The notes under the pieces: generated by a model
Told to the model about the DNA's origin: nothing
Databases searched by the model: none
The model's input: only the letters and a program-made list of their open reading frames with translations
Position numbers and translations under genes: made by a program
Source: Aliiroseovarius sediminilitoris
Lineage (GTDB): Bacteria; Pseudomonadota; Alphaproteobacteria; Rhodobacterales; Rhodobacteraceae
Direction of reading: 5' to 3'
Assembly: GCF_900109955.1 (NCBI RefSeq)
Contig: NZ_FOJB01000001.1
Coordinates: 2,294,001 to 2,358,000, forward strand
DNA length: 64,000 nt
Part shown: positions 1 to 64,000 of the stretch, piece after piece
How positions within the stretch are numbered: the first letter of the stretch is position 1
Layout: every line of letters starts with the position of its first letter

Positions 1-967
1 GCCGCGTTTTCGCCCCACCCTCGCCCGAAATACGCGTGGTGACGTTGCGGTGATCCCCGCCCCAGTTGCGCCAATAGCCGGACAGCGATCCGGGTTGCAG
101 ACGTTGGTATGAATTCGAGGTCGGCGCCACCAGACCCGACAGACCCTTGTGGTGATGCATCAGCCCCGCGATGCAGCCCCGCGCCAGATCGTTCATGTTT
201 CCGGGCCCGCCCACAGGACCATTGTCCAGCGCATTGCGCCCGTCCTGATCCTGAAAGCTGAAATTGATGTGCATGCCCGAACCACCTGCCTCGGCAATCG
301 GTTTGGGCATGAAGGTCAGGACCAGCCCGTGCTCCAACGCAACCTCACGCGCCATTTGGCGAAACAGAACGATGTCATCCATCTGCTTCAAGGCTTCATC
401 GAAGGTCAGGGTAAATTCGAACTGGGGGCTGTCATACTCCGCCGTGATCATATCGACATTGAAGCCCAGGTTGTCAGCGCGTTCCCAGATGTCATCGGTA
501 AACCTGAGCGGGTCGGAAAAAGGCCCCGTCCCGTAAACCACACCGCCCGGTGCGTCATAGGGCACAAGGCGGCCGATCTCGTTGGCCATCAACGCATAGC
601 ATTCCAGCTCGATCCCGATCATCGGCTTCAGGCCGCGTGCTTCCCAACCCGCAATCGCGCGCTTCAACGCTTGTCGTCCGCACAGTTCCAGCGGCACCCC
701 GTCCTGATCGTAAAGGTCGCCAATGACAATCTGGGTTGAACTTTCCCAACTGTCGCGGATATCCGCCTCGCGCCAGCGCAGCTCCATATCCGGCAGGCCT
801 TCCTTCATCATCGCGCCGGGGGCGTCCAGAAGGTCTTTGTCGTAATGAACGCCGAAGGTGGACCGGCAGAAGCGCGTACTCCCATCCTCGATCTTGTGAT
901 TGGGCAGGTATTTGCCGCGCAGAATGCTCAGGTGATCGCACCAAAGGGCGCGCAAACGGTCTTTCAT
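1..967 (-). CDS. Glutamine synthetase family protein, 3' end outside window
   Basis: The frame is open from the ATG at 967 to the left edge (322 codons), so the C-terminus is missing. The protein reads as a type III / gamma-glutamyl ligase member of the glutamine synthetase superfamily: a short beta-grasp N-terminal part, then the catalytic part with the metal-ligand motif GIELECY, later GSGMHINFSF, which carries the conserved glycine/histidine stretch, and NSYQRLQPGS near the cut. Such enzymes join glutamate to ammonia or to an amine using ATP. AGGGAGG lies just upstream of the ATG. The P450 gene follows upstream on the same strand with a 47-bp gap, so the two are probably co-transcribed. 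The linked amidotransferase suggests gamma-glutamylation of an amine rather than housekeeping GlnA, but the substrate cannot be read from the sequence. Confidence 0.85.
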   Translation of the reverse strand, partial: MKDRLRALWCDHLSILRGKYLPNHKIEDGSTRFCRSTFGVHYDKDLLDAPGAMMKEGLPDMELRWREADIRDSWESSTQIVIGDLYDQDGVPLELCGRQALKRAIAGWEARGLKPMIGIELECYALMANEIGRLVPYDAPGGVVYGTGPFSDPLRFTDDIWERADNLGFNVDMITAEYDSPQFEFTLTFDEALKQMDDIVLFRQMAREVALEHGLVLTFMPKPIAEAGGSGMHINFSFQDQDGRNALDNGPVGGPGNMNDLARGCIAGLMHHHKGLSGLVAPTSNSYQRLQPGSLSGYWRNWGGDHRNVTTRISGEGGAKTR

Positions 968-1014
968 CTAACCTCCCTGCCCGGCCATTGCCGGGTCAAC
1001 CCCGATTGCCGGAG

Positions 1015-2274
1015 TTATTTGGCCTGCATCATGACAGGCAGTTCTTTTATCCCACCGACAAAGTTGGACCGCAGGAACTTGTGATCCCCCGCCGGTTCCA
1101 CCAGTTTGACGCGTTTTGCGAGTTCTTCAAACAAAACCCGCACCTCCAGCCGCGCCAAATGCATGCCCAGACACACATGCGGCCCGCCTTGACCAAATGA
1201 CATGTGTCTGTTGGGACTGCGATGAAGGTCAACGCGGTTCGGGTCGTCAAACACCTCTTCATCGCGGTTTGCCGAAATCCACCAGTAAAGCACTTTATCG
1301 CCTTCGCGGATGGTTTTGCCGTGGATATCGTGGTCACAGGTCGCCGTGCGTCTGAAATAGAGCGCAGGTGTGGCCCAGCGGATGATTTCATCGGGCGCGG
1401 TGCCCCACACGTCTCCGCCGTCCTGCATCTGACCCAGAAGTTCAGGCTGATGGCACATTGCCTGAATGCCCGCCGCAATCGAATAACGCGTGGTATCATT
1501 GCCTGCGGCCACGAGCAGGCAGAAAAAGTTGCGAAACTCCTGTTCCGGCATGAGGTTGCCGTCCTTGTCGGGTTGCAGGATCATGTGCAGCACGCCGTCC
1601 GTGTCGCCCTTGCGGGTCTTCTCTTCAATCAGGCGCTTGGCGTAGTCGAACAACTCGGCCCCGGCAGGGCTGTTGAATGGCATCATCCGGTATTCATCGG
1701 TCTGCATTTTGTCCAGGACATGATCGGTGAAATCCGGGTCCGTATTGGCAATCAACGCATCGCCCTTTTCGACCAGCCACGGCAGGTCCTCGTCTGGTGT
1801 GCCAAGGATCCGGCCCAGCATCATCATCGGCAATTGCCGCGCAATCTCCTTGGTGGCGTCAAACGTGCCCTTTTCCAGCGCCGCATCCAGAATGGGGTGG
1901 CACAAGTCGCGGATCTGTTGCTCAAACCCGGCCACAACAGGACGCGAGAACGCCTTGCCCACCTTCACGCGTGTTTTCATATGTTCCGGTGGATCGGTTT
2001 CCTGAAAGGTCCGTCTCGCCAGATACTCTTCATAGCTCTGATCCTCCATACGAATGCCACGGGCCGAGGACATGACCTGATAGTTGCGATTCAGTTCGGT
2101 GATGTCGGCATGGCGCACGATGCTCCAGAAGCCTTCACCCCCATCCCAATCGCTCCAGCTGACCGGATCGTCCCGTCGCAGACGTGCGAAGGTGTTGTGC
2201 GGCGCACCGTTGACAAATGTGTCGTGGCTGGACAGATCGGCAAATCCGTCGTCATTAGGGGTCCAGACCGTCAT
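1015..2274 (-). CDS. Cytochrome P450
   Basis: 419 residues, the normal length for a soluble bacterial class I P450. The signature motifs are in order: oxygen-binding I-helix AAGNDTTRYS, K-helix ExxR as EIIRW, and the heme loop FGQGGPHVCLG with thiolate Cys368. It should monooxygenate a small substrate using electrons from a ferredoxin and reductase; neither is encoded nearby. The ATG at 2274 follows AAGGAGG. It is the promoter-proximal gene of the leftward unit and is divergent from the amidotransferase across an AT-rich 87-bp gap. The family resembles CYPs from steroid, terpene or aromatic catabolism, but I cannot assign a CYP number. The pairing with a glutamine-synthetase-like enzyme suggests oxidation of an amine or of its gamma-glutamyl adduct; that is inference. 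Confidence 0.93.
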   Translation of the reverse strand: MTVWTPNDDGFADLSSHDTFVNGAPHNTFARLRRDDPVSWSDWDGGEGFWSIVRHADITELNRNYQVMSSARGIRMEDQSYEEYLARRTFQETDPPEHMKTRVKVGKAFSRPVVAGFEQQIRDLCHPILDAALEKGTFDATKEIARQLPMMMLGRILGTPDEDLPWLVEKGDALIANTDPDFTDHVLDKMQTDEYRMMPFNSPAGAELFDYAKRLIEEKTRKGDTDGVLHMILQPDKDGNLMPEQEFRNFFCLLVAAGNDTTRYSIAAGIQAMCHQPELLGQMQDGGDVWGTAPDEIIRWATPALYFRRTATCDHDIHGKTIREGDKVLYWWISANRDEEVFDDPNRVDLHRSPNRHMSFGQGGPHVCLGMHLARLEVRVLFEELAKRVKLVEPAGDHKFLRSNFVGGIKELPVMMQAK

Positions 2275-2330
2275 GCGCGCCTCCTTGGCTGTAATGCGGT
2301 TGTCTGTTGCGCGTCTTAAAATATATTATA

Positions 2331-2340
2331 TAACATGTTA
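2331..2340. promoter_or_regulatory. Palindrome TAACATGTTA in divergent promoter region
   Basis: A perfect 10-bp palindrome in the AT-rich spacer between the P450 gene and the amidotransferase gene. Its position suits an operator controlling both directions, possibly for the FCD GntR regulator encoded at 3076-3726. No binding consensus was matched; this is inference from symmetry and position only. Confidence 0.35.
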
Positions 2341-2361
2341 AATATGTAAAGCGGAGAAATC

Positions 2362-3069
2362 ATGCGTATCGCGATCTTGATGGCCAACACCGATGAAAGC
2401 GAGTTTTCTCGGCTACATCCAAGGGATGGTGAAAAGTGGCACGCACTTCTTGCCCCCAAGCGCCCGGATTGGACCTTCACCGTCTATTCCGTGAAAGATG
2501 GTAAGTTTCCGAAAAACGAGTCGATCCATGATGGCTGGATCGTCACTGGAAGCCCGGCATCCGTGCATGATGACGCACCGTGGATTGCGCGCTTGCTTGA
2601 CCTGATCACCCGCATTGAAGCGTCGAAGAAACCGCTGTTCGGGGCTTGCTTCGGCCATCAAGCCATAGCGCTTGCACTGGGTGGCGAGGTCAGCCAGAAC
2701 CCCGAGGGCTGGGTCATTGGCTCGGTCGAAATCGAAGCCACCGCCCGCCCGCCCTGGATGGAGGCCCGCAGGTTTTGGCAATACGGCGCCCATATCGAAC
2801 AGGTTTCCAAGTTGCCCGACGGTGCCGAAGTCATCCTGCGCCACGACGGCTGCGCGGTGGGTGGGTTCGTGATCGGGGACCACGTCTTCACGACACAGAA
2901 CCACCCGGAAATGACCCATGAGTTCATCGCCGCCCTGATCGAAGAACTGGCCCCAAACAAACCCGCAGATGTGATCGAAAAAGCCCGCGCGTCATTGCCG
3001 ATGTCCGCAGATAACGGATTGTTCTCGGATTGCATCATCCGGTTTTTCGAACACGACCGCGCGCCCTGA
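2362..3069 (+). CDS. Class I glutamine amidotransferase-like protein
   Basis: 235 residues forming one class I (triad) amidotransferase domain. The nucleophile is Cys96 in GACFGHQ and the partner pair is His181 and Glu183 in QNHPEM, so the hydrolase triad is intact. No synthetase domain is attached. Such stand-alone proteins either donate ammonia to a partner or hydrolyse gamma-glutamyl bonds. GGAGA precedes the ATG. It is divergent from the P450/glutamine-synthetase-like pair, and its 3' end lies six bases from the GntR gene. Working with the ligase, it could remove a gamma-glutamyl group at the end of a glutamylated-intermediate pathway, as PuuD does in the putrescine route, although PuuD is from the same broad superfamily rather than an orthologue. 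Confidence 0.85.
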   Translation: MRIAILMANTDESEFSRLHPRDGEKWHALLAPKRPDWTFTVYSVKDGKFPKNESIHDGWIVTGSPASVHDDAPWIARLLDLITRIEASKKPLFGACFGHQAIALALGGEVSQNPEGWVIGSVEIEATARPPWMEARRFWQYGAHIEQVSKLPDGAEVILRHDGCAVGGFVIGDHVFTTQNHPEMTHEFIAALIEELAPNKPADVIEKARASLPMSADNGLFSDCIIRFFEHDRAP

Positions 3070-3075
3070 AGCAGG

Positions 3076-3726
3076 TCAGGCCAAAGCCGCCAGCAGGTCC
3101 ATTACAGTCACCCGGTCAAACTGGACATGCCGCACCATCAATGCTTCGGCTTCGTCCGCTTGGTGCGCAAGAATCAATTCAGCGATCTGCCGATGCTCCT
3201 GCGCGCTTTGCGCTATCATACCCGGATAGGCATAGCGCGCCCGGTAGTAGGCCAGAAGTTTGCGCGCGTTCATCTTGATCATGTCCAGTAGGAACGGATT
3301 GCCCGACGCCTCGCCAACCTGCTTGTGAAACTCAAGGTTCAGAGCGTAATACCCATCTGGATCACCATCGCCTTGCTCGCGCGCATGCGCTTCGCAAGCT
3401 TCAACGATCTGCATCAGGCGATCCGCCGCTTGGGCAGACATGCGTCGCGCGGCAAGCCCGGCTGCTTGCCCTTCCAGGCGTGCATGGACTTCCAGGATGG
3501 CCAGAAACTCCTCAAGCGTTGGCCTGAAAAGAACCGCGCCCTTGCGCGGCTGACGTAGGATCAGACCCATCGCTTCCAACCGCAACAGCGCTTCGCGCAG
3601 CGGCGTTCGCGACACTGCGTATCTTTCGATCAGCGCGTTTTCGTCGATCGGATCACCGGGGTTCAGCTCCCCCCGGTCAATCCCCGTCAGGATCGCGTTC
3701 AAGACTGTATCTGTTTGTCCTGCCAT
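3076..3726 (-). CDS. GntR family regulator, FCD (FadR-like) subgroup
   Basis: 216 residues from the ATG at 3726. The N-terminal winged helix (about residues 1-75) contains the typical YAVSRTPLREALLRLEAMGLI recognition region. The C-terminal all-helical FCD ligand domain has histidines at FHKQVGE and EHRQIAE, which commonly bind a metal and a carboxylate effector. It is convergent with the amidotransferase gene and divergent from tpa. It most likely controls the adjacent P450/glutamine-synthetase cluster, because the taurine genes have their own MocR-type regulator. Effector unknown. Confidence 0.88.
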   Translation of the reverse strand: MAGQTDTVLNAILTGIDRGELNPGDPIDENALIERYAVSRTPLREALLRLEAMGLILRQPRKGAVLFRPTLEEFLAILEVHARLEGQAAGLAARRMSAQAADRLMQIVEACEAHAREQGDGDPDGYYALNLEFHKQVGEASGNPFLLDMIKMNARKLLAYYRARYAYPGMIAQSAQEHRQIAELILAHQADEAEALMVRHVQFDRVTVMDLLAALA

Positions 3727-3840
3727 AAAGCGAGTTAAGCAAAGCTGACGGCAAAATCCACCCCTTGCCTGATCCGACCATAAATCGAACGAACCGTCAT
3801 CACACGCGAGCAAGTCGCAGACCCGGTATCTCGGACCAAA

Positions 3841-3872
3841 CTGGATGTAAAACAAGATCGCGCTGGACCTAT
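3841..3872 (+). promoter_or_regulatory. Candidate TauR binding site (two direct repeats) upstream of tpa
   Basis: Two tenmers, CTGGATGTAA at 3841-3850 and CTGGACCTAT at 3863-3872, start 22 bp apart (two helical turns) in the region ahead of tpa. They resemble the CTGGACYTAA direct repeats I recall being described for Rhodobacter capsulatus TauR. An equally spaced pair in the opposite orientation lies before tauR at 6465-6496, which supports a real operator. Confidence 0.7.
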
Positions 3873-3966
3873 TTTTCAGCGCCAGAAATGTCATCCTGTT
3901 TTTTGATCAAAGATACTGAGTCCCGCCTGCCCTGTGCACCGGGACAACCAAGCGTTGGAGGATAGG

Positions 3967-5364
3967 ATGGACGGCGCACTCAAGGAAAATGACATCTCGC
4001 ATGTGGTCGAAGCAGACAAGGCCCATGTCTGGCACCACCTGACGCAGCACAAGCCGTTTGAAACGGCTGATCCCCGGATCATCGTAGAGGGCAAAGGGAT
4101 GCGGGTCTGGGATCAGAACGGCAAGGAATATATCGACGCCGTGTCCGGTGGCGTCTGGACGGTCAATGTCGGCTATGGGCGGGAAAGCATCGCCGATGTT
4201 GTCCGAGACCAGTTGGTGAAGTTGAACTATTTCGCAGGCTCGGCTGGGTCCATTCCGGGCGCGATGTTCTCGGAAAAACTGATCTCGAAAATGCCGGGTA
4301 TGACGCGCGTTTACGTGACGAATTCGGGATCCGAGGCGAACGAGAAAGCCTTCAAGATGATCCGTCAAATTGCCCATAAGCGCTATGGTGGGAAGAAAAC
4401 CAAGATCCTGTATCGCGACCGCGACTATCACGGTTCGACGCTGGCAGCGATGTCGGCAGGCGGACAGGACGAACGCAACATGCAGTATGGTCCGTTTGCC
4501 CCCGATTTCGTGCGCGTGCCCCATTGCATGGAGTATCGCAAGGATGAAATCGGGTTGGGCCACCTGTCCGGTGCCGAATTTGGCCGCGCGGCGGCTGATC
4601 TGATCGAAGAGGTCATTCTGCGCGAAGGCCCCGACACCGTCGGTGCGCTGTGTCTTGAACCCATCACTGCGGGTGGCGGTGTGATCGAAGCCCCCGAAGG
4701 TTATTGGGATCGCGTGCGCGAGATTTGCGACAAGCACGACATTCTTCTGCATATCGACGAGGTTGTTTGCGGCCTTGGGCGCACCGGCACCTGGTTCGGT
4801 TATCAACACTATGGCATTCAGCCTGATTTCGTCACCATGGCCAAAGGGGTCGCGTCTGGCTATGCCGCCATCGCTTGCTGCGTAACGACAGAAAAAGTGT
4901 TCGCGATGTTCAAGGACAACTCGGACGATGTGCTGAACCACTTCCGCGACATCTCGACTTTCGGGGGCTGCACCGCTGGCCCCGCCGCCGCACTGGAAAA
5001 TATGCGCATCATCGAAGATGAAGGCCTGCTGGAAAACACCACCAAGATGGGTGAACGGATGCTTGGCAACCTGAAGGCTCTGATGGACAAGCACGAGGTG
5101 ATTGGTGACGTGCGCGGCAAGGGCCTGTTCCTTGGGGCCGAGCTTGTGACCGATCGCGAGACCAAAGAGCCGGTGTCGGAAAAGGAAATCGCCGCCGTCG
5201 TTGGCGATTGCGGGGCACAGGGCGTCATCATCGGAGCAAGCAATCGGTCCATCCCCGGTCGCAACAATGTGTTGTGCTTCAGCCCAGCCCTGATCGTGAC
5301 CGCCGAGGACGTGGATCGGATCACCGATGCGGTTGATAAGGCCCTGACCAAAATCTTCGGCTAA
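3967..5364 (+). CDS. tpa: Taurine--pyruvate aminotransferase
   Basis: 465 residues, class III PLP aminotransferase. Lys293 in TMAKGVASGY should hold PLP and Asp264 in LLHIDEVVCG should contact the pyridine nitrogen. The enzyme moves the amino group of taurine to pyruvate, giving sulfoacetaldehyde and alanine in the cytoplasm. The assignment rests on close resemblance to roseobacter Tpa and on the neighbours tauR, xsc and pta, which complete the route. The ATG at 3967 follows GGAGG with proper spacing; an upstream ATG at 3934 lacks one. Candidate TauR repeats lie about 100 bp upstream and a strong terminator follows. No taurine transporter or sulfite exporter is in the window. Confidence 0.93.
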   Translation: MDGALKENDISHVVEADKAHVWHHLTQHKPFETADPRIIVEGKGMRVWDQNGKEYIDAVSGGVWTVNVGYGRESIADVVRDQLVKLNYFAGSAGSIPGAMFSEKLISKMPGMTRVYVTNSGSEANEKAFKMIRQIAHKRYGGKKTKILYRDRDYHGSTLAAMSAGGQDERNMQYGPFAPDFVRVPHCMEYRKDEIGLGHLSGAEFGRAAADLIEEVILREGPDTVGALCLEPITAGGGVIEAPEGYWDRVREICDKHDILLHIDEVVCGLGRTGTWFGYQHYGIQPDFVTMAKGVASGYAAIACCVTTEKVFAMFKDNSDDVLNHFRDISTFGGCTAGPAAALENMRIIEDEGLLENTTKMGERMLGNLKALMDKHEVIGDVRGKGLFLGAELVTDRETKEPVSEKEIAAVVGDCGAQGVIIGASNRSIPGRNNVLCFSPALIVTAEDVDRITDAVDKALTKIFG

Positions 5365-5382
5365 CCGTCACCTGAAACTTTG

Positions 5383-5415
5383 AAAAAGCGGGTCTTTTCG
5401 TTGGCCCGCTTTTTT
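5383..5415 (+). terminator. Rho-independent terminator after tpa
   Basis: Arms AAAAAGCGGG (5383-5392) and CCCGCTTTTT (5405-5414) form a perfect 10-bp stem with a 12-base loop, followed by T residues. It should separate tpa from the GNAT gene, so tpa is probably monocistronic. Confidence 0.9.
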
Positions 5416-5464
5416 GAGTTCTGGGCCAGACCCAGACCCTATCCAATCGAAGTAAGGACATCCC

Positions 5465-6055
5465 ATGTGGCCCGCCCCTGTGACACTGACCGGCGAACAT
5501 GTCATTCTTACCCCGCTGTCACACGACCATGCCGCCGCCTTGCGCATGGCGTGTGCGGATGGAGACCTCTACCGGCTTTGGTATACCGCCATTCCGACCC
5601 CCGAGGGGATGGTGGCCGAAATCGACCGACGGCTCGGTTTGCAGACGGCAGGTTCCATGCTGCCCTTCTGTGTGATGACGCCTGATGGCACCCCTGTCGG
5701 TATGACCACCTATATGAACATTGATGCAGCCAATCGGCGGGTCGAAATCGGCTCGACATGGTATCGGAGGTCGGTCCAACGCGGCCCCTTGAACACCGAG
5801 GCCAAGCGCCTGCTGTTGTCACATGCTTTCGATACAGTGAACTGCATCGCCGTCGAATTCCGCACCCATTTCATGAACCAGCAAAGCCGCCGCGCGATTG
5901 AACGGCTGGGCGCAAAACTGGATGGCATATTGCGCAGCCACCAACGCGGACCCGGCGATACGATCCGCGACACGGCGGTCTATTCGATCATCGCGTCCGA
6001 ATGGCCCGCAGTGCACGCAAATCTGACCTGGAGGCTGGAGCAGCCCCGCAGGTAA
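5465..6055 (+). CDS. GNAT family N-acetyltransferase (RimJ/RimL-like)
   Basis: 196 residues with the layout of RimJ/RimL-type acetyltransferases: an N-terminal LTGEHVILTPLSHDH strand, a central VEIGSTWYRRSVQRGPLNTE segment where the pyrophosphate of acetyl-CoA would bind, and NQQSRRAIERLGAKLDG, the typical helix near the C-terminus. The acceptor is unknown and could be a protein N-terminus or a small amine. AAGGA lies ahead of the ATG. It sits behind the tpa terminator and inside the taurine block, but nothing links it chemically to taurine use. Confidence 0.85.
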   Translation: MWPAPVTLTGEHVILTPLSHDHAAALRMACADGDLYRLWYTAIPTPEGMVAEIDRRLGLQTAGSMLPFCVMTPDGTPVGMTTYMNIDAANRRVEIGSTWYRRSVQRGPLNTEAKRLLLSHAFDTVNCIAVEFRTHFMNQQSRRAIERLGAKLDGILRSHQRGPGDTIRDTAVYSIIASEWPAVHANLTWRLEQPRR

Positions 6056-6094
6056 CAGAGATTGCAGCGTGCAGACTGGACTTTTCCTCAAAAT

Positions 6095-6109
6095 GTTCTA
6101 TATTTGTTC
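6095..6109 (+). promoter_or_regulatory. SOS-type LexA box GTTC-N7-GTTC
   Basis: GTTC at 6095-6098 and GTTC at 6106-6109 are separated by seven bases (TATATTT), the direct-repeat operator of alphaproteobacterial LexA. It lies 44 bases before the ATG at 6154, where a promoter would be. With eight fixed bases, one or two such matches are expected by chance in a window this size, so the placement carries the weight. Confidence 0.6.
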
Positions 6110-6153
6110 TCAAGTAACGGTCGTGAAACAGATCAGGAACAGGAGGACCAAAC

Positions 6154-6456
6154 ATGCACGCTGCCCGCACTTTGCCACCGACTCCGAAACAGGTCGATTA
6201 TGCCCGCCATATTGCTGCCCGCCTGGGGGCCAGCATCCCCGCGGACAAGATCAGCGATCGCGCCGCGCTTTCCGGTTGGATCGGTGAACATCAGAACCGT
6301 CTGAAATCCGGCACCTTCCGATCACATGACAGCCGGGCCACGTCCCGACAGGTCGCGTTTGCCGAACGTATCGCACGGGCGAAACGCCGCGCCATCCCGG
6401 ATGAATGCTTCCGGGATGCAGGCCTGATGTCGGCGTGGATTTCCTCCAATCGCTGA
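6154..6456 (+). CDS. Small protein with two copies of a KQ-x-YA...W motif, function unknown
   Basis: 100 residues, strongly basic, no signal peptide or membrane segment. The protein is an internal duplication: TPKQVDYARHIAARLG (residues 9-24), ending in AALSGWIGEHQ, is repeated as TSRQVAFAERIARAKRR (residues 62-78), ending in GLMSAWISSNR. Similar short helical units occur, as far as I recall, near the ends of some type IA topoisomerases, which hints at nucleic acid binding, but I cannot assign a family. AGGAGG precedes the ATG. The LexA-type box upstream suggests induction by DNA damage. It lies 54 bases before tauR and is unlikely to be part of the taurine pathway. Confidence 0.75.
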   Translation: MHAARTLPPTPKQVDYARHIAARLGASIPADKISDRAALSGWIGEHQNRLKSGTFRSHDSRATSRQVAFAERIARAKRRAIPDECFRDAGLMSAWISSNR

Positions 6457-6464
6457 CCGCTGGT

Positions 6465-6496
6465 TTATGTCCAGATTGCTTTGAGCCTAAGTCCAC
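6465..6496 (-). promoter_or_regulatory. Candidate TauR binding site upstream of tauR
   Basis: TTATGTCCAG (6465-6474) and CTAAGTCCAC (6487-6496) are, on the minus strand, CTGGACATAA and GTGGACTTAG, two direct repeats with starts 22 bp apart. The same unit and spacing occur before tpa. The position right ahead of the tauR start suggests autoregulation. Confidence 0.65.
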
Positions 6497-6510
6497 GTTA
6501 GGGTCGCCGC

Positions 6511-7989
6511 ATGGCAGCCCCGGTGGAAACCTTTTTTCTGGACCAAGACGCCCAAGGCACGCTTCAGGCGCAGATCCAGCAGATGATCGCCGAAGCGATT
6601 TTGTCCGGGCGATTGCCGCGAGGCGAGAAACTGCCCTCGACCCGGCGACTGTCTACCCATCTGGGCGTCAGCCGGATTACAGTTACGCTTGCCTATACGG
6701 AACTGCAAGCGAATGACTATCTGACCTCGAAAGGGCGCAGCGGGTTCTATGTGTCTGAAAACGCGCCGGAACCTCCATCTTTCAAACTCCGGTCGCGAGG
6801 TGAGGACAAGGTCGATTGGGGCCGCACCATCGGCACGAATTTCACCGGGGGAAGCACACCAACCAAACCGCCGGACTGGCGGCGAATGAAATACCCGTTC
6901 ATCTACGGCCAAGCTGACCCGACGCTGTTCGACCACAATTCGTGGCGACTATGTGCCTTGCGGGCTTTGGGGCAGAAAGACCACCCGGCGATGATGCGTG
7001 ACTATTACGATCAGGACGATCCGCAACTTATCGAATTCATCACGCGCCATATCCTGCCCCGGCGCGGCATCCTGGCCCGTCCGGAAGAGATCCTGATCAC
7101 GCTTGGCGCCCAGAATGCGCTTTGGCTGACCGCGCAGGTCTTACTCACTCAGCGACGGACGGCAGCCATCGAAGACCCGTGCTATTACTCTTTGCGCGAT
7201 ATCCTGACGCAAAGCCGCTGTCACCTTGTGAAAATTCCGGTGGATCGGGGCGGGCTGGCACCGGACGCCCTGCCCGAAGGCACCGATGTCATCTATACCA
7301 CCCCAAGCCACCAAAGCCCCACCACTGCCACTATGCCGCTGGAGCGGCGCAAGGTGTTGTTGAAACGCGCGCGCGAGCTGGAAGCAGTGGTGGTCGAGGA
7401 TGATTACGATTTCGAAATGTCATTCCTCAACCCGCCCTCGCCCGCATTGAAGTCGCTGGACCGCGAGGGGCGCGTGATCTATGTCGGCAGTTTTTCGAAG
7501 TCCCTGTTTCCCGGGCTGCGCCTTGGATATCTGGTTGGATCGGAACCGTTTATCCGCGAGGCGCGCGCCTTGCGCTCTGTTGTGTTGCGCCATCCCCCCG
7601 GCCTGATCCAGCGCACTGTCGCTTATTTCCTGTCGCTTGGCCATTATGACGCCCTGATCCGCAGAATCGGCGCGGCGTATCACCAACGACGCGACGTGAT
7701 GAACACTGCAATCGAAGACACTGGCCTGACCATTGCGGGGCGGGGTGTCTTTGGCGGTTCTGCTTTCTGGATGCGCGCGCCTGACGACATCGACACTCGT
7801 GAACTGGCGGATCGCTTGATGGCGAAAGATGTGGTGATCGAACCCGGCGCACCCTTTTTCGGTAGCTCCACCCCACCACGCAATTTCTATCGGATTGCCT
7901 ACAGTTCAATCCCGGCAGTCCGTATTCCCAAGGGAATATCCCTGATCGGGGAAGAGATCGCCGCGATGCGTCAGACTGGCGCCAAATAG
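6511..7989 (+). CDS. tauR: MocR/TauR-type GntR regulator with aminotransferase-like domain
   Basis: 492 residues. A GntR winged helix (about 20-85, with LPSTRRLSTHLGVSRITV) is joined to a fold-type I aminotransferase domain (about 120-485) with the PLP lysine at Lys330 in GSFSKSLFPGLRLGYL. Members of this MocR subfamily use PLP and an amino compound as the signal; TauR of Rhodobacter capsulatus activates taurine genes. Gene context (tpa, xsc, pta) supports that assignment. The leader is short and I see no strong ribosome site before the ATG at 6511. It is co-directional with xsc, 118 bases upstream of it; a single, poorer CTGGCCCTAT match at 7999-8008 may mark an xsc operator. Confidence 0.9.
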   Translation: MAAPVETFFLDQDAQGTLQAQIQQMIAEAILSGRLPRGEKLPSTRRLSTHLGVSRITVTLAYTELQANDYLTSKGRSGFYVSENAPEPPSFKLRSRGEDKVDWGRTIGTNFTGGSTPTKPPDWRRMKYPFIYGQADPTLFDHNSWRLCALRALGQKDHPAMMRDYYDQDDPQLIEFITRHILPRRGILARPEEILITLGAQNALWLTAQVLLTQRRTAAIEDPCYYSLRDILTQSRCHLVKIPVDRGGLAPDALPEGTDVIYTTPSHQSPTTATMPLERRKVLLKRARELEAVVVEDDYDFEMSFLNPPSPALKSLDREGRVIYVGSFSKSLFPGLRLGYLVGSEPFIREARALRSVVLRHPPGLIQRTVAYFLSLGHYDALIRRIGAAYHQRRDVMNTAIEDTGLTIAGRGVFGGSAFWMRAPDDIDTRELADRLMAKDVVIEPGAPFFGSSTPPRNFYRIAYSSIPAVRIPKGISLIGEEIAAMRQTGAK

Positions 7990-8107
7990 CCCAGTCAACT
8001 GGCCCTATAGCCTCCCCTTTCTGCTGCCTAAGAATATTCACGACACCACGTCTGTCCGGACCCCTAACAGCACCGTGACACGCGTTACTTCTAAGGGAGA
8101 GCACCAG

Positions 8108-9880
8108 ATGAAGATGACCACGGAAGAAGCCTTTGTTAAAACGCTGCAATTGCACGGCATCGAACACGCGTTTGGCATCATCGGCTCGGCCTTCATGCCC
8201 ATTTCCGATAACTTCCCAGCCGCCGGCATCTCCTTTTGGGACTGCGCGCACGAAGGGTCGGGCGGCATGATGGCCGATGGCTACACCCGTGCGACTGGCA
8301 AGATGAGCATGATGATCGCGCAGAACGGCCCCGGCATCGCCAATTTCGTGACCGCCGTCAAAACCGCCTACTGGAACCACACGCCGTTGCTTCTGGTTAC
8401 GCCACAGGCGGCAAACAAGACCATCGGTCAGGGTGGTTTTCAGGAAATCGAGCAGATGAACATGTTTGCCGACTGCGTGGCCTACCAAGAGGAGGTCCGC
8501 GATCCCTCGCGTGTGGCCGAAGTGTTGAACCGTGTCATCATCAACGCGAAGCGCGCAAGCGCACCTGCGCAAATCAACATGCCCCGCGATTATTGGACGC
8601 AGGTGATCGACATCGAACTGCCCGCCATTGTTGAATTTGAGCGCCCCGCGGGCGGGGAACAGGCTTTGTCCGAGGCAGCAGATCTTCTGTCTCACGCCAA
8701 GTTTCCTGTCATTCTGAATGGTGCGGGGGTGGTGCTGGGCGGTGCCATACAGGAATCCATGGAGTTGGCCGAGCGGCTCGATGCGCCCGTCTGCGTGGGC
8801 TATCAGCACAATGACGCCTTTCCGGGCAGCCATCCCCTGTTCGCTGGGCCGCTGGGCTACAATGGCAACAAGGCCGGGATGGAACTGATCCAGAAAGCTG
8901 ACGTGGTTCTGGCGCTTGGCACACGGCTCAACCCTTTCTCGACCCTGCCCGGATATGGGCTGGATTACTGGCCGAAAGACGCCAAGATCATTCAGGTGGA
9001 CATCAATCCCGACCGGATCGGTCTGACCAAGAAGATCAGCGTCGGGATCGTCGGCGACGCAAAAAAGGTGGCTTCCACCCTGCTTCACAAACTGACCGCA
9101 GATGCCGGCGACGCTGGCCGCGAAGACCGCAAGTCGATCATCGCCCAAACCAAATCCGCTTGGGCACAGCAATTGTCCTCGATGGATCATGAAGAGGACG
9201 ATCCGGGCACCACATGGAACGAACGCGCACGCGGTGCGAAACCCGATTGGATGAGCCCACGCATGGCGTGGCGCGCCATTCAGGCCGCCCTTCCGAAAGA
9301 AGCGATCATTTCCTCCGACATCGGTAACAACTGTGCCATTGGCAACGCCTACCCAACCTTCGAGGCGGGTCGGAAATATCTGGCACCTGGTCTGTTTGGC
9401 CCTTGCGGTTATGGTTTGCCCGCGGTGATCGGTGCCAAGATTGGATGCCCCGATACACCTGTGGTGGGTTTCTCGGGCGATGGGGCGTTCGGCATCGCCG
9501 TGACCGAACTGACCGCCATTGGGCGCGAGGAATGGCCCGCCGTCACGCAGATTGTGTTTCGCAACTATCAATGGGGCGCAGAGAAGCGCAATTCGACCCT
9601 GTGGTATGATGACAATTTCGTCGGCACCGAACTGGATACACAGGTTAGCTATGCTGGAATTGCGAAGGCCTGTGGCCTGCAAGGCGTGGTCGCCCGCACG
9701 ATGGACGAACTGACCGCTGCGCTGGATCAGGCAATCAAGGACCAGAAGGACGGCAAGACGACGATCATAGAAGCGATGATCAACCAGGAACTTGGCGAGC
9801 CGTTCCGCCGCGACGCGATGAAGAAACCGGTGGTCGTAGCAGGCATCAGCAAGGACGACATGCGGCCCCAAAAAGTCTGA
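8108..9880 (+). CDS. xsc: Sulfoacetaldehyde acetyltransferase
   Basis: 590 residues, the usual Xsc length, with the three-domain plan of thiamine-diphosphate enzymes. The cofactor motif is in the last third (SGDGAFGIAVTELTAIGR ... RNYQWGAEKRN). Xsc converts sulfoacetaldehyde and phosphate to acetyl phosphate and sulfite, the desulfonation step. The chosen ATG at 8108 follows AAGGGAGA; upstream in-frame starts have no such site. The next gene is pta, which uses the acetyl phosphate. The released sulfite must be exported or oxidised, yet no sulfite gene is visible here. Confidence 0.96.
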   Translation: MKMTTEEAFVKTLQLHGIEHAFGIIGSAFMPISDNFPAAGISFWDCAHEGSGGMMADGYTRATGKMSMMIAQNGPGIANFVTAVKTAYWNHTPLLLVTPQAANKTIGQGGFQEIEQMNMFADCVAYQEEVRDPSRVAEVLNRVIINAKRASAPAQINMPRDYWTQVIDIELPAIVEFERPAGGEQALSEAADLLSHAKFPVILNGAGVVLGGAIQESMELAERLDAPVCVGYQHNDAFPGSHPLFAGPLGYNGNKAGMELIQKADVVLALGTRLNPFSTLPGYGLDYWPKDAKIIQVDINPDRIGLTKKISVGIVGDAKKVASTLLHKLTADAGDAGREDRKSIIAQTKSAWAQQLSSMDHEEDDPGTTWNERARGAKPDWMSPRMAWRAIQAALPKEAIISSDIGNNCAIGNAYPTFEAGRKYLAPGLFGPCGYGLPAVIGAKIGCPDTPVVGFSGDGAFGIAVTELTAIGREEWPAVTQIVFRNYQWGAEKRNSTLWYDDNFVGTELDTQVSYAGIAKACGLQGVVARTMDELTAALDQAIKDQKDGKTTIIEAMINQELGEPFRRDAMKKPVVVAGISKDDMRPQKV

Positions 9881-9889
9881 AGTCTGGAT

Positions 9890-9910
9890 CGGGCGTCGAG
9901 TTGACGCCCG
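9890..9910 (+). terminator. GC-rich hairpin between xsc and pta
   Basis: CGGGCGTC (9890-9897) and GACGCCCG (9903-9910) form a perfect 8-bp stem with loop GAGTT. There is no T-run, so it is more likely an mRNA-stabilising or partial-attenuation hairpin that lowers pta relative to xsc than a full terminator. Confidence 0.6.
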
Positions 9911-9988
9911 GCCAATCCGATCGGAATGTTTCGCGTTTGTCTGTCGATAATCGCGTCATCGCCGGTTCTCCACGGGAGCGAGACATCA

Positions 9989-10993
9989 ATGAAACCGCTG
10001 GAAACCCTGCTGCGCAACGCCGCACGGTCGCACCACAGGATCATTCTGCCCGAAGGCAGCGCGCTGCGGGTGGTTCAAGCCGCGTTTGACGCCGCATCAC
10101 AAGGGATTGCGCAGATTGACCTTGTTGGTAAACAGGATGAAATCATAACCACGTTCAAGACCCTTGGTCTGGAGATCATCGACGGTATTACGCTGCACGA
10201 CCCCGCAACGTCACCGCATCTGCCGGAGTTGATCACGCTTTACCGCGATCTGCGCAAGCACAAGGGGGTGACACGCGCAGATGCCGAAGTGGCGGCCGTG
10301 AACCCCTATGTCTTTGCCGCCCTCATGGTGAAGGCGGGATATGCGGATGGCACCGTCGGCGGCGCGATAACCACCACCGCCGAGATTGTGCGCACGGCCC
10401 TTCAGGTGATCGGCCCGAAGCCCGGCAGTGCGCTGGTGTCCAGCTTCTTTCTGATGTTGTTTTGCGAGGTGCACCACGCCCGAAAAGGCGCGATGATCTT
10501 TGCGGATAGCGGATTGGTTGTTGATCCCACAGCCGACGAAATGGCCCAGATCGCGCTGTCATCGGCAGATTCCTTCGTCACGCTGACGGGCGAGACACCG
10601 CGCGTCGCGATGCTGTCCTTCTCGACCCGGGGCAGTTCGGAACATCATTCGGTGTCAAAGGTGGTCACGGCCACCAGAATTGCCAAAGAACATGCGCCCG
10701 ATCTTCTGATCGACGGTGAATTGCAGTTTGACGCCGCCTTCGTGCCCGATGTGGCCGCCCGAAAGGCCGAAGGCAGTCCGCTGGAAGGCATCGCCAACGT
10801 GTTCATCTTCCCAAATCTGGAAAGCGGCAACATCGCCTATAAGATCGCCCAGCGTGTGGGGGGCGCAACGGCGATTGGCCCGGTGCTTCAGGGATTGTCG
10901 AAACCAGCCAATGACCTGTCGCGCGGGTGCACGGCTGAAGATATTCTGCATATGATCGCCGTCACCGCCGCCCAAGCCAGCGCGGCCAGCTAA
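9989..10993 (+). CDS. pta: Phosphate acetyltransferase (taurine operon copy)
   Basis: 334 residues, the short single-domain Pta form. It shows the family core NPYVFAALMVKAGYADGTVGG, the segment VFIFPNLESGNIAYKIAQR, and a C-terminal IGPVLQGLSKPANDLSRG. It converts the acetyl phosphate made by Xsc into acetyl-CoA. The ATG at 9989 is preceded by GGGAG at a rather long distance; an upstream start at 9926 would add residues unlike the family. Its TAA stop shares bases with the stop of the second, convergent pta paralogue. Confidence 0.94.
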   Translation: MKPLETLLRNAARSHHRIILPEGSALRVVQAAFDAASQGIAQIDLVGKQDEIITTFKTLGLEIIDGITLHDPATSPHLPELITLYRDLRKHKGVTRADAEVAAVNPYVFAALMVKAGYADGTVGGAITTTAEIVRTALQVIGPKPGSALVSSFFLMLFCEVHHARKGAMIFADSGLVVDPTADEMAQIALSSADSFVTLTGETPRVAMLSFSTRGSSEHHSVSKVVTATRIAKEHAPDLLIDGELQFDAAFVPDVAARKAEGSPLEGIANVFIFPNLESGNIAYKIAQRVGGATAIGPVLQGLSKPANDLSRGCTAEDILHMIAVTAAQASAAS

Positions 10994-11862
10994 CTGGATC
11001 GCGCCATCTGATCAGCAGCGATCGCCAACACGGTGCTGGCGACGATGTCATCAACTGTTGCGCCGCGCGACAGGTCACAGACCGGGCGTTTGAACCCTTG
11101 CAGAATTGGTCCATAGGCCCGCGCGCCTGCCAATTCCACCAACAGCTTATAGGCAATGTTGCCCGCGTCCAGATTGGGAAACACCAACACATTCGCGTCG
11201 CCCAGCCCGGTGCTTCCCTTTTGAGCGGCAACAGCGCGGTTCAGCGCCGCATCGCCTTGCACCGGACCGGGAAATCCCGACAGTTCCGCCGCGTGTGCAA
11301 CCTTGTCGACCGAAACCCCAATGCCGGAGCGGCCCGTCGAATACGACAACAAGGCGACGCTTGCAGCGCCCAGAAGCCGTTGTGCCGAGATCTGTGAGAC
11401 CTGCGCGATATCCGTCAGTTGTGCGGCGTCCGGGTCTACGTTTACCGCGCAATCGGCAAATATCATCTCGCGCCCGTCGGCCGTGACCATCAGAAAGAAA
11501 CTGGACGGCGTGGTGGTGCCCTCTTCCAGCCCGATCACGATCGACACCGCTTCGATCACGCGGCGCGATGGGGCGATGGCGCCTGCGACCAGAATGTCGG
11601 CCTCTCCGCTTGCCACCATAGCGGCCGCGCGCATCAAGGGGCGCTCCAACATCCGGGCCGCAATACTCTCGCGCATCGGGCGTGAGGTCATCAAAGCCTC
11701 GATGTGATGATCCCCACGCTCTGCCAGGGGCACCGGCACCGCCAGCCCTTCGCGCCGCAACCTGTCGCCAACGGCAACAATACGCGGGTCGTCAAGCTCC
11801 GGCAGGATGACACGGGCTTGGGCGGTCCGGGCGATTTGGGTGGCGCGTTCAAGGGCGGACAT
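10990..11862 (-). CDS. Second phosphate acetyl/butyryltransferase-like protein, in the zinc operon
   Basis: 290 residues from the ATG at 11862, which has GAAGGAG upstream; a TTG at 11880 would add six residues and lacks a site. The protein keeps the Pta/Ptb landmarks VLVFPNLDAGNIAYKLL and YGPILQGFKRPVCDLSRG but is about 45 residues shorter than the taurine copy at the N-terminus and clearly diverged from it. It starts only 20 bases after znuB on the same strand, so it is probably the last gene of zur-znuC-znuB. It is convergent with pta, and the two stop codons overlap (shared bases 10991-10992). It could be a Pta used under zinc limitation, or a phosphotransacylase with another acyl substrate. 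Confidence 0.85.
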   Translation of the reverse strand: MSALERATQIARTAQARVILPELDDPRIVAVGDRLRREGLAVPVPLAERGDHHIEALMTSRPMRESIAARMLERPLMRAAAMVASGEADILVAGAIAPSRRVIEAVSIVIGLEEGTTTPSSFFLMVTADGREMIFADCAVNVDPDAAQLTDIAQVSQISAQRLLGAASVALLSYSTGRSGIGVSVDKVAHAAELSGFPGPVQGDAALNRAVAAQKGSTGLGDANVLVFPNLDAGNIAYKLLVELAGARAYGPILQGFKRPVCDLSRGATVDDIVASTVLAIAADQMARSS

Positions 11863-11881
11863 GCAAGCTCCTTCAGCCAAG

Positions 11882-12673
11882 TCAGGTGGTCTTCAGGGTG
11901 CTGTACCCCGTCAGCACCAGATAAATCAACGCAGCCGCCACGATGATGGATGGGCCCGCCGGCGTGTCATAATGGAGCGATCCCCAAAGTCCAGCCAGAC
12001 TGGCAACCCAGCCAATCAAAACTGCCGTTACCGCCATGGCAATCGGCTTTGTCGACACCAGTCGAGCCGCCGCGGCAGGAATGATCAGCAAGGCCGATAT
12101 CAACAGCGCCCCGACGACTTTCAGCGACACCGCGACCACCACTGCGAGCGACAGTGTCAACACCATGCCTTCGCGGGTCGGATTAATGTCCGAGGCCGCC
12201 GCCAAATCGGGACTGAGCGTGGATAGCAGAAGTCGCGACCAGCGCCACGCGATCAACCCGGCAATTGCGACGGCTCCACCCCACACCAGCACAAGATCGG
12301 CACGCGTCACCGCCAGAATGTCACCAAACAGAAAAGACGCCAGGTCCACCCGCACACCGGGAGCAAAGGAAATCGCCACAAGCCCCGCCGACAGCGCCGA
12401 ATAGGACAACACCCCAAGTCCGGTATCGGACGATTGTCCCCGCGCGGACATCCAACTGATCGTCAGTGCCATCGCAAGTGCAATGACCAGCGTGCCCAAC
12501 CAGATGGGAAGGGCCATGAGCAACGCCATAGCCACGCCCAGGATGGCCGCATGTGCGGTCGCATCCCCGAAATATGCCATCCGGCGCCAGACGACAAACG
12601 ATCCAAGCGGCCCTGTGGCGATGGACAAGCCGATCCCGGCCAACGCCGCGCGCACCAGAAAATCATCCAGCAT
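11882..12673 (-). CDS. znuB: Zinc ABC transporter permease ZnuB
   Basis: 263 residues, a hydrophobic ABC-3 family permease with about eight membrane segments and the typical opening LAGIGLSIATGPLGSFVVWRR. It forms the inner-membrane channel of the Znu importer. The ATG at 12673 overlaps the end of znuC by 11 bases, showing translational coupling. Regulation is probably by Zur, encoded at the head of the same operon. Confidence 0.93.
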   Translation of the reverse strand: MLDDFLVRAALAGIGLSIATGPLGSFVVWRRMAYFGDATAHAAILGVAMALLMALPIWLGTLVIALAMALTISWMSARGQSSDTGLGVLSYSALSAGLVAISFAPGVRVDLASFLFGDILAVTRADLVLVWGGAVAIAGLIAWRWSRLLLSTLSPDLAAASDINPTREGMVLTLSLAVVVAVSLKVVGALLISALLIIPAAAARLVSTKPIAMAVTAVLIGWVASLAGLWGSLHYDTPAGPSIIVAAALIYLVLTGYSTLKTT

Positions 12674-13418
12674 TCGCTGTGTCCTTGTCCGTGGAATGAT
12701 CATGCGTGCAGCCGTGATGCTCGTGATCATGTTCGTGCTGATACAAGGCCAGAGCACCCCGTGTGCCTTGCCCAAACAGCGCCCGGTATTCAGGCGCATC
12801 GCGCACCACATGCGGCGTGCCTTCGCAGCATACGTGACCGTTCAAGCATATCACGCGGTCCGACGCGCTCATCACCACGTGCAAATCATGAGACACCATC
12901 AGGACCGCGACACCCGTTTCGGTGCGAACAGCCTCAATCAGCTGATAAAATGCGGCTTCACCATTCTGGTCCAACCCTTGCGTGGGTTCGTCCAGCACCA
13001 GAATATCCGGTTTCGACAGCAACGCCCGCGCCAGAAGAACGCGTTGCAATTGCCCGCCTGATAACTCCGACACTTGTTGGTCGGCCACATTCCGCACGCC
13101 AACACGCCGCAACACTTCAGCCTGCTCTGCAAGGCTATGCGGTTTGGGTAGGTTCAGGAAGCTGGTTACGGGCATCGGCAAACTGGGATCAAGTGCAAGT
13201 TTCTGCGGGACATAGCCAACGACCAGACCCGGTTTTTTCGTAACCTCTCCTGAGACGCGCAACATCCCCAACAAGGCACGCAACAAGGTGGACTTGCCGG
13301 ACCCGTTGGGACCGACGATGGTCACGATCTCGCCGGGTTCAATGGTGAGATTCACATCGCTCAGAACCAGCCGCCGCCCGTGCGAGACGGATAGGTTCCG
13401 GGCCGTGATCAAACTCAT
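12663..13418 (-). CDS. znuC: Zinc ABC transporter ATP-binding protein ZnuC
   Basis: 251 residues. Walker A is VGPNGSGKSTLLRAL, the ABC signature SELSGGQLQRVLLARALL, Walker B DILVLDEPTQGLD and the switch histidine in MVSHDLHVV. The C-terminal tail is very rich in histidine (HEHDHEHHGCTHDHS), as is common in ZnuC and fit for zinc binding. It powers the ZnuABC importer. The ATG at 13418 overlaps the zur stop in an ATGA. Confidence 0.95.
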   Translation of the reverse strand: MSLITARNLSVSHGRRLVLSDVNLTIEPGEIVTIVGPNGSGKSTLLRALLGMLRVSGEVTKKPGLVVGYVPQKLALDPSLPMPVTSFLNLPKPHSLAEQAEVLRRVGVRNVADQQVSELSGGQLQRVLLARALLSKPDILVLDEPTQGLDQNGEAAFYQLIEAVRTETGVAVLMVSHDLHVVMSASDRVICLNGHVCCEGTPHVVRDAPEYRALFGQGTRGALALYQHEHDHEHHGCTHDHSTDKDTANAG

Positions 13419-13909
13419 GCGGCCGCCTCGGCCGAACACGTCGGGCACAGGCCAAGCGCTTCGATATTGGTGCGTTCGACGGCAAACCCAAGGGCGCTTG
13501 CGATGCGATCCACCTCGTCCCGAACAGATTGCCCCGGCACCTCGGCCACCGCCTTGCACGCCTTGCAGATAAAGAAAACCGGCGCATGACTGTCACCGGG
13601 GGAGGTGCAAGCCGCAAAGGCGTTCAGCCGTCGAATGCGATGCACAAAACCTTGCTCCACAAGAAATTCCAGCGCCCGATAAGCGACCGGGGGTTGGCTT
13701 CCGAACCCTTCGACGGACAGACGATCCAGAACGTCGTAAGCCCCCATCGCGCGGTGCTCCTCCAGCAGGATTTCCAACACGCGTTTGCGTACAGGCGTCA
13801 ACCGCGCCCCGCTTTCTCGGCACAGATTTTCGGCGCGGGTCAAAACGTCGTGGGTACACGCCGCGTGGTCATGGGAGTGAAAGGCACAGGACGGATCTTG
13901 ATCATTCAT
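13415..13909 (-). CDS. zur: Zinc uptake regulator Zur (Fur family)
   Basis: 164 residues. A winged helix (with RKRVLEILLEEHRAMGAYDVLDRL) is followed by a dimerisation domain with two CxxC pairs, ICKACKA and LCPTCSA, that hold structural zinc, and a His-rich start (CAFHSHDHAACTH). It should repress the zinc importer when zinc is plentiful. It is the first gene of zur-znuC-znuB and is divergent from znuA, with a candidate operator between them. Confidence 0.92.
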   Translation of the reverse strand: MNDQDPSCAFHSHDHAACTHDVLTRAENLCRESGARLTPVRKRVLEILLEEHRAMGAYDVLDRLSVEGFGSQPPVAYRALEFLVEQGFVHRIRRLNAFAACTSPGDSHAPVFFICKACKAVAEVPGQSVRDEVDRIASALGFAVERTNIEALGLCPTCSAEAAA

Positions 13910-13931
13910 TTGGATTTGACATCCCAGTTTT

Positions 13932-13944
13932 GTAATATTATCAC
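13932..13944. promoter_or_regulatory. Candidate Zur operator between zur and znuA
   Basis: GTAATATTATCAC is a 13-bp imperfect palindrome (GTRATAWTATYAC) in the 79-bp AT-rich gap between zur and znuA. A related half, GGTATAACATCAC, lies 11 bp to its right, toward znuA. Position and AT-rich symmetry fit a Zur box serving both directions. Confidence 0.6.
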
Positions 13945-13988
13945 TTTATAAATGGTATAACATCACACCCCCAACCACAAGGCCCAAC

Positions 13989-14849
13989 ATGAACCGCTTC
14001 ATCCTGCCCGCGCTCATTTTTTTTGCCACGCCGCTTGCTGCAGACCCGCTGCGAGTTGTGACCGACATCGCCCCCGTGCATTCGCTCGTCTCAACGGTGA
14101 TGGGCGATCTGGCAGAGCCCGATCTATTACTGCCCCAAGGGGCAGAGCCGCATGATTTCCAGTTGCGCCCTTCACAGATGCGCGCGCTGTCGCAAGCCGA
14201 TCTGGTGTTCTGGGTCGGGCCAGACCTGACGCCCTGGTTGGAACGCGCCTTGACCGGCGTCAGCCCCGCCGACCGGGTCGCGCTGCTGGACGCGCCCGGA
14301 ACAGTTCTGCGCCAGATGGACCGCGCACAAGATCCACACGCATGGCTATCGCCCGAAAATGGGACCGCCTGGCTAAACGAAATTGCCGAAACGCTCGCTC
14401 GGCATGATCCCGAGAATGCCGACCTTTATCGCGCTAATGCGGCTGACGCACTGTTGCGCCTGCAAAAGACGGAAACCGAGATCGAGGCGCAGCTCGCCCC
14501 TATCCGCGATCACGGCTTCATCGTGTTTCATGATGCTTACGGCTATTTCACAAGTCACTTTGCCTTGTCGCCGCTTGGGGCCGTGCGCGAAAGTGACAGC
14601 GCGCCACCTTCCGCTGCACGTATGACCGAGATCAACAAGCTTTTGGCCAGCGGCAAGGTCCGATGCGCCTTCGCGGAGGCAACCGAGGATCAGGATATGA
14701 TGCGTGACCTCGTGGATGGGACCGACGTCGGGTTCGGCGTGCTGGACCCAAACGGCGCCAGCCTGTCCCCCGGCCCCAATCTTTACTTTCAGCTTCTGCG
14801 TTCGCAAGCCAACGCATTGTCGGATTGTCTAAGCGGGACACAAGATTGA
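13989..14849 (+). CDS. znuA: Zinc ABC transporter substrate-binding protein ZnuA
   Basis: 286 residues with a signal peptide (about residues 1-18, ending LAADP). Probable zinc ligands are the histidines in GAEPHDFQ, DPHAWLSP and FHDAYGYF plus a late acidic residue. The long His/Asp-rich loop of many ZnuA proteins is absent. It carries zinc in the periplasm to ZnuB. Transcribed alone, divergently from zur-znuCB, and ended by a two-way terminator. Confidence 0.93.
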   Translation: MNRFILPALIFFATPLAADPLRVVTDIAPVHSLVSTVMGDLAEPDLLLPQGAEPHDFQLRPSQMRALSQADLVFWVGPDLTPWLERALTGVSPADRVALLDAPGTVLRQMDRAQDPHAWLSPENGTAWLNEIAETLARHDPENADLYRANAADALLRLQKTETEIEAQLAPIRDHGFIVFHDAYGYFTSHFALSPLGAVRESDSAPPSAARMTEINKLLASGKVRCAFAEATEDQDMMRDLVDGTDVGFGVLDPNGASLSPGPNLYFQLLRSQANALSDCLSGTQD

Positions 14850-14859
14850 TTACCGGGAA

Positions 14860-14883
14860 AAAGGGCGCCATCTGGCACCCTTT
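14860..14883. terminator. Bidirectional terminator between znuA and gcdH
   Basis: AAAGGGCGCC (14860-14869) and GGCACCCTTT (14874-14883) pair over nine of ten positions with a 4-base loop. With A-runs and T-runs on opposite sides it can stop transcripts from both convergent genes. Confidence 0.75.
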
Positions 14884-14900
14884 CGTGATCGTTCCGGGTC

Positions 14901-16112
14901 TTAGAAAAACGCTTGCAGCCCTGTCTGTGCACGTCCAAGGATCAGCGCGTGCACGTCATGTGTGCCTTCATAGGTGTTCACGGTTTCAAGGTTCACCATG
15001 TGGCGGATCACGTGAAACTCCTGACTGATCCCATTGCCGCCATGCATATCACGAGCGTGGCGCGCGATCTCCAGCGCCTTGCCGCAATTGTTGCGTTTGA
15101 TCAGGGATACCATCTCTGGCGCGGCTTTTGCTTCGTCCATCAAACGTCCCACGCGCAGCGCGGCTTGCAACCCCAGGGTGATCTCGGTCTGCATATTGGC
15201 CAGTTTCAGTTGGAACAACTGCATCTGAGCCAGCGGCTTGCCGAATTGCTTGCGGTCCAACCCATATTGACGGGCGGCATGCCAGCAGGCCTCTGCTGCG
15301 CCCATCACACCCCAAGCGATGCCATACCGCGCCCGGTTCAGACAGCCGAACGGACCTTTCAGCCCCTCGACATTGGGCAAAAGCGCATCCTCGGACACCT
15401 CGACATTCTCCATCACAATTTCGCCCGTGATGGACGCGCGCAAGGACAGCTTGCCTTCGATCTTCGGGGCAGACAGACCTTTCGCGCCCTTGTCCAGCAC
15501 AAAGCCCTTGATCTTGCCGCCATGCGCATCGGATTTGGCCCAGACCACAAACACATCCGCAATCGGTGCATTCGATATCCACATTTTTGAGCCGTTCAGC
15601 ACATAACCGCCATCGACCTTCCTGGCCGTGGTTTTCATGCTGCCAGGGTCTGACCCCGCATCAGGTTCGGTCAGTCCAAAACAGCCAATCCATTCGCCGG
15701 CCGCCAACTTGGGGAGGTATTGCTTGCGCTGCGCATCCGTGCCGTAGGCATAGATCGGATACATGACGAGCGACGATTGCACCGACATCATCGAGCGGTA
15801 GCCACTGTCCACCCGCTCGACCTCGCGCGCCACAAGGCCATAGGCGACATAGCCCGCACCTAGCCCGCCATATTCTTCAGGGATGGTGGTGCCCAACAAT
15901 CCCATCCCGCCCATCTCGGCGAAGATCGCGGGATCGGTTTCTTCCTTCTCGAACGCTTTCGTCACGCGCGGCAACAGCTTCTCCTGTGCATAGGCATAGG
16001 CGCTGTCGCGGATCATCCGTTCGTCTTCTTCAAGCTGAGCTTCCAGCAGGAAAGGGTCATCCCAATTGAAGCTGGACAGGTCCGGGCGGGATTGCGGGGC
16101 GAGATCGGCCAT
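14901..16112 (-). CDS. gcdH: Glutaryl-CoA dehydrogenase
   Basis: 403 residues, acyl-CoA dehydrogenase family. It shows the flavin/substrate motif [16 protein letters not shown] and the C-terminal catalytic base Glu382 in [20 protein letters not shown], the arrangement typical of GcdH. GcdH oxidises and decarboxylates glutaryl-CoA to crotonyl-CoA with electrons going to ETF. The aminotransferase gene lies three bases upstream, so they form an operon. With the CoA-transferase at 18139 the cluster covers glutarate to crotonyl-CoA. Confidence 0.93.
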
Positions 16113-16115
16113 GTC

Positions 16116-17411
16116 TCACGCTCCTTTCGCGTTGACGGCAGCCTCGATCGAGGCTTCAAGGATATCAAGGGCTTCGTCCAGTTGATCCATCGGAACGGTC
16201 AACGGGGGCAGTAGCCGCACAACATTGGCGCGCGTGCCGCAGGGCAGAATGATCAGCCCACGCGCCTCGGCCTCGGCCACGATGGCTTGGGTCAACGCGG
16301 CGTCGGGTGCGTTCGTGTCACGATCTGTGACCAGTTCAAACGCGACCATCGCACCCAGACCGCGCACATCGCCGATGGCCTCCATGCCCTGACGGGACGC
16401 AATATCGTTCAGGCGGGCCATGATCTTGTCGCCAATCTCGGCAGCTCGCTCGCAAAGGTTTTCTTCCTCGATCACGTCCAGCACAGCGTGCGAGGCCGCA
16501 ACAGCCAACGGGTTGCCACCATAGGTGCCGCCAATGCCACCGACGGGGGCGGCATCCACAATCTCTTTTCGGCCCGTAACGGCGGACAGCGGGAAGCCCC
16601 CAGCCAACCCTTTGGCCATGGTTACAAGGTCGGCTGCCACGCCCGAGTGTTCAAAGCCGAACATCTTGCCGGTCCGCGCCATGCCTGCCTGCACCTCGTC
16701 TGCGATCAGAACGATGCCATACTCATCACAGATCTTCCGCAGCGCACGCAGGAATTCTGGCGGCGCAATGTTGAAGCCCCCTTCCCCTTGCACAGGCTCG
16801 ATGATCATCGCAGCAACCCGTTCCGGATCAATCGAGCTTTTGAATATGTTGTCGAGCACCGACAGAGAGACTTCGACCGAGGTGCCGTGAAACGCGTTCG
16901 GAAACGGAATGTGCACGACTTCGGGCGGCATCGCACCGAACGCTTTCTTGTAAGGCGTCACCTTGCCACAAAGTGCCATCCCCAACAGCGTCCGCCCGTG
17001 AAAGGCACCAGTGAATGCGATCACTCCTGACCGTCCGGTATGCGCGCGCGCCATTTTTACAGCGTTCTCAACGGCTTCGGCGCCGGTTGTGACCAGCATG
17101 GTCTTCTTGGCAAAGTCACCGGGCGTGGCGGCATTCAGACGCTCGGCAAGCTTAACGTAGCCCTCATAGGGTGCGACGTGGAAACAGGTGTGAGTGAAGG
17201 CTTCGGCCTGCTTGGCCACCGCTGCCATCACCTTGGGGTGGCGGTGCCCGGTGTTGTTTACCGCGATGCCTACGGCAAAGTCGATGAACCGCTTGCCATC
17301 GACATCCCACAGCTCGGCATTCTCCGCGCGCGCGGCATAGATGCCACGCGTGGCAACCCCATTGGCGACAGCTTCATTGCGCCGTGCCTTCAATTGTTCG
17401 GTGTTCGACAT
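16116..17411 (-). CDS. gabT: 4-aminobutyrate / 5-aminovalerate aminotransferase
   Basis: 431 residues, class III aminotransferase. PLP lysine is Lys267 in TMAKGLAGGFPLS and the PLP aspartate Asp238 in LIADEVQAGMARTG, close to GabT/DavT. It transfers the omega-amino group of GABA or 5-aminovalerate to 2-oxoglutarate. Pairing with gcdH and a glutarate-type CoA-transferase favours 5-aminovalerate (giving glutarate semialdehyde), but no semialdehyde dehydrogenase is in the window. The ATG at 17411 follows GGGGGA; an upstream start at 17522 would run through the operator and is rejected. Confidence 0.88.
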   Translation of the reverse strand: MSNTEQLKARRNEAVANGVATRGIYAARAENAELWDVDGKRFIDFAVGIAVNNTGHRHPKVMAAVAKQAEAFTHTCFHVAPYEGYVKLAERLNAATPGDFAKKTMLVTTGAEAVENAVKMARAHTGRSGVIAFTGAFHGRTLLGMALCGKVTPYKKAFGAMPPEVVHIPFPNAFHGTSVEVSLSVLDNIFKSSIDPERVAAMIIEPVQGEGGFNIAPPEFLRALRKICDEYGIVLIADEVQAGMARTGKMFGFEHSGVAADLVTMAKGLAGGFPLSAVTGRKEIVDAAPVGGIGGTYGGNPLAVAASHAVLDVIEEENLCERAAEIGDKIMARLNDIASRQGMEAIGDVRGLGAMVAFELVTDRDTNAPDAALTQAIVAEAEARGLIILPCGTRANVVRLLPPLTVPMDQLDEALDILEASIEAAVNAKGA

Positions 17412-17447
17412 GCGATCCCCCATTTCGAAATTTGATTCCGCACCATA

Positions 17448-17488
17448 TTGCGCAAAATTCTGAGCAATGCTATCAAAATTTTGCGCAA
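17448..17488. promoter_or_regulatory. Duplicated TTGCGCAA operator between gabT and the XRE-cupin gene
   Basis: TTGCGCAAAATT (17448-17459) and its exact reverse complement AATTTTGCGCAA (17477-17488) form a perfect 12-bp inverted repeat. Each arm contains the palindrome TTGCGCAA, and the two cores are 33 bp apart, about three helical turns. It lies in the divergent promoter region and is the best candidate for binding by the XRE-cupin regulator. Confidence 0.75.
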
Positions 17489-17548
17489 GATTTACGAAGG
17501 CGGAGGTTTGCGCAGACTGCACAATCGCAGCAAGACAGAGGAGAGCAC

Positions 17549-18130
17549 ATGCAGGATGAGTTCGATGTCGGCGGGCGACTGAAATCGCTCAGACAGCAAT
17601 TTGGCTTGTCTCAAAGACAGTTGGCCGAGGCCGCGAATGTCCCGCATGGTCAGATCTCGATGATCGAACGGAACCACTCGTCCCCGTCCGTCGCCTCTCT
17701 GCGCAAGATATTGGGCGGATTGAACATGTCCATGTCCGAGTTTTTTGAACCCGAAGCGCCCACGACTCATCAAGTATTCTTTACACCCGTCGAACTGCGC
17801 GACCTGACATCGGCGCTGTATCAGGACAATGACGCCGCGCTGCGGATGATTACCATCAAGCAGGTGGGCGACGCCAAGGCGCACGGACTTCAGGTGCTGC
17901 ACGAGCTTTACGAACCGGGCGCGGACACCGGTGAAACCATGATCGAACATGAAGCCAATGAAGGCGGGATCGTCATTGAAGGCGAGTTGGAGATTACGGT
18001 GGGCGACGCCACCCGCGTTCTGAAAGCGGGTGATGCCTATCTGTTCAACTCGCGCGAACCGCACCGCTTTCGCAACATTTCGGACCGCCCTGCGCGTATC
18101 GTGTCCGCCTGCACCCCGCCATACCTCTAG
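17549..18130 (+). CDS. XRE-cupin transcriptional regulator (PuuR-like)
   Basis: 193 residues. An N-terminal HTH_3/XRE domain (about 8-65; LSQRQLAEAANVPHGQISMIE) is joined to a C-terminal cupin (about 115-190) of the kind found in PuuR and related amine/amino acid regulators. It probably senses an intermediate of omega-amino acid use and controls gabT-gcdH and its own operon through the duplicated TTGCGCAA site. AGGAGAG precedes the ATG at 17549. The CoA-transferase starts eight bases after its stop. Confidence 0.9.
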   Translation: MQDEFDVGGRLKSLRQQFGLSQRQLAEAANVPHGQISMIERNHSSPSVASLRKILGGLNMSMSEFFEPEAPTTHQVFFTPVELRDLTSALYQDNDAALRMITIKQVGDAKAHGLQVLHELYEPGADTGETMIEHEANEGGIVIEGELEITVGDATRVLKAGDAYLFNSREPHRFRNISDRPARIVSACTPPYL

Positions 18131-18138
18131 GAGCCGCC

Positions 18139-19242
18139 ATGCACCCGCTTGAAGGACTGAAAGTCGTCGAACTTGCCCGTATTCTGGCCGGGCCTTGGAT
18201 CGGTCAGTCACTTGCCGATCTGGGCGCCAATGTGGTGAAGGTCGAAAGCCCCGATGGCGATGACACCCGCAAATGGGGGCCGCCGTTTATCGAGCGTGAT
18301 GGCGACCGGACCGCCGCTTATTATTACTGTGCGAACCGGGGCAAGGACTGCGTGACGGCCGATTTTCGCACACCCGCGGGTCAGCAGATCGTGCGTGATC
18401 TGGTCAAGGACGCCGACATCCTGATCGAGAATTTCAAGGTTGGCGGGTTGGCCAAATACGGGTTGGACTATGGTTGCCTGTCCGCACTGAACCCGCGGCT
18501 CATCTATTGCTCGGTCACGGGGTTCGGTCAGGATGGACCCTGGGCGAAGCGGGCAGGATATGACTTCCTTCTGCAAGGGCTTTCGGGACTGATGTCCGTC
18601 ACGGGCGACCCGCAAGGGCATCCCCAGAAGGTAGGCGTTGCCATCACCGATATCGTGACCGGTCTTTATGGCACAATCGGCATTCTGGCCGCTGTCGAAC
18701 AACGCCACCGCACCGGGCACGGGCAGCATGTGGACATGAGCCTTCTGGATTGTGCCACCGCCATGATGGCCAATCAGGCGATGAACTTCCTTGCGACCGG
18801 CACCAGCCCGAACCGTATGGGCAACGAGCATCCGAATATCGCCCCCTATCAGGCATGTCCGGTAAGGGATGGCTACATCATTCTGGCCGTGGGCAACGAC
18901 GGGCAATTCCAGCGTTTCTGTGAGGTGATCGGGCGGAACGATCTGGCGAAGGATGCCCGCTTCGCCACAAATCAGGACCGCGTGGCGAACCGCGCGGACC
19001 TGACGCCGCAGATTGAGGCGGCGCTTGCAAACCGGTCCATGGCCGACATCCTGATCGCCCTTGAAGACGCCACCGTCCCGGCTGGCCCGATCAACACAAT
19101 GGAACAGACCTTCGCCAACCCACAGATTCAGCATCGCAATATGCAGATTGCCCCGGACGGTGTACCCGGGGTGCGAGGTCCTTGGGTGTTCTCGGATGCG
19201 GAACTGAACCTTGAGCGATCGGCTCCCATTCTTCCGAAATAG
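18139..19242 (+). CDS. CaiB/BaiF (family III) CoA-transferase, probably glutarate-specific
   Basis: 367 residues, family III CoA-transferase, with the start ELARILAGPWIGQSLADLGANVVKVE cut in family style and the presumed nucleophile Asp199 in VDMSLLD. Such enzymes move CoA from succinyl-CoA or another donor to a carboxylic acid. The location beside gcdH and an omega-aminotransferase points to succinyl-CoA:glutarate CoA-transferase (compare GcdG of Pseudomonas and human SUGCT). It shares an operon with the XRE-cupin gene and is followed by a terminator. Specificity is inferred from context. Confidence 0.85.
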   Translation: MHPLEGLKVVELARILAGPWIGQSLADLGANVVKVESPDGDDTRKWGPPFIERDGDRTAAYYYCANRGKDCVTADFRTPAGQQIVRDLVKDADILIENFKVGGLAKYGLDYGCLSALNPRLIYCSVTGFGQDGPWAKRAGYDFLLQGLSGLMSVTGDPQGHPQKVGVAITDIVTGLYGTIGILAAVEQRHRTGHGQHVDMSLLDCATAMMANQAMNFLATGTSPNRMGNEHPNIAPYQACPVRDGYIILAVGNDGQFQRFCEVIGRNDLAKDARFATNQDRVANRADLTPQIEAALANRSMADILIALEDATVPAGPINTMEQTFANPQIQHRNMQIAPDGVPGVRGPWVFSDAELNLERSAPILPK

Positions 19243-19243
19243 C

Positions 19244-19272
19244 AAAGGGCAAGCTTAATGTGCTGCCCTTTT
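19244..19272. terminator. Bidirectional terminator
   Basis: AAAGGGCA (19244-19251) and TGCCCTTT (19264-19271) form a perfect 8-bp stem with a 12-base loop between the convergent CoA-transferase and imelysin genes; both strands end in T-runs. Confidence 0.8.
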
Positions 19273-19294
19273 CATTGCTGTCAGCCTCGACGGA

Positions 19295-20545
19295 TCATTC
19301 GAAAACTGCCGACGGATTGTCCAAGCTCTCAGATCCCTCGATCGACACGCTATCGGCCCCGACCAGCGCCACTGCACGCTCGATATTGCGGGTTTGCGCC
19401 ACCAGATGGTCAATCGCGTTCTGAACCAGTGCACCACCCGGATGCCCCGCCCCCAGCATCTGGTCATAAGACGTGCCAGCGTCGGCGACGGTGCGGATGT
19501 CACCCAACGCAATCATGGTTCTATCCATGTCACCCAAAAGATTGTTGGCCAGTGTTTCGTCTTTCTCTTTCACCAGGTCATACAGCGACGGACCTTCGAT
19601 GACCGAACCATTGACCCGCACATAACGCCCGGTGTAGACGTTGCGAATGCCGAGCCCGTCAAAATAATGCGAGTTATGGGTGTTGTCCGAGAAACAATCC
19701 TGTTCTTCTTCCGGATCGTTCAGAAGCAGGCCAAGTTTCATTCGTTCGCCCGCCAGTTCGCCATAGGACAGGCTGCCCAACCCGGTGAAGGCCATAACGA
19801 TGCCCCGGTTGGCATCCGCGATCGCGTCAGAACGCCCCTGCCCGCCTTCGGACCAATTGGCGACCGCATCCCGAAGGTCCAAGACCAACAGGTCCGTGGC
19901 TGCCTTCAGATAAGCCGCACGGCGATCACAATTGCCGCCGGTGCAATTTTCCGTATCGAAATCCGTGACTGGTCGCTGACCTGCACCATGATCCGTGCCC
20001 GACAAATCCTGACCCCACAACAGGAATTCGATAGCGTGATAGCCCGTCGCCACATTGGCCTCGATCCCTTCAATCTCGTGCAGGTTTTCCAACAGTTCAG
20101 GGGTAATTTCTGAGGCATCAATGCTTGCACCAGCAACGGTCAATTCAGGGTTCGCAATGATATTTGCTGTCGAAAACGGGTTTTCGTCATTGGCCCCCAG
20201 ATCGGTTGAAACATAGTCGATCAGCCCTTCGTCCAGCGGCCACGCATTTACCTTGCCTTCCCATTCATCGACCGAGGGGTTGCCAAAGCGAAACGCTTCG
20301 GTCTGTTGATAAGGCACACGGGCGGCCAGCCAAGCGGCTTTGGCGGCGGCCAGACTGGTGTCAGTCGGTGCGGCCAGAAGCGCATCGACCGCTGTATTCA
20401 ATTTCTGTGCCAGAGCAAGGCTGTCTTCATACCCCGCCCGGGCAATATCGGCATAGTTGTTCAGGATATCTTCCGGCGTAGATGCCTGTGCAAAGGCCAT
20501 GCTGCAAAAAAATGCGGTGGTTGTGTAAAGCGACGTTCGGAACAT
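19295..20545 (-). CDS. Imelysin-like (peptidase M75 family) iron-regulated protein
   Basis: 416 residues with a signal peptide (about 1-21, ending AFAQAS) and the imelysin GxHxxE motif as GYHAIEFLLWG. Family members such as IrpA/EfeO-like proteins bind iron or heme outside the inner membrane. Four cysteines include a CTGGNC pair probably forming a disulfide. In many proteobacteria irpA sits with a thiol oxidoreductase and a DUF1513 gene; here it stands alone between two terminators/regulatory gaps. I could not pick out a clear iron-responsive operator upstream. Confidence 0.87.
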   Translation of the reverse strand: MFRTSLYTTTAFFCSMAFAQASTPEDILNNYADIARAGYEDSLALAQKLNTAVDALLAAPTDTSLAAAKAAWLAARVPYQQTEAFRFGNPSVDEWEGKVNAWPLDEGLIDYVSTDLGANDENPFSTANIIANPELTVAGASIDASEITPELLENLHEIEGIEANVATGYHAIEFLLWGQDLSGTDHGAGQRPVTDFDTENCTGGNCDRRAAYLKAATDLLVLDLRDAVANWSEGGQGRSDAIADANRGIVMAFTGLGSLSYGELAGERMKLGLLLNDPEEEQDCFSDNTHNSHYFDGLGIRNVYTGRYVRVNGSVIEGPSLYDLVKEKDETLANNLLGDMDRTMIALGDIRTVADAGTSYDQMLGAGHPGGALVQNAIDHLVAQTRNIERAVALVGADSVSIEGSESLDNPSAVFE

Positions 20546-20688
20546 GGAACCCTCGTTGTTGGTGTTTCGAACCCGCTATAGATGAGTTATTTTGTCAGGT
20601 AAAGCAATCTTGATTATTTTTGTCGGATATATTCTGACCGGTTTTTCCGCCGAAAACGTTTCACACGCACGTGATGCTTATCAGGGTG

Positions 20689-21141
20689 CTACAGGCGCTC
20701 CAGCTTTTCCAATGCATCAAGCAACGCCTCGAATTGTTCCTGCCCAAGATGGCGCACGTAGCCGTCTGCGATCTGCCCAGCCCGGTCGCGATTGTCGTCA
20801 ATGATTTGTTGCCCGGCTGCGGTGATCTCAAGCATTTGCCGCCGCCGATCTGCCTTGTCTCGGGTGCGCGTCACCAGACCGTTCGCGACCATCGCCTGAA
20901 TGATCCGCGTCAAACTGGGCAAAAGCAGGCTTGTCCTTTCACCCAGATGGGTCGCATCCAGCGCACCGTGCTCTGACAACACGCGAAGAATGCGCCACTG
21001 CTGTTCTGTGATGCCAATGGGTGCAAGCATCTCGCGCACAGGTCCCATGACCTTTTCGCGGGCGCGCATCAATGCAATTGGCAGGGATCGCCTGGTGGAT
21101 GGCAACTTGGCCCGCGTCGGTCCTGTTTGTGATCTGGGCAT
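20689..21141 (-). CDS. MarR family regulator (HpaR-like)
   Basis: 150 residues from the ATG at 21141, with AGGAG five bases upstream; the TTG just before it is less likely. The winged helix includes LGERTSLLLPSLTRIIQAMVANGLVTRTRDKADRR in the family arrangement, and the spacing and N-terminus resemble HpaR-type regulators of aromatic acid use. No aromatic genes are close, and the target is unknown. It lies 143 bases upstream of the imelysin gene on the same strand. Confidence 0.87.
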   Translation of the reverse strand: MPRSQTGPTRAKLPSTRRSLPIALMRAREKVMGPVREMLAPIGITEQQWRILRVLSEHGALDATHLGERTSLLLPSLTRIIQAMVANGLVTRTRDKADRRRQMLEITAAGQQIIDDNRDRAGQIADGYVRHLGQEQFEALLDALEKLERL

Positions 21142-21560
21142 CAATGCTCCTCGAATTTCGATGACGGTTTCATAAGAAAAGCGACGGCGGTCGGGATCAA
21201 CCGCTAACTTTCATTTGGCAACGACGAGGCTGGCGCACCGACATCAGACAGGCCTTCAGTGCTACACGCTTGGCCGTTCGCCTCAACGGAGGCTCGCGCT
21301 TAATGATAAAGCTCATATCCTTCTCAACTTTTACTAGATTTAGCCCAAACAGTGCCGCGATTGCATCGCATCAGACCAGACAAGACAAGAAGGGCAAGCA
21401 GCCCACCCTGTCATCGGCCTTTCTATCCGCTATTGACGAAATCGTTAACGTAGAAATTAACCAAGTGTTAAGATAAAGATAAACTTGAAGGAGAACCGCC
21501 CGGCAAAAAAGCTAGAGCCTTGGAACAACGGGTTTTCCAATAAATAACAAGGACATGGGG
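21142..21560. other. 419-bp intergenic region
   Basis: AT-richer gap between the leftward MarR gene and the rightward FAD-oxidoreductase gene. It has several TTAAC/GTTAA elements near 21440-21470 that could be part of a promoter. A 68-codon open frame at 21270-21476 has no ribosome site or recognisable domain and was not accepted. Confidence 0.5.
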
Positions 21561-24473
21561 ATGGCCAAACAGAAAGTTGCCGTGATTGGCGGGGGCGTAG
21601 GTGCAATTACGGCAGTTTATGCCATCACGCAAACGCCAGATTGGGACAAAAAATACGACATCACGATTTATCAATTGGGCTGGCGCAATGGTGGCAAAGG
21701 GGCCAGCGGGCGCAACGCGGAATATGGTCAGCGTATCGAAGAGCACGGATTGCATGTTTGGGCCGGATTCTATGACAACGCATTTCGCAATATGCGACGC
21801 TGCTATGAACAATTGGTCGAATTGGGGTTGCGTAAGGAAAGTGATCCTTTGGGGACGATGGACAAGGCGTTCAAACCCCTGTCCCATCTATTTCTCGCCG
21901 AGCGGGTGCCGACAACCTCACTGGACGAAAACCAATGGCGCCCTTGGGTGATTGATCTGCCCGGTAATGACAAACAGCCGGGATCGGAAACACAAGTCCC
22001 CGACCCGTTTCAAATGATGATGCGCATTCTTGAGATCGTTATCGAATTTATGAAGAAGGGTGAGTTGGAAGACGGCCCGCATCACCAGTTGGGCATCGCG
22101 CTGCCATCAGGACTGCTGGGCCACCATCAGTCCATCCATCGCCACGTGGCTTCGATGCCTGCTGATCCGGCAAAGCACACCGCCCGCGATACGAATATCC
22201 TGCTGGACTTCATCGACGCCGCCCAAGCCGCTGTCCACGCGATGGAAACGCCTGAAAACATTCAGGACGACGCGAAGCGACGTGGCCTCTATCTGGTGGA
22301 TATCGGGCTGGCCTATATGCGTGGAGTCGTCGGGTCTGACACCTTCACCAGCGGATATGATGTTCTTGATCAGTGGGAGTTCACCGACTGGCTGCGAATG
22401 AACAACGCAAGCGATCAGGCGCTGGATTGGGTTGCCATTCGCGGATGTTACGACTTCGTTTTCGGCTTTCCACAGGGCAACACAGACCGGCAGGGCGACA
22501 CCGGCGCAGGCACCGCGATCCGCGCGATGTCGCGTCTGATCTTCACCTATTCGACCGCGATCTTTCACAAGATGCAGGCCGGGATGGGCGACACGATTTT
22601 CGGTCCTTACTATCAGGTCCTGGCTGCAATAGGTGTGAAATTCGAATTCTTCTGCGCCGCCCGCGATCTTCATCTGAACGATATCGGCACACGCGTTGAT
22701 CGCCTTTCAATGGTCCGTCAGGCCAAGGTCAAATCAGGAAACTACGAACCCTTGGTTGACGTGGGCGGCCTGCCCTGCTGGCCGTCCGAGCCGCTGTGGT
22801 CGCAACTTGTAGATGGCACCGAACTGAAAAAACAGGGTATTGATTTCGAATGCGAAAAATCCCCGCCGACCGGCACACCATTTGAACTGAAGCGTGGCAA
22901 GGATTTCGATATCGTGCTTCTGGGGGCCTCGTTGGGATCGCTGCCCTATATGACGCGGGAGCTGTCGGCCACGTCAGACCGGTGGCGCCTGATGCTGGAC
23001 CGGGTAAAGACCGTCGGCACCCACGCGGCCCAGCTTTGGCTGAACAAATCCGTCAAAGATATGGGGTGGGAGGATCGGGTGGAAGTCCACAACAGCCCAA
23101 CGGCCATCCCTTCATCGCCCATGCGGACGATCATCACCGGATTTGCCGAACCGCTGGACACTTGGGCGGACATGTCCCACCTGATCCCGCACGAGGCTTG
23201 GCCCGATCCTGGCCCGGCTTCAATTTCATACTTCTGCGCGCCTGCGCCGGACGGCGAAACATTGGATGAGTTCAACACCAATGTCGCATCGTGGATGGAC
23301 AAAGACCTGCCGGAGCTTTGGCCCAAAGCAAGAAAACGCGGCAAATTCGACAAAGCGCTTTTTCACGACAACCCCGAGTCCGCCGTCTATTCGCGCGTCA
23401 ATATGTACGGGTCAGAGCGCTATGTCCTGTCCGTCACCAACAGCGTTTATCATCGCCTCGCCCCGTCCGAGAGCGGGTTTTCAAACCTCTACCTCGCCGG
23501 AGACTGGACCCGTTGCGGGCTGAATGCGGGATGCGTTGAAGGGGCAACGATGTCGGGGATTGCCTGCGCATCTGCCATCACCGGGGTCGATCTTCTGAAT
23601 GTCGGAGCCGAAGATATTCCCCGCGAAAACACCCTGCCCGAAAAGGCGATGTTCCAGACGAACTCGATCTCCGGCACCTCATGGCCGTTGACGCCGTTCT
23701 TTGCACGTGGCGAGATGACGGGCGTTTTCTTCTTTTATGAAAGGCCCCGCGACGAGGTGCAGACCATGCTGCCCGACGGTATCTATCTGGGTCACTGCCC
23801 GATGGTGCGACCGGGATACCACCCTGTGGGCATGTCCTTTTGTAGCTATCACAATGTGCGCGGGTCCTTCATTCCAAACTTTCTGGCAATGCGCCCATAC
23901 GGAGAAGCGACCTTTGCCATCCCCTACACGCATACGGATGAAGGACACGCGGCACCGTTCTTGTATCCGCGCCGTCTTTACGTCAACAATTCGTCGGCCA
24001 TCTTTGCGGGCAAATTCTTTTATGCGATGCCCAAGTCGAAGGCGGAAATCAACGTCGAAAACACCCGTTTCACCGCCTCGAATGCGGATGCGTTGTCGAT
24101 TGATTTCTGCGCCGAGCAGCATCGCGATCCGGTCGCCTTGTCGGGGCACGCGGCACACGGGGCCATATCGGACCTGCTGGACATGACATTCGTCACCCGA
24201 AATACGCGTGGGCAAATGTTCTATAACGCGTTCGATCTTCAACTTGACCGGTCCTATGTTGCACCGATATCGGGCGAGGTTTCGGTCACAGATCCCAGTG
24301 CAGATGGCTTTCCGGATACGCAGATGGAAGTCGGACCGCTCTTAAATCATCGCGATATGAGGCTTCCGGGTGCCTTCCGAATTTGGTGCTCTTGGTCGAT
24401 GACAAACCCGTTGGATAGCCGACGCGTCAGACACGCTGCACAAGCACGGTCCTGGGTGCGACGTAACGATTGA
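21561..24473 (+). CDS. FAD-dependent oxidoreductase fused to an acetoacetate-decarboxylase-like domain
   Basis: 970 residues from the ATG at 21561 (AAGGA seven bases before it; the ATG at 21555 is too close). Residues 1-650 form a phytoene-desaturase-type FAD amine-oxidase fold: dinucleotide motif VIGGGVGAIT, the EEHGLHVWAGFYDN motif of carotenoid/squalene desaturases, and a C-terminal FAD motif NLYLAGDWTRCG. From about residue 705 a second domain begins (FFARGEMTGVFFFYERP) that resembles acetoacetate decarboxylase, with a MPKSKAEI segment where the Schiff-base lysine could be. The substrate is unknown, probably a lipid or polyketide-like molecule. The cyclase/ATPase gene starts eight bases after the stop. 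Confidence 0.8.
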   Translation: MAKQKVAVIGGGVGAITAVYAITQTPDWDKKYDITIYQLGWRNGGKGASGRNAEYGQRIEEHGLHVWAGFYDNAFRNMRRCYEQLVELGLRKESDPLGTMDKAFKPLSHLFLAERVPTTSLDENQWRPWVIDLPGNDKQPGSETQVPDPFQMMMRILEIVIEFMKKGELEDGPHHQLGIALPSGLLGHHQSIHRHVASMPADPAKHTARDTNILLDFIDAAQAAVHAMETPENIQDDAKRRGLYLVDIGLAYMRGVVGSDTFTSGYDVLDQWEFTDWLRMNNASDQALDWVAIRGCYDFVFGFPQGNTDRQGDTGAGTAIRAMSRLIFTYSTAIFHKMQAGMGDTIFGPYYQVLAAIGVKFEFFCAARDLHLNDIGTRVDRLSMVRQAKVKSGNYEPLVDVGGLPCWPSEPLWSQLVDGTELKKQGIDFECEKSPPTGTPFELKRGKDFDIVLLGASLGSLPYMTRELSATSDRWRLMLDRVKTVGTHAAQLWLNKSVKDMGWEDRVEVHNSPTAIPSSPMRTIITGFAEPLDTWADMSHLIPHEAWPDPGPASISYFCAPAPDGETLDEFNTNVASWMDKDLPELWPKARKRGKFDKALFHDNPESAVYSRVNMYGSERYVLSVTNSVYHRLAPSESGFSNLYLAGDWTRCGLNAGCVEGATMSGIACASAITGVDLLNVGAEDIPRENTLPEKAMFQTNSISGTSWPLTPFFARGEMTGVFFFYERPRDEVQTMLPDGIYLGHCPMVRPGYHPVGMSFCSYHNVRGSFIPNFLAMRPYGEATFAIPYTHTDEGHAAPFLYPRRLYVNNSSAIFAGKFFYAMPKSKAEINVENTRFTASNADALSIDFCAEQHRDPVALSGHAAHGAISDLLDMTFVTRNTRGQMFYNAFDLQLDRSYVAPISGEVSVTDPSADGFPDTQMEVGPLLNHRDMRLPGAFRIWCSWSMTNPLDSRRVRHAAQARSWVRRND

Positions 24474-24480
24474 GGATATA

Positions 24481-27366
24481 ATGCAGGTTATAAACTGTTT
24501 GGCATGTTCCGAGCCGCTGGCGCAGGGGGCGAAGTTCTGCGGGAACTGCGGGGCGGAAGCTGTCTTGGACGCTCAAAACCCTGAACTCCGCGTTCTGACC
24601 ATCCAGTTTGTCGATCTGGTCGGCTCGACAGCCTATGCCAACTCGACCGAGTTGGAGGCCTATGACGACACAATCGCAGCCTTCCACGAACTGGTCAGCA
24701 ATGTTGTCCTGACCTATCGCGGCACCGTTTTGCAACGATACGGCGATGGTGTCTTGTCCTGTTTCGGCTTGGGTCATGACGGCGAAGATTCAGCGCTTTC
24801 AGCCATCGCGGCTGGCCTGTCCATCGCAAAAAACGCACCCGAAACACTTAATGGCCAGAATGTCCGCGTCGGGATCGACAGCGGTCAGGTCATGTGCCGG
24901 GTCGGGCAGACCGGAACTCTATTCCCTCAGCTGGCGGGGTTACATGTCAACAGAGCCGCCCGCTTGCAGGAGCAAGCACCGACAGGCGGCGTCGTGATCT
25001 CGGGTGAAACGCAATCGTTCCTGTCTCGACTGGCAGAACTGGACATCACATCGCACAAACCACTCGCGCTGAAGGGCATTGACGTTCCCGTCGACGTTAT
25101 AGGGGTCTCGGGCTTCACATTCCTTGAGCAATCGGATACCGGCCGAAAGCTGCTTGAACGAGAGAGCGAGTTGTCGACCCTGTTGGGCGAGACGGCGACG
25201 ACATTTGCGCTGATCGGGCCTGCGGGGATCGGCAAGTCGGCGGTGTTAAGCGAATTGATCCGCCGCGCCGATCCATCGCCCGTCATATGCCTGGACGCAC
25301 GGGCAAATCTCAGCCAAACGGCGCTGTTTCCGGTCATAGAGGCCGTGCGGAGCGAGTTTTCACTGACCGATGCGTCGCCATCGACCGCATTGCAGGCGGG
25401 TTTGTCGGACATCGGCGTCGCCTTGAATGACCAAGACCTGAATTTGATGGCAACCGTTTTGGGGCTTCGCGACGCAACGCCCGTGCCACTACCGCCGGAA
25501 CAGCAAAAGTCGCGTCGGATCGAATTGACGACTGAGGCTTTGCGCAAAATTGCGGTCCGTAAGATGGCGGCTTTAGCGTTCGATGATTTCCATTGGGCCG
25601 ACGAAGAAAGCGCGACTGTTCTGCGCAACCTCATTGACGATCCGGGTTTCACCAACCGATTGATCATCACCAGCCGGCGGACCGACCAAATCAACACATT
25701 GATAGATGAAACGGGGATCCAGACCGTTGTCCTTCAGCCATTATCGGATGAAGCAGCGAAGGATGCCCTCGCGGCTTATCCCGCACTGACAGAGGACATG
25801 CGGCACAGCATCATTTCCGGTGCGGAAGGCAACCCTTTGTTTCTGTTGGCTCTGGCTGAACGCGCCCGTCAACTGGGCAACCAAGCCGGCGATCTGCCCC
25901 TGCCCCAAAGCATCGAAGCGACATTTCAAGCCATCATCAACGGGCTTGGCCCGTTGAAGGATGTCGTGCAATGCCTGTCGGTTCTGGGGCGCGTGGTTGA
26001 CCCAGCCCATGCGAGGCTCCTGCTACCTGACCGCAGCAACATCGAGGATGAACTGCGTGTGCTGACCATCAACGGCATCCTGCACAAGCGGCGGGACGGT
26101 TTGACCTTTGACCACATTCTTCTGCGTGACGCCGCCTATGAGATGTTGCCCGGCAAACGCCGCCGGGCGCTTCATCTGCAATTTGCCGACCAGTTGCGAC
26201 TGCACGATCCAGATCTTGTCGCGAAGCTGCCGGAAATCCTGGCCGACCATGTTTTGGCCGCCAAAGCGCATGATCAGATCCCGTCAGCCTGTATTGCGGC
26301 AGGGGTCCGAATGCTGATGGCGGCCAACTTTGATCCGGCCATCAAGTATCTGGACAGCGCACAGGTGGATATGGAGAAGCAGGCGAAGGGGAACACCGTC
26401 ACGCGCGAGGAATACCTTCCGGTTCTGTCCTTGCTTGCCAGTGCCTTGGTGCAACGGTTGGGGTTCTCTCATCCGACCGTGTTGGACAGTTATAAGAAGC
26501 TTGAAAGCGCGGTAAGCTATGCCGAGGGCACCGATCGCCAGCGGATGATCACTCTCTACGGTCTGTTTGCGCACCGCATCATCAGCGGTGAGGTCCGCGC
26601 CAGCCGTGAATTGGTTGACCAAATGGAAAAGCTGGCAGCAAACGGGTCTGATGAACTTGCCGTCCTGTGGCTTGTCAACAAGACTGCGCAGGAACTCTAT
26701 TCCGGGGATTTCGAAGCCGCGGAAAACAGCAGCAATGCGCTGAAACGCCTGTATCGCACCGAAGATCATGGGATTCTGTTTGTCGAAATCGGTGCGGATC
26801 CACTGGCATCGGTCCTGTCGGCAGACGCACATATCCTTATTCGCAAGGGTGACAAGGATGGAGCTGTGGGAGCTATCGAGGCCGCCAAGAGCCATTTGAA
26901 CGCGATCGGGGCAACGACTCAGTTGCCATGGATTCATATCTTTGGGGCACAGGCCTTTTTTGAAGGCGGCCACTTACCGCTCGCCTTGACCGAAATTCAG
27001 ACCGGCATAGACATTGCCGATGAACAGAACGCGGGGTTCTGGTCCCTGATCGGGCGGCTATGGCAGTCGCTGCTCAGGGTTTATGACGGCGATCTGGATA
27101 CCGCGCCCACGTTCGAAGGCTATATCAGCCATGCCAGCGCAATCGGTGCCCAGTTGAACCTTCCGTTTTACAATGCTGTGTTGGCCAAGGTGAAAGCCGC
27201 GCGCGGCGATATGGATGACGCACGGGATTTGATCCGACAGGCGGTAGAGATGATCGAAGCACGGGGCGAACGAGAATGGGCGTCCCGTTTCGAAGCGATC
27301 CGTGCGGATATAGAAAAAGATGAGACGGTCGGCGCCTCCGGGTCGGACAACCCGGAGCTGACGTAG
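24481..27366 (+). CDS. Zinc ribbon / class III nucleotide cyclase / AAA-type ATPase protein
   Basis: 961 residues in four parts. Residues 6-23 are a zinc ribbon (CLAC ... CGNC). Residues 38-210 are a class III cyclase domain with both metal aspartates (Asp45 in FVDLVGST and Asp89 in RYGDG) and the Asn/Arg pair in HVNRAARL, so it looks catalytically complete. Residues 240-520 are a STAND/AAA ATPase with P-loop GPAGIGKS (246-253) and Walker B LAFDDFHWAD. The rest is helical repeat (TPR-like). The product is probably cAMP, made in the cytosol under control of the ATPase/repeat sensor. It is translationally close to the FAD fusion gene and converges on a Crp-family gene. Confidence 0.88.
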   Translation: MQVINCLACSEPLAQGAKFCGNCGAEAVLDAQNPELRVLTIQFVDLVGSTAYANSTELEAYDDTIAAFHELVSNVVLTYRGTVLQRYGDGVLSCFGLGHDGEDSALSAIAAGLSIAKNAPETLNGQNVRVGIDSGQVMCRVGQTGTLFPQLAGLHVNRAARLQEQAPTGGVVISGETQSFLSRLAELDITSHKPLALKGIDVPVDVIGVSGFTFLEQSDTGRKLLERESELSTLLGETATTFALIGPAGIGKSAVLSELIRRADPSPVICLDARANLSQTALFPVIEAVRSEFSLTDASPSTALQAGLSDIGVALNDQDLNLMATVLGLRDATPVPLPPEQQKSRRIELTTEALRKIAVRKMAALAFDDFHWADEESATVLRNLIDDPGFTNRLIITSRRTDQINTLIDETGIQTVVLQPLSDEAAKDALAAYPALTEDMRHSIISGAEGNPLFLLALAERARQLGNQAGDLPLPQSIEATFQAIINGLGPLKDVVQCLSVLGRVVDPAHARLLLPDRSNIEDELRVLTINGILHKRRDGLTFDHILLRDAAYEMLPGKRRRALHLQFADQLRLHDPDLVAKLPEILADHVLAAKAHDQIPSACIAAGVRMLMAANFDPAIKYLDSAQVDMEKQAKGNTVTREEYLPVLSLLASALVQRLGFSHPTVLDSYKKLESAVSYAEGTDRQRMITLYGLFAHRIISGEVRASRELVDQMEKLAANGSDELAVLWLVNKTAQELYSGDFEAAENSSNALKRLYRTEDHGILFVEIGADPLASVLSADAHILIRKGDKDGAVGAIEAAKSHLNAIGATTQLPWIHIFGAQAFFEGGHLPLALTEIQTGIDIADEQNAGFWSLIGRLWQSLLRVYDGDLDTAPTFEGYISHASAIGAQLNLPFYNAVLAKVKAARGDMDDARDLIRQAVEMIEARGEREWASRFEAIRADIEKDETVGASGSDNPELT

Positions 27367-27597
27367 CGCCTTCACCACTCACGGCCACCATAATTGATGT
27401 AGCCCTACCTGACCGTCATTTGTCAGGCGGAAGCACCCCAGAAATGTCCGGCAGAAGCCGGGACGTAATGTCGCTCCAACGCCGCGATGCGGCCACCCAA
27501 AGCGATACCTTGCTAAGTTATCGTGCTAAAAAGACCTTTTGTGTTAGGGCCTTCAGCGCTTCCACTTCTGTGTATATGCGTAGATTGCGTCAAAACT

Positions 27598-27613
27598 TGT
27601 GACGCAGGTCACA
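27598..27613. promoter_or_regulatory. Perfect CRP-type site TGTGA-N6-TCACA
   Basis: TGTGA (27598-27602), six bases, TCACA (27609-27613): both half-sites match the classical cAMP-CRP consensus exactly. About 0.06 such sites are expected by chance in 64 kb. It lies in the convergent gap between a nucleotide cyclase and a Crp-family gene whose recognition helix keeps the Arg, Glu and Arg that read TGTGA. It is downstream of both genes, an unusual place. Confidence 0.7.
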
Positions 27614-27649
27614 CATGCAAGCATGTTTGCAGCAAATGTGTGATTTTTT
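27609..27649 (+). terminator. Hairpin with T-run overlapping the CRP site
   Basis: TCACACAT (27609-27616) and ATGTGTGA (27636-27643) form a perfect 8-bp stem followed by six T residues. The loop holds a further small palindrome (GCAAGCATGTTTGC). The left arm is also the right half of the CRP-type site. It probably ends the cyclase operon, although the stem is AT-rich. Confidence 0.55.
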
Positions 27650-27679
27650 CGTGAAAACCGCTGCAATCTGCCCCTTTTT

Positions 27680-28333
27680 TCAATCGCCATCGTTCAACGC
27701 AATGTCTTCCAGCGCATTCAGATTCGTGATGACGACTGCCCCCTTTTCAAACCGCGCAATTCCATCCCTGGCCCATATCCGCAACTGTCTGTTCACGTTC
27801 TCACGGGTAAGGCCGGCATAGGCCCCCAACCAGCTTTGGCTAACCTGAACGCGGTCGGCGCTGGCATCGCCATTCTGATCCTTCAACAACCGCAGAATGC
27901 AACTGGCCAGTCGCGACCGCCCACTGGCCAGCGCTTTGAGTTCGAACATTTCAGACGCATTTCTGGCCTTCTGGCACAAGGCAACGATGACAAGTATGGC
28001 GCTGTCGCCGTCTTCTTTCAGGATTTGCAACACATCCCGGCGGGCCACTTCCAGACCTGTAACAGGCTCCAACGCAACCACGTCGGCGCTGCGCGGTCCG
28101 CCATCCAGACAGGCAATGTCACCGATGACATCTCCGGCACCGACCAGACCCAAGATTGATTTTTGGCCCGTTGCGGTGGTGATACTGACTTCAGCCCGTC
28201 CCGTTTCCACGATCAGCAACGATGTCCCCCGCTCGCCATGTCTGAAAATCTGAGTGCCTTTCTTGAAGTCACGCGGCCGCCCCCTTTCTGCAAGAAGCTC
28301 AAGCGTTTGACGTTCAAGCGCTTCGATGACCAT
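27680..28333 (-). CDS. Crp/Fnr family transcriptional regulator
   Basis: 217 residues from the ATG at 28333 (a TTG at 28351 is possible). Residues 20-120 are a cyclic-nucleotide-binding domain with the phosphate-binding cassette GDIACLDGGPRSADV, including the key Arg81-Ser82 pair, so cAMP or cGMP binding is likely. There are no FNR-type cysteines. The C-terminal winged helix carries TRENVNRQ, keeping Arg177, Glu178 and Arg182 at the places CRP uses to read TGTGA. With the cyclase gene opposite it may form a private second-messenger circuit. Confidence 0.9.
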   Translation of the reverse strand: MVIEALERQTLELLAERGRPRDFKKGTQIFRHGERGTSLLIVETGRAEVSITTATGQKSILGLVGAGDVIGDIACLDGGPRSADVVALEPVTGLEVARRDVLQILKEDGDSAILVIVALCQKARNASEMFELKALASGRSRLASCILRLLKDQNGDASADRVQVSQSWLGAYAGLTRENVNRQLRIWARDGIARFEKGAVVITNLNALEDIALNDGD

Positions 28334-28474
28334 GCTGTCCCCACCCTGCAATGTCCCGAGCAGTCCGCGTTCAGCGTCGCCGAACTGCCATACCTGATGC
28401 TTAAATCAGATGGTTACGAAGGGAAACAATTTAGAGCCAGTCGTGCTGTTCATCAAAAAACGCACAGGCACGTG

Positions 28475-29215
28475 TCAAAGCGATGCTTCGAGCAACTGCC
28501 TTGAATACGGATGCTCGGCATTCATATGTCTCAGGACATCAACATCCAGCACCTCGACGATCTCGCCATCCTTCATCACTGCCAGCCGGTCGCACATGTG
28601 ACCCACGACGGACAGGTCATGGGACACCATCACATAGGTCAGATTATGTTCGGTGCGTAAATCCGCCAAAAGGTTCAGAATTTCCGCCTGCACAGACACA
28701 TCCAACGCCGAGGTGGGTTCATCCAGCAACAGCAGGTCAGGCTCCGGCGCCAGCGCGCGCGCAATCGCCACCCGCTGACGTTGCCCGCCAGACAGCTGGT
28801 GCGGATAGCGGAAGCGAAACTTTTGTCCCAGCCCCACATCGTCCAACAACCGGACAACCCGCGCGTCGATGTCCTTGAAGCCATGCAAATGCAGCGTCTC
28901 GCCCAGCACCTGATCAACTGAATGACGCGGGTGAAGCGAGGCATAGGGGTCCTGAAACACCATCTGCACCGTCTTGAAGAAGGACTTGGGCCGTTTGTGC
29001 CCGATGACCTGCCCCTCGACCATGATATTGCCTGACCAATCTGGCGCCAGCCCGGTGATGGCGCGCAGGATCGTGGATTTCCCCGACCCACTTTCCCCGA
29101 CCAGGCCAAAACTTTCGCCCTGTGCCACGTCAAACGTGGCGTGCTTGACCGCATCCACCCGGTCGCGGTGGCTGCCGAACCAGACGTTCAGGTCTTGAAC
29201 TTCCAACATCTTCAT
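28475..29215 (-). CDS. Dipeptide/oligopeptide ABC transporter ATP-binding protein (DppF/OppF type)
   Basis: 246 residues. Walker A is GLVGESGSGKSTILRAI, the signature LSGGQRQRVAIARAL, Walker B LLLLDEPTSALD and switch MVSHDLSVV. The short C-terminal extension typical of OppF is mostly missing. It is the last gene of a five-gene importer, overlapping the previous ATPase gene by four bases (ATGA). Confidence 0.92.
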   Translation of the reverse strand: MKMLEVQDLNVWFGSHRDRVDAVKHATFDVAQGESFGLVGESGSGKSTILRAITGLAPDWSGNIMVEGQVIGHKRPKSFFKTVQMVFQDPYASLHPRHSVDQVLGETLHLHGFKDIDARVVRLLDDVGLGQKFRFRYPHQLSGGQRQRVAIARALAPEPDLLLLDEPTSALDVSVQAEILNLLADLRTEHNLTYVMVSHDLSVVGHMCDRLAVMKDGEIVEVLDVDVLRHMNAEHPYSRQLLEASL

Positions 29216-30069
29216 ACGCGTCCACTCACACTTGGGGCCTCGGACCAGGCCGGATCACGTTTCAGAACCTCAAGGCGCTCGCGAGGTGCATCCAGCCGGG
29301 GAAGAGAATTCAGAAGTCCCCGCGTATAAGGGTGTTTGGCATCGTGCAGCTTGTCCGCGTCGCAGACCTCGACAATGCGGCCCGCATACATGATCAGCAC
29401 GCGATCACAGAAATCGGCAACAAGGTTCAGGTCGTGGCTGATGAAGATCAGGCCCATCCCGCGTTCTTTAACCAGCTTGTCCATGATATCCAGCACTTGT
29501 CGCTGCACCGATACGTCCAGCGCCGAGGTCGGTTCGTCCGCGATCAGGATCTCGGGGTTCGGGATCAACATCATTGCAATCATAATTCGCTGACCCATCC
29601 CGCCCGACATTTCGTGCGGATAGGCACGCATCACCCGTTCGGAATCGCGAATCGAGACGGCTTCGAGCATCTCAAGCGACTTGTTATAGGCCGCCGACTT
29701 GGATACCGAATTGTGTAACCGATAGGCCTCGATGATCTGATCACCAATAGTCATCACCGGATTGAGCGAGAATTTTGGATCCTGCATTACCATGCTGATC
29801 CGCTGGCCGCGCACCTCGCGCATCTCTTTCTCGGTCTTGTCCAGCAGGTTGACGCCTTCAAGGTTGATGTGATCCGCCTCGACGATCCCCGGCGGGCGGA
29901 TCAGCCGCAAGATGGCGCGGCCGGTCATGGATTTGCCCGAGCCACTTTCGCCCACGATCCCCAACCGCTCGCGCCCCAGCGCGAAGGACACACCGCGCAC
30001 GGCGTCAAAAACGCCCTGACGGGTTGGAAATTTCACCCAGAGATTTTCAACGTCGAGAAGCACAGTCAT
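29212..30069 (-). CDS. Dipeptide/oligopeptide ABC transporter ATP-binding protein (DppD/OppD type)
   Basis: 285 residues with Walker A GIVGESGSGKSMTGRAI, signature MSGGMGQRIMIAMML, Walker B ILIADEPTSALD and switch ISHDLNLV. The signature motif is slightly unusual (GGMGQR instead of GGMRQR). It pairs with the neighbouring ATPase as the heterodimeric motor. Its first base is shared with the end of the permease gene upstream (30069). Confidence 0.92.
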   Translation of the reverse strand: MTVLLDVENLWVKFPTRQGVFDAVRGVSFALGRERLGIVGESGSGKSMTGRAILRLIRPPGIVEADHINLEGVNLLDKTEKEMREVRGQRISMVMQDPKFSLNPVMTIGDQIIEAYRLHNSVSKSAAYNKSLEMLEAVSIRDSERVMRAYPHEMSGGMGQRIMIAMMLIPNPEILIADEPTSALDVSVQRQVLDIMDKLVKERGMGLIFISHDLNLVADFCDRVLIMYAGRIVEVCDADKLHDAKHPYTRGLLNSLPRLDAPRERLEVLKRDPAWSEAPSVSGRV

Positions 30070-30977
30070 TATTCACCTGCCTTTGGATCAAGAACATCCC
30101 GCAGACCGTCGCCCAAAAGGTTGAAGGCCAGTGACACGGTGAAGATGGCAAGGCCGGGCATGGTGGCAACCCACCAATGATCCAGAATAAACCGGCGCCC
30201 TTCGGAAATCATCGCGCCCCATTCCGGGCTGGGCGGCTGGGCACCAAGGCCAAGGAACCCAAGGCCAGCGGCTGCCAGAATGATCCCGGCCATGTCCAGC
30301 GTCACCCGCACTATCAGCGACGAGATACAAAGCGGCCAGATGTGCTTGGTAATGATCCTCAGAGCGCCTGCCCCCTGCAACTTGATCGCGCTGATATAGT
30401 CCGATGATCGGATCGTCAGCGTCTCGGCCCGGGCAATCCGTGCGTAAGGTGGCCACGCAGTGAGCGAGATCGCCAAGACCGCGTTTTCGATCCCTGCGCC
30501 CAGCGCGGCCACGAAGGCGAGCGCCAAGACCAAGCGCGGGAAGGCCAGGAAAATGTCAGTGATGCGCATAAGGATCGTATCAGTCCAGCCGCCCGCATAG
30601 CCCGAGATTGTACCGACCAACAGCCCGGCAACAGGGGCGATCAGCGCCACCAGCGCCACGATATAAAGCGTGATCCGTGCGCCATAGATCAGCCGTGACA
30701 GGATATCACGCCCCAGACTGTCAGTGCCGAAGATATGCCCCTCGGTGCCCAGGGGGGCGAGCCGGTTGCCCAGATCCTGCACATAGGGGTCATGAGGCGA
30801 GAGCCACGGCGCGGCGGCAGCAATAACCACCAGCGCCACCAGAATGCCCAACCCGATCATCGCCATCGTATTGCTGCGAAAGGACAGCCAGCCTTGATAG
30901 AAATTCGAGATTTTCGCGTGACGGCGCGACGTTGGCGTGTCCGTCAGCAGCCATTGTTTCAGCGTTTGTTCGGTCAT
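30069..30977 (-). CDS. ABC transporter permease (DppC/OppC type)
   Basis: 302 residues, about six membrane helices, with the N-terminal OppC helix (FRSNTMAMIGLGILVALVV) and the ATPase-contact EAA loop (AARAETLTIRSSDYISAIKLQG region). It forms one half of the peptide channel. Gene order and spacing match dpp/opp operons; the DppB-type gene ends 14 bases upstream. Confidence 0.93.
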   Translation of the reverse strand: MTEQTLKQWLLTDTPTSRRHAKISNFYQGWLSFRSNTMAMIGLGILVALVVIAAAAPWLSPHDPYVQDLGNRLAPLGTEGHIFGTDSLGRDILSRLIYGARITLYIVALVALIAPVAGLLVGTISGYAGGWTDTILMRITDIFLAFPRLVLALAFVAALGAGIENAVLAISLTAWPPYARIARAETLTIRSSDYISAIKLQGAGALRIITKHIWPLCISSLIVRVTLDMAGIILAAAGLGFLGLGAQPPSPEWGAMISEGRRFILDHWWVATMPGLAIFTVSLAFNLLGDGLRDVLDPKAGE

Positions 30978-30991
30978 CGACAGTGTCCCGC

Positions 30992-32065
30992 CTATTTCGC
31001 GCGTGGATCAAAGACCTTGTAGAGCAGGTCTGAGAAGATATTGAGCAGGATGAAGATCAGCCCGACCACGACAGTGCCCCCCAGCACGGCGTTCATGTCA
31101 GCGGACAGAAGGGCCGTGGTGATGTAGCTGCCGATACCGGGCCACGAGAAGATGATCTCGGTCAGCACGGACCCTTCCAAAAGGCCCGCGTAACTCAGCG
31201 CGATCACGGTAATCAGTTGCACGCGGATGTTCTTGAAGGCGTGTTTCCAGACCACGTCCCATTCCGACATGCCTTTGACGCGTGCCGTGGTGACGTATTC
31301 GGCGCTGAGTTGTTCCAGCATAAATGATCGTGTCATGCGGCTGATATAGGCCAGCGAGTAATAGCCCAGCAGCGATGCCGGCAGGATGATGTGCGAAAAC
31401 GCATTTCGGAACACATCCCAATTGCCATCCAGGGCGGCGTCCACAAGGATCAGGCCCGTGACGCTGGGCACAACGTCGACATAGAAGATGCCCACTCTGC
31501 CAGGCCCGCCCACCCAGCCAAGAATACCATAAAAAATCAACAGCCCCATGAGGCCCAGCCAGAAGATCGGCATGGAGTAACCGACAAGGGCCAGCACGCG
31601 GGCAACCTGGTCAATCCAGGACCCCTTGCGCACAGCTGCCAGCACACCCAACGGCACCCCCAGGACAATCCCGAAAATGATGCCCAGCGTTGCCAGTTCC
31701 AGCGTGGCGGGGAAGACGCGGACGATATCCTCGGACACCGGGCGCGCGTTTAGCAGCGAGGTGCCGAAATCCAGATGCAGCACATCCCAGATGTAATAGA
31801 AGAACTGCACGATCAGTGGCTTGTCCAATCCAAGCTGCTGATAAACAGCGTCATAGGTTGACTGCGAAGCGCGTTCACCAACGATGGCCAGCACCGGATC
31901 AATCGGCATAACCCGTCCGATGATGAAGGTCACGAACAGCAGCCCCAACAGCGTTACCGCAATTGACCCCAGTGTTCGAACCGTGGTGCGTGCCACCGGC
32001 CAAATACTGGCGGAAAGAGGCGCCCTTGGCGGGCGCCTCTCGTGATTGTCTTCGGTCAGGGCCAT
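30992..32065 (-). CDS. ABC transporter permease (DppB/OppB type)
   Basis: 357 residues as read from the ATG at 32065, six membrane helices, with the EAA loop EYVTTARVKGMSEWDVVWKH. The ATG directly follows the stop of the binding-protein gene (TAAATG). The first 23 residues are polar and partly encoded by a perfect hairpin (32017-32039). DppB proteins normally start just before the first helix, so a GTG around codon 24 (VARTTVRTLG) could be the real start, leaving the hairpin between genes. Confidence 0.88.
   Translation of the reverse strand: MALTEDNHERRPPRAPLSASIWPVARTTVRTLGSIAVTLLGLLFVTFIIGRVMPIDPVLAIVGERASQSTYDAVYQQLGLDKPLIVQFFYYIWDVLHLDFGTSLLNARPVSEDIVRVFPATLELATLGIIFGIVLGVPLGVLAAVRKGSWIDQVARVLALVGYSMPIFWLGLMGLLIFYGILGWVGGPGRVGIFYVDVVPSVTGLILVDAALDGNWDVFRNAFSHIILPASLLGYYSLAYISRMTRSFMLEQLSAEYVTTARVKGMSEWDVVWKHAFKNIRVQLITVIALSYAGLLEGSVLTEIIFSWPGIGSYITTALLSADMNAVLGGTVVVGLIFILLNIFSDLLYKVFDPRAK
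32017..32039 (-). terminator. Hairpin at the binding-protein/permease junction
   Basis: GAGGCGCCC (32017-32025) and GGGCGCCTC (32031-32039) form a perfect 9-bp stem with a 5-base loop. On the transcribed strand it is followed by TTTCC. A hairpin after the binding-protein gene is a common way to make more binding protein than permease. Confidence 0.6.
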
Positions 32066-33661
32066 TTACTTTGTGACCTGCCAATAGGCGGCAGAGGTCA
32101 CAGCCTGGCCGGTGGACCAGTTCATCACGTTGTCACGCAATGCAGACTGTTCGATCTGCTGGAACATGATCGCAAAGGGCGAAATCTCGCGGAACTCGGC
32201 CTGAATGTCCTGATACATCTGGATCCGCTTGTCGCGATCCCCCTCGGTCACGGCTGCCTCGACTTTCGGTGTCAGCCCGCCGGTATCCCAGGCGTTCCGC
32301 CAGGCCAGAAGGCCGGTGGCTTGCGCTTCGTCACTGTTGTCGGGATTATAGGCAAAGGTGCCCGCGTTGGTTTGCGGGTCAGGATAGTCCGGCCCCCAAG
32401 CCCCCAGATACATGTCCAATTCGCGCGCGCGATACCGTGCAAGGATCTGTTTCGCCGTGCCGACAGTGATATTCAGCGTAATCCCGGCTTGAGCCAATGT
32501 GTTTTGCAGGGATTGTGCGATCTCGATCCGTTCCTGCGCCTCGCGCACGCCAGTTTCGATTTCCAGCCCTTCCACGCCAGCCGCCGCCAGCAACTCCTTG
32601 GCCTTCTCGAGATTCAGCGAGAAGGGATTTTCCTCGGAAGCGCCCAGATAGGTTGCCGGCAAGAAGTTCTGATGGATCGTATATTGCCCCTTCAGAAAGC
32701 TGTTCTTCATTCCTTCATAGTCGATCAGGTATTTGAACGCCTGACGAACTTCGGGCTTGGACAGCTCCGGGTGTTTCTGGTTCAGCGACAGATACATCAG
32801 ACGGCCCTTCAGCTCGTCTTCGACTTTGATACCACCCGCTTCCATCACACCTGCAATGTCCTCCGGGTTCAGGTTGCGGGCGATGTCGATATCACCGCGT
32901 TCCAGCAGAAGGCGCTGAGAAGCACTTTCCAGAACGTGGCGCACGATCACCCGTTCCATCGCCGGCGCTCCGCCATAGTAATCGGGGTTCGAGGTCAGCG
33001 TCACGCTTTCATTCGGCTTCCAGCTATCGAGCTTATACGGCCCGGACCCTGCGGAATTGGTTTTCAGCCAGGTGTTGCCCATGTCGCCATCGACTTCGTT
33101 GGCCATCACAGTTTCCTTGTCGACAATCCCACCAATAGTGGCTGTCAGACAGTTCAACACAAACGATGTCGCGTATTGCTTGTCGGTCGTGATGATCAAT
33201 TTGTTGCCTTCGGCCCGGATTGTCTCGGTTGCGTTTTCCGGGGTGAAGCCGAATTGGGTCAGGATGAACGCAGGCGTCTTGTTCAGAATAACAGCCCGTT
33301 GCAGTGAAAACGCCGCATCTTCGGCGCGCACCGGGTTGCCGGAATGGAAGGTGACACCTTCGCGCATCGTGAAGGTGATGGTCTTGCCGTCTTCACTGAC
33401 CTCCCAGCTTTCGGCCAGGTCAGGTTTATAGCCCGCAGCAAGATCGAGCGGATCGAGAGTGACCAGTCGGCCATAGACATTGCGGCTGATGTCCGAGCCT
33501 GCGAATTCAAAGCTTTCTGCCGGATCCAGCGTGGTCACATCGTCAATACGGTTGGCGATGACCAGCATATTGGCGGGCGTTTCGGCATAGGCTGCGAAGG
33601 ACGACACCCCCACAGCAAGTCCTATCGCGGCACTTGTCAGCAATCTGTTGATGGTATTCAT
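32066..33661 (-). CDS. Peptide ABC transporter substrate-binding protein (SBP family 5)
   Basis: 531 residues with a signal peptide (about 1-26, ending AAYAE) and the family 5 fold, including the motif FTMREGVTFHSGNPVRAEDAA cut in typical style and GSGPYKLDSWKPNESVTL. It captures a dipeptide or similar ligand in the periplasm. The dipeptidase gene lies 50 bases upstream on the same strand, which suggests that the imported or captured ligand is a dipeptide. Confidence 0.93.
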   Translation of the reverse strand: MNTINRLLTSAAIGLAVGVSSFAAYAETPANMLVIANRIDDVTTLDPAESFEFAGSDISRNVYGRLVTLDPLDLAAGYKPDLAESWEVSEDGKTITFTMREGVTFHSGNPVRAEDAAFSLQRAVILNKTPAFILTQFGFTPENATETIRAEGNKLIITTDKQYATSFVLNCLTATIGGIVDKETVMANEVDGDMGNTWLKTNSAGSGPYKLDSWKPNESVTLTSNPDYYGGAPAMERVIVRHVLESASQRLLLERGDIDIARNLNPEDIAGVMEAGGIKVEDELKGRLMYLSLNQKHPELSKPEVRQAFKYLIDYEGMKNSFLKGQYTIHQNFLPATYLGASEENPFSLNLEKAKELLAAAGVEGLEIETGVREAQERIEIAQSLQNTLAQAGITLNITVGTAKQILARYRARELDMYLGAWGPDYPDPQTNAGTFAYNPDNSDEAQATGLLAWRNAWDTGGLTPKVEAAVTEGDRDKRIQMYQDIQAEFREISPFAIMFQQIEQSALRDNVMNWSTGQAVTSAAYWQVTK

Positions 33662-33711
33662 GTTTGAACCTCTCCTGTTCAGTTATCGTTTGGGCTGCAT
33701 GCAGGTTGGGG

Positions 33712-34773
33712 CTATTCCCCCCATGTTATTTCCAGCACACGCAGCCAGTTTTCATGGCAAAGCTTGGCAATCAACGCCTCGCCATATCCGTGTTGCGCCA
33801 TGGCCTGCCGAAGCTTCGGCAGACCGGCACAAGTTGTTATATCTTGCGGCACGACCGCCCCATCATAGTCCGACCCCAAACCGACGCGATCCTCGCCCAG
33901 TTGTTCGATCAGATGATCAAGGTGACGCAGCATCTGTGTCAGCGGCACATCAGGTAGCATCCGCCCGTCATCGCGCAGAAAGGCCACTGCAAAGTTCAGC
34001 CCGACCATGCCATCGCTTTCGCGGATTGCAGCCAGTTGTTTGTCCGTCAGATTGCGACTGTGCGGACAGATCGCATGAGCGTTCGAGTGGGTCGCCACCA
34101 ACGGCTTGGCCGAATGACGTGCGACATCCCAGAACCCCGCCTCGTTCAGGTGAGACAAGTCTATCATGATCCCAAGCTCATTGCACCGACGGATCAGGCG
34201 AAGGCCATGATCGGTCAACCCGTCCCCAATATCTGGGGTGCTGGGATACCGAAACGGGACACCATATCCGAAAATGGTTGACCGGCTCCATACCGGGCCG
34301 ATCGAGCGCAACCCTGCCTGATACAAAACCTCAAGCGTGTTCAGTTCCGCGTCAATCGCTTCGGCCCCTTCGATATGCAAAATGGCAGCGATGTGACCAG
34401 CTTCGAGCGTCTTGCGAATTTGCGCCGCTGTCCGGCAGACGGTCAGCGCGCCACGATCCTGAAGGTCAAACAGGATCGCAATCTGAGACATTGCAACTGG
34501 CAACGCGTCTTCCCAGTCAATGGGGTCAGGCAATGGCAGGTCATATTTCGCCTTCGCCATTTCCTGCATCTTGAAATCCATGTCGACGGACGATGGAATG
34601 TAGACGGCGAAGAAGCCACCCCCGAAACCACCCGCCCGCGCGCGCAGCACATCTATCGCGCCATCACGTCCGGTCAGAAAGGTTGGCGCAGCCGCTTTAC
34701 CGCCAGCCCGATAGAGCTTCAACAAGACGTCATTGTGCCCATCGAATACCAAAGGCATGGTTTGGCCGGTCAC
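33712..34773 (-). CDS. Membrane-dipeptidase-type peptidase (family M19)
   Basis: 353 residues from a GTG at 34773, chosen because GGGGGAG lies seven bases before it. Zinc ligands of the M19 family can be seen: the FDGHND pair, the bridging Glu in ILHIEGAEAI, and histidines in DLSHLNE and VATHSNAHAICPHSRN, with GSDYDG near the end. No signal peptide, so it acts in the cytosol and should split dipeptides, including ones with D-residues. First gene of the transporter operon and divergent from a LysR gene. Confidence 0.92.
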   Translation of the reverse strand: MTGQTMPLVFDGHNDVLLKLYRAGGKAAAPTFLTGRDGAIDVLRARAGGFGGGFFAVYIPSSVDMDFKMQEMAKAKYDLPLPDPIDWEDALPVAMSQIAILFDLQDRGALTVCRTAAQIRKTLEAGHIAAILHIEGAEAIDAELNTLEVLYQAGLRSIGPVWSRSTIFGYGVPFRYPSTPDIGDGLTDHGLRLIRRCNELGIMIDLSHLNEAGFWDVARHSAKPLVATHSNAHAICPHSRNLTDKQLAAIRESDGMVGLNFAVAFLRDDGRMLPDVPLTQMLRHLDHLIEQLGEDRVGLGSDYDGAVVPQDITTCAGLPKLRQAMAQHGYGEALIAKLCHENWLRVLEITWGE

Positions 34774-34831
34774 GTGTGATCTCCCCCAAGGCAACACCGC
34801 GCCAGCTTATGTCAGGTTTCCTCATAGACGA

Positions 34832-34855
34832 GAGAAATATTCATGATATTTTCTC
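34832..34855. promoter_or_regulatory. Inverted repeat in the dipeptidase/LysR divergent promoter
   Basis: A 24-bp dyad: GAGAAA at 34832-34837, central TCATGA at 34841-34846, TTTCTC at 34850-34855 (18 of 24 positions symmetric). It is flanked by a direct repeat CTCATAGA (34821-34828 and 34853-34860, 32 bp apart). The layout suits binding of the LysR-type regulator encoded next to it. Confidence 0.55.
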
Positions 34856-34888
34856 ATAGAGTGATTACACTTATGAAGAGAGAGCACA

Positions 34889-35797
34889 ATGCCGACCAAA
34901 TCCTGGCACAGTTTGCCTGAATACCAGGCCCTCCGCGCCTTGATGGAAAGCGGCACAACGTCGAAAGCGGCGGTCAGGCTGGGCTTGTCGCAATCTGCCA
35001 TCAGCCGCTCCATTGCCAGTCTGGAAGCCCGCACCGGTCGGATCCTGTTTGAACGTGAGGGCGGGCGCCTGCGCCCCACCAGCGAGGCGGTGCAGATGAA
35101 TCGACGGCTGGATCCATTGTTCGAAGCGCTGGACCGGATCGACGGCCCGCCTGAAATGGCGCGCGAGACCTTGCGCCTTATTGCGCCGCCCACCTATGCC
35201 CACCGTTTCCTGGTGCATCACATTGCCACCTTCTTGAAAACAAACCCGCATTTTTATGTCAGCCTTGAAGTTGCCCCGTCCGAAGACGTCATTCGCGGCA
35301 TCCTGGATCGACGGTTTGATTTGGGGGTCAGCGGTGTCGAGCTGTCGCGCAACGGTGTCAAACTGACCCCCTATCGGTCTGCAACCGCGGTCTGCGCCAT
35401 GCCGCATGATCACCCGTTGGCAGACAGGTCGATCATCCATCCCACCGACCTGCATGAACAGGCGTTGGTGGCCCTGACGCATCGCCACGCCCGGCGCGCA
35501 CAACTTGACAAAGTGCTGCAAGCCCACCGCAGCACGCCGCGCATTGTTGCCGAGGCATCGACCTCGTTCGCGGCGGTGGATTTGGCGAAGGAAGGGCTGG
35601 GGTTGACCATCGTGAACCCCTTCCCCATCGTGCAATACCGTGCCGACGATGTCGTCTTTCGCCCCTTTGACTCGCAGATCGAGTATCGCAGCTATTTCGT
35701 GTCGTCAGACGACAGGCCCACCTCAGGCGTCACACGTGCCTTCATGCGGCACCTCAGATTGCACACGGCAAAAGACCCATTTTCGCAAAAGGCTTAG
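34889..35797 (+). CDS. LysR family transcriptional regulator
   Basis: 302 residues. The N-terminal winged helix (about 8-68) has SKAAVRLGLSQSAISRSIASLE, and the rest is the two-lobed periplasmic-binding-protein-like effector domain. It is divergent from the dipeptidase/transporter operon and most likely controls it. GAGAGAG precedes the ATG. The ligand is unknown; a dipeptide or a product of its cleavage is reasonable. Confidence 0.92.
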   Translation: MPTKSWHSLPEYQALRALMESGTTSKAAVRLGLSQSAISRSIASLEARTGRILFEREGGRLRPTSEAVQMNRRLDPLFEALDRIDGPPEMARETLRLIAPPTYAHRFLVHHIATFLKTNPHFYVSLEVAPSEDVIRGILDRRFDLGVSGVELSRNGVKLTPYRSATAVCAMPHDHPLADRSIIHPTDLHEQALVALTHRHARRAQLDKVLQAHRSTPRIVAEASTSFAAVDLAKEGLGLTIVNPFPIVQYRADDVVFRPFDSQIEYRSYFVSSDDRPTSGVTRAFMRHLRLHTAKDPFSQKA

Positions 35798-35959
35798 ATA
35801 CCGGCATCAAGCAATGCCAGATTGTCAAACCGCAATCAGGGCGAGAACAGAATTGTATGCTGCCGGGCTTGCTTCTAGTATCGGGCTGACATGACACGGT
35901 GACAGAGGTCGCGGCCTGACAGGTCCGCCTGTTTGAACCATCCAAATGGCAGGAACCCG

Positions 35960-36703
35960 TTGCTGGACGAGATTAAATCACTAGCACTTCTGACGCTTGG
36001 AACGGCACGTGACCTGGCCCCGATAGTCGGGGTTGTGGCCGTGTTTCAGTTTCTGATCCTCAGACAACCCATGGATGATGTCGGTGAAAAGCTGATCGGA
36101 CTTCTGTTTGTCATGGCAGGGCTGGCAATCTTCATCCGGGGGTTAGAGCTTGCCTTGTTTCCCATCGGGGAATCCCTAGCCGACGCCTTCGCCAACAAGG
36201 GCAGTCTGTTCTGGCTTTTGACCTTCGCCTTCGCGTTGGGATTTGGCACGACCGTGGCAGAACCTGCCTTGATAGCCGTCAGTCGCGAAGCCGCGCGGGT
36301 CATGTCCGACATTGGTGCCGTTGGCGCCAGCAAGGCCGAACAGGTCAGCTATGCCAATGCGTTGCGATATACCGTCGCGGCGGCGGTGGGGTCGTCCCTT
36401 GTCATCGGTGTCATGCGGATATTGCTGGGCTGGCCAATTCATTACCTGATCATCGGGGGCTATGTTCTTGTCGTGATCATGACCGCCTTCGCCCCGGCCG
36501 AGATCATCGGCATCGCCTATGACAGCGGCGGGGTGACAACCTCGACCGTGACTGTGCCACTGACCACCGCGCTGGGTGTGGGGCTGGCCAGCGTCATCAA
36601 GGGCCGCAACCCGATGATTGACGGGTTCGGGCTGGTCGCGTTCGCCAGCCTGCTGCCAATCGTCTTTGTGCTTGGCTTTGGGATCGTGGGGGCGATGCAA
36701 TGA
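35960..36703 (+). CDS. DUF1538 membrane protein, first of a pair (UmpA-like)
   Basis: 247 residues from a TTG at 35960, chosen because CAGGA lies just before it and the resulting start lines up with the partner gene's N-terminus; a TTG at 35933 is the alternative. Several membrane helices with the DUF1538 motifs [15 protein letters not shown] and [15 protein letters not shown]. Paired DUF1538 proteins (UmpAB of Halomonas, as I recall) act as monovalent cation/proton antiporters. Overlaps the next gene by four bases. Confidence 0.88.
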
Positions 36704-37482
36704 TTGAAGAACTGCTGGCCACCTTCATCGCGACCATCAAGGATGTGCTGCCCATCCTGGCCGTGTTGATCTTTTTTCAGGCGGTCGTTCTGCGAAAACC
36801 GGTGCCACATCTGCGCAGCGTGTTGGTGGGCGGGGTCTATGTGGTTCTGGGACTGGGCCTGTTCCTGTTCGGCCTGAAAGAAGCCCTGTTCCCGCTGGGC
36901 GAAGCGATGGCCCGCCAACTGACCGACCCGGCCTTTCTGGGCGATCCCACAGACTGGACCGCGCATGGCTGGACCTATTTGTTCGCCTTCGCCATCGGCT
37001 TTTCCACGACCATAGCCGAGCCGTCTTTAATCGCGGTGGCCATCAAAGCACGCGAAGTATCGGGGGGAACGGTCAAGGAATGGGGGCTTCGCATTGCAGT
37101 TGCTGTCGGCGTCGCGCTCAGCCTGGTGTTCGGCACCTACCGGATCGTTACGGGAACGCCGCTCTATATGTATATGATCGTGGGGTATGCGGTTGTTATC
37201 GTTCAGACTATCTTTGCCCCAAAGAATATCGTGCCACTGGCCTATGACAGCGGCGGGGTCACAACCTCGACGGTAACTGTGCCGTTGGTGGCAGCCCTTG
37301 GGCTTGGGCTGGCCTCGACCGTTCCGGGCCGCAGCCCGGCGCTGGACGGGTTCGGTTTGATTGCCTTGGCCAGCCTGTTTCCCATGATCACGGTCATGGG
37401 CTATGCGCAATTGGTGCAGTGGAAAGACGCAAGGCGGGACCGACCGCGCGCGCCAAAATCTAGAACGGAGGACATCGAATGA
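36700..37482 (+). CDS. DUF1538 membrane protein, second of a pair (UmpB-like)
   Basis: 260 residues, a paralogue of the preceding protein with the same marks: [18 protein letters not shown] and [20 protein letters not shown]. The doubled TTxAEP and [13 protein letters not shown] motifs in both subunits suggest a two-subunit ion-transport core with pseudo-symmetry. Overlaps the PII-like gene by four bases, so all four genes of the unit are translationally coupled. Confidence 0.9.
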
Positions 37483-37832
37483 AGTTCAAACTGATTATCT
37501 CGCTGGCGCAGGATGCCTATACGGACGTCATTGTTGACGCGGCCCGCAGCGCAGGAGCCACCGGGGCCACGGTGATCACCAGCGTCCGCGGCGAAGGGCT
37601 GGAAAAGAAGAAAACTTTTCTGGGCCTGACGGTCGCGGGACAGCGGGATATGGCGCTTTTCCTGGTGGAAGAACACCTTGCTGCCAACATTCTTGAAACC
37701 ATCTGCACAGCGGGCGAGTTTTTGCAGGAACCGGGGCGCGGCGTCGTCTTCCAGATCGACATCGAAGACGCAATCGGCCTTGAAACACAGGTCAAAGCCC
37801 TGAAAACATCGTTGGAAAAGGACGAGTTATGA
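37479..37832 (+). CDS. PII-like signalling protein
   Basis: 117 residues with the ferredoxin-like PII core: a first strand [19 protein letters not shown], a loop region around residues 35-52 (SVRGEGLEKKKTFLGL) and the C-terminal stretch GEFLQEPGRGVVFQIDIEDA, which matches the nucleotide-binding B-loop/C-loop area. The uridylylated tyrosine of GlnB is absent. It lies in the transporter operon, so it probably binds the antiporter or a nucleotide to set its activity, in the way other PII-like proteins sit with their transporters. Confidence 0.85.
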   Translation: MKFKLIISLAQDAYTDVIVDAARSAGATGATVITSVRGEGLEKKKTFLGLTVAGQRDMALFLVEEHLAANILETICTAGEFLQEPGRGVVFQIDIEDAIGLETQVKALKTSLEKDEL

Positions 37833-38248
37833 ATCAGCCGGAAGAAACCCGTGTTCGCGACGCCGTGCGGCAGGACCCCCATATCATCAATGGTTTGGCA
37901 TCGGTTGCCGAAGCGTTGCAAATTTTCGAAACCTCCGGGCAAGACACGATGGTGATTGAAAAACGATCGCCTGATGACGAGTTTGGCGTTCTGACGATCA
38001 GCATGATCGCACGACAGGTCTTTGCCAGGAACCGCGCACCCGCCCGGGTCAGTGTATACGAGGTGATGGAAAAGCCAGCGATCAACATTTCGGGGAATAT
38101 GCAAGCGCGCTATGCGATCCGCTTGTTGACCCGGCTGAACCTTGATGTTGCACTGGTGGTGGAGGATGATGTTTTGATCGGAACGGTGGGTTTACGTGAG
38201 CTAACCTTGGCCGAGGCGTCTTCCGTCACGTCAGATCACGCCGACTAA
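37829..38248 (+). CDS. CBS-pair domain protein
   Basis: 139 residues forming a single Bateman module: CBS 1 about residues 8-60 and CBS 2 about 72-130 (YEVMEKPAINISGNMQARYAIRLL). CBS pairs bind adenine nucleotides. Overlap of four bases with the PII-like gene makes it the fourth partner of the DUF1538 unit. Together, PII-like and CBS proteins give two nucleotide sensors for one membrane system. Confidence 0.88.
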   Translation: MNQPEETRVRDAVRQDPHIINGLASVAEALQIFETSGQDTMVIEKRSPDDEFGVLTISMIARQVFARNRAPARVSVYEVMEKPAINISGNMQARYAIRLLTRLNLDVALVVEDDVLIGTVGLRELTLAEASSVTSDHAD

Positions 38249-38433
38249 CCCAACCACGCGCTTGACGCTGCAACGGGTTCCGGGGCAACTTCCATGTCGG
38301 GCATCGCCCATCAACCCGCCAACCATGAACAACGCGCTTCAGCTTCAGGCGCACCACCTGTCCGTCATCAATTTCTGCTCTCAGCGACCCCACTCGGAGC
38401 TGTTGAGCGACAGCAACAAGAGCAGGCCGTTAG

Positions 38434-39444
38434 ATGTCCGAAACCTATGACGATTCCTGGCTGCGCGAAAACCTGTCGGAGCTGCCTTACGCCGCGTGCA
38501 TGACGGACCCTAATTTGCCCGACAACCCGCTGGTCTTCGTGAATGATCTGTTTTGTGATCTGACTGGATACCCGCAGGACCAGTTGATCGGCAAAAACTG
38601 CCGCCTGTTGCAAACCCCCGCAACCGATCAGACTGAAGTCGCGCGCATCCACGACGCACTTGAAAAAGGCCGTGAGATTGCGGCTGATGTTCTGAACACC
38701 CGTGCAGACGGCACAACCTTCTGGAACCGGCTTTCGATTAAACCCATCCACGACGATGCCGGCACCCTACAGCGGTTCACCGGCGTCCTGATGCAGATCG
38801 ACGACAGCCCCATTGAATCGCTGCTGGAAGCGCGGCGCCAATCCGAAACCGCCATCAACGAACTGCACCACCGGTTGAAGAACCACCTGTCGCTTATCCA
38901 CTCGTCCGCGCGGCTTCAGATCCGGGAGAGCGGCGAGAATGAAGGGCTGCTGGCCGTGATGAACCGCATCCAGTCCCTGCAAACATTATATGCCTCGATG
39001 GAACAGGGGACCGAGGCTCCGACCGACATCAACCGGGTTGACCTGTTTGCCCATCTCGCCACAATCTGCAAGGCCGTTACCGATCTTGAGGATCGCATCG
39101 ACTTCGAAAGTGATATTCCTGCCGACCCGATTGAGGTGGGTATCGACACGGCCACGCAGTTGGGCATGATGGTGGCAGAGCTTGTCACCAACGCCATGCA
39201 ACATGCTTTTGGCGAGAACAGGGGAACCATCACATTGCAGGGTCGGGTTACGGCAGATGGCGTCACTATTACCGTCACCGATGATGGTCGCGGAATAACC
39301 GATGGGCAAACCGATGCGCTTGGTTCAGGTCTGGGCGGTAAAATATTGCGCCAAATGGCTAAAACTCTGTCAGCAGACCTGAAAACCGAGCAGCGCAATC
39401 CCGGAACGGCCGTCCGGTTGAGCCTTTCGTTGGACCGAAAATAA
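38434..39444 (+). CDS. LOV-domain histidine kinase (blue-light sensor type)
   Basis: 336 residues, no membrane segment. Residues 15-125 are a LOV domain: DPNLPDNPLVFVNDLF, then the flavin-cysteine motif GKNCRLLQ with Cys56, and DGTTFWNRL with Asn98. Residues 140-220 are a HisKA_2 domain with phospho-acceptor His146 in LHHRLKN, followed by an ATPase domain (NAMQHAF N-box, DDGRGI, GSGLGGKIL). Two positions are atypical: NCRFLQ reads NCRLLQ, and the signalling Gln of the last LOV strand (GVQ) appears as Leu119. HisKA_2 LOV kinases feed the general stress response in other alphaproteobacteria. Confidence 0.9.
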   Translation: MSETYDDSWLRENLSELPYAACMTDPNLPDNPLVFVNDLFCDLTGYPQDQLIGKNCRLLQTPATDQTEVARIHDALEKGREIAADVLNTRADGTTFWNRLSIKPIHDDAGTLQRFTGVLMQIDDSPIESLLEARRQSETAINELHHRLKNHLSLIHSSARLQIRESGENEGLLAVMNRIQSLQTLYASMEQGTEAPTDINRVDLFAHLATICKAVTDLEDRIDFESDIPADPIEVGIDTATQLGMMVAELVTNAMQHAFGENRGTITLQGRVTADGVTITVTDDGRGITDGQTDALGSGLGGKILRQMAKTLSADLKTEQRNPGTAVRLSLSLDRK

Positions 39445-39499
39445 CGCGGTCCTGGTTTGCGAAAGAAGCCGGACTTGGGGCAGTTTCATGCGACCCGTT

Positions 39500-40105
39500 C
39501 TAGCCAAGCAGCTGCCCGATAGTGGCCACCATGGCCACTGTAGTTGCCAGACCGGTCAACCCCAGCAGGGCAAACACACCATCCTTGCTGATCAGCGATA
39601 TGGACAGCAACGCGACGACGGCCGCCAACAGCGACGACGTCATGGGCACCAGTTCAAGAAACGGCATCGCGGCACCGCACAGTAAGCAGATTGTGTAAAG
39701 CAGATAGGAAAAAGGCGGGGTCGCCAGCACCGCCAGCCGACGCGTGGTGACGTCCTGCACCCATTTTAATGGCCCCTCAAGGCGGGACAATGCTGTGTCA
39801 AGTTTGCGGCGCGGCAAATGGCGACGCAGGATGAAGGCGGGCAACCAAAGCCTTTCGCGCCCCATTAACAATTGTGCCGATACCATCGCAATCAGCATTC
39901 CACTGATCGACGACAACCCCGGCACGCCACTGAGCGGCGTGACAATGACAAGGCTGACAAAAAGCAGGATCGGCGTGAACGATGCCACGCCCAAGTGATC
40001 AATCATTGCTTCGATCGACGTTTCCTTCTGATCTCGTATCTCATGGATGGTCTCCACGATATCGGCGATCTGGTTGTCCGGGTCTTTATCCTGGTTGCCG
40101 GTCAT
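39500..40105 (-). CDS. ExoD family membrane protein
   Basis: 201 residues from the ATG at 40105. An acidic N-terminal part (about 45 residues) is followed by several hydrophobic helices, with LLAAVVALLSISLISKDGVFALLG near the end in the style of ExoD, a family tied to exopolysaccharide production and stress in rhizobia. Biochemical role unknown. It overlaps the MFS gene by four bases (ATGA), so the two form an operon. Confidence 0.82.
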   Translation of the reverse strand: MTGNQDKDPDNQIADIVETIHEIRDQKETSIEAMIDHLGVASFTPILLFVSLVIVTPLSGVPGLSSISGMLIAMVSAQLLMGRERLWLPAFILRRHLPRRKLDTALSRLEGPLKWVQDVTTRRLAVLATPPFSYLLYTICLLCGAAMPFLELVPMTSSLLAAVVALLSISLISKDGVFALLGLTGLATTVAMVATIGQLLG

Positions 40106-41418
40106 TGCGGCACCCCATCGCATTCTGTCCGTGCCAGACGCGTGGCGAACCCAGCACCGATAGCCGCCATCACCGCGCACAGCAAAAGCGCGTGCGCTGC
40201 ACCAGCAAAATGGGCCACGCCCCCCAGCCCCAGACCTGCCAGAAGGACGATGCCAATCACGGTATTGCTCAGGGCGGTGTATCGCAGACGCATATCGTTC
40301 TGTGTCATATCGGTCAGGAAAATGCTTCGGCCCGACCGCACACCTTGATAAGCGACCTGCGCCACGAACATCAGACTCGTCGCATACCACATGTTCAACG
40401 CCCCGCTGCCCCACAGGACCACACCCGCCGTCAATGCGTAAACACCCGATGCGATCAGGCCTGCCAAAATCAACGACAAACGGCTGGATTTATCAGACAG
40501 GCGACCCCAGAGAAACGCAGATGCTGACGCCGCCAAGGCTGACGCCACCACCATTGGACCCAGTCGTGTCAGGCTGCTTTCAGACGCACCCACCGTCACC
40601 ATGACAATGAACGGCGGCGCGAAGGCCGTCGCGGTCAGAAAACTGCGGGCAAGAATAAAGAACTGAAAGGAACGATCTGTGAAAAGCGGCTGAAAGAACT
40701 CCGACCAGGCTTGCGCGTTTTCCTTGGCGTCTGTTGTCGCATCTTCTTGAAGCTGCATGAACATCAAAGCTGCGGCGATGAATAGAAGCCCGGCCAGAAA
40801 CACAAAGCCCGCGACAGCTTCGACCGAAACGCCGCCAAACACCCCAAACGACATCGACGCCCCATAGGCAAACCCGAAAGTCGCCGCGATACTTCCCGCA
40901 GCACCAATCACAGCACCACGCTTCCCTTGCGGAACGGACCGTGCCAACGCATCCTTATATGTTGTCGACGCAACCGAGCGACTGATGGCGAGCACCGCCA
41001 CAGCCGCCAAAATCAACCATCCTGCCCATGCGCCCTCCAACTTGAGGGCGACCATCGCGATCCCGACCGCCATTACGCCCTGCACGGCCGCCCCGATGGC
41101 CCAAAATCGTTTTCGGATGGACTGCGTCTGCACCCATCGGGCCACCCATAACTGCGGCAGCAATGCCCCGGCTTCGCGCACCGGAACAAGTGCGCCGATC
41201 AGAAACACCGGCGCGCCGATAGCACCCATAAGCCAGCTTAGCACCAGCTTGGGATCAATCAGGGCATCTGCGGTCTTGGACGCACTGAGGGACAGGACAT
41301 GAACCAACCCGTTTCCGTTGTGGCATTGATCAGTTCGGCCCCCTGCTCCCGCAGTACCTATAGACTGGCCCCTCATCTTCCGAAGGGAATTGGCAATCAT
41401 CAAGTGTGTCTCGGACAT
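40102..41418 (-). CDS. MFS transporter
   Basis: 438 residues from the ATG at 41418 (a start at 41475 would add an unlikely polar tail). About twelve membrane helices with GGAC-like linkers and the family motif WGRLSDKSSRLSLILAG after helix 8. Substrate unknown. A distinctive feature is a 50-residue hydrophilic N-terminal part before the first helix. It is upstream of and overlaps the exoD-like gene. Confidence 0.8.
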   Translation of the reverse strand: MSETHLMIANSLRKMRGQSIGTAGAGGRTDQCHNGNGLVHVLSLSASKTADALIDPKLVLSWLMGAIGAPVFLIGALVPVREAGALLPQLWVARWVQTQSIRKRFWAIGAAVQGVMAVGIAMVALKLEGAWAGWLILAAVAVLAISRSVASTTYKDALARSVPQGKRGAVIGAAGSIAATFGFAYGASMSFGVFGGVSVEAVAGFVFLAGLLFIAAALMFMQLQEDATTDAKENAQAWSEFFQPLFTDRSFQFFILARSFLTATAFAPPFIVMVTVGASESSLTRLGPMVVASALAASASAFLWGRLSDKSSRLSLILAGLIASGVYALTAGVVLWGSGALNMWYATSLMFVAQVAYQGVRSGRSIFLTDMTQNDMRLRYTALSNTVIGIVLLAGLGLGGVAHFAGAAHALLLCAVMAAIGAGFATRLARTECDGVPQ

Positions 41419-41484
41419 GCGCGCCCCGCCTGGCGTGGGAGTTACCATCGGGCCATGCGGGGCGCGTTTCTCCATCCGGTCAAC

Positions 41485-41643
41485 CTAGCTGGCCGCGCGG
41501 CGGAACAGCGTGATCACAAACAGGATCAGGAAAACGAAGAACAGGATTTTGGCAATACCCGCAGCCGTACCGGCAATGCCGCCAAAACCAAGGAACGCGG
41601 CAATCAGCGCGACGACGAGAAACGTGATGGACCAACCAAGCAT
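41485..41643 (-). CDS. Small membrane protein, DUF1328/YtjA family
   Basis: 52 residues: [20 protein letters not shown] at the start, then a GGIAG turn and a second helix ending FRRAAS. Such two-helix proteins of DUF1328 are common stress-induced membrane proteins of unknown function. GGAGA lies seven bases before the ATG. An exact GGAAC-N16-CGTT promoter sits 36 bases upstream, which supports both the gene and EcfG control. Confidence 0.9.
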
Positions 41644-41678
41644 GGTATGTCTCCTTTGTTGCTTTCACTTGAAAGAAG

Positions 41679-41703
41679 AACGTGTGGAAGCTTGTTTGGT
41701 TCC
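41679..41703 (-). promoter_or_regulatory. EcfG-type promoter for the DUF1328 gene
   Basis: On the minus strand GGAAC (41703-41699), 16 bases, CGTT (41682-41679), an exact match to the alphaproteobacterial general stress consensus, 36 bases before the start codon. Confidence 0.85.
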
Positions 41704-41743
41704 CGATTAATCCTTTCGGAGCCCGAGTTTGGGTAAGACGCCC

Positions 41744-42556
41744 TTACTGCGTTGCCCCAAATTCCGGTGTCGAAACGATTTTGATATCGGCATTGATCAA
41801 CGCATCTCGCCCGCGCGCGGTCAGGTCAGTTGTAAAGTTGAACTGGTCCCGCAATTCGAACGGATAGGCTTTCAGCCGCACGCGCGTGGCATAAACCTCG
41901 TTGTGCATGATCACCTTCACGGGCCGCGCCCAATCAAGATAGGGGCTGGTGTGCGCCACATCCGTCAGAATGTCGATAATTCCAGCCGTGGGCTTGTCGG
42001 GTGCGACCATAAATTCAGCGATACACATCAGGGTTTTCGCCCCGTCATTGGCGTTAGAGATATTTTCAGACCAAATGCGGGAATGCGGAATGGTGACAAC
42101 GTCGTCGTCGGCGGTGCGAATTTTGACGGACCGCGTGTGGATATCAATCACTTCGCCGTAATCATCACCGATGCGAATCCAGTCACCCGAGCGATAAGGA
42201 CGTTCGAAAATAGCAACGATGCCCGCCACCGCGCTGGTGGCCCAATCCTTGATGGCAAACCCCAGCGCCACACCGACGGTGCCCAACACCAGCACGAAAT
42301 TCTTCAGCGTGACATTGAAAACCATCGGAATGATCAAGACCACCGCGACGACGAACAAAGTAAGCCGCGCCAGCGGGATCAGGTTCAGGGCCGGCAGACG
42401 GAACCGTGCGGGCAAATGCTCGGCCACACGCGGCACGACAAAGCGCAACAGCTGGTAAAGCAGCGAAGTTAGCACAATGACCAGCCCGATCTGCACGAAG
42501 GTCCAACTGGACACTTCGTTGAACAATTTGGTCAGATCATAATTCTCGGAATTCAT
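41744..42556 (-). CDS. Small mechanosensitive channel (MscS family)
   Basis: 270 residues: a few N-terminal helices, the pore helix and beta domain with GTVGVALGFAIKDWATSAVAGIVAIFERPYRSGDWI style sequence, and VVTIPHSRIWSENISN. It should open under membrane tension at hypo-osmotic shock. It begins nine bases after the hypothetical protein gene upstream, forming an operon with it. Confidence 0.9.
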   Translation of the reverse strand: MNSENYDLTKLFNEVSSWTFVQIGLVIVLTSLLYQLLRFVVPRVAEHLPARFRLPALNLIPLARLTLFVVAVVLIIPMVFNVTLKNFVLVLGTVGVALGFAIKDWATSAVAGIVAIFERPYRSGDWIRIGDDYGEVIDIHTRSVKIRTADDDVVTIPHSRIWSENISNANDGAKTLMCIAEFMVAPDKPTAGIIDILTDVAHTSPYLDWARPVKVIMHNEVYATRVRLKAYPFELRDQFNFTTDLTARGRDALINADIKIVSTPEFGATQ

Positions 42557-42565
42557 CGCGACATC

Positions 42566-43678
42566 CTATATCTGATCAAGTGGCAGGCCGGCTTCGGACA
42601 CGATACGGCGCACATGCGGATAAGCGGCTTGCCGAATTGACAGCTTCCCCGCGTCGTCATCAACCAGACCAAGCCGTCCCAACGCTGCTGCAAGCCCGAC
42701 GGGCAATGTCATCGGAAGCACGGTGGCCAAGTCTTTTGCGACAAGTGGGCCATGGATCAGCAACGCATGTAACATGAAATGGCCGATGCGCTCGATCCGC
42801 GCGGGCAGTTGCGGCAAGGCTGGATCCTGCAACCAGGTGGTCGTGTTACCTGGATTGCGGTCATCTTCGCCACCTTCCCCGCCTGCTTCCGCTTCCCTGT
42901 TCACCGCGGCATCCAACAGTCTGATCGCAGCCCAAGGGCAGCCATAGGCCCGCGCGGCAAGGGTTTTAAGATACGGATCCTTGATTTCGCCGTCGCCCCC
43001 TTCGGGCAAAATCTCATCGCCAGATTCGGTGGATTTGAACACCTCGTCGCCCATGTAGGCGCGGATAAGTTCCGCCAGGGCTTTGTCTTTGAACGGCGCA
43101 AAACAACGCGCATCTGACACGACAGCCTCGATGGCGGAGGTCTGCGCGAGATAGGTCCAGGTCCAGCTCGACACCCCCAACAGCACGTTGCGCGACGCGC
43201 CATCAAGCTCGGCCAAATAGGACCGCATCGCCGCGCGCCCTTCCAGCGTACGCCGGACCAGAGATGAAATGTCGGGGACGATCAAAGCACCTTTCCCTGC
43301 TGGCACCGCAGCCGCATCGACCAGATCCAGCCCGCGATCAGCCGCCCAATCGGCAAGAAAACCTTGTGGCACGCTGGGCATCGTCACAAAGGCGCAAACG
43401 GAATGTGGCCCGTCAGTGCGCCGTGTCCAATCCAAATAGACGCTGTCCAAACGGTCGAACTGATGCACGCGCAATGCGGCCCATAACTCATCGGGGACCA
43501 CTGATCCTGACACCCGCTCCAGATCATCTGGGAGCAATTCGGCTTTCCGCTCATCCAGCACCCGCAACTTTTCCCACATCCGCCGATAACCATCCTTCAA
43601 CGAACTGGTCGCTGGCGCGCGCGGCCAATCATACCCGCGAACGGGCACAAGGTCTGTGGGAAACGAGGATGATGTCAT
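42566..43678 (-). CDS. Conserved-looking protein of unknown function
   Basis: 370 residues, no signal peptide or clear membrane helix, acidic, many Trp and Leu. I do not recognise a domain. Notable pieces are VPRGYDWPRAP-like N-terminus, an ALRVHQFDRLDSVYLDW segment, and a variable Glu/Gly-rich linker (EAEAGGEGGEDD) near residue 275. It is the first gene of the unit with the MscS channel, so a role in the same stress is possible. Upstream, a near-match to the EcfG promoter is imperfect (see rejected list). Confidence 0.75.
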   Translation of the reverse strand: MTSSSFPTDLVPVRGYDWPRAPATSSLKDGYRRMWEKLRVLDERKAELLPDDLERVSGSVVPDELWAALRVHQFDRLDSVYLDWTRRTDGPHSVCAFVTMPSVPQGFLADWAADRGLDLVDAAAVPAGKGALIVPDISSLVRRTLEGRAAMRSYLAELDGASRNVLLGVSSWTWTYLAQTSAIEAVVSDARCFAPFKDKALAELIRAYMGDEVFKSTESGDEILPEGGDGEIKDPYLKTLAARAYGCPWAAIRLLDAAVNREAEAGGEGGEDDRNPGNTTTWLQDPALPQLPARIERIGHFMLHALLIHGPLVAKDLATVLPMTLPVGLAAALGRLGLVDDDAGKLSIRQAAYPHVRRIVSEAGLPLDQI

Positions 43679-43772
43679 TCGGCTACCTGTGAGACTGGCA
43701 AAGGGACACTGCTGATCAGTGTGCGATATGAACCGGGAAATGCAAAGGTGTTCCTAAACCTGTCTGGCGTCA

Positions 43773-44228
43773 TTACGGATTGTAGAGCGGCACGGTCGAG
43801 ATCGACATTTTCGCCGATCCGCTTTCCACCTCGCGGGCGTGAGCGATGTAGATCAACACCTGATTGGCCTCGTCGAAGATGCGTTTTACCCGCAGGCTTT
43901 TCAGGATGATCGACATGCGCTGGCTGAACACGTCCTCGCCTTCGTCACTGCGATCAATGTCACCGATCACGATTGGGCCGGTCTGACGGCAAGATATTGC
44001 ACTGTTTGACGGGTCCTCGAACCAATTTCCGTTGGACAGTCGATCGACCAACCCACGTTCAAAATAGGCGACATGACAAGTTACACCCTCAACTTCAGGG
44101 TCTCTGATCGCTTCAATAATGATATCGTTGCCCAGCCAGTCGACATCGACGTTGCCCACCTGTTCGGCGCGCGCGGGAGCGAGGCTTGTCAGGAATAGGC
44201 AGGATAGAACGTATTTGAATGATTTCAT
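43773..44228 (-). CDS. creA: CreA family periplasmic protein
   Basis: 151 residues from the ATG at 44228; a GTG at 44240 with AAGGA nearby is a possible alternative. Signal peptide (about 1-21, ending APARAE). The mature part matches CreA: IEAIRDPEVEGVTCHVAYFERG, two cysteines, and a C-terminal SGSAKMSISTVPLYNP. Function is unknown in all bacteria studied. Divergent from the MscS-BON gene. Confidence 0.87.
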   Translation of the reverse strand: MKSFKYVLSCLFLTSLAPARAEQVGNVDVDWLGNDIIIEAIRDPEVEGVTCHVAYFERGLVDRLSNGNWFEDPSNSAISCRQTGPIVIGDIDRSDEGEDVFSQRMSIILKSLRVKRIFDEANQVLIYIAHAREVESGSAKMSISTVPLYNP

Positions 44229-44347
44229 AATCTTGGCCACTTTCCTTGATGTATATCATTCGACGCAGTTCGGAGGAGTCCACCTCAACAGCGACCCGGA
44301 CCTTACGTCGTTGCCCTCACAAACAACAAAAAAAGACATCGCCCTTT

Positions 44348-44372
44348 GGAACCATTCGGGTCATCCTGCGTT
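44348..44372 (+). promoter_or_regulatory. EcfG-type promoter for the MscS-BON/FNT operon
   Basis: GGAAC (44348-44352), 16 bases, CGTT (44369-44372), 30 bases before the ATG at 44402. Exact consensus. Confidence 0.85.
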
Positions 44373-44401
44373 TTCAATCGAAGGTAACTTTGGGACACGC
44401 C

Positions 44402-45790
44402 ATGGGGAAGAACATTTTTCGAGTTATGGCCTTTGCCCTGTTGCTGGCCACATCATTGCCCGTCGGGACAGCGCTGGCCCAATCCAGCAACGACGGGATA
44501 GATGTCGGGGTCGAAACCGAAATCGTTGATACGGATCAGACCATCTCTGTCACCGAAAGCGTGCGGGATGACCAGATTGCCACCCGCATTCAGGCCATCC
44601 TGAAGGCAACCGGGTGGTATGAAGGGGTTCAGGTCGACGTGCAGGATGGGATTGTCTTTCTGGATGGTACAGCGGCATCGTCCAAGCGGCAGGACTGGGC
44701 GCGCGATCTTGCGGCGAAAACCGATGGCGTGGTTGCGGTCGTCAATCGGCTGACCGTAGCGCAAGATGCCGACTTCTCGATTGATCCGGCAATTTCAGAG
44801 CTGCGCAGCCTTTGGGATAAAACGGTCGCAGCCGCCCCACTGATCCTGTTGGCGCTTCTGATCCTGCCCTTGGCGCTGTTCCTATCAGCAGGTGTTGCGC
44901 GACTGGCCCGGTGGGCATTGAAAGAACGGCTGGGGTCCCCTTTCCTGCGCGACGTGACCGCGCGGTTCATCGCTTTGCCGGTGTTTCTTGTGGGGCTGTA
45001 TATCGTGCTACAGATCGCCGGGCTGACGCAGCTTGCGATTTCGGTCCTTGGCGGTGCCGGCGTGATCGGGATCGTCATCGGTTTTGCATTTCGCGACATT
45101 GCCGAAAATTTTCTGGCCAGCCTTCTGCTCAGCCTGCGCCAACCCTTCCGACGCGGCGACTTTGTCGATGTGGCCGGGCACCAAGGCGTCGTGCATAGTA
45201 TGAACACCCGTAGCACGGTTCTGGTTTCACCCGAAGGAAACCACATTCAGATCCCCAACGCCGCCGTTTTCAAGGCGACAATCGAAAACTTCTCGGCCAG
45301 CCCCAGCCGCCGCGGTTCGTTCGAGGTGGGCATTGGCTATGACGCTTCGATCAGCGATGTCCAGAAGATCATTCTGCGAGTGCTGTCAGAACATGACGCG
45401 ATTTCGACCGACCCGGAGCCGATGGTTCTGGCCGATACGCTGGGCGCGTCCACGGTAATCATAAAGATCTACTATTGGTTTGACGGGGAAGCCATTTCAC
45501 CTCTGAAACTGAAATCGGTCCTTATCCGGCGCGTGATGAAGGCCCTGATCGACGCTGGCATCAGTATGCCCGATGAAGCCCGAGAGATCATCTTCCCGGA
45601 GGGCATTCCGCTGGCATCTGCGTCAACCCCCGACACCGACAAGCCGAACATCGCCTCGAAACCAGAGCCCAAACGCGAACCTGAACGCACGGTGATGGAC
45701 GAAGATCTGTCGAACGAGGTGGACAACCTGGAACCGCAGATGCAGGTGCAGGTCGAAGGCGACAAAGACAGCAACCTATTGGACAGCTAA
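44402..45790 (+). CDS. MscS family channel with N-terminal BON domain
   Basis: 462 residues from the ATG at 44402. Order: signal peptide (about 1-25, ending ALAQS), a periplasmic BON domain (about 50-120, with VQVDVQDGIVFLDGTAASS), three or so membrane helices (about 140-250), the MscS pore/beta domain (FRDIAENFLASLLLSLRQPF, RRGDFVDV, NHIQIPNAAVFKATIENF), and a charged C-terminal tail. BON may bind phospholipid or peptidoglycan. EcfG promoter upstream indicates induction in the general stress response. FNT gene follows after three bases. Confidence 0.92.
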   Translation: MGKNIFRVMAFALLLATSLPVGTALAQSSNDGIDVGVETEIVDTDQTISVTESVRDDQIATRIQAILKATGWYEGVQVDVQDGIVFLDGTAASSKRQDWARDLAAKTDGVVAVVNRLTVAQDADFSIDPAISELRSLWDKTVAAAPLILLALLILPLALFLSAGVARLARWALKERLGSPFLRDVTARFIALPVFLVGLYIVLQIAGLTQLAISVLGGAGVIGIVIGFAFRDIAENFLASLLLSLRQPFRRGDFVDVAGHQGVVHSMNTRSTVLVSPEGNHIQIPNAAVFKATIENFSASPSRRGSFEVGIGYDASISDVQKIILRVLSEHDAISTDPEPMVLADTLGASTVIIKIYYWFDGEAISPLKLKSVLIRRVMKALIDAGISMPDEAREIIFPEGIPLASASTPDTDKPNIASKPEPKREPERTVMDEDLSNEVDNLEPQMQVQVEGDKDSNLLDS

Positions 45791-45793
45791 CAC

Positions 45794-46600
45794 ATGACCG
45801 AAGAAGAAATCCAAGAAGAACAGGCCATCGAGGATGCCAGCAAGCTGACGGCCAAAACTGTTTACGAGGTGATCCGGCGCGACGGAGAAGAAGAACTGGA
45901 CCGCAGCAATGGATCGCTGTTCTGGTCTGGCGTGTCCGCCGGGATCGTCATCAGTTTTTCTGTTTTGGGCGAGGCGGTTTTGCGGACCTATCTGCCCGAC
46001 ACAACTTACAGCTATCTGATCGAGAACCTTGGCTACTCTCTGGGATTCGTGATGGTGATCATCGGGCGGATGCAATTGTTCACGGAAAACACCATTACGA
46101 CGGTTCTGCCCTTTCTGCACAGCCCCAGTTGGTCCGTGTTCAACCGCATCATTGTTTTGTGGTCGATCGTTCTGTTTGCCAACACCGTTGGTGCCTTTGC
46201 AATCGCAACATTCTACGCTTACAGTGGCGCCGTCTCAGCCGAGATCCTGCCTGCAATCGAACAGCTTTCACGCCACGCCACCGGTATGCCGGCCGCCGAA
46301 AGTTTTGCCCGGGCAATTCCGGCAGGGATTCTAGTGGCCGCTATCGTCTGGATGTTGCCCGAGGCTGGCGCATCCTCGGTGTCGATCATCGTTCTGTTCA
46401 CGTGGTTGATCGCGGCGGGGGATTTCACCCACATCGTCGCCGGTTCGGTGGAAATGGCGTATCTGATCGTTACCGGCGGGCTCGAACTGCGACAGGCCGT
46501 GTTTGGCTTCTTCTTGCCGGTCTTGGCGGGCAATGTGGTGGGGGGCACCGCTATCTTCGCGATGCTGGCATGGGGTCAGGTTCATCGTGAAATCGACTGA
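45794..46600 (+). CDS. Formate/nitrite transporter family protein (YfdC-like)
   Basis: 268 residues with an acidic N-terminal tail (about 40 residues) and six membrane helices in FNT style (FTENTITTVLPFLHSPSW, then GDFTHIVAGSVEMAY with the pore His). It resembles YfdC rather than FocA or NirC, whose substrates are formate and nitrite. It should pass a small monovalent anion. Same transcript as the MscS-BON channel, so it is probably under EcfG control. Confidence 0.88.
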   Translation: MTEEEIQEEQAIEDASKLTAKTVYEVIRRDGEEELDRSNGSLFWSGVSAGIVISFSVLGEAVLRTYLPDTTYSYLIENLGYSLGFVMVIIGRMQLFTENTITTVLPFLHSPSWSVFNRIIVLWSIVLFANTVGAFAIATFYAYSGAVSAEILPAIEQLSRHATGMPAAESFARAIPAGILVAAIVWMLPEAGASSVSIIVLFTWLIAAGDFTHIVAGSVEMAYLIVTGGLELRQAVFGFFLPVLAGNVVGGTAIFAMLAWGQVHREID

Positions 46601-46621
46601 CTTGGACTGACTTGGACTGAC
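46595..46621 (+). repeat. Short tandem repeat GACTGACTTG at the end of the FNT gene
   Basis: A 10-bp unit is repeated 2.7 times, starting in the last codons of the FNT gene, so that TGA recurs every ten bases in changing frames. This may be a slippage product; no function is evident. Confidence 0.7.
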
Positions 46622-46640
46622 AAAATCATCGACGCGATCA

Positions 46641-46658
46641 TGCCACCACAGGGTGGCA
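46641..46658 (+). terminator. Hairpin after the FNT gene
   Basis: TGCCACC (46641-46647) and GGTGGCA (46652-46658) form a perfect 7-bp stem with a 4-base loop. There is no T-run, so termination may be weak and the next small gene could be read through. Confidence 0.5.
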
Positions 46659-46695
46659 GTCAAAAACCATCGCATCGACATGGAAAGGCGGACAG

Positions 46696-46881
46696 ATGAA
46701 CAACATGACCATGAGCCTGGGCGGAGCAATCGTCTTAGCCCTTGATATATATGCCATATACAGTATCCTGAGCTCTCGTTCGTCGTCGCTTTCCAAGGTG
46801 CTTTGGACGGTCATTATCCTGTTGCTGCCGATCCTTGGCTTCCTCGTCTGGTTGCTGTTTGGCCCTCGCAGCGTGGATTAA
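46696..46881 (+). CDS. Small PLDc_N-type membrane protein
   Basis: 61 residues with two helices and a short loop; the end LPILGFLVWLLFGPRS matches the phospholipase D N-terminal anchor domain (PLDc_N) found alone in many bacteria. A paralogue lies at 57069-57248. No EcfG promoter of its own was found, so expression may come from the upstream stress operon. Confidence 0.85.
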   Translation: MNNMTMSLGGAIVLALDIYAIYSILSSRSSSLSKVLWTVIILLLPILGFLVWLLFGPRSVD

Positions 46882-46944
46882 CGCACCTGGCCGATTGGAT
46901 TTTCGCAAATAGGTGTTTCACCATTTTAGGATGCAGGCAAAGCG

Positions 46945-48780
46945 ATGGTGCTGAACAAGGATTACGACCCCAACCACGATTTCGTCATCGGCAATGAAAC
47001 CGCCGCCCGCAGACTGGTCTGGTTTGTCGACTTTACCGACAAACCCACACGGCGCCTTCGGGACATCATTCTGCGGCTGGCCGACCGATTGTCCCCTGAT
47101 CAGGTCACGGTTGCCGTCCGCTTCACCTACCCTGAAGGGGACAAGCGGGCCGACATTGCAGCGCGGGCTGCCATCGCTGCCGGGCAACAGGACCGATTCT
47201 TCGACATGGTCACTGCGTTGTTTGAAGCGCCTCCGAAATACACACGCGCGTCCGTCGGAAAACTGGCCGACAAACTGGGGTTGGACCTGGCCCGGTTCGA
47301 GGCTGACCTTGATGCACCAGACGTCGCCGAACGCATCCAACATGACCGCAACTCGTTGTCGAAAGAGGTTCCACCCTCGGCGCCCTATCTGTTTATCGAC
47401 GGAACCCTGTATCAAGGTGTTTGGGACGAAGTAGCCCTGCTGGAAGCGATCGAGCGTCCGCTGGGTGTCCGGCTTGAGGTTGCTGCATTTCGTTTTATTG
47501 ATTGGGCCGCGTCCGCCGGGATGACGTTGATCGTCGCGACGGTCGCAGCGTTGCTTTTCGTCAACGTCGGATTCTTTGACTTTTTCGATGCGCTCAGAAA
47601 CACCACGATCGGCCTGTTTGCGGGAAGTTGGCGGTTGGAACTCAGCTTGTTGAGTTGGATCAATGACGCGCTGATGGCGTTGTTTTTCCTGTTGGTCGGG
47701 ATCGAAATCAAGCACGAGTTTGTTGAAGGCGAGCTGTCAAACCGTTCGGCGGCTGCAATGCCCATCATTGCCGCATTGGGCGGCATGGTGGTGCCTGCCG
47801 GGATATATGCCGCGTTGAATTGGGGCACCCCAGAGGTACGTGGCTGGGGGGTCCCGATGGCAACTGACATCGCATTTACTCTTGGTATATTGGCCCTGCT
47901 GGGCAACCGGGTGCCAACATCGCTGAAAATATTTGTGTCGGCACTTGCCATCGTAGATGACCTTGGCGCAATCCTGGTGATCGCTGCCTTCTATGGACAC
48001 GGCTTCCAACTTGCAGCATTCATCGCGGCATGTGTCATCTTCGCTGCAATGATGGCGATGAACATCGGCAAGATCTATTGGCGTGCACCTTATCTGATCC
48101 TTGGCGTTGTTCTGTGGTATTTCATCCATGAAAGCGGTCTGCATGCAACACTGGCCGGTGTGCTGACGGCCGTTGCCTTGCCCAGTCGCGCAAAAGCCAA
48201 CCGGGCCGCGGTGGCAGCGCAGACCGCAAAGCTGTTCGAACGTGACAAACAGATCGGATCGGAAAACATCGTCGCCGCCCCGACTTTCATGCAATTGCAG
48301 ACGATTATGGACCGGCTTGGTGCGCCAGGCGTTCATGTGCGCCATGCACTGGAGAACTGGATCAATTTCCTTGTCCTGCCGCTGTTTGCGTTCTTCAACA
48401 CCGGGCTTTTGATCACTGCCAGCAGCGTGAATTTCACGGCTCCCGAAAGTCTTGGTGCGATCCTCGGACTGGTTGTGGGCAAACCGTTGGGTATCTTCCT
48501 GTTCGTCTATGTCGCCGCAAAACTCGGCATCGGTCGCCTGTCGTCGGAAATCAACATGGCACAAGTTCTGGGCGCCGGTTGTCTGGCCGGGGTTGGCTTT
48601 ACCATGTCGATTTTCATCGCAAATTCGGCCTTCGCGGGATCCCAACTGGAATCGGTCAAACTTGCGGTCCTGCTGGCCTCGTTGATTGCAGCGGTGCTGG
48701 GCAGCGTCATCCTGATCTATGCCCACCGCGCGGTACAGAAATCCTCAGGAAACGAGCCGGCCGGGGCCGAAGCGCCCTGA
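46945..48780 (+). CDS. nhaA: Na+/H+ antiporter NhaA with N-terminal thioredoxin-like domain
   Basis: 611 residues, about 220 longer than E. coli NhaA. Residues 1-175 look like a DsbA/thioredoxin-fold domain, but the usual CxxC is missing (the place reads VDFTDKPTRRL). Residues 180-600 are NhaA, with ATDIAFTLGILALLG, the ion-binding pair in VDDLGAILVIAAFYG and the late FTMSIFIANSAFAG. It exports sodium in exchange for protons and helps pH and salt balance. The fused domain cannot do thiol chemistry and may be a regulatory or assembly part. Confidence 0.92.
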   Translation: MVLNKDYDPNHDFVIGNETAARRLVWFVDFTDKPTRRLRDIILRLADRLSPDQVTVAVRFTYPEGDKRADIAARAAIAAGQQDRFFDMVTALFEAPPKYTRASVGKLADKLGLDLARFEADLDAPDVAERIQHDRNSLSKEVPPSAPYLFIDGTLYQGVWDEVALLEAIERPLGVRLEVAAFRFIDWAASAGMTLIVATVAALLFVNVGFFDFFDALRNTTIGLFAGSWRLELSLLSWINDALMALFFLLVGIEIKHEFVEGELSNRSAAAMPIIAALGGMVVPAGIYAALNWGTPEVRGWGVPMATDIAFTLGILALLGNRVPTSLKIFVSALAIVDDLGAILVIAAFYGHGFQLAAFIAACVIFAAMMAMNIGKIYWRAPYLILGVVLWYFIHESGLHATLAGVLTAVALPSRAKANRAAVAAQTAKLFERDKQIGSENIVAAPTFMQLQTIMDRLGAPGVHVRHALENWINFLVLPLFAFFNTGLLITASSVNFTAPESLGAILGLVVGKPLGIFLFVYVAAKLGIGRLSSEINMAQVLGAGCLAGVGFTMSIFIANSAFAGSQLESVKLAVLLASLIAAVLGSVILIYAHRAVQKSSGNEPAGAEAP

Positions 48781-48802
48781 CCCGGTGGCCGCCCGCGAAC
48801 CG

Positions 48803-49582
48803 CTATGTCAGCGTTTCGGTCGAGGAAAAGAACATCGCCTGTGAAATGGCGGACAACACTTGCTCGGCCCGGAACGGTTTGGTGATCAGGAACGCAGGTT
48901 CGGGCCGCTCTCCGGTCAGCAGCCGTTCCGGAAACGCGGTGATGAAGATCACTGGAACATCTCCGTGTGCAGCAAGCAAGTCGTTCACAGCATCAATGCC
49001 CGAACTTTCGTCGGCCAGCTGAATATCCGCAAGGATCAGATCAGGGCGCCCGTCTGTGCCGATCTCGACCGCTTCATCGCGTGTTTGCGCCACACCAAAG
49101 ACACGGTGACCAGCGTCGGACACGATCCCTTCAAGGTCCATCGAGATGATAGGTTCGTCCTCGATAATCATCACGGCACCACGTGCGGCCTTGGCCAGCT
49201 CGGTCTGGCCGATGCGGATCAAAGCCTCGGCTTCAGCGGGTTCAACGCCAATGATCCTGGCGACATCCTCCGCCGAGAAATCTTCCAACGCGTTCAGCAA
49301 CACGGCCTCGCGGGAATTTTCGGTCAGCTTTGCCAGACGTTTCTGGGCTTGCGCAGCTGCACCGCGATCCGCATCAGAAACGGGCGCACCCGAGCTTTGC
49401 CAGATGGCGTGAAACAGCCGATACAGCGCCACCCGCGTGTCCTTTTGATCCGGGATGGTATCCGGGTCTGCAATCATCGCCTCCAGGACGGCAGCCGCGT
49501 AAGCGTCGCCTGTCGGTTGGCTGCCGGTCAATGCACGGGCATAGCGGCGCAGATAAGGAATATGTGTCGCGATGTGATCCAT
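48803..49582 (-). CDS. phyR: General stress response anti-anti-sigma response regulator PhyR
   Basis: 259 residues. Residues 1-130 mimic an ECF sigma factor (sigma2-like and sigma4-like helices); residues 136-255 are a receiver with Asp186 in LILADIQLAD as phospho-site and Lys235 in ITKPF. When phosphorylated it binds NepR and so frees EcfG. The ATG at 49582 has AAAGGTGA upstream; earlier starts would run into the promoter region. Divergent from nepR-ecfG. I found no exact EcfG promoter on its own side. Confidence 0.96.
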   Translation of the reverse strand: MDHIATHIPYLRRYARALTGSQPTGDAYAAAVLEAMIADPDTIPDQKDTRVALYRLFHAIWQSSGAPVSDADRGAAAQAQKRLAKLTENSREAVLLNALEDFSAEDVARIIGVEPAEAEALIRIGQTELAKAARGAVMIIEDEPIISMDLEGIVSDAGHRVFGVAQTRDEAVEIGTDGRPDLILADIQLADESSGIDAVNDLLAAHGDVPVIFITAFPERLLTGERPEPAFLITKPFRAEQVLSAISQAMFFSSTETLT

Positions 49583-49627
49583 TTGTTCACCTTTGCCTGT
49601 CTTTTCGAACTTTATTTCCCCGGATCG

Positions 49628-49652
49628 GGAACCCGTTGGTGTTTTGATCGTT
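49628..49652 (+). promoter_or_regulatory. EcfG-type promoter for nepR-ecfG
   Basis: GGAAC (49628-49632), 16 bases, CGTT (49649-49652), 47 bases before nepR. It indicates positive autoregulation of the sigma factor operon. Confidence 0.88.
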
Positions 49653-49698
49653 GTGCCTATGTTAAGCCGGTATAAACCGAGATAACAGAGTGAAAACA

Positions 49699-49869
49699 AT
49701 GTCCGCTGACAACGCCAACAAAAAACGATCACAGGATCTGATCGACGAGAACCTCAAGAAGGCGTTCAGCGAAACGCTGGACGAAGGCGTGCCGGATCGG
49801 TTCAGGGATTTGCTGGCGAAGTTAAAGGAAACAGCCCCCGATAGATCCTCGGAGGAGTCAGAGAAATGA
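49699..49869 (+). CDS. nepR: Anti-sigma factor NepR
   Basis: 56 residues, too short for most gene callers. The centre IDENLKKAFSETLDEGVP followed by DRFRDLLAKLKE is the NepR signature (two helices that clamp the sigma factor). Its stop overlaps the ecfG start as ATGA. It holds EcfG inactive until PhyR~P takes it away. Confidence 0.95.
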   Translation: MSADNANKKRSQDLIDENLKKAFSETLDEGVPDRFRDLLAKLKETAPDRSSEESEK

Positions 49870-50417
49870 CATCCCCTGATCCCCGTGATGCTGTGCTGGA
49901 GCATATTCCCGCATTGCGCGCTTTTGCCCGCAGCCTGACCAAAGATGCCGTCCGCGCGGACGACCTTGTTCAGGAATGCCTGGTCAAAGCTATCGGCAAT
50001 TTCGACAAGTTCAGAACCGGCACCAACCTGCGGGCCTGGATGTTTACCATCCTGCGCAACACGTTCTATTCGGAACGCCGAAAAGCGGTGCGCGAAGCTG
50101 AAGACCCGGAAGGCGAAATTGTCGGCGCCCTGTCAGTGAAGCCCGATCACGACGGCCACATGCAGATGACCGAGTTCAAGGCAGCGTTTCAACAACTGAA
50201 AGCCGAGCATCGTGAAGCGCTGACACTGATCGGCGCGTTGGGCCTGTCGTATGAAGAAGCGGCCGATGCCTGCGAAGTCGCCATCGGGACAATGAAGTCG
50301 CGCACCAATCGCGCCCGAAAAGAGCTGGCCCGGCTTATGGATCTGGATGACGACAAACCAACGGAGCTGACTGACAGCCAAACCCTTTCAATCGTCAATC
50401 AATCAGGACACATGTGA
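49866..50417 (+). CDS. ecfG: ECF sigma factor EcfG (general stress response)
   Basis: 183 residues with sigma2 (about 10-75, RADDLVQECLVKAIGNFDKF) and sigma4 (about 115-170, GLSYEEAADACEVAIGTMKSR) of ECF group 15. It recognises GGAAC-N16/17-CGTT promoters, of which eight exact copies lie in this window. Translationally coupled to nepR before and to the sensor kinase after it (GTGA overlap). Confidence 0.96.
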   Translation: MTSPDPRDAVLEHIPALRAFARSLTKDAVRADDLVQECLVKAIGNFDKFRTGTNLRAWMFTILRNTFYSERRKAVREAEDPEGEIVGALSVKPDHDGHMQMTEFKAAFQQLKAEHREALTLIGALGLSYEEAADACEVAIGTMKSRTNRARKELARLMDLDDDKPTELTDSQTLSIVNQSGHM

Positions 50418-51985
50418 CCCGCGACCGCAGCATCTTGCTAAGCTCACTTCAAAGCCGCTTCGTTGCGGTTTATCTGATCGTCATGGCACCGATTGCGGTG
50501 CTGGCCAGCTACTATCAATATACCATCCAGTCAGACCGCCACCAAGCGCGCGAGATTGCCGCGCTCGATGCTGTGGAAAGCGCCTTTGCGCCCGTGACGT
50601 CGACCCTGATTCAGGCCGATCTTCTTCTTGACCTTCTCAGCGAATTGACCAGTCGCGGTCTGCCCGGTGGTGGCGAGTGCGACAGGGTGATCGACGCCAT
50701 CCTACAGGCAAATTTTCCGATCGAGGCTGTGGGGATTTATAACATGGACGGGCAACCGCTGTGTGCACAAGCCATGCAGCGGTCTGGTGTAGCGACGGAT
50801 GTTGCGTCACCTCCGGTTGCACAATCCCCACGGGTCACGATGACCGACAGCGATATTCTTGCCACAAATATGGTTGCGGACCACATCGTTGCCATCAGGG
50901 CCAAGATTCCGAAAGTGGACCTGCCCGATGTGGCGACGGGGTACATGTTCGTCAGCAGAACCCCGGATACTGCAATGGGGTCTGACCGGGCCGTGTATCA
51001 GGACCTTGGCAACCTTCTTGCCCCCAATGCCCGCGACATCTTGAGCGGCAGATCAGACCGCGATGTGGCCGTTCTTCCGGTCTCTGCCTTCGATCTGCGT
51101 TTGATTGCCACGCTGGCCCCAGGTGTTGCTGCGCCGCCGTTCTGGCTAACCGTCGTCTATGCAGGCTTTGTCCCACTGTTGTTTCTTACTCTCAGCCTGT
51201 TGTTGGCCGATCTGCTGATCCGCAAAATGGCATTGAACGACATCACGCGTCTGACCCGCGATATGCGTGCCTTCCGGCAAGATCGCAATCTTCCAAAGGT
51301 TGGGCTTAGTCGCTGGGCCACGGACGAAACGACAGCCATGCAGGCCGAGTTTTCTGTATTATCAGATCAACTGCTGCACGAAGAGGCGGAAGCGCAGAAC
51401 CGGCTACACAATGCCAACACCCTTCAGCGCGAGATTTTTCATCGCGTCGGAAACAACCTTCAAATCATCCAGTCGATCTTGCGCCTTTACGAAAGTGACG
51501 CCAACACACCAGAAGAACGACAACTGGTTCACCGGTTGGCGGCCCGTATCCGCGTGATAAATCTTGTGCACAACGCCATGCACCGTTCGGTCGACGCACC
51601 TGTATTGCCGGTTGGTCAGGTTGTCAGCAAACTGATCCAGGGCATGCGACACGAAGGCATTGTCTCTGCCAACATCGAATTCGAAGAAACTTACCAAAAC
51701 GTCGAGCTTCGCCTCAACCGTGCCTATGCGCTGTGCTATCTGCTCGTCGAGAAGCTGACGCGCCTGTCGCGTTCCGGTGCCCGGCACATTCAGATCAGCC
51801 TTCTTGAAGACGGCGACCAGGCCAATCTGTCGATTTCAGCGGATGTTGGGCATTTGGCGCAACCCGATCCCGTCAGCGCAAGGCTGCGCCAAGTCTATAC
51901 CCACGATCTTCATGCAATCGCGCAGTGGCATGAAGACACCAACAGTGTGACCTACAAGGCGGTTATGCCGCGGCAGGTGAAATAG
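50414..51985 (+). CDS. Membrane sensor histidine kinase of the general stress response
   Basis: 523 residues from a GTG that overlaps the ecfG stop. A first membrane helix (about 17-33), a large periplasmic sensor part (about 35-235), a second helix (about 238-262), then a HAMP-like linker and a HisKA_2/HWE-type kinase with phospho-His in IFHRVGNNLQII. The ATPase part is degenerate: I cannot find a clear G1/G2 box. The gene position suggests that it passes phosphate to or from PhyR. Confidence 0.9.
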   Translation: MTRDRSILLSSLQSRFVAVYLIVMAPIAVLASYYQYTIQSDRHQAREIAALDAVESAFAPVTSTLIQADLLLDLLSELTSRGLPGGGECDRVIDAILQANFPIEAVGIYNMDGQPLCAQAMQRSGVATDVASPPVAQSPRVTMTDSDILATNMVADHIVAIRAKIPKVDLPDVATGYMFVSRTPDTAMGSDRAVYQDLGNLLAPNARDILSGRSDRDVAVLPVSAFDLRLIATLAPGVAAPPFWLTVVYAGFVPLLFLTLSLLLADLLIRKMALNDITRLTRDMRAFRQDRNLPKVGLSRWATDETTAMQAEFSVLSDQLLHEEAEAQNRLHNANTLQREIFHRVGNNLQIIQSILRLYESDANTPEERQLVHRLAARIRVINLVHNAMHRSVDAPVLPVGQVVSKLIQGMRHEGIVSANIEFEETYQNVELRLNRAYALCYLLVEKLTRLSRSGARHIQISLLEDGDQANLSISADVGHLAQPDPVSARLRQVYTHDLHAIAQWHEDTNSVTYKAVMPRQVK

Positions 51986-52024
51986 GCGGCTCTGTCATCT
52001 GGTGCAAGATTCATGCAAGATATC

Positions 52025-52049
52025 GGAACCAATCCATCCGTGCCGCGTT
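52025..52049 (+). promoter_or_regulatory. EcfG-type promoter for csbD-like gene
   Basis: GGAAC (52025-52029), 16 bases, CGTT (52046-52049), 38 bases before the ATG at 52087. Exact consensus. Confidence 0.87.
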
Positions 52050-52086
52050 GACCTGTCAGAAACCGCAACACGCAAGGAGGCACCTC

Positions 52087-52281
52087 ATGAATTGGGACGA
52101 AATCCAAGGTAAGTGGAAGCAGATCAAAGGCCAGTTGAAAGAACAGTGGGGCGAATTGACCGACGACGAAATCGACCAGATCGACGGCAATCGCGAACAG
52201 CTTGAGGGCAAGCTGCAAGAAAAATACGGCAAGACCAAAGAAGAAGCCCGCGACGAGGTCAACAAGTGGTTGGCGGACTGA
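52087..52281 (+). CDS. CsbD family stress protein
   Basis: 64 residues: MNWDEIQGKWKQIKGQLKEQ and GNREQLEGKLQEKYGKTKEEA are the two CsbD helices. Acidic, soluble, general-stress marker in many bacteria; molecular role unknown. AAGGAGG precedes the ATG; an earlier start at 52048 lies inside the promoter. Followed by a terminator. Confidence 0.95.
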   Translation: MNWDEIQGKWKQIKGQLKEQWGELTDDEIDQIDGNREQLEGKLQEKYGKTKEEARDEVNKWLAD

Positions 52282-52321
52282 CCCCTTCCGCGATATCACC
52301 GCATATCAATGCTTAAGCTAA

Positions 52322-52347
52322 GGGCGCGGTTCAGGCCGCGCCCTTTT
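52322..52347 (+). terminator. Rho-independent terminator after the CsbD gene
   Basis: GGGCGCGG (52322-52329) and CCGCGCCC (52336-52343) form a perfect 8-bp stem with a 6-base loop, then TTTT. Confidence 0.88.
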
Positions 52348-52378
52348 CAATTGTTGCACGACCAGTAAGGACATTTCG

Positions 52379-52834
52379 ATGATCGACTATGAAACATTTG
52401 TTGTTCGCAGCCTGGTCGCGATGGGGCTGGGTCTGGTCGTGGGTCTGGATCGCGAGTTCAAACACAAACCGTTGGGTATGCGCGCCTATATGCTGGTCAG
52501 TCTTGGTGCGGCAGCGGTCTGCATGGTATCGCTGAACATCGCCTCGGAAGCAGACGCGAAGGGCGTCGCCTTCGACCTGTCACGCGTGGTCAGCGGGATC
52601 GTCGGCGGCATCGGTTTTCTGGGCGCTGGCGCGATCATGTCCAACAGGAGCAACGGAAAATTGCGTGGTGTGGGAAGCGGGTCGCTGATCTGGGTGGTCG
52701 GCATCATCGGTCTTGCCGTCGGATTTGGATTTGTGATCGAAGCCGCGACTGTCACCCTGCTGTCCTTTCTGATCCTGACGATGGTTGGATTGCTGCGCAG
52801 CCGGTTTGACCTGCAAAACACAGAGGACAGCTGA
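52379..52834 (+). CDS. MgtC/SapB family membrane protein
   Basis: 151 residues with four to five helices and the family marks RLVVGLDREFKHK-like start (GLDREFKHKPLGMRAYMLVSLG), GIGFLGAGAIM. The usual RGLTTAAS segment is altered to RGVGSGSLIWVVG. MgtC proteins limit F-ATPase or help low-magnesium survival. It sits between two EcfG promoters but has none directly upstream. Confidence 0.9.
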   Translation: MIDYETFVVRSLVAMGLGLVVGLDREFKHKPLGMRAYMLVSLGAAAVCMVSLNIASEADAKGVAFDLSRVVSGIVGGIGFLGAGAIMSNRSNGKLRGVGSGSLIWVVGIIGLAVGFGFVIEAATVTLLSFLILTMVGLLRSRFDLQNTEDS

Positions 52835-52838
52835 CTGC

Positions 52839-52863
52839 GGAACAATTTGGCCCGTCGTGCGTT
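52839..52863 (+). promoter_or_regulatory. EcfG-type promoter for small hydrophilic protein
   Basis: GGAAC (52839-52843), 16 bases, CGTT (52860-52863), 70 bases before the ATG at 52934. Exact consensus. Confidence 0.85.
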
Positions 52864-52933
52864 GAATATATACAAACGCCAACGACAAGCCGCATCGACC
52901 AGCGCCGTTGGCGACAACGCAAAGGACTGAGAC

Positions 52934-53149
52934 ATGGCCAAGATTAAACCGTCATACAAACCTCTCGACCTGAAAGGGTCCGAGCAACATCATGATCTGA
53001 AGGATCAGCCTGGTGAAAAAGGCGACAAGGATCATCAGAACAAGTCCGCAACATCATCTGAAGACCCTGAAACCGCTGACGACGACAAGCACCCCGAGAC
53101 AACGAGCAGCGGCGCACTGCACCAGAGTATTGAAGAAGATAAAGACTGA
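52934..53149 (+). CDS. Small, highly charged disordered protein
   Basis: 71 residues, almost no hydrophobic residues, rich in Asp, Glu, Lys, His, Ser and Gly: a hydrophilin-like composition. No known domain. It has its own EcfG promoter and a strong terminator, so it is a real stress gene. It may protect other molecules from drying or salt, as similar hydrophilins do; inference only. Confidence 0.8.
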   Translation: MAKIKPSYKPLDLKGSEQHHDLKDQPGEKGDKDHQNKSATSSEDPETADDDKHPETTSSGALHQSIEEDKD

Positions 53150-53181
53150 AATTCCCTCGTTGATCACCATAACCACCACAC

Positions 53182-53214
53182 AAAGGCCCGTGTCATCTTC
53201 GCGGGCCTTTTTTT
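53182..53214. terminator. Strong bidirectional terminator
   Basis: AAAGGCCCG (53182-53190) and CGGGCCTTT (53202-53210) give a perfect 9-bp stem, then further T residues. It separates the rightward small gene from the leftward AI-2E-family gene. Confidence 0.9.
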
Positions 53215-53238
53215 GAAGTATGTGTAGACAACTTGCGC

Positions 53239-54327
53239 TCAGCTGTCAGGGTCGTCGCCGCGCAGATAGTTGCCCCCGGCGCCCTCACCGCCAAGAAACA
53301 AGCCAACCGAGCGGGTCGACGACGTCTGATCAAGGATCACCTTCACCGTGATCAGGATCGGCACCGCGATGACCATCCCGACCACCGACCAGATCCACGC
53401 GAAAAACGCCACTGCCACAAACACGACGGTCGGGTTGAGTTTAAGTCGATTTGAAATCACATGGGGCGTAACAAATTGTCCTTCGATCGACGTCAACGCC
53501 ATATAGGTTGCAAAGATCAGGATGGCCGTCCACGCGTCATCGTAGACATTGAAACCCACGATTGATGCAAGAAGCGCACCAAACACCGCGCCGATATAGG
53601 GTATGAAGTTCAGTGAGAACGCGATGACTGCGAACATGATGGGGTTTGGCAGCCCCCAGGCCGCCATCGCGGCACCGATGACTATGCCAAGGCAAAGATT
53701 GATCAGGGTGATGCCGCCCAGATACTGGCCCAGCTTTTGCTCGACCTGTTGAACCATCGCGACCGCCGCACGTTTATCTGAGAACCGGGGCAGGCTTTCC
53801 ACCAGTTTACGCACGAAGGATGACCCCGATGAAATCAGGAAGAACATCAACACAATGGTCAGGACAATCTGCCCCAACACCACCGGGGCGGAAGCGATCA
53901 ACGAGCTGACAAAGTTCGTGCTTTCGACCACTTTCACCGCCATTGCCGGTTCGTCCTTTGCGCTGGCAACGGCGTCCTCGGCTGCTTTCGCGGCTTCGCC
54001 CAGTTTATCCAACGTCTCAGCCGCCGCACTCGGCATTCGACGCAGATCGTTAATCATGTTTGGCAAGTCTTCTGCCAACTGCGCAATCGGGTGGCTGAAG
54101 TTCCAGGCCGCAAAGGTCAGCCCCGCGCCTGCCACTGCGCAGATCAAAAAAGCTGTGATGGCGCTGGGGATACCCAGTTTGGACATGCTGCGTTCAACCG
54201 GGCGCATGATCAGAAATCCCAGTATGGCGGCCACAATCGGGATCAGGAAATCGCTGGCCCAGTCAAGAACGAACAGCGCAAGGCTCAGAAAGATGCCAAT
54301 CTGCGCCCAGTTCGGTTTTTGTCTCAC
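53239..54327 (-). CDS. AI-2E transporter family (PerM-like) membrane protein
   Basis: 362 residues from a GTG at 54327 that follows GGGGA and lies one base after the stop of the YihY gene. About eight helices with a soluble insert (about 80-150) and the family segment LNFIPYIGAVFGALLASIVG. Members include TqsA, PerM and sodium-proton antiporters, so substrate is open. Context among stress membrane proteins favours ion or osmotic balance. Confidence 0.88.
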   Translation of the reverse strand: MRQKPNWAQIGIFLSLALFVLDWASDFLIPIVAAILGFLIMRPVERSMSKLGIPSAITAFLICAVAGAGLTFAAWNFSHPIAQLAEDLPNMINDLRRMPSAAAETLDKLGEAAKAAEDAVASAKDEPAMAVKVVESTNFVSSLIASAPVVLGQIVLTIVLMFFLISSGSSFVRKLVESLPRFSDKRAAVAMVQQVEQKLGQYLGGITLINLCLGIVIGAAMAAWGLPNPIMFAVIAFSLNFIPYIGAVFGALLASIVGFNVYDDAWTAILIFATYMALTSIEGQFVTPHVISNRLKLNPTVVFVAVAFFAWIWSVVGMVIAVPILITVKVILDQTSSTRSVGLFLGGEGAGGNYLRGDDPDS

Positions 54328-54328
54328 C

Positions 54329-55282
54329 TCATTCCCCTTCACTGTCCGCGCGCGTCTGGCCAAGTGTATCGGCCATCACCGCGCCGCGCTCGCCCATCGG
54401 CTTGTCCGGCCCCGTCGTGGTGTCGACGCGAGTCTGGTGTTCCATCTCAGCGTTCACCTTACCACCGACCAGCACAACCATCGCGGAAATCCACAACCAC
54501 ATCAGCAAAATGATCACCCCGGCGATTGCGCCGAAGCTTTCGTTGTAGCTGGCGAAATTCGAGACGTAGACCGTGAACGCAAAGGACGCGGCCATCCAGC
54601 ACAGGCAGGCAAGCACAGCACCCGGAGAGATCCACGTCCAGCGCGCGTCCTTGCGGCTGGGTCCGAAGCGATAGAGCACTGAAATACCCGCGATCGTCAT
54701 TAGGATCAGTAAACCCCATGTGCCGATCCGGGTTGCCAGATCGGCGATCGGATCAAGTGACAGAAACCCAAGCAACAAAGGCAGCGCAACGATCACCATG
54801 ATCGCCAGCAGGATGCCCAGCATCAACAAGGCTGTCAGCGCCAGAAAGGTTGCGTTTCTTTTGAAGAAACCCCGCTTCTCATCCTCGGCATAAACAATAT
54901 TCAACCCGTCACACAGGGTCGCCACCCCGCGCGAACTGGACCAAAGCGCAAGCCCCACACTGAGGATCAAGGTCAGTTCCAACCCGTCTGCCTGCGCAAC
55001 CGAAGTCGCCTGATCGCGAATGATCGACAAGGCATCGGCCGGGACCACCCCTTGGAAACGATCCATCTGAGAAACGATCAGGCCGGGGTCCAGAACCAGA
55101 CCACCGACGGCCAGAAGCGCCGTGATGGCCGGAAACAGGGCAAGAATCCCGAAGAACGCCACACCGGCCGCAATCAGGTTGATGCGATCGCGACCGAAAC
55201 GACGCGCGATCCGCGCCGCAATATCAAGCCATCCCTGACCAGGGATGTCGGTTGGGGTTCGTGCGTCGCGACCTCGAGCCAT
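54329..55282 (-). CDS. YihY/BrkB family membrane protein
   Basis: 317 residues with six helices and the family motifs INLIAAGVAFFGILALFPA and YRFGPSRKDARWTWISPG. Function not settled (once thought RNase BN). AGGAGA precedes the ATG. It lies in a leftward run of five membrane genes (56957 down to 53239) with little spacing. Confidence 0.9.
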   Translation of the reverse strand: MARGRDARTPTDIPGQGWLDIAARIARRFGRDRINLIAAGVAFFGILALFPAITALLAVGGLVLDPGLIVSQMDRFQGVVPADALSIIRDQATSVAQADGLELTLILSVGLALWSSSRGVATLCDGLNIVYAEDEKRGFFKRNATFLALTALLMLGILLAIMVIVALPLLLGFLSLDPIADLATRIGTWGLLILMTIAGISVLYRFGPSRKDARWTWISPGAVLACLCWMAASFAFTVYVSNFASYNESFGAIAGVIILLMWLWISAMVVLVGGKVNAEMEHQTRVDTTTGPDKPMGERGAVMADTLGQTRADSEGE

Positions 55283-55298
55283 CTATTGTCTCCTGATA

Positions 55299-56132
55299 TC
55301 AGCTGTCGGGGATGCCCTGCGCGGCGGTGTTCTGCACGGCGCGGGCGCGGGCAAGCTCTTCTTCAAAGACGCGGTCGGCCTCGGAAAACGCGTCACTATC
55401 GTCTGCGACTGCGTTGTCATCAGTCTGGGCCGAATGGCGCATATAGAGAGCACCAGCAACAGCTGCACCCAAAGCAAGGGCGATGCCGCCAACAACCAAC
55501 GGGTTGTCCTTCGCAAAATCGGCACCGGCTTGGCTGGCATACCGCATTTTGCGACCGGATGCTTGCGCGACCTCCAAAGCCTTCTCGCGCGCGGCAATAA
55601 CGCGTGCGCGTGCCTCGGCGGACAGTTCTTCGGTGCCTTCAGCAATGCGGCTGCGCATGTCATTTGCCTGTTGGCGAATATCCGACAACTGGTCTTGTGC
55701 CGCGCCCAGTGCGTCACTGGCGCGATCATGCACCCGTTCCAACATTTCGGGCGGGCGCTTGGTCGAATGCGTCGCCACCATGACAGGCGTGTCGCGATCA
55801 GGGTCGCCCTCGGCTGGCTTGGGGCCATTATAGGCACCCATTGATCGACGCATAACCGGTTCGGGATCTGACGATCTTGCCCCTGCTCCGGACAAAAGCC
55901 AGCTGACACCAGCGCCCACGGCTGCGACTGCCAGTGGATGCGACTGCGCGTTCCGACCAAAGCGCTCCAGCAGTTTCTGGACGACATCGCCGCTTGCGGC
56001 ACGCAGGTGCTGTCCTGCTTCTGCGGTCAGCGCTTCGACGGAAACATGGTCGTTCAGCGCCGACAGCTTTTGCTCCAACTCAGCGCGTTCGGCTTCAATT
56101 CCATCTTGAATGTGGTCGATGTCATTTTTCAT
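55299..56132 (-). CDS. DUF3618-type membrane-associated protein
   Basis: 277 residues. The N-terminal IEAERAELEQKLSALNDHV resembles DUF3618; a short hydrophobic stretch lies near 65-83 (HPLAVAAVGAGVSWLLSGAG) and another near 215-235 (NPLVVGGIALALGAAVAGAL), with a long coiled-coil between (about 125-205). Likely an inner-membrane protein with a helical soluble part. Overlaps the holin-like gene by 11 bases. Confidence 0.8.
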   Translation of the reverse strand: MKNDIDHIQDGIEAERAELEQKLSALNDHVSVEALTAEAGQHLRAASGDVVQKLLERFGRNAQSHPLAVAAVGAGVSWLLSGAGARSSDPEPVMRRSMGAYNGPKPAEGDPDRDTPVMVATHSTKRPPEMLERVHDRASDALGAAQDQLSDIRQQANDMRSRIAEGTEELSAEARARVIAAREKALEVAQASGRKMRYASQAGADFAKDNPLVVGGIALALGAAVAGALYMRHSAQTDDNAVADDSDAFSEADRVFEEELARARAVQNTAAQGIPDS

Positions 56133-56514
56133 GTGCGGCCTCCTTCAAAGCGTTTGCGTCTCGTCGAATGCGGGCAGCTGTGCGCGACGGTGCGCGGCTG
56201 GCCATCTTCAAATCGCTTTGCGCTTTCAGAACCATGATCAGCGCGATCACGGCAAAGAAGCTGGCCACGATCAGCGTGGCCCAAACGACCGAAATGCCCG
56301 CAGAGGTCAAAGCAGCAACAAGCGTGCCAGCAATCAAGTTCAATGCGATCATCGCCAGGATCGCCGCACCGACCAACAGGCCGATGGCCACCCCTGCGCG
56401 GTTGATGTTTTCGCCAAGCTCGGCCTTGGCCAGCGCTATCTCTTTCTGGATCAGACCTGAACTGAGACGCAGAACATCCGAGATCAGCGACAAAGTTGAT
56501 TGTTCGGATCTCAT
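56122..56514 (-). CDS. Phage-holin-3_6-like small membrane protein
   Basis: 130 residues. An amphipathic start (SLISDVLRLSSGLIQKEIALA), two membrane helices, and a charged tail: the pattern of the Phage_holin_3_6 / DUF1469 family, which in bacteria is usually not a phage lysis protein but a stress membrane protein. Start overlaps the next gene upstream by four bases. Confidence 0.82.
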   Translation of the reverse strand: MRSEQSTLSLISDVLRLSSGLIQKEIALAKAELGENINRAGVAIGLLVGAAILAMIALNLIAGTLVAALTSAGISVVWATLIVASFFAVIALIMVLKAQSDLKMASRAPSRTAARIRRDANALKEAAHEK

Positions 56515-56957
56515 GACTTGTCTCCTGGTTTGGTCATCATGCGCGCAATCGCGAACCCGACCAACGCAGCCCCGCCGGCAAACAACAGCGGGTTTCGTTT
56601 CGCAAAATCTGATACATCGCGCGACAGCTGACCCAGATCCTTGTCGCGGATTGCGTCCGAGGCATCCGCCAAACTGGCAGCCAATTGCCCGAAGCTGCGT
56701 TCCTGAAACGAGCCGTCGCGCAAGGACGCGGCGGCTCCACGCAAAGTGTCAGACGCGCGCGATGCGCTGTTTGCAACCGTGTTGGCTGTGGCTTCGGCGG
56801 TATCGCGGGCCGAACTTGCGATATCCTCGGCACCCGATTTCAGACCCTCGACCGAGGTTTTGACCGCAGATGTCGTATCGTCCACGGCCTTGTCGATCTT
56901 TTTGGCAGCTTGCTTTTTCTTCGTGGTCGATTTGGCAGGTGTGGTTGATTTGGCCAT
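56511..56957 (-). CDS. Lys/Ala-rich protein with C-terminal membrane helix
   Basis: 148 residues from the ATG at 56957 with GGAGGAGAG upstream. Lys/Thr-rich N-terminus (STTPAKSTTKKKQAAKK), long Ala/Ser amphipathic helices, and one C-terminal helix (NPLLFAGGAALVGFAIARM). The NPLL...GG ending is shared with the DUF3618 protein two genes on. Unknown function; first of the three-gene set that may fold into a membrane complex. Confidence 0.8.
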   Translation of the reverse strand: MAKSTTPAKSTTKKKQAAKKIDKAVDDTTSAVKTSVEGLKSGAEDIASSARDTAEATANTVANSASRASDTLRGAAASLRDGSFQERSFGQLAASLADASDAIRDKDLGQLSRDVSDFAKRNPLLFAGGAALVGFAIARMMTKPGDKS

Positions 56958-57068
56958 CCTCTCCTCCTTCTTTGCTTGTGTGATAGGGGCTTCCATCCCG
57001 TTTGGAACGCGCCGCGTTCGGCCCCGAAGGCGCCTGTCAGATACGAGGGGACGGAAGACAAACGCTGC

Positions 57069-57248
57069 TTAGGCGCCTTTCGGACCTGCAACGAACCAGA
57101 TGATAAAGCCGATCAGTGGCAGGACCAAAATCAACAGAATCCAAAGCACCTTGTTCAATGCGGGCACGCCTGATTGCAGCACCGATACAATTGCCCAGAT
57201 GTCGAGGATCAAAATAATCAGGCCACCTATACCAGACACGAAATCCAT
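57069..57248 (-). CDS. Small PLDc_N-type membrane protein (second copy)
   Basis: 59 residues: a helix from GGLIILILDIWAIVSVL, then a second ending LPLIGFIIWFVAGPKGA, the PLDc_N pattern. Paralogue of 46696-46881. An exact EcfG promoter is 52 bases upstream. The Lys/Ala-rich gene starts 112 bases downstream and may be read from the same promoter. Confidence 0.88.
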   Translation of the reverse strand: MDFVSGIGGLIILILDIWAIVSVLQSGVPALNKVLWILLILVLPLIGFIIWFVAGPKGA

Positions 57249-57299
57249 TCTGCTTTCCTTTCATTTCCATGCAGCCTGAAAGGCTGCTTTCGCCAAACC

Positions 57300-57324
57300 A
57301 ACGCCTGGCTGACCGATTGGTTCC
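57300..57324 (-). promoter_or_regulatory. EcfG-type promoter for the PLDc_N gene
   Basis: On the minus strand GGAAC (57324-57320), 16 bases, CGTT (57303-57300). Exact consensus. Confidence 0.85.
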
Positions 57325-57344
57325 CAAAACAGATTTCGGTGTGT

Positions 57345-57803
57345 TCAGGACTGTGCTTCCAGATCGGCACATATGATCTTCGCAACCTCGTCAAGCGGAT
57401 GATTTGTCAGCGTTTTCGGCACCTCGGCGATCACGCGTCTGCGGACCTCTTGATGGATTTCATCACGCAAAACCGCCAATATGTCCGGTGCTGCACATAT
57501 GACCAGATGCGAAAACTGGTCCTTATGGGCCTTGCGATATAGATGTTCGGCGAGATCCTGAGCGAAGCGTTCTTTGCCCAGTTGGTGCCAATCGGTGTCT
57601 TCATAGGCCGATTTTCCCTGATTGGCGCTTTGGTGCACCCGCCCGCGCCGATTGGCGGCCTGTTCACGGATCGCTGGATTGTCCTGTTCTTCCTTCCGCA
57701 GCACCTGCAATTTAGGGTGCAGCGCGCTGCCTTCATTGACAAGAAACAGCGCTTTCTCGCCATCCGCGATCAAGACCCAGGTTCCTTTTTGCAGTTTCCT
57801 CAT
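57345..57803 (-). CDS. Host attachment protein family (baeRF/eRF1-like)
   Basis: 152 residues, soluble. It begins KGTWVLIADGEKALFLVNEG and has FSHLVICAAPDILAVLRDEI, marks of the family named after a protein needed for attachment to host cells in Agrobacterium; its fold resembles part of the release factor eRF1. Actual activity unknown. It is common in alphaproteobacterial stress clusters. Confidence 0.85.
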   Translation of the reverse strand: MRKLQKGTWVLIADGEKALFLVNEGSALHPKLQVLRKEEQDNPAIREQAANRRGRVHQSANQGKSAYEDTDWHQLGKERFAQDLAEHLYRKAHKDQFSHLVICAAPDILAVLRDEIHQEVRRRVIAEVPKTLTNHPLDEVAKIICADLEAQS

Positions 57804-57889
57804 GGGGCTTTCCTTTTCTGGTCAAAGATACGTTGATTTAGGCGCGATGCGTCAGAGCGGCCACTGTGCTCGAATAACGCTGCGCGGGT

Positions 57890-58360
57890 CTAATCCTCAA
57901 GGCTGTCCTCGCGCTTGTCGTTGATCAGTTCGCGTTCTTTTTTCTTGCGCGCTTCAAACTTGGCGCCAAACCCTTCGATCTCTTCTTGATCTATGGTTTC
58001 CTTTGCGCGTTCAAAAACTTCGTTTTCTTCTTCATCCATGTGGTGCTCATAGTCGTGCGCCAGTTGGTCGAATTTCTTCATCCACAGATCCGACGTCAGT
58101 GTCATGGCGTTGATTTCTTCCATCATATCGTCAAGCTGCTGATGCTCGTGCACCGAATGTCGGGCTGCATCCTGTCCCCAAGTTTTTGAAATCAGTTTCG
58201 AATAAAAGGTTTCTTCTTCCGCAGCTGCGTGGCTTTTCACATCTTCATAGAAGACGCGCCAAAGCCTGCCTCGGTCTTGTGCGCTGCTCTGCTTGATCTT
58301 GTTCAGCAGCTCGCGGTGATTGTCGTGATCGTTCTCGATGGCATCATAAATATTACGCAT
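57890..58360 (-). CDS. Hemerythrin HHE domain protein
   Basis: 156 residues, four-helix bundle with the di-iron ligands spread as in HHE proteins: ENDHDNHRELL, SHAAAEEETFY, HEHQQLDDM and DYEHHMDEEE. It binds oxygen, nitric oxide or iron. The C-terminal tail is Lys/Glu-rich. It lies between two EcfG-served genes; I found no exact promoter of that type for it. Confidence 0.92.
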   Translation of the reverse strand: MRNIYDAIENDHDNHRELLNKIKQSSAQDRGRLWRVFYEDVKSHAAAEEETFYSKLISKTWGQDAARHSVHEHQQLDDMMEEINAMTLTSDLWMKKFDQLAHDYEHHMDEEENEVFERAKETIDQEEIEGFGAKFEARKKKERELINDKREDSLED

Positions 58361-58442
58361 TTTCAGATAGTTCCTTTGATCGTCGTTCGATTAAGGTCAA
58401 GAAAGTGGAGTTAGCCGGCAATCTAGAAAACGCTTCTCTGCA

Positions 58443-58694
58443 TCACGACGGACAAGCACTCACAGGGTCCGCATGATACGCTGGATTCTGATGCTGGGCC
58501 GTCGTGGCATCCAGCCGCGACAAGCCGTCCGAGATTGCGCAAATCGTTTCGGCACGCGCCTGTACGGGGCGATTATCCATGTGTGACAGCAATCTTTGGT
58601 AAATCTCCAAAGCTTTTGTCAGGCTTTGCTCAGGGTGCAGAGCATCTTGATGTCTGCCCGCCTGCCCTTTCGATGGGGAATGAAGTGTTCTCAT
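58443..58694 (-). CDS. Small protein of unknown function behind an EcfG promoter
   Basis: 83 residues from the ATG at 58694, with GGAAGGTGG upstream. It is soluble and rich in Gln, Ala and His, with one predicted helix around LTKALEIYQRLLSH. No family recognised. The exact EcfG promoter 56 bases before the start and the good ribosome site make it a likely real gene. Confidence 0.65.
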   Translation of the reverse strand: MRTLHSPSKGQAGRHQDALHPEQSLTKALEIYQRLLSHMDNRPVQARAETICAISDGLSRLDATTAQHQNPAYHADPVSACPS

Positions 58695-58749
58695 GTCCAC
58701 CTTCCATGTATTGTCAACATAGTGCCGCGCCACACGCGCCTGATTTCAA

Positions 58750-58775
58750 AACGTCACTACACCGTCATTGGTTCC
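58750..58775 (-). promoter_or_regulatory. EcfG-type promoter for the 83-residue protein
   Basis: On the minus strand GGAAC (58775-58771), 17 bases, CGTT (58753-58750). Confidence 0.8.
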
Positions 58776-58851
58776 AAACTTTTTGAACAAAATGCCGCGC
58801 GGGTTTGGTGTCAGATGGCTTGAACGTCACCGAACAACGGTCCGTCTCGGG

Positions 58852-58877
58852 GGAACGTTTTGCAGGCCGATGGCGTT
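58852..58877 (+). promoter_or_regulatory. EcfG-type promoter for the phospholipase D gene
   Basis: GGAAC (58852-58856), 17 bases, CGTT (58874-58877), 69 bases before the ATG at 58946. Together with the minus-strand site at 58750 it forms a divergent pair. Confidence 0.82.
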
Positions 58878-58945
58878 GAAGGCCCGCGTATGAATTGTTG
58901 GCGTGACGCCTTTGAAACATGCCCAAGCAAGGAGACTGGTCAACT

Positions 58946-60472
58946 ATGCCAGATCATCAAGCAGACCCTGACCGTAGCAGTTTGTTCAATCCGGGACGAA
59001 ACTGCTGGAGGGTCAACACGGCCCTGAAATTTGAACTGGTGATTGATGGTGCCGCATATTTCCGTGCATTGCGCGAGGCGTTGATCACGGCAGAGCGGCA
59101 AGTGCTTCTGATCGGCTGGGATTTCGATCTGGAGATCGAAATGCTGCCAGGGGAAAGCAATGAAGATGGTAACGCTCCGGACGGATATCCCAACAAGGTT
59201 GCCGATTTTATCGCGGCCGTGGTCGAGCGTGCTCCAGACCTTAACATCTATCTCTTGCGCTGGAGCGGATCAGCAGTGGTCGCGCCGGGCCGTCTGGTGC
59301 CTGCGGTGCGCCTGAACATGGCTGGACCGGATCGAATCAAACTGGCACTGGACGGGCGTCATCCTGTCGGCGCATGTCATCATCAAAAGATCGTTGTCGT
59401 GGATGACCGACTGGCCTTTTGCGGTGGCATCGACGTCACCGATGCACGTTGGGACACGCCGGATCACACGCCCGATGATCCCCGGCGTGTGCTGCGCGAT
59501 GGGTCGCCCGCCGCCCCCTGGCATGACGTGACAACCGCCGTGGCAGGCCCAGCCGCGCGCGATTTGGCAGAATTGGCCCGCATACGATGGTTGCGGGCAA
59601 CCGGAGAGGCGCTAGAGGCACCTGACTTGCCCGATCGCGACATATGGCCCGCTTCGCTGGACGTCAGTTGCCGTGATGTCCCTGTGGCGATTTCGCGAAC
59701 CGAGCCACCCGACGAAGATCGTCCCCTGATCAACGAAATCGAAGAAATGGTCTTGGATGGAATTGCGTCCGCTCGATCGTCGATTTACATTGAGAGTCAA
59801 TACTTTGCATCAGACGTCGTCACTGATGCGCTGTTTCGACGTTTGCGAGAGCCAACCGGACCCGATATCATCGTGATAAACCCGGTGCAGGCCGAAAATA
59901 TTGTTGAAGACAACGCCATGCATGTCACCAGAACGCGCATGGTCAACGAGCTTCAGGAAGCCGATCATGACAATCGGTTCTGCATTCTATCGCCCGTCAA
60001 TGCTGCGGCTCAACCGATCTATGTCCATGCCAAAGTGTGCGTGATCGATGATCGGGTGTTGCGCGTGGGGTCCAGCAACATCGACCGACGCTCAATGGGG
60101 TTCGACACCGAATGCGACCTGAGCATAGAAGCGCGAAATGACAACACCCGCGAGATCATTGCAGGGCTGCGCAATCGTCTCTTGGCCGAGCACTTGGGAT
60201 GCAGTCCGGACACCCTGAAAGAAAACATCGCCAAGTCCGGCAGTCTCCTTGCCGCTGCGAACGAAATGAACGCCTTGGATGGGCGCGGCTTGCGGCCACT
60301 CGATCTGAAAGAAGATACAGGAGCCGGGGCGATCCTTGCCGATACCCGTCTGCTTGACCCACGATATGAGCGCGGCACCCCCAAGCGACGCGTCGTGACC
60401 TCACGCCACATTGCGGTGGGTGTGGCGGTGGCGGCGGTTATTGGAACAGCCTATCGCTATCTGCTTGGCTGA
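58946..60472 (+). CDS. Phospholipase D family protein
   Basis: 508 residues from the ATG at 58946 (AGGAGA upstream; the ATG at 58919 lacks one). Two HKD motifs: HHQKIVVVDDRLAFCGGID and HAKVCVIDDRVLRVGSSNID, so a complete PLD active site. A C-terminal helix (HIAVGVAVAAVIGTAYRYLL) may anchor it. It may act as phospholipase, phosphatidyltransferase or cardiolipin synthase-like enzyme. EcfG promoter links membrane lipid change to stress. Confidence 0.9.
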   Translation: MPDHQADPDRSSLFNPGRNCWRVNTALKFELVIDGAAYFRALREALITAERQVLLIGWDFDLEIEMLPGESNEDGNAPDGYPNKVADFIAAVVERAPDLNIYLLRWSGSAVVAPGRLVPAVRLNMAGPDRIKLALDGRHPVGACHHQKIVVVDDRLAFCGGIDVTDARWDTPDHTPDDPRRVLRDGSPAAPWHDVTTAVAGPAARDLAELARIRWLRATGEALEAPDLPDRDIWPASLDVSCRDVPVAISRTEPPDEDRPLINEIEEMVLDGIASARSSIYIESQYFASDVVTDALFRRLREPTGPDIIVINPVQAENIVEDNAMHVTRTRMVNELQEADHDNRFCILSPVNAAAQPIYVHAKVCVIDDRVLRVGSSNIDRRSMGFDTECDLSIEARNDNTREIIAGLRNRLLAEHLGCSPDTLKENIAKSGSLLAAANEMNALDGRGLRPLDLKEDTGAGAILADTRLLDPRYERGTPKRRVVTSRHIAVGVAVAAVIGTAYRYLLG

Positions 60473-60642
60473 TCAGTGGTCGAACCACGCATCAAGCTTA
60501 GCCAATCATGACCTGTATTACAAAGCAGGATAACATTGCGTTCAGTAGGACCATCAGAGAGGGTAAGCCGCACACAATCCGGCCCGAAGGGCGCCCGTGA
60601 CCCGTCATGGGGAAGACATATCTGTTTGTGGGAGAGATCCGA

Positions 60643-62259
60643 ATGACGCAGGTTGAAACGCTGGACGGCAACTTTGACTACATCATCATTGGCGCTGGAA
60701 CCGCAGGCTGTGTTCTGGCCAACCGTCTGAGCGAAGACCCTAAGACACGGGTTCTGTTGTTGGAAGCGGGCGGCCGAGACAACTACCATTGGGTGAAGAT
60801 TCCCGTTGGGTATCTCTATTGCATCGGCAATCCGCGCACCGATTGGATGATGAAGACCGCGCCTGAACCGGGCTTGAACGGTCGCGCGCTGGTGTATCCG
60901 CGTGGCAAGGTTCTTGGCGGCTGCACCTCAGTAAACGGCATGATCTACATGCGCGGACAGTCTTCTGACTATGACAACTGGCGGCAATTGGGAAATATCG
61001 GTTGGGGGTGGGACGATGTCCTGCCTTATTTCCTGAAATCCGAAGACCACCATGGCGGTCATACAGACCTGCACGGCGCAGGCGGCGAATGGAAAGTTTC
61101 GAAGCAGCGGCTGCGGTGGGATATTCTATCTGCCATTCAGGACGCTGCGAAAGAGTTCGGGATCCAGCCACGCGATGATTTCAATGACGGCAACAATGAA
61201 GGCTCGGGCTTTTTCGAGGTGAACCAGAAAAATGGCGTCCGGTGGAGCACGGCCACGGGGTTTCTTCGCCCTGCCATGGGTCGTGCCAACCTTCGGGTTC
61301 TGACGCGGGCGCATACCCAACACTTGATCCTTGACGGCAAAGTCGCCAAGGGCGTCCGTTTTCAGTGGAAGGGCAAACCATTCGAGGCACGTTGCACGGC
61401 CGAAATTGTGCTGGCGGCGGGCGCGATCAACTCGCCCAAGACACTCGAACTGTCAGGGGTCGGTCAGCCGGACAGGATCTCCGATTTGGGCGTCACACCG
61501 GTCCATGAAAGTCCGGGCGTTGGCGAAAATCTTCAGGATCACCTTCAAATTCGTACAGTGTTCAAAGTGCAGAATGCAAAAACCCTGAACACGATGACCA
61601 ATTCTTTCTGGGGCAAAGCCCGCATGGGGCTGCAATACATGCTGACCCAAAGCGGGCCCCTTTCGATGGCGCCCAGCCAGTTTGGAATGTTCACCAGATC
61701 CGATCCCTCACTGGACACTCCAGATCTGGAATATCATGTTCAGCCGTTGTCAACCGACCGGCTTGGCGACCCGTTGCATCCTTTTCCGGCGATTACCGTG
61801 TCGGTCTGCAACCTGAGGCCTGAGAGTATCGGGAACTGCCACGCTCAGTCGAAAGATCTGAAGATACAACCGGATATCCGGCTGAACTATCTTTCCGCAG
61901 AGAACGACAAGCGGGTGGCGGTTAGTTCCATACGGCAGGCACGCAGCATCATGTCGGCCGCTTCACTCAAGGACTATCACCCCGAAGAAATCCTGCCCGG
62001 CCCCGCCCACCAGGACGATGCCGCCCTTCTGCAAAAAGCCGGTGAGATCGCCACGACCATATTTCACCCCGTCGGAACCTGTAAGATGGGCAATGATCCT
62101 GCCGCAGTGGTCGGGGCTGATTTGCGAGTCCACGGCCTGCAAGGATTAAGGGTGGTTGACGCGTCCATCATGCCCAGGATCGTATCCGGCAACACCGCAT
62201 CACCCGTCGTGATGATCGCCGAGAAAGCCGCCGATATGATAAAGCACGGCACCACGTGA
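60643..62259 (+). CDS. GMC family FAD-dependent oxidoreductase (alcohol/choline dehydrogenase-like)
   Basis: 538 residues from the ATG at 60643 with GGGAGAG upstream. FAD motif DYIIIGAGTAGCVLANRLSE, GMC signature 1 YPRGKVLGGCTSVNGMIYMRG region and signature 2 GAINSPKTLELSGVG; catalytic His in FHPVGTCKMG and Asn in SGNTASPVV. It oxidises an alcohol; substrate not determined. It stands alone and has a terminator behind it. No betaine aldehyde dehydrogenase is near, so choline is not supported. Confidence 0.92.
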   Translation: MTQVETLDGNFDYIIIGAGTAGCVLANRLSEDPKTRVLLLEAGGRDNYHWVKIPVGYLYCIGNPRTDWMMKTAPEPGLNGRALVYPRGKVLGGCTSVNGMIYMRGQSSDYDNWRQLGNIGWGWDDVLPYFLKSEDHHGGHTDLHGAGGEWKVSKQRLRWDILSAIQDAAKEFGIQPRDDFNDGNNEGSGFFEVNQKNGVRWSTATGFLRPAMGRANLRVLTRAHTQHLILDGKVAKGVRFQWKGKPFEARCTAEIVLAAGAINSPKTLELSGVGQPDRISDLGVTPVHESPGVGENLQDHLQIRTVFKVQNAKTLNTMTNSFWGKARMGLQYMLTQSGPLSMAPSQFGMFTRSDPSLDTPDLEYHVQPLSTDRLGDPLHPFPAITVSVCNLRPESIGNCHAQSKDLKIQPDIRLNYLSAENDKRVAVSSIRQARSIMSAASLKDYHPEEILPGPAHQDDAALLQKAGEIATTIFHPVGTCKMGNDPAAVVGADLRVHGLQGLRVVDASIMPRIVSGNTASPVVMIAEKAADMIKHGTT

Positions 62260-62757
62260 CTGACCTTTGGCTTATCGTAGCGACGGTTTCCGGTGCTGAT
62301 CTTGTGTTGCAAGGATGCGTTGATGGAAAATCATTTCAACACATTCCAGATCACCGCCGTCGACCGACCGGCGGCGGTGGTTTTCGTTCGCCTGTAAAGC
62401 GGACATGCGACATATTCGCTTTTGAAGAGCACTCTGCGGAAAGATGCTCAACATCCACGATCTGTTCGAAGTGGTCAAAGATGTATTGTTGTTCAATTTC
62501 GCCGCGATGAGTTGCGTGGTCTAGCCCGGCGCCAACACATAGGTCACGATGCTTGAACGTTGGGGCAAGACACGCAGGGCCATCCCGCCCGGCGCGCCTC
62601 ACTGTTGCGCGGGCCGGGCGCGTATCGTTTCTGTTCGTGGCACCTCCTCGTCAAAGTTTAGAATTTACGAAATCGACATATTTTCTTGACGTTTTGCCAA
62701 GGGCGCTCTTATCTTTATATTTATCGCGCGTCGCGTTCATAGGCTTCAGGTGTCAAA
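62260..62757. other. 498-bp intergenic region
   Basis: Holds the GMC terminator (62352-62384), a GC-rich stretch near 62580-62620, then an AT-rich part before the LacI gene with TTTATCGCGCGT at about 62720, which may be a LacI-type half-site. An open frame on the minus strand (62351-62602) has no supported start or domain and could be a remnant; not accepted. Confidence 0.5.
62352..62384 (+). terminator. Rho-independent terminator after the GMC gene
   Basis: CACCGCCG (62352-62359) and CGGCGGTG (62372-62379) form a perfect 8-bp stem, then GTTTT. Confidence 0.75.
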
Positions 62758-63789
62758 ATGGGTCAACTAAAAATTCGCAATATGGAAGAATTCGCGTCGA
62801 TAAGCGGCATTTCCCGCCCGACCGTGTCCAAATATTTCAATGATCCTGACAGCGTGCGCACCTCAACCCGGGCGAAAATTGAGGCCGCTCTCAAGAAGTA
62901 TGATTACCAGCCCAACGTGTTTGCGATGAACCAGAACAGGCGCACGACCAAAAACATTGGTATCGTGGTTCCAAATCTTGCTGACCCATTTTTTTCCGAA
63001 ATTGGACGCCGCGTCGAGTTGGCCTGTATAAAGGCGGGTTATAGCCCAATCCTGCTCAGCTCGCACGGCAGCCCGGACATGGAGCGGGAAAACCTGCATT
63101 CTCTGAGGTCTCTTAAACCGGCGGGGGTGCTGCTCGCACCGTTCGGAAGGATGTCAGACAAGGATGCCGTTCAAGCCTTTGACGAAGATTTCCCGCTCGT
63201 TCTGTTTGACGCCAATATGAACGATATCGGTCAGGCTTTCGTAGGGACAGACAATTCCCAAAGTGTTGGTCTCATCGTTGAATACCTTTGCCGAAGCGGT
63301 GAAGCACCCTGCTTCTTCGAGATGAAATCCCCAACGAACCCCAATGCCAACAAACGCCACCAAGCCTATGTTGACAGTATGGAACGACATGGCTTCGAGC
63401 CTCGAATATTTCAGGCTGACGGCGACGGTTGGGACTTCGAGGAGATCGGCTGCATCGAAGGCGGACGGTTGCTTTCGTCCAAGGCGTTTAACACCAACAC
63501 AATCCTGTGCAGCAACGACCGTTTGGCGATCGGCATGCTTTCGGCGGCATATGGTCTGGGCTTGCAGGTGGGGCATGGCGCTGGTTGCGACCTTCGGATT
63601 GCCGGTCATGATGATCACCCGTTTTCCAGATTTACCTGCCCCCCGCTGACGACGATCGCGCAAGATTACGAAGCCATTGCGAATCGAGCCGTGGATGAAT
63701 TGTTCGGTATGCTAGAGAAAGAAGAACGCCTCTCCGATCGAACAGAGACGACATTTGAAGGGCGGCTGGTGATGAGAGACTCTGCCTAA
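62758..63789 (+). CDS. LacI family transcriptional regulator
   Basis: 343 residues: an N-terminal LacI helix-turn-helix (MEEFASISGISRPTVSKYFN) with hinge, then a sugar-binding-protein-like domain (IGIVVPNLADPFFSEIGRRV). It is followed after 114 bases by an ABC sugar-type binding-protein gene and most likely controls that transporter. AGGTG is a modest ribosome site. Confidence 0.92.
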   Translation: MGQLKIRNMEEFASISGISRPTVSKYFNDPDSVRTSTRAKIEAALKKYDYQPNVFAMNQNRRTTKNIGIVVPNLADPFFSEIGRRVELACIKAGYSPILLSSHGSPDMERENLHSLRSLKPAGVLLAPFGRMSDKDAVQAFDEDFPLVLFDANMNDIGQAFVGTDNSQSVGLIVEYLCRSGEAPCFFEMKSPTNPNANKRHQAYVDSMERHGFEPRIFQADGDGWDFEEIGCIEGGRLLSSKAFNTNTILCSNDRLAIGMLSAAYGLGLQVGHGAGCDLRIAGHDDHPFSRFTCPPLTTIAQDYEAIANRAVDELFGMLEKEERLSDRTETTFEGRLVMRDSA

Positions 63790-63830
63790 GCTATTGCTTT
63801 CGCACCCGTGTTTATTATTTTTTACGCGCG

Positions 63831-63844
63831 CAAAAATTTAATTG
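63831..63844. promoter_or_regulatory. LacI-type operator before the ABC binding-protein gene
   Basis: TTTACGCGCGCAAA is a 14-bp palindrome with one mismatched pair and a central CG, the usual form for LacI-family sites. It is 60 bases before the next ATG. Confidence 0.6.
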
Positions 63845-63903
63845 ACTTCGCGTCATCAGCTTGAGTATTCTGATCTCATCATCCAACCAGGAGGAGATTT
63901 CGG

Positions 63904-64000
63904 ATGTCATATAAAAGAACACTCTATGCTGCGACGGCGATTGCGCTCGTTACAGCTGGCGGTGCAACTGCCGAGAATTTGGTGATTGCGACCGTGAACA
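63904..64000 (+). CDS. ABC transporter substrate-binding protein, start only
   Basis: Thirty-two codons before the right edge: a signal peptide (MSYKRTLYAATAIALVTAGG, cleavage likely after ATA) followed by ENLVIATVN, the usual beginning of a family 1 carbohydrate-binding protein. AGGAGGA precedes the ATG. The linked LacI gene and operator support a sugar or polyol transporter starting here. Confidence 0.75.
   Translation, partial: MSYKRTLYAATAIALVTAGGATAENLVIATVN

Follow-up and report, generated by a model that had tools for sequence, protein, structure and literature searches.

General stress responses have been described as global, scattered regulons. In Alphaproteobacteria, the PhyR-NepR-EcfG response is known from Methylobacterium, Caulobacter (SigT), Sphingomonas and Sinorhizobium (RpoE2). 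In these systems phyR is divergent from nepR-ecfG and a HisKA_2-type gene adjoins them, and the accounts available in part place an EcfG promoter before nepR-ecfG and csbD and mscS among the targets. The EcfG consensus, as given in the consulted parts of two reports, is GGAAC-N16/17-C/GGTT (PMC12148442; PMC7083833). The locus described here has the same three regulators, gene layout, promoter consensus and predicted promoter before nepR-ecfG, and csbD and mscS genes are again among the putative targets. The motif and its autoregulation are known already, and what is new is the concentration of promoters around the sigma factor gene and their block-like loss. Among the titles listed from a literature collection with few subscription journals, none concerned a clustered EcfG regulon, which lends weak support to novelty.

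Regulators, target genes and predicted promoters

The 64-kb window (the whole stretch of DNA analysed) encodes the following regulatory and signalling proteins.

38434..39444, + strand, LOV-type sensor kinase (PAS_9, HWE/HisKA_2 and HATPase; GKNCRLLQ motif)
48803..49582, - strand, PhyR (NF006623 above cut-off; PF22029/PF22233)
49690..49869, + strand, NepR anti-sigma factor (PF18557)
49866..50417, + strand, EcfG sigma factor (NF009198, 275.5 bits against a cut-off of 270; Sigma70_r2/r4_2)
50414..51985, + strand, HisKA_2 protein, PhyT/PhyP-like (HRxxN motif, degenerate ATP-binding domain; Pfam HisKA_2/HWE only)

The title of NF009198 is simply RNA polymerase sigma factor, and its equation with EcfG is by context. 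The nepR and ecfG reading frames overlap by 4 bp, PhyR is divergent, and ecfG carries its own predicted GGAAC-N16/17-CGTT promoter, all of which are features of EcfG loci. Pfam did not find HATPase_c in the HisKA_2 protein beside ecfG, and an alignment of this protein from all six ecfG-bearing genomes of the genus shows that HRxxN is kept and the ATP-binding motifs are lost. The left flank of the locus encodes P-II-like and CBS proteins and no single-domain response regulator.

The flavin-binding consensus of LOV domains is GXNCRFLQ. The first protein listed combines GKNCRLLQ with HWE/HisKA_2 kinase domains, as a LOV histidine kinase should, and scores 152 bits against NF052306, under the cut-off of 450. 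Its ortholog is found in the clusters of all five ecfG-bearing congeners; G014, a relative considered below, does not have it in the 28 kb that were read. To judge from its motifs, this kinase at the edge of the island is a likely light sensor and may supply a light input to the stress response.

The other genes of the island are as follows.

41485..41643, - strand, DUF1328 protein (PF07043)
44402..45790, + strand, MscS channel with BON domain (profile match)
45794..46600, + strand, formate/nitrite transporter, FNT (PF01226)
46696..46881, + strand, PLDc_N protein 1 (PF13396)
46945..48780, + strand, NhaA antiporter with thioredoxin-like N-terminus (PF06965)
52087..52281, + strand, CsbD (PF05532)
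52379..52834, + strand, MgtC family (PF02308)
52934..53149, + strand, hydrophilin-like protein of 71 aa (no Pfam family; named by composition)
53239..54327, - strand, AI-2E family transporter (PF01594)
57069..57248, - strand, PLDc_N protein 2 (PF13396)
57890..58360, - strand, hemerythrin-domain protein (PF01814)
58443..58694, - strand, 83-residue protein (no family; matches 44-62% identical in 5 congeners)
58919..60472, + strand, phospholipase D family protein (PF13091/PF00614)

A sequence-only reading of the window had picked out by eye eight GGAAC-N16/17-CGTT elements, each 30-70 bases upstream of a gene. All eight are exact at the positions and on the strands that it gave, with 29-70 bases between CGTT and the start codon. 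They are listed with that distance and with their recurrence before the same gene in ecfG-bearing congeners.

41679..41703, - strand, predicted EcfG-type promoter of the DUF1328 gene (35 bases; 5/5)
44348..44372, + strand, predicted EcfG-type promoter of MscS-BON and FNT (29 bases to MscS-BON; 4/5)
49628..49652, + strand, predicted EcfG-type promoter of nepR-ecfG (37 bases to NepR; exact in 3/5)
52025..52049, + strand, predicted EcfG-type promoter of csbD (37 bases; 5/5)
52839..52863, + strand, predicted EcfG-type promoter of the hydrophilin-like gene (70 bases; 4/4 with the gene)
57300..57324, - strand, predicted EcfG-type promoter of PLDc_N gene 2 (51 bases; 4/4 with the ortholog)
58750..58775, - strand, predicted EcfG-type promoter of the 83-residue gene (55 bases; 5/5)
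58852..58877, + strand, predicted EcfG-type promoter of phospholipase D (41 bases; 3/4 with the gene)

The same reading had estimated about 0.3 such elements by chance in 17 kb, and dinucleotide shuffles agree with it at approximately 0.36. It had searched mainly intergenic DNA, but coding copies leave its tally unchanged, as 41.6-58.9 kb holds no match beyond the eight. The window contains nine matches, compared with a mean of 1.33 and a maximum of 5 in 100 dinucleotide shuffles; the ninth (32933-32957, - strand) lies within a coding region outside the cluster.

Density, conservation and co-distribution of the motif

A scan of the genome (3,413,458 bases) for the loose motif GGAAC-N16/17-CGTT returned 64 matches, eight of which fall in 0.5% of the genome. 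These eight sites in 17.2 kb amount to 28 times the density elsewhere, and the next best stretch of this size has three. The possibility that the motif is equally dense across the genome, which the sequence-only reading had named as its refutation, is thereby rejected. At the density of the rest of the genome, the Poisson probability of eight sites is approximately 8e-10, or 2e-7 when all such stretches are allowed for.

The genome total resembles the expectation of about 71 scaled from the window shuffles, as it would if the cluster were a chance local excess of a nine-base pattern in a 3.4-Mb genome. We give this explanation almost no credence, given the position-corrected probability, the location of all eight sites before genes, the window shuffles, and the conservation of the sites in congeners. 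In the five ecfG-bearing congeners, 33 of 37 ortholog upstream regions have an exact site before the same gene, the exceptions being nepR in G006 and G009, PLD in G006, and MscS-BON in G012, where the sequence is GCGGTT. The sites recur although identity in the spacer columns, compared across six gene sets, is only 56%; this calculation was confined to the spacer because the motif columns are 100% identical by construction.

Outside the cluster, the loose motif alone identifies nothing, because its total is not above chance and the motif written backwards gives 122 matches. A simple codon-usage gene finder assigned the 55 matches outside the window to coding regions (33), the vicinity of a gene 5′ end on either strand (14) and DNA between genes (8). 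With 33 coding matches and a total at chance level, the loose motif is a poor regulon finder. Some predicted promoters outside precede genes for a DUF305 protein, for a 164-residue protein whose start is signal-like, and for a protein without a Pfam hit that, by eye, resembles a PRC barrel. The proteins encoded behind sites L005, L010, L011 and L019, also outside the cluster, likewise matched no Pfam family.

EcfG, NepR and PhyR are present in the same six of 21 genus genomes and missing from the other 15. The strict motif GGAACCAW-N13/14-CGTT follows them, with 45 matches in the six carriers (29 in the cluster, 16 outside) and 12 in the 15 non-carriers. Its backwards control does not track ecfG (8 versus 25). 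Strict sites outside the cluster number 2.7 per carrier genome and 0.8 per non-carrier genome, so that the excess of carriers is about 1.9 outside and 4.8 inside, a cluster share of 72%. This share is likely an overestimate, as the pattern was picked after viewing the cluster's own sites (five of eight fit it), which favours the cluster, and it misses EcfG promoters elsewhere with weaker boxes. With the intermediate pattern GGAACC-N15/16-CGTT and G010 left out, the ranges overlap (19-27 in five ecfG-bearing and 5-22 in 14 ecfG-less genomes). In 12 other genomes of the family or class the strict pattern is rarer, with 22 matches, eight of which lie within about 10 kb of ecfG when their positions are set against those of ecfG.

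Co-distribution also bears on whether the elements serve another ECF sigma factor or a repressor instead of EcfG. GAAC-type -35 boxes are common to many ECF groups, and a further four ECF-like matches occur in this genome. However, the strict motif tracks EcfG, NepR and PhyR across the 21 genomes, it precedes nepR-ecfG itself and equals the published EcfG consensus, and similar weak ECF matches occur in ecfG-less congeners too, among the matches listed. Another ECF sigma factor was rejected on these grounds, and we regard this whole alternative as very improbable.

Loss of the block and its interpretation

In the five plain non-carriers (of 15) that were read at this site, the block is absent and unrelated genes follow the flank. 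Genome-wide searches of the non-carriers covered EcfG, NepR, PhyR and MscS-BON. The MscS-BON ortholog (≥78%) is confined to the six carriers and G014, which is without phyR-nepR-ecfG but keeps the middle of the block, including MscS-BON at 89%. In the rpoB tree, G014 is the sister of the ecfG-bearing G006 (support 100/100), and the part of the block that it retains demonstrates a true loss in at least one case. The -10 box of its MscS-BON promoter has decayed, reading TGTT instead of CGTT, and the 28 kb read contain no exact site. This evidence of decay is one base of one promoter, the sole readable retained promoter in an ecfG-less congener.

Because of the density of the sites, their conservation, their co-distribution with EcfG, NepR and PhyR, and the -10 change in G014, the eight elements are very probably EcfG promoters. 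This agrees with the sequence-only reading, as do the matches of the regulators. We hold with good confidence the fuller proposal that the elements are promoters of EcfG-RNA polymerase and that 38.4-60.5 kb is a general-stress island. The locus would then be an autoregulated island that holds, in the carriers, most of the strong EcfG promoters that can be recognised.

From known EcfG biology, we infer a partner switch, promoter use and feedback as follows. In unstressed cells, NepR would hold EcfG. Stress kinases would charge PhyR; candidates are the LOV kinase at the edge and the PhyT-like HisKA_2 protein, whose roles in light input and phosphotransfer are suggested by sequence only. Charged PhyR would remove NepR, and the freed EcfG would fire its own nepR-ecfG promoter, a positive feedback, together with seven more promoters within 9 kb on each side of ecfG. 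The genes switched on, those for MscS, FNT, CsbD, DUF1328, PLDc_N, PLD and the hydrophilin-like protein, would be of a type associated with the envelope and osmotic protection.

As several close relatives without ecfG are also without the block, the stress programme appears for the most part to be retained or lost as a unit, block together with regulators. The block is not invariant, as G009 is without its MgtC, YihY, hemerythrin, HAP and PLD genes. The GC content of 40-60 kb (55-58%) is inside the range of the window (55-60%), and there is no tRNA in the window and no integrase among the island genes named from profile matches.

Clustering could nevertheless be unremarkable around genuine EcfG promoters, if an ancestral, vertically inherited cluster underwent ordinary loss and the regulon is scattered, with its best-matching promoters here; genes that share a function are often neighbours. 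Clustering around ecfG is indeed family-wide: 80 named loci contain 305 sites where 23.5 are expected, and 72 of these loci have at least one. In Sphingopyxis granuli, according to the available part of the report, the regulon has 79 transcription units, and the locus tags of csbD and mscS place them at a distance from nepR2-ecfG1 (PMC7083833). Predicted promoters outside the cluster, such as that before the DUF305 gene, and the true loss in G014 fit this reading as well. So does the rpoB tree, which forces at least three changes of state; order inside its ecfG clade is mostly unresolved, and it leaves out G009 (partial rpoB) and G008 and G010 (no rpoB found). Against it stand the small strict excess outside the cluster and the position of the cluster in G016, away from the left flank common to the other five carriers. 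Plasmid-borne loci in some relatives also count against it, as does a second, distant ecfG-like gene of G014 in its own mini-cluster with CsbD, DUF1328, AI-2E and PLD. We rate unremarkable clustering at slightly below an even chance.

A bolder proposal, which we advance tentatively and consider rather doubtful, is that the stress response of this family is an exchangeable module, in which the sigma factor travels together with the greater part of its promoters and target genes and G014 represents a replacement. Travel would be from chromosome to plasmid or from strain to strain, and the regulon would change by gain, loss or replacement of whole islands, not by recruitment promoter by promoter. 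On this view G014 would show such a replacement under way: the native core would have been deleted, the promoter left behind would be decaying, and the distant ecfG-like gene would operate in a mini-island whose targets are of the same kinds. Should most of the strong EcfG promoters of a species sit next to ecfG and come and go with it, deleting about 20 kb would remove a stress programme and a single transfer could install one. The evolution of a global regulon would then be open to test, and the genus provides a natural experiment, as its closely related members include carriers, non-carriers and one half-lost case.

Comparison with known systems

The same core locus is described in the accessible parts of reports on Rhodobacter sphaeroides (RSP_1272-1274; PMC5830050) and Rubellimicrobium thermophilum, where EcfG promoters were also predicted (PMC12148442). 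The latter states that the LOV-HWE kinase RT-HK phosphorylates one PhyR in vitro. Unlike the present locus, neither description, in the parts consulted, mentions a surrounding block of target genes. The HisKA_2 protein resembles PhyT-type phosphotransferases. In Sphingomonas melonis, as described in the available text (PMC5898713), PhyT (formerly PhyP) is likewise encoded at the phyR locus, with HRxxN kept and a degenerate ATPase, a likeness drawn from that description of motifs set beside the genus alignment. N- and G-boxes are still present in the six family relatives compared, and degeneration in this genus therefore looks independent.

In the rhizobial comparison, to the extent consulted, canonical EcfG1 orthologs are virtually omnipresent, whereas the regulators are missing in 15 of 21 genomes here; Rhizobium etli EcfG2 is a non-canonical, plasmid-borne extra copy without NepR or PhyR adjoining (PMC3892343). 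The second ecfG-like gene of G014 and the presence of EcfG on extrachromosomal elements in relatives recall EcfG2. Unlike EcfG2, the plasmid copies of Dinoroseobacter shibae, Roseobacter litoralis and R. ponti are canonical nepR-ecfG-phyR loci, with some stress-type genes around them. Published EcfG regulons, such as the 79 units of S. granuli in the part of that report available (PMC7083833), are described as genome-wide, whereas most strong promoters predicted here lie at most 9 kb from ecfG.

The EcfG-type sites and the genes around them

A motif search of the whole window returned nine exact matches to GGAAC-N16/17-CGTT, a -35 box and a -10 box of EcfG type. Eight are the elements between 41679 and 58877 that the sequence-only reading had reported, and all are exact at the coordinates and on the strands it gave; it had also placed them upstream of genes, and each lies 29-70 bases ahead of a start codon. 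The ninth match, at 32933-32957 (-), falls within a coding region. Dinucleotide-preserving shuffles of the window gave a mean of 1.33 matches, and nine were never reached in 100.

The sequence-only reading had named equal density throughout the genome as the outcome that would refute it, and the genome scan does not show this. Across 3,413,458 bases in six contigs there are 64 matches, a total that is uninformative because it is close to the chance expectation and the pattern read backwards gives 122, about twice as many. Eight of the 64, however, lie within 17.2 kb, a density of 0.465 per kb versus 0.016 elsewhere, or a 28-fold local excess. The next densest 17.2-kb stretch of the main contig holds three matches, and in the genome match list no such stretch of the other contigs holds more than two. 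A simple gene finder based on codon usage places 33 of the 55 matches beyond the window in coding sequence and 14 near a gene 5′ end on either strand, leaving 8 intergenic. For the GGAACC form, the backwards excess is equally present in congeners without ecfG, and the deficit of the motif relative to the backwards pattern is therefore not caused by EcfG.

The cluster spans 38.4-60.5 kb. The features discussed individually below are:

35933-38248, left flank: DUF1538 genes, a P-II-like protein and a CBS protein
38434-39444, LOV-HWE kinase at the cluster edge, N- and G-boxes present
46945-48780, NhaA antiporter with a thioredoxin-like N-terminal domain
50414-51985, HisKA_2 kinase-like protein adjoining ecfG

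It encodes the LOV-type HWE kinase (GKNCRLLQ), ExoD, an MFS transporter and DUF1328. Further channel and transport proteins are two MscS-type channels (one with BON), FNT, NhaA and an AI-2E transporter. The regulators PhyR, NepR and EcfG are accompanied by the HisKA_2 protein; both EcfG and PhyR score above curated model cut-offs. Also present are CreA, MgtC, two PLDc_N proteins, CsbD, a hydrophilin-like protein, BrkB/YihY, DUF3618-like, holin-like and baeRF12 proteins, hemerythrin, an 83-residue protein and phospholipase D (PLD). The NhaA gene is in pieces in congener G012 and was not found in the stretch of congener G016 examined.

In the established partner switch, as outlined in a review, phosphorylated PhyR sequesters NepR and thereby frees EcfG. 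In this cluster, the freed sigma factor would act back on the nepR-ecfG promoter and would also fire the seven neighbouring ones. No exact site precedes phyR in the source genome.

Conservation and co-distribution within the genus

Among the 21 genomes of the genus set, which includes the source genome, full-length EcfG (88-95% identical) occurs in five congeners, G006, G007, G009, G012 and G016. All five carry the cluster with largely similar gene order and 4-13 exact sites per 35-40 kb, G009 in a reduced version. An exact site is present in 33 of 37 orthologous upstream regions of the eight site-bearing genes, mostly at about the same distance from the gene as in the source genome; three cases were excluded because G009 lacks the ortholog (hydrophilin, the second PLDc_N protein and PLD), and two start positions are approximate, that of the 83-residue gene in G009 and that of PLD in G012. 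The four regions lacking an exact site are those of nepR in G006 and G009, PLD in G006 and MscS-BON in G012, which reads GCGGTT. Spacers are poorly conserved (mean pairwise identity 0.56 over six gene sets), so the constancy of the boxes cannot be put down to low divergence. Among 20 other genes, additional sites precede PLDcN1 and CreA (G016 and G012) and HAP (G016), while those listed for NhaA (G012) and ExoD (G007 and G009) belong to neighbouring genes. Immediately 5′ of the MscS-BON -35 box, at 44318-44347, a stretch reading AAAAAA..CATCGCCCTT, with small variations, is conserved in all seven aligned genomes, including the ecfG-less congener G014; this could be the place of a second regulator or a UP-like element.

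PhyR (E up to 1e-30), the PhyR sigma-like domain and NepR (both over cut-off) are found in the identical six of 21 genomes. The stricter pattern GGAACCAW-N13/14-CGTT occurs 7, 7, 7, 11, 8 and 5 times in these six carriers (45 in total, 29 inside the cluster and 16 outside). The 15 non-carriers, of which G008 and G010 are incomplete genomes, have 12 between them, and the backwards control gives 8 in the carriers and 25 in the non-carriers. Outside the cluster there are 2.7 strict sites per carrier genome versus 0.8 per non-carrier. The cluster makes up approximately 72% of the carriers' excess, a share biased upward because the strict pattern was derived from the cluster's own sites.

Judged by their surroundings, the outside sites of carriers look mostly real. 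Seven of nine inspected (of 16) are followed by a ribosome-binding site and a start codon, although one of these, L244, counts as coding in the gene finder's output. The proteins behind them include, in two carriers each, a 164-residue protein and a protein resembling the DUF305 protein behind a loose site of the source genome, L030. Three of the non-carriers' 12 sites have any candidate start, and only that of G014 is an ATG opening a recognised family, DUF1328.

Uneven distribution of the cluster in the genus

An rpoB tree of 18 genomes places its five carriers within one eight-genome clade (100/100), which also holds three non-carriers. The sister of carrier G006 is G014 (100/100), that of carrier G016 is G020 (96/95), and at least three changes of carrier state are required. 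The DUF1538 gene at 36700 in the left flank is present in 19 of the 21 genomes, and is followed by unrelated genes in all five plain non-carriers examined (G001, G005, G011, G019 and G020, of 15). MscS-BON, the cluster target gene searched genome-wide in non-carriers, has orthologs in the six carriers and G014 only.

The G014 locus retains MscS2, a 370-residue gene, CreA, MscS-BON, FNT, PLDcN1, NhaA and a GMC gene fragment; missing from it are DUF1328, the LOV kinase and the whole PhyR-to-PLD part. No exact site lies in the 28 kb inspected. Its MscS-BON promoter has an intact -35 box (GGAACC) and TGTT rather than CGTT as the -10 box, which, for this one promoter, is how decay after EcfG loss would look.

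L246:3567-9354 (G014, contig C5), region of a second, distant ecfG-like gene with its own mini-cluster of four exact sites

This gene is 41% identical and lies on a different contig from the cluster locus; the G014 genome contains no NepR or PhyR over cut-off. All four sites are within 5 kb of it. Three closely precede genes for a double PRC-barrel protein, CsbD and DUF1328, the fourth is some 440 bases upstream of a Crp/Fnr regulator, and an AI-2E transporter and phospholipase D adjoin them. Because the mini-cluster repeats the combination, an EcfG-type sigma factor, the motif and the target families are found together a second time.

Loci across the family and known systems

The surroundings of ecfG in 80 named loci (L119-L198, mostly Rhodobacteraceae by title, at least five not; congener G009 is L119) contain 305 exact sites versus 23.5 expected from 20 shuffles per locus, with at least one site in 72 loci. 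The kilobase upstream of ecfG has 1.2 sites per kb, compared with 0.17-0.27 per kb at 2-8 kb downstream of the ecfG start and 0.04-0.09 per kb at 4-10 kb upstream of ecfG. Thirty of the sites fall in sequence called as coding; another 211 are non-coding and have a gene start on their own strand within 150 bases or overlap the gene's possible 5′ end. Of these 211, 71 stand ahead of genes that resemble none in the window, and the named targets met most often are phyR (45), DUF1328 (22), nepR (21), AI-2E (10), PLDc_N (10) and CsbD (6). In 29 of the 80 loci two divergent sites overlap, by position in the phyR-nepR gap before nepR-ecfG; since they interleave at an offset of 6-7 bases, two polymerases could hardly bind simultaneously.

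The core locus also resides on plasmids of Dinoroseobacter shibae (pDSHI02, seven sites in 24.5 kb, one coding), Roseobacter litoralis (pRLO149_94, two sites, one coding), R. ponti (six sites) and strain SC52 (four sites), all of these being raw counts; a mobilizable type is assigned to the SC52 plasmid alone. The plasmid of strain S2214 (L251, CP081165) has no exact site, and GGAAC-N16-AGTT stands upstream of its CsbD, AI-2E and DUF1328 genes. Together with its diverged EcfG (51%), these boxes point to a possible shift of -10 specificity.

The motif, the partner switch and autoregulation are already known; a literature search of partial coverage brought up no account of EcfG-regulon clustering or of block-like regulon loss. 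The HisKA_2 protein beside ecfG retains HRxxN and, in all six carriers, has a degenerate ATP-binding domain that has lost its N- and G-boxes; both boxes are retained in all six family relatives compared. In these features it resembles PhyT of Sphingomonas (PMC5898713), and it is a putative PhyT-like phosphotransferase, apparently of independent origin. The LOV kinase is a likely autophosphorylating partner and a possible light input into the stress response. A LOV kinase of Rubellimicrobium thermophilum phosphorylates a PhyR in vitro (PMC12148442).
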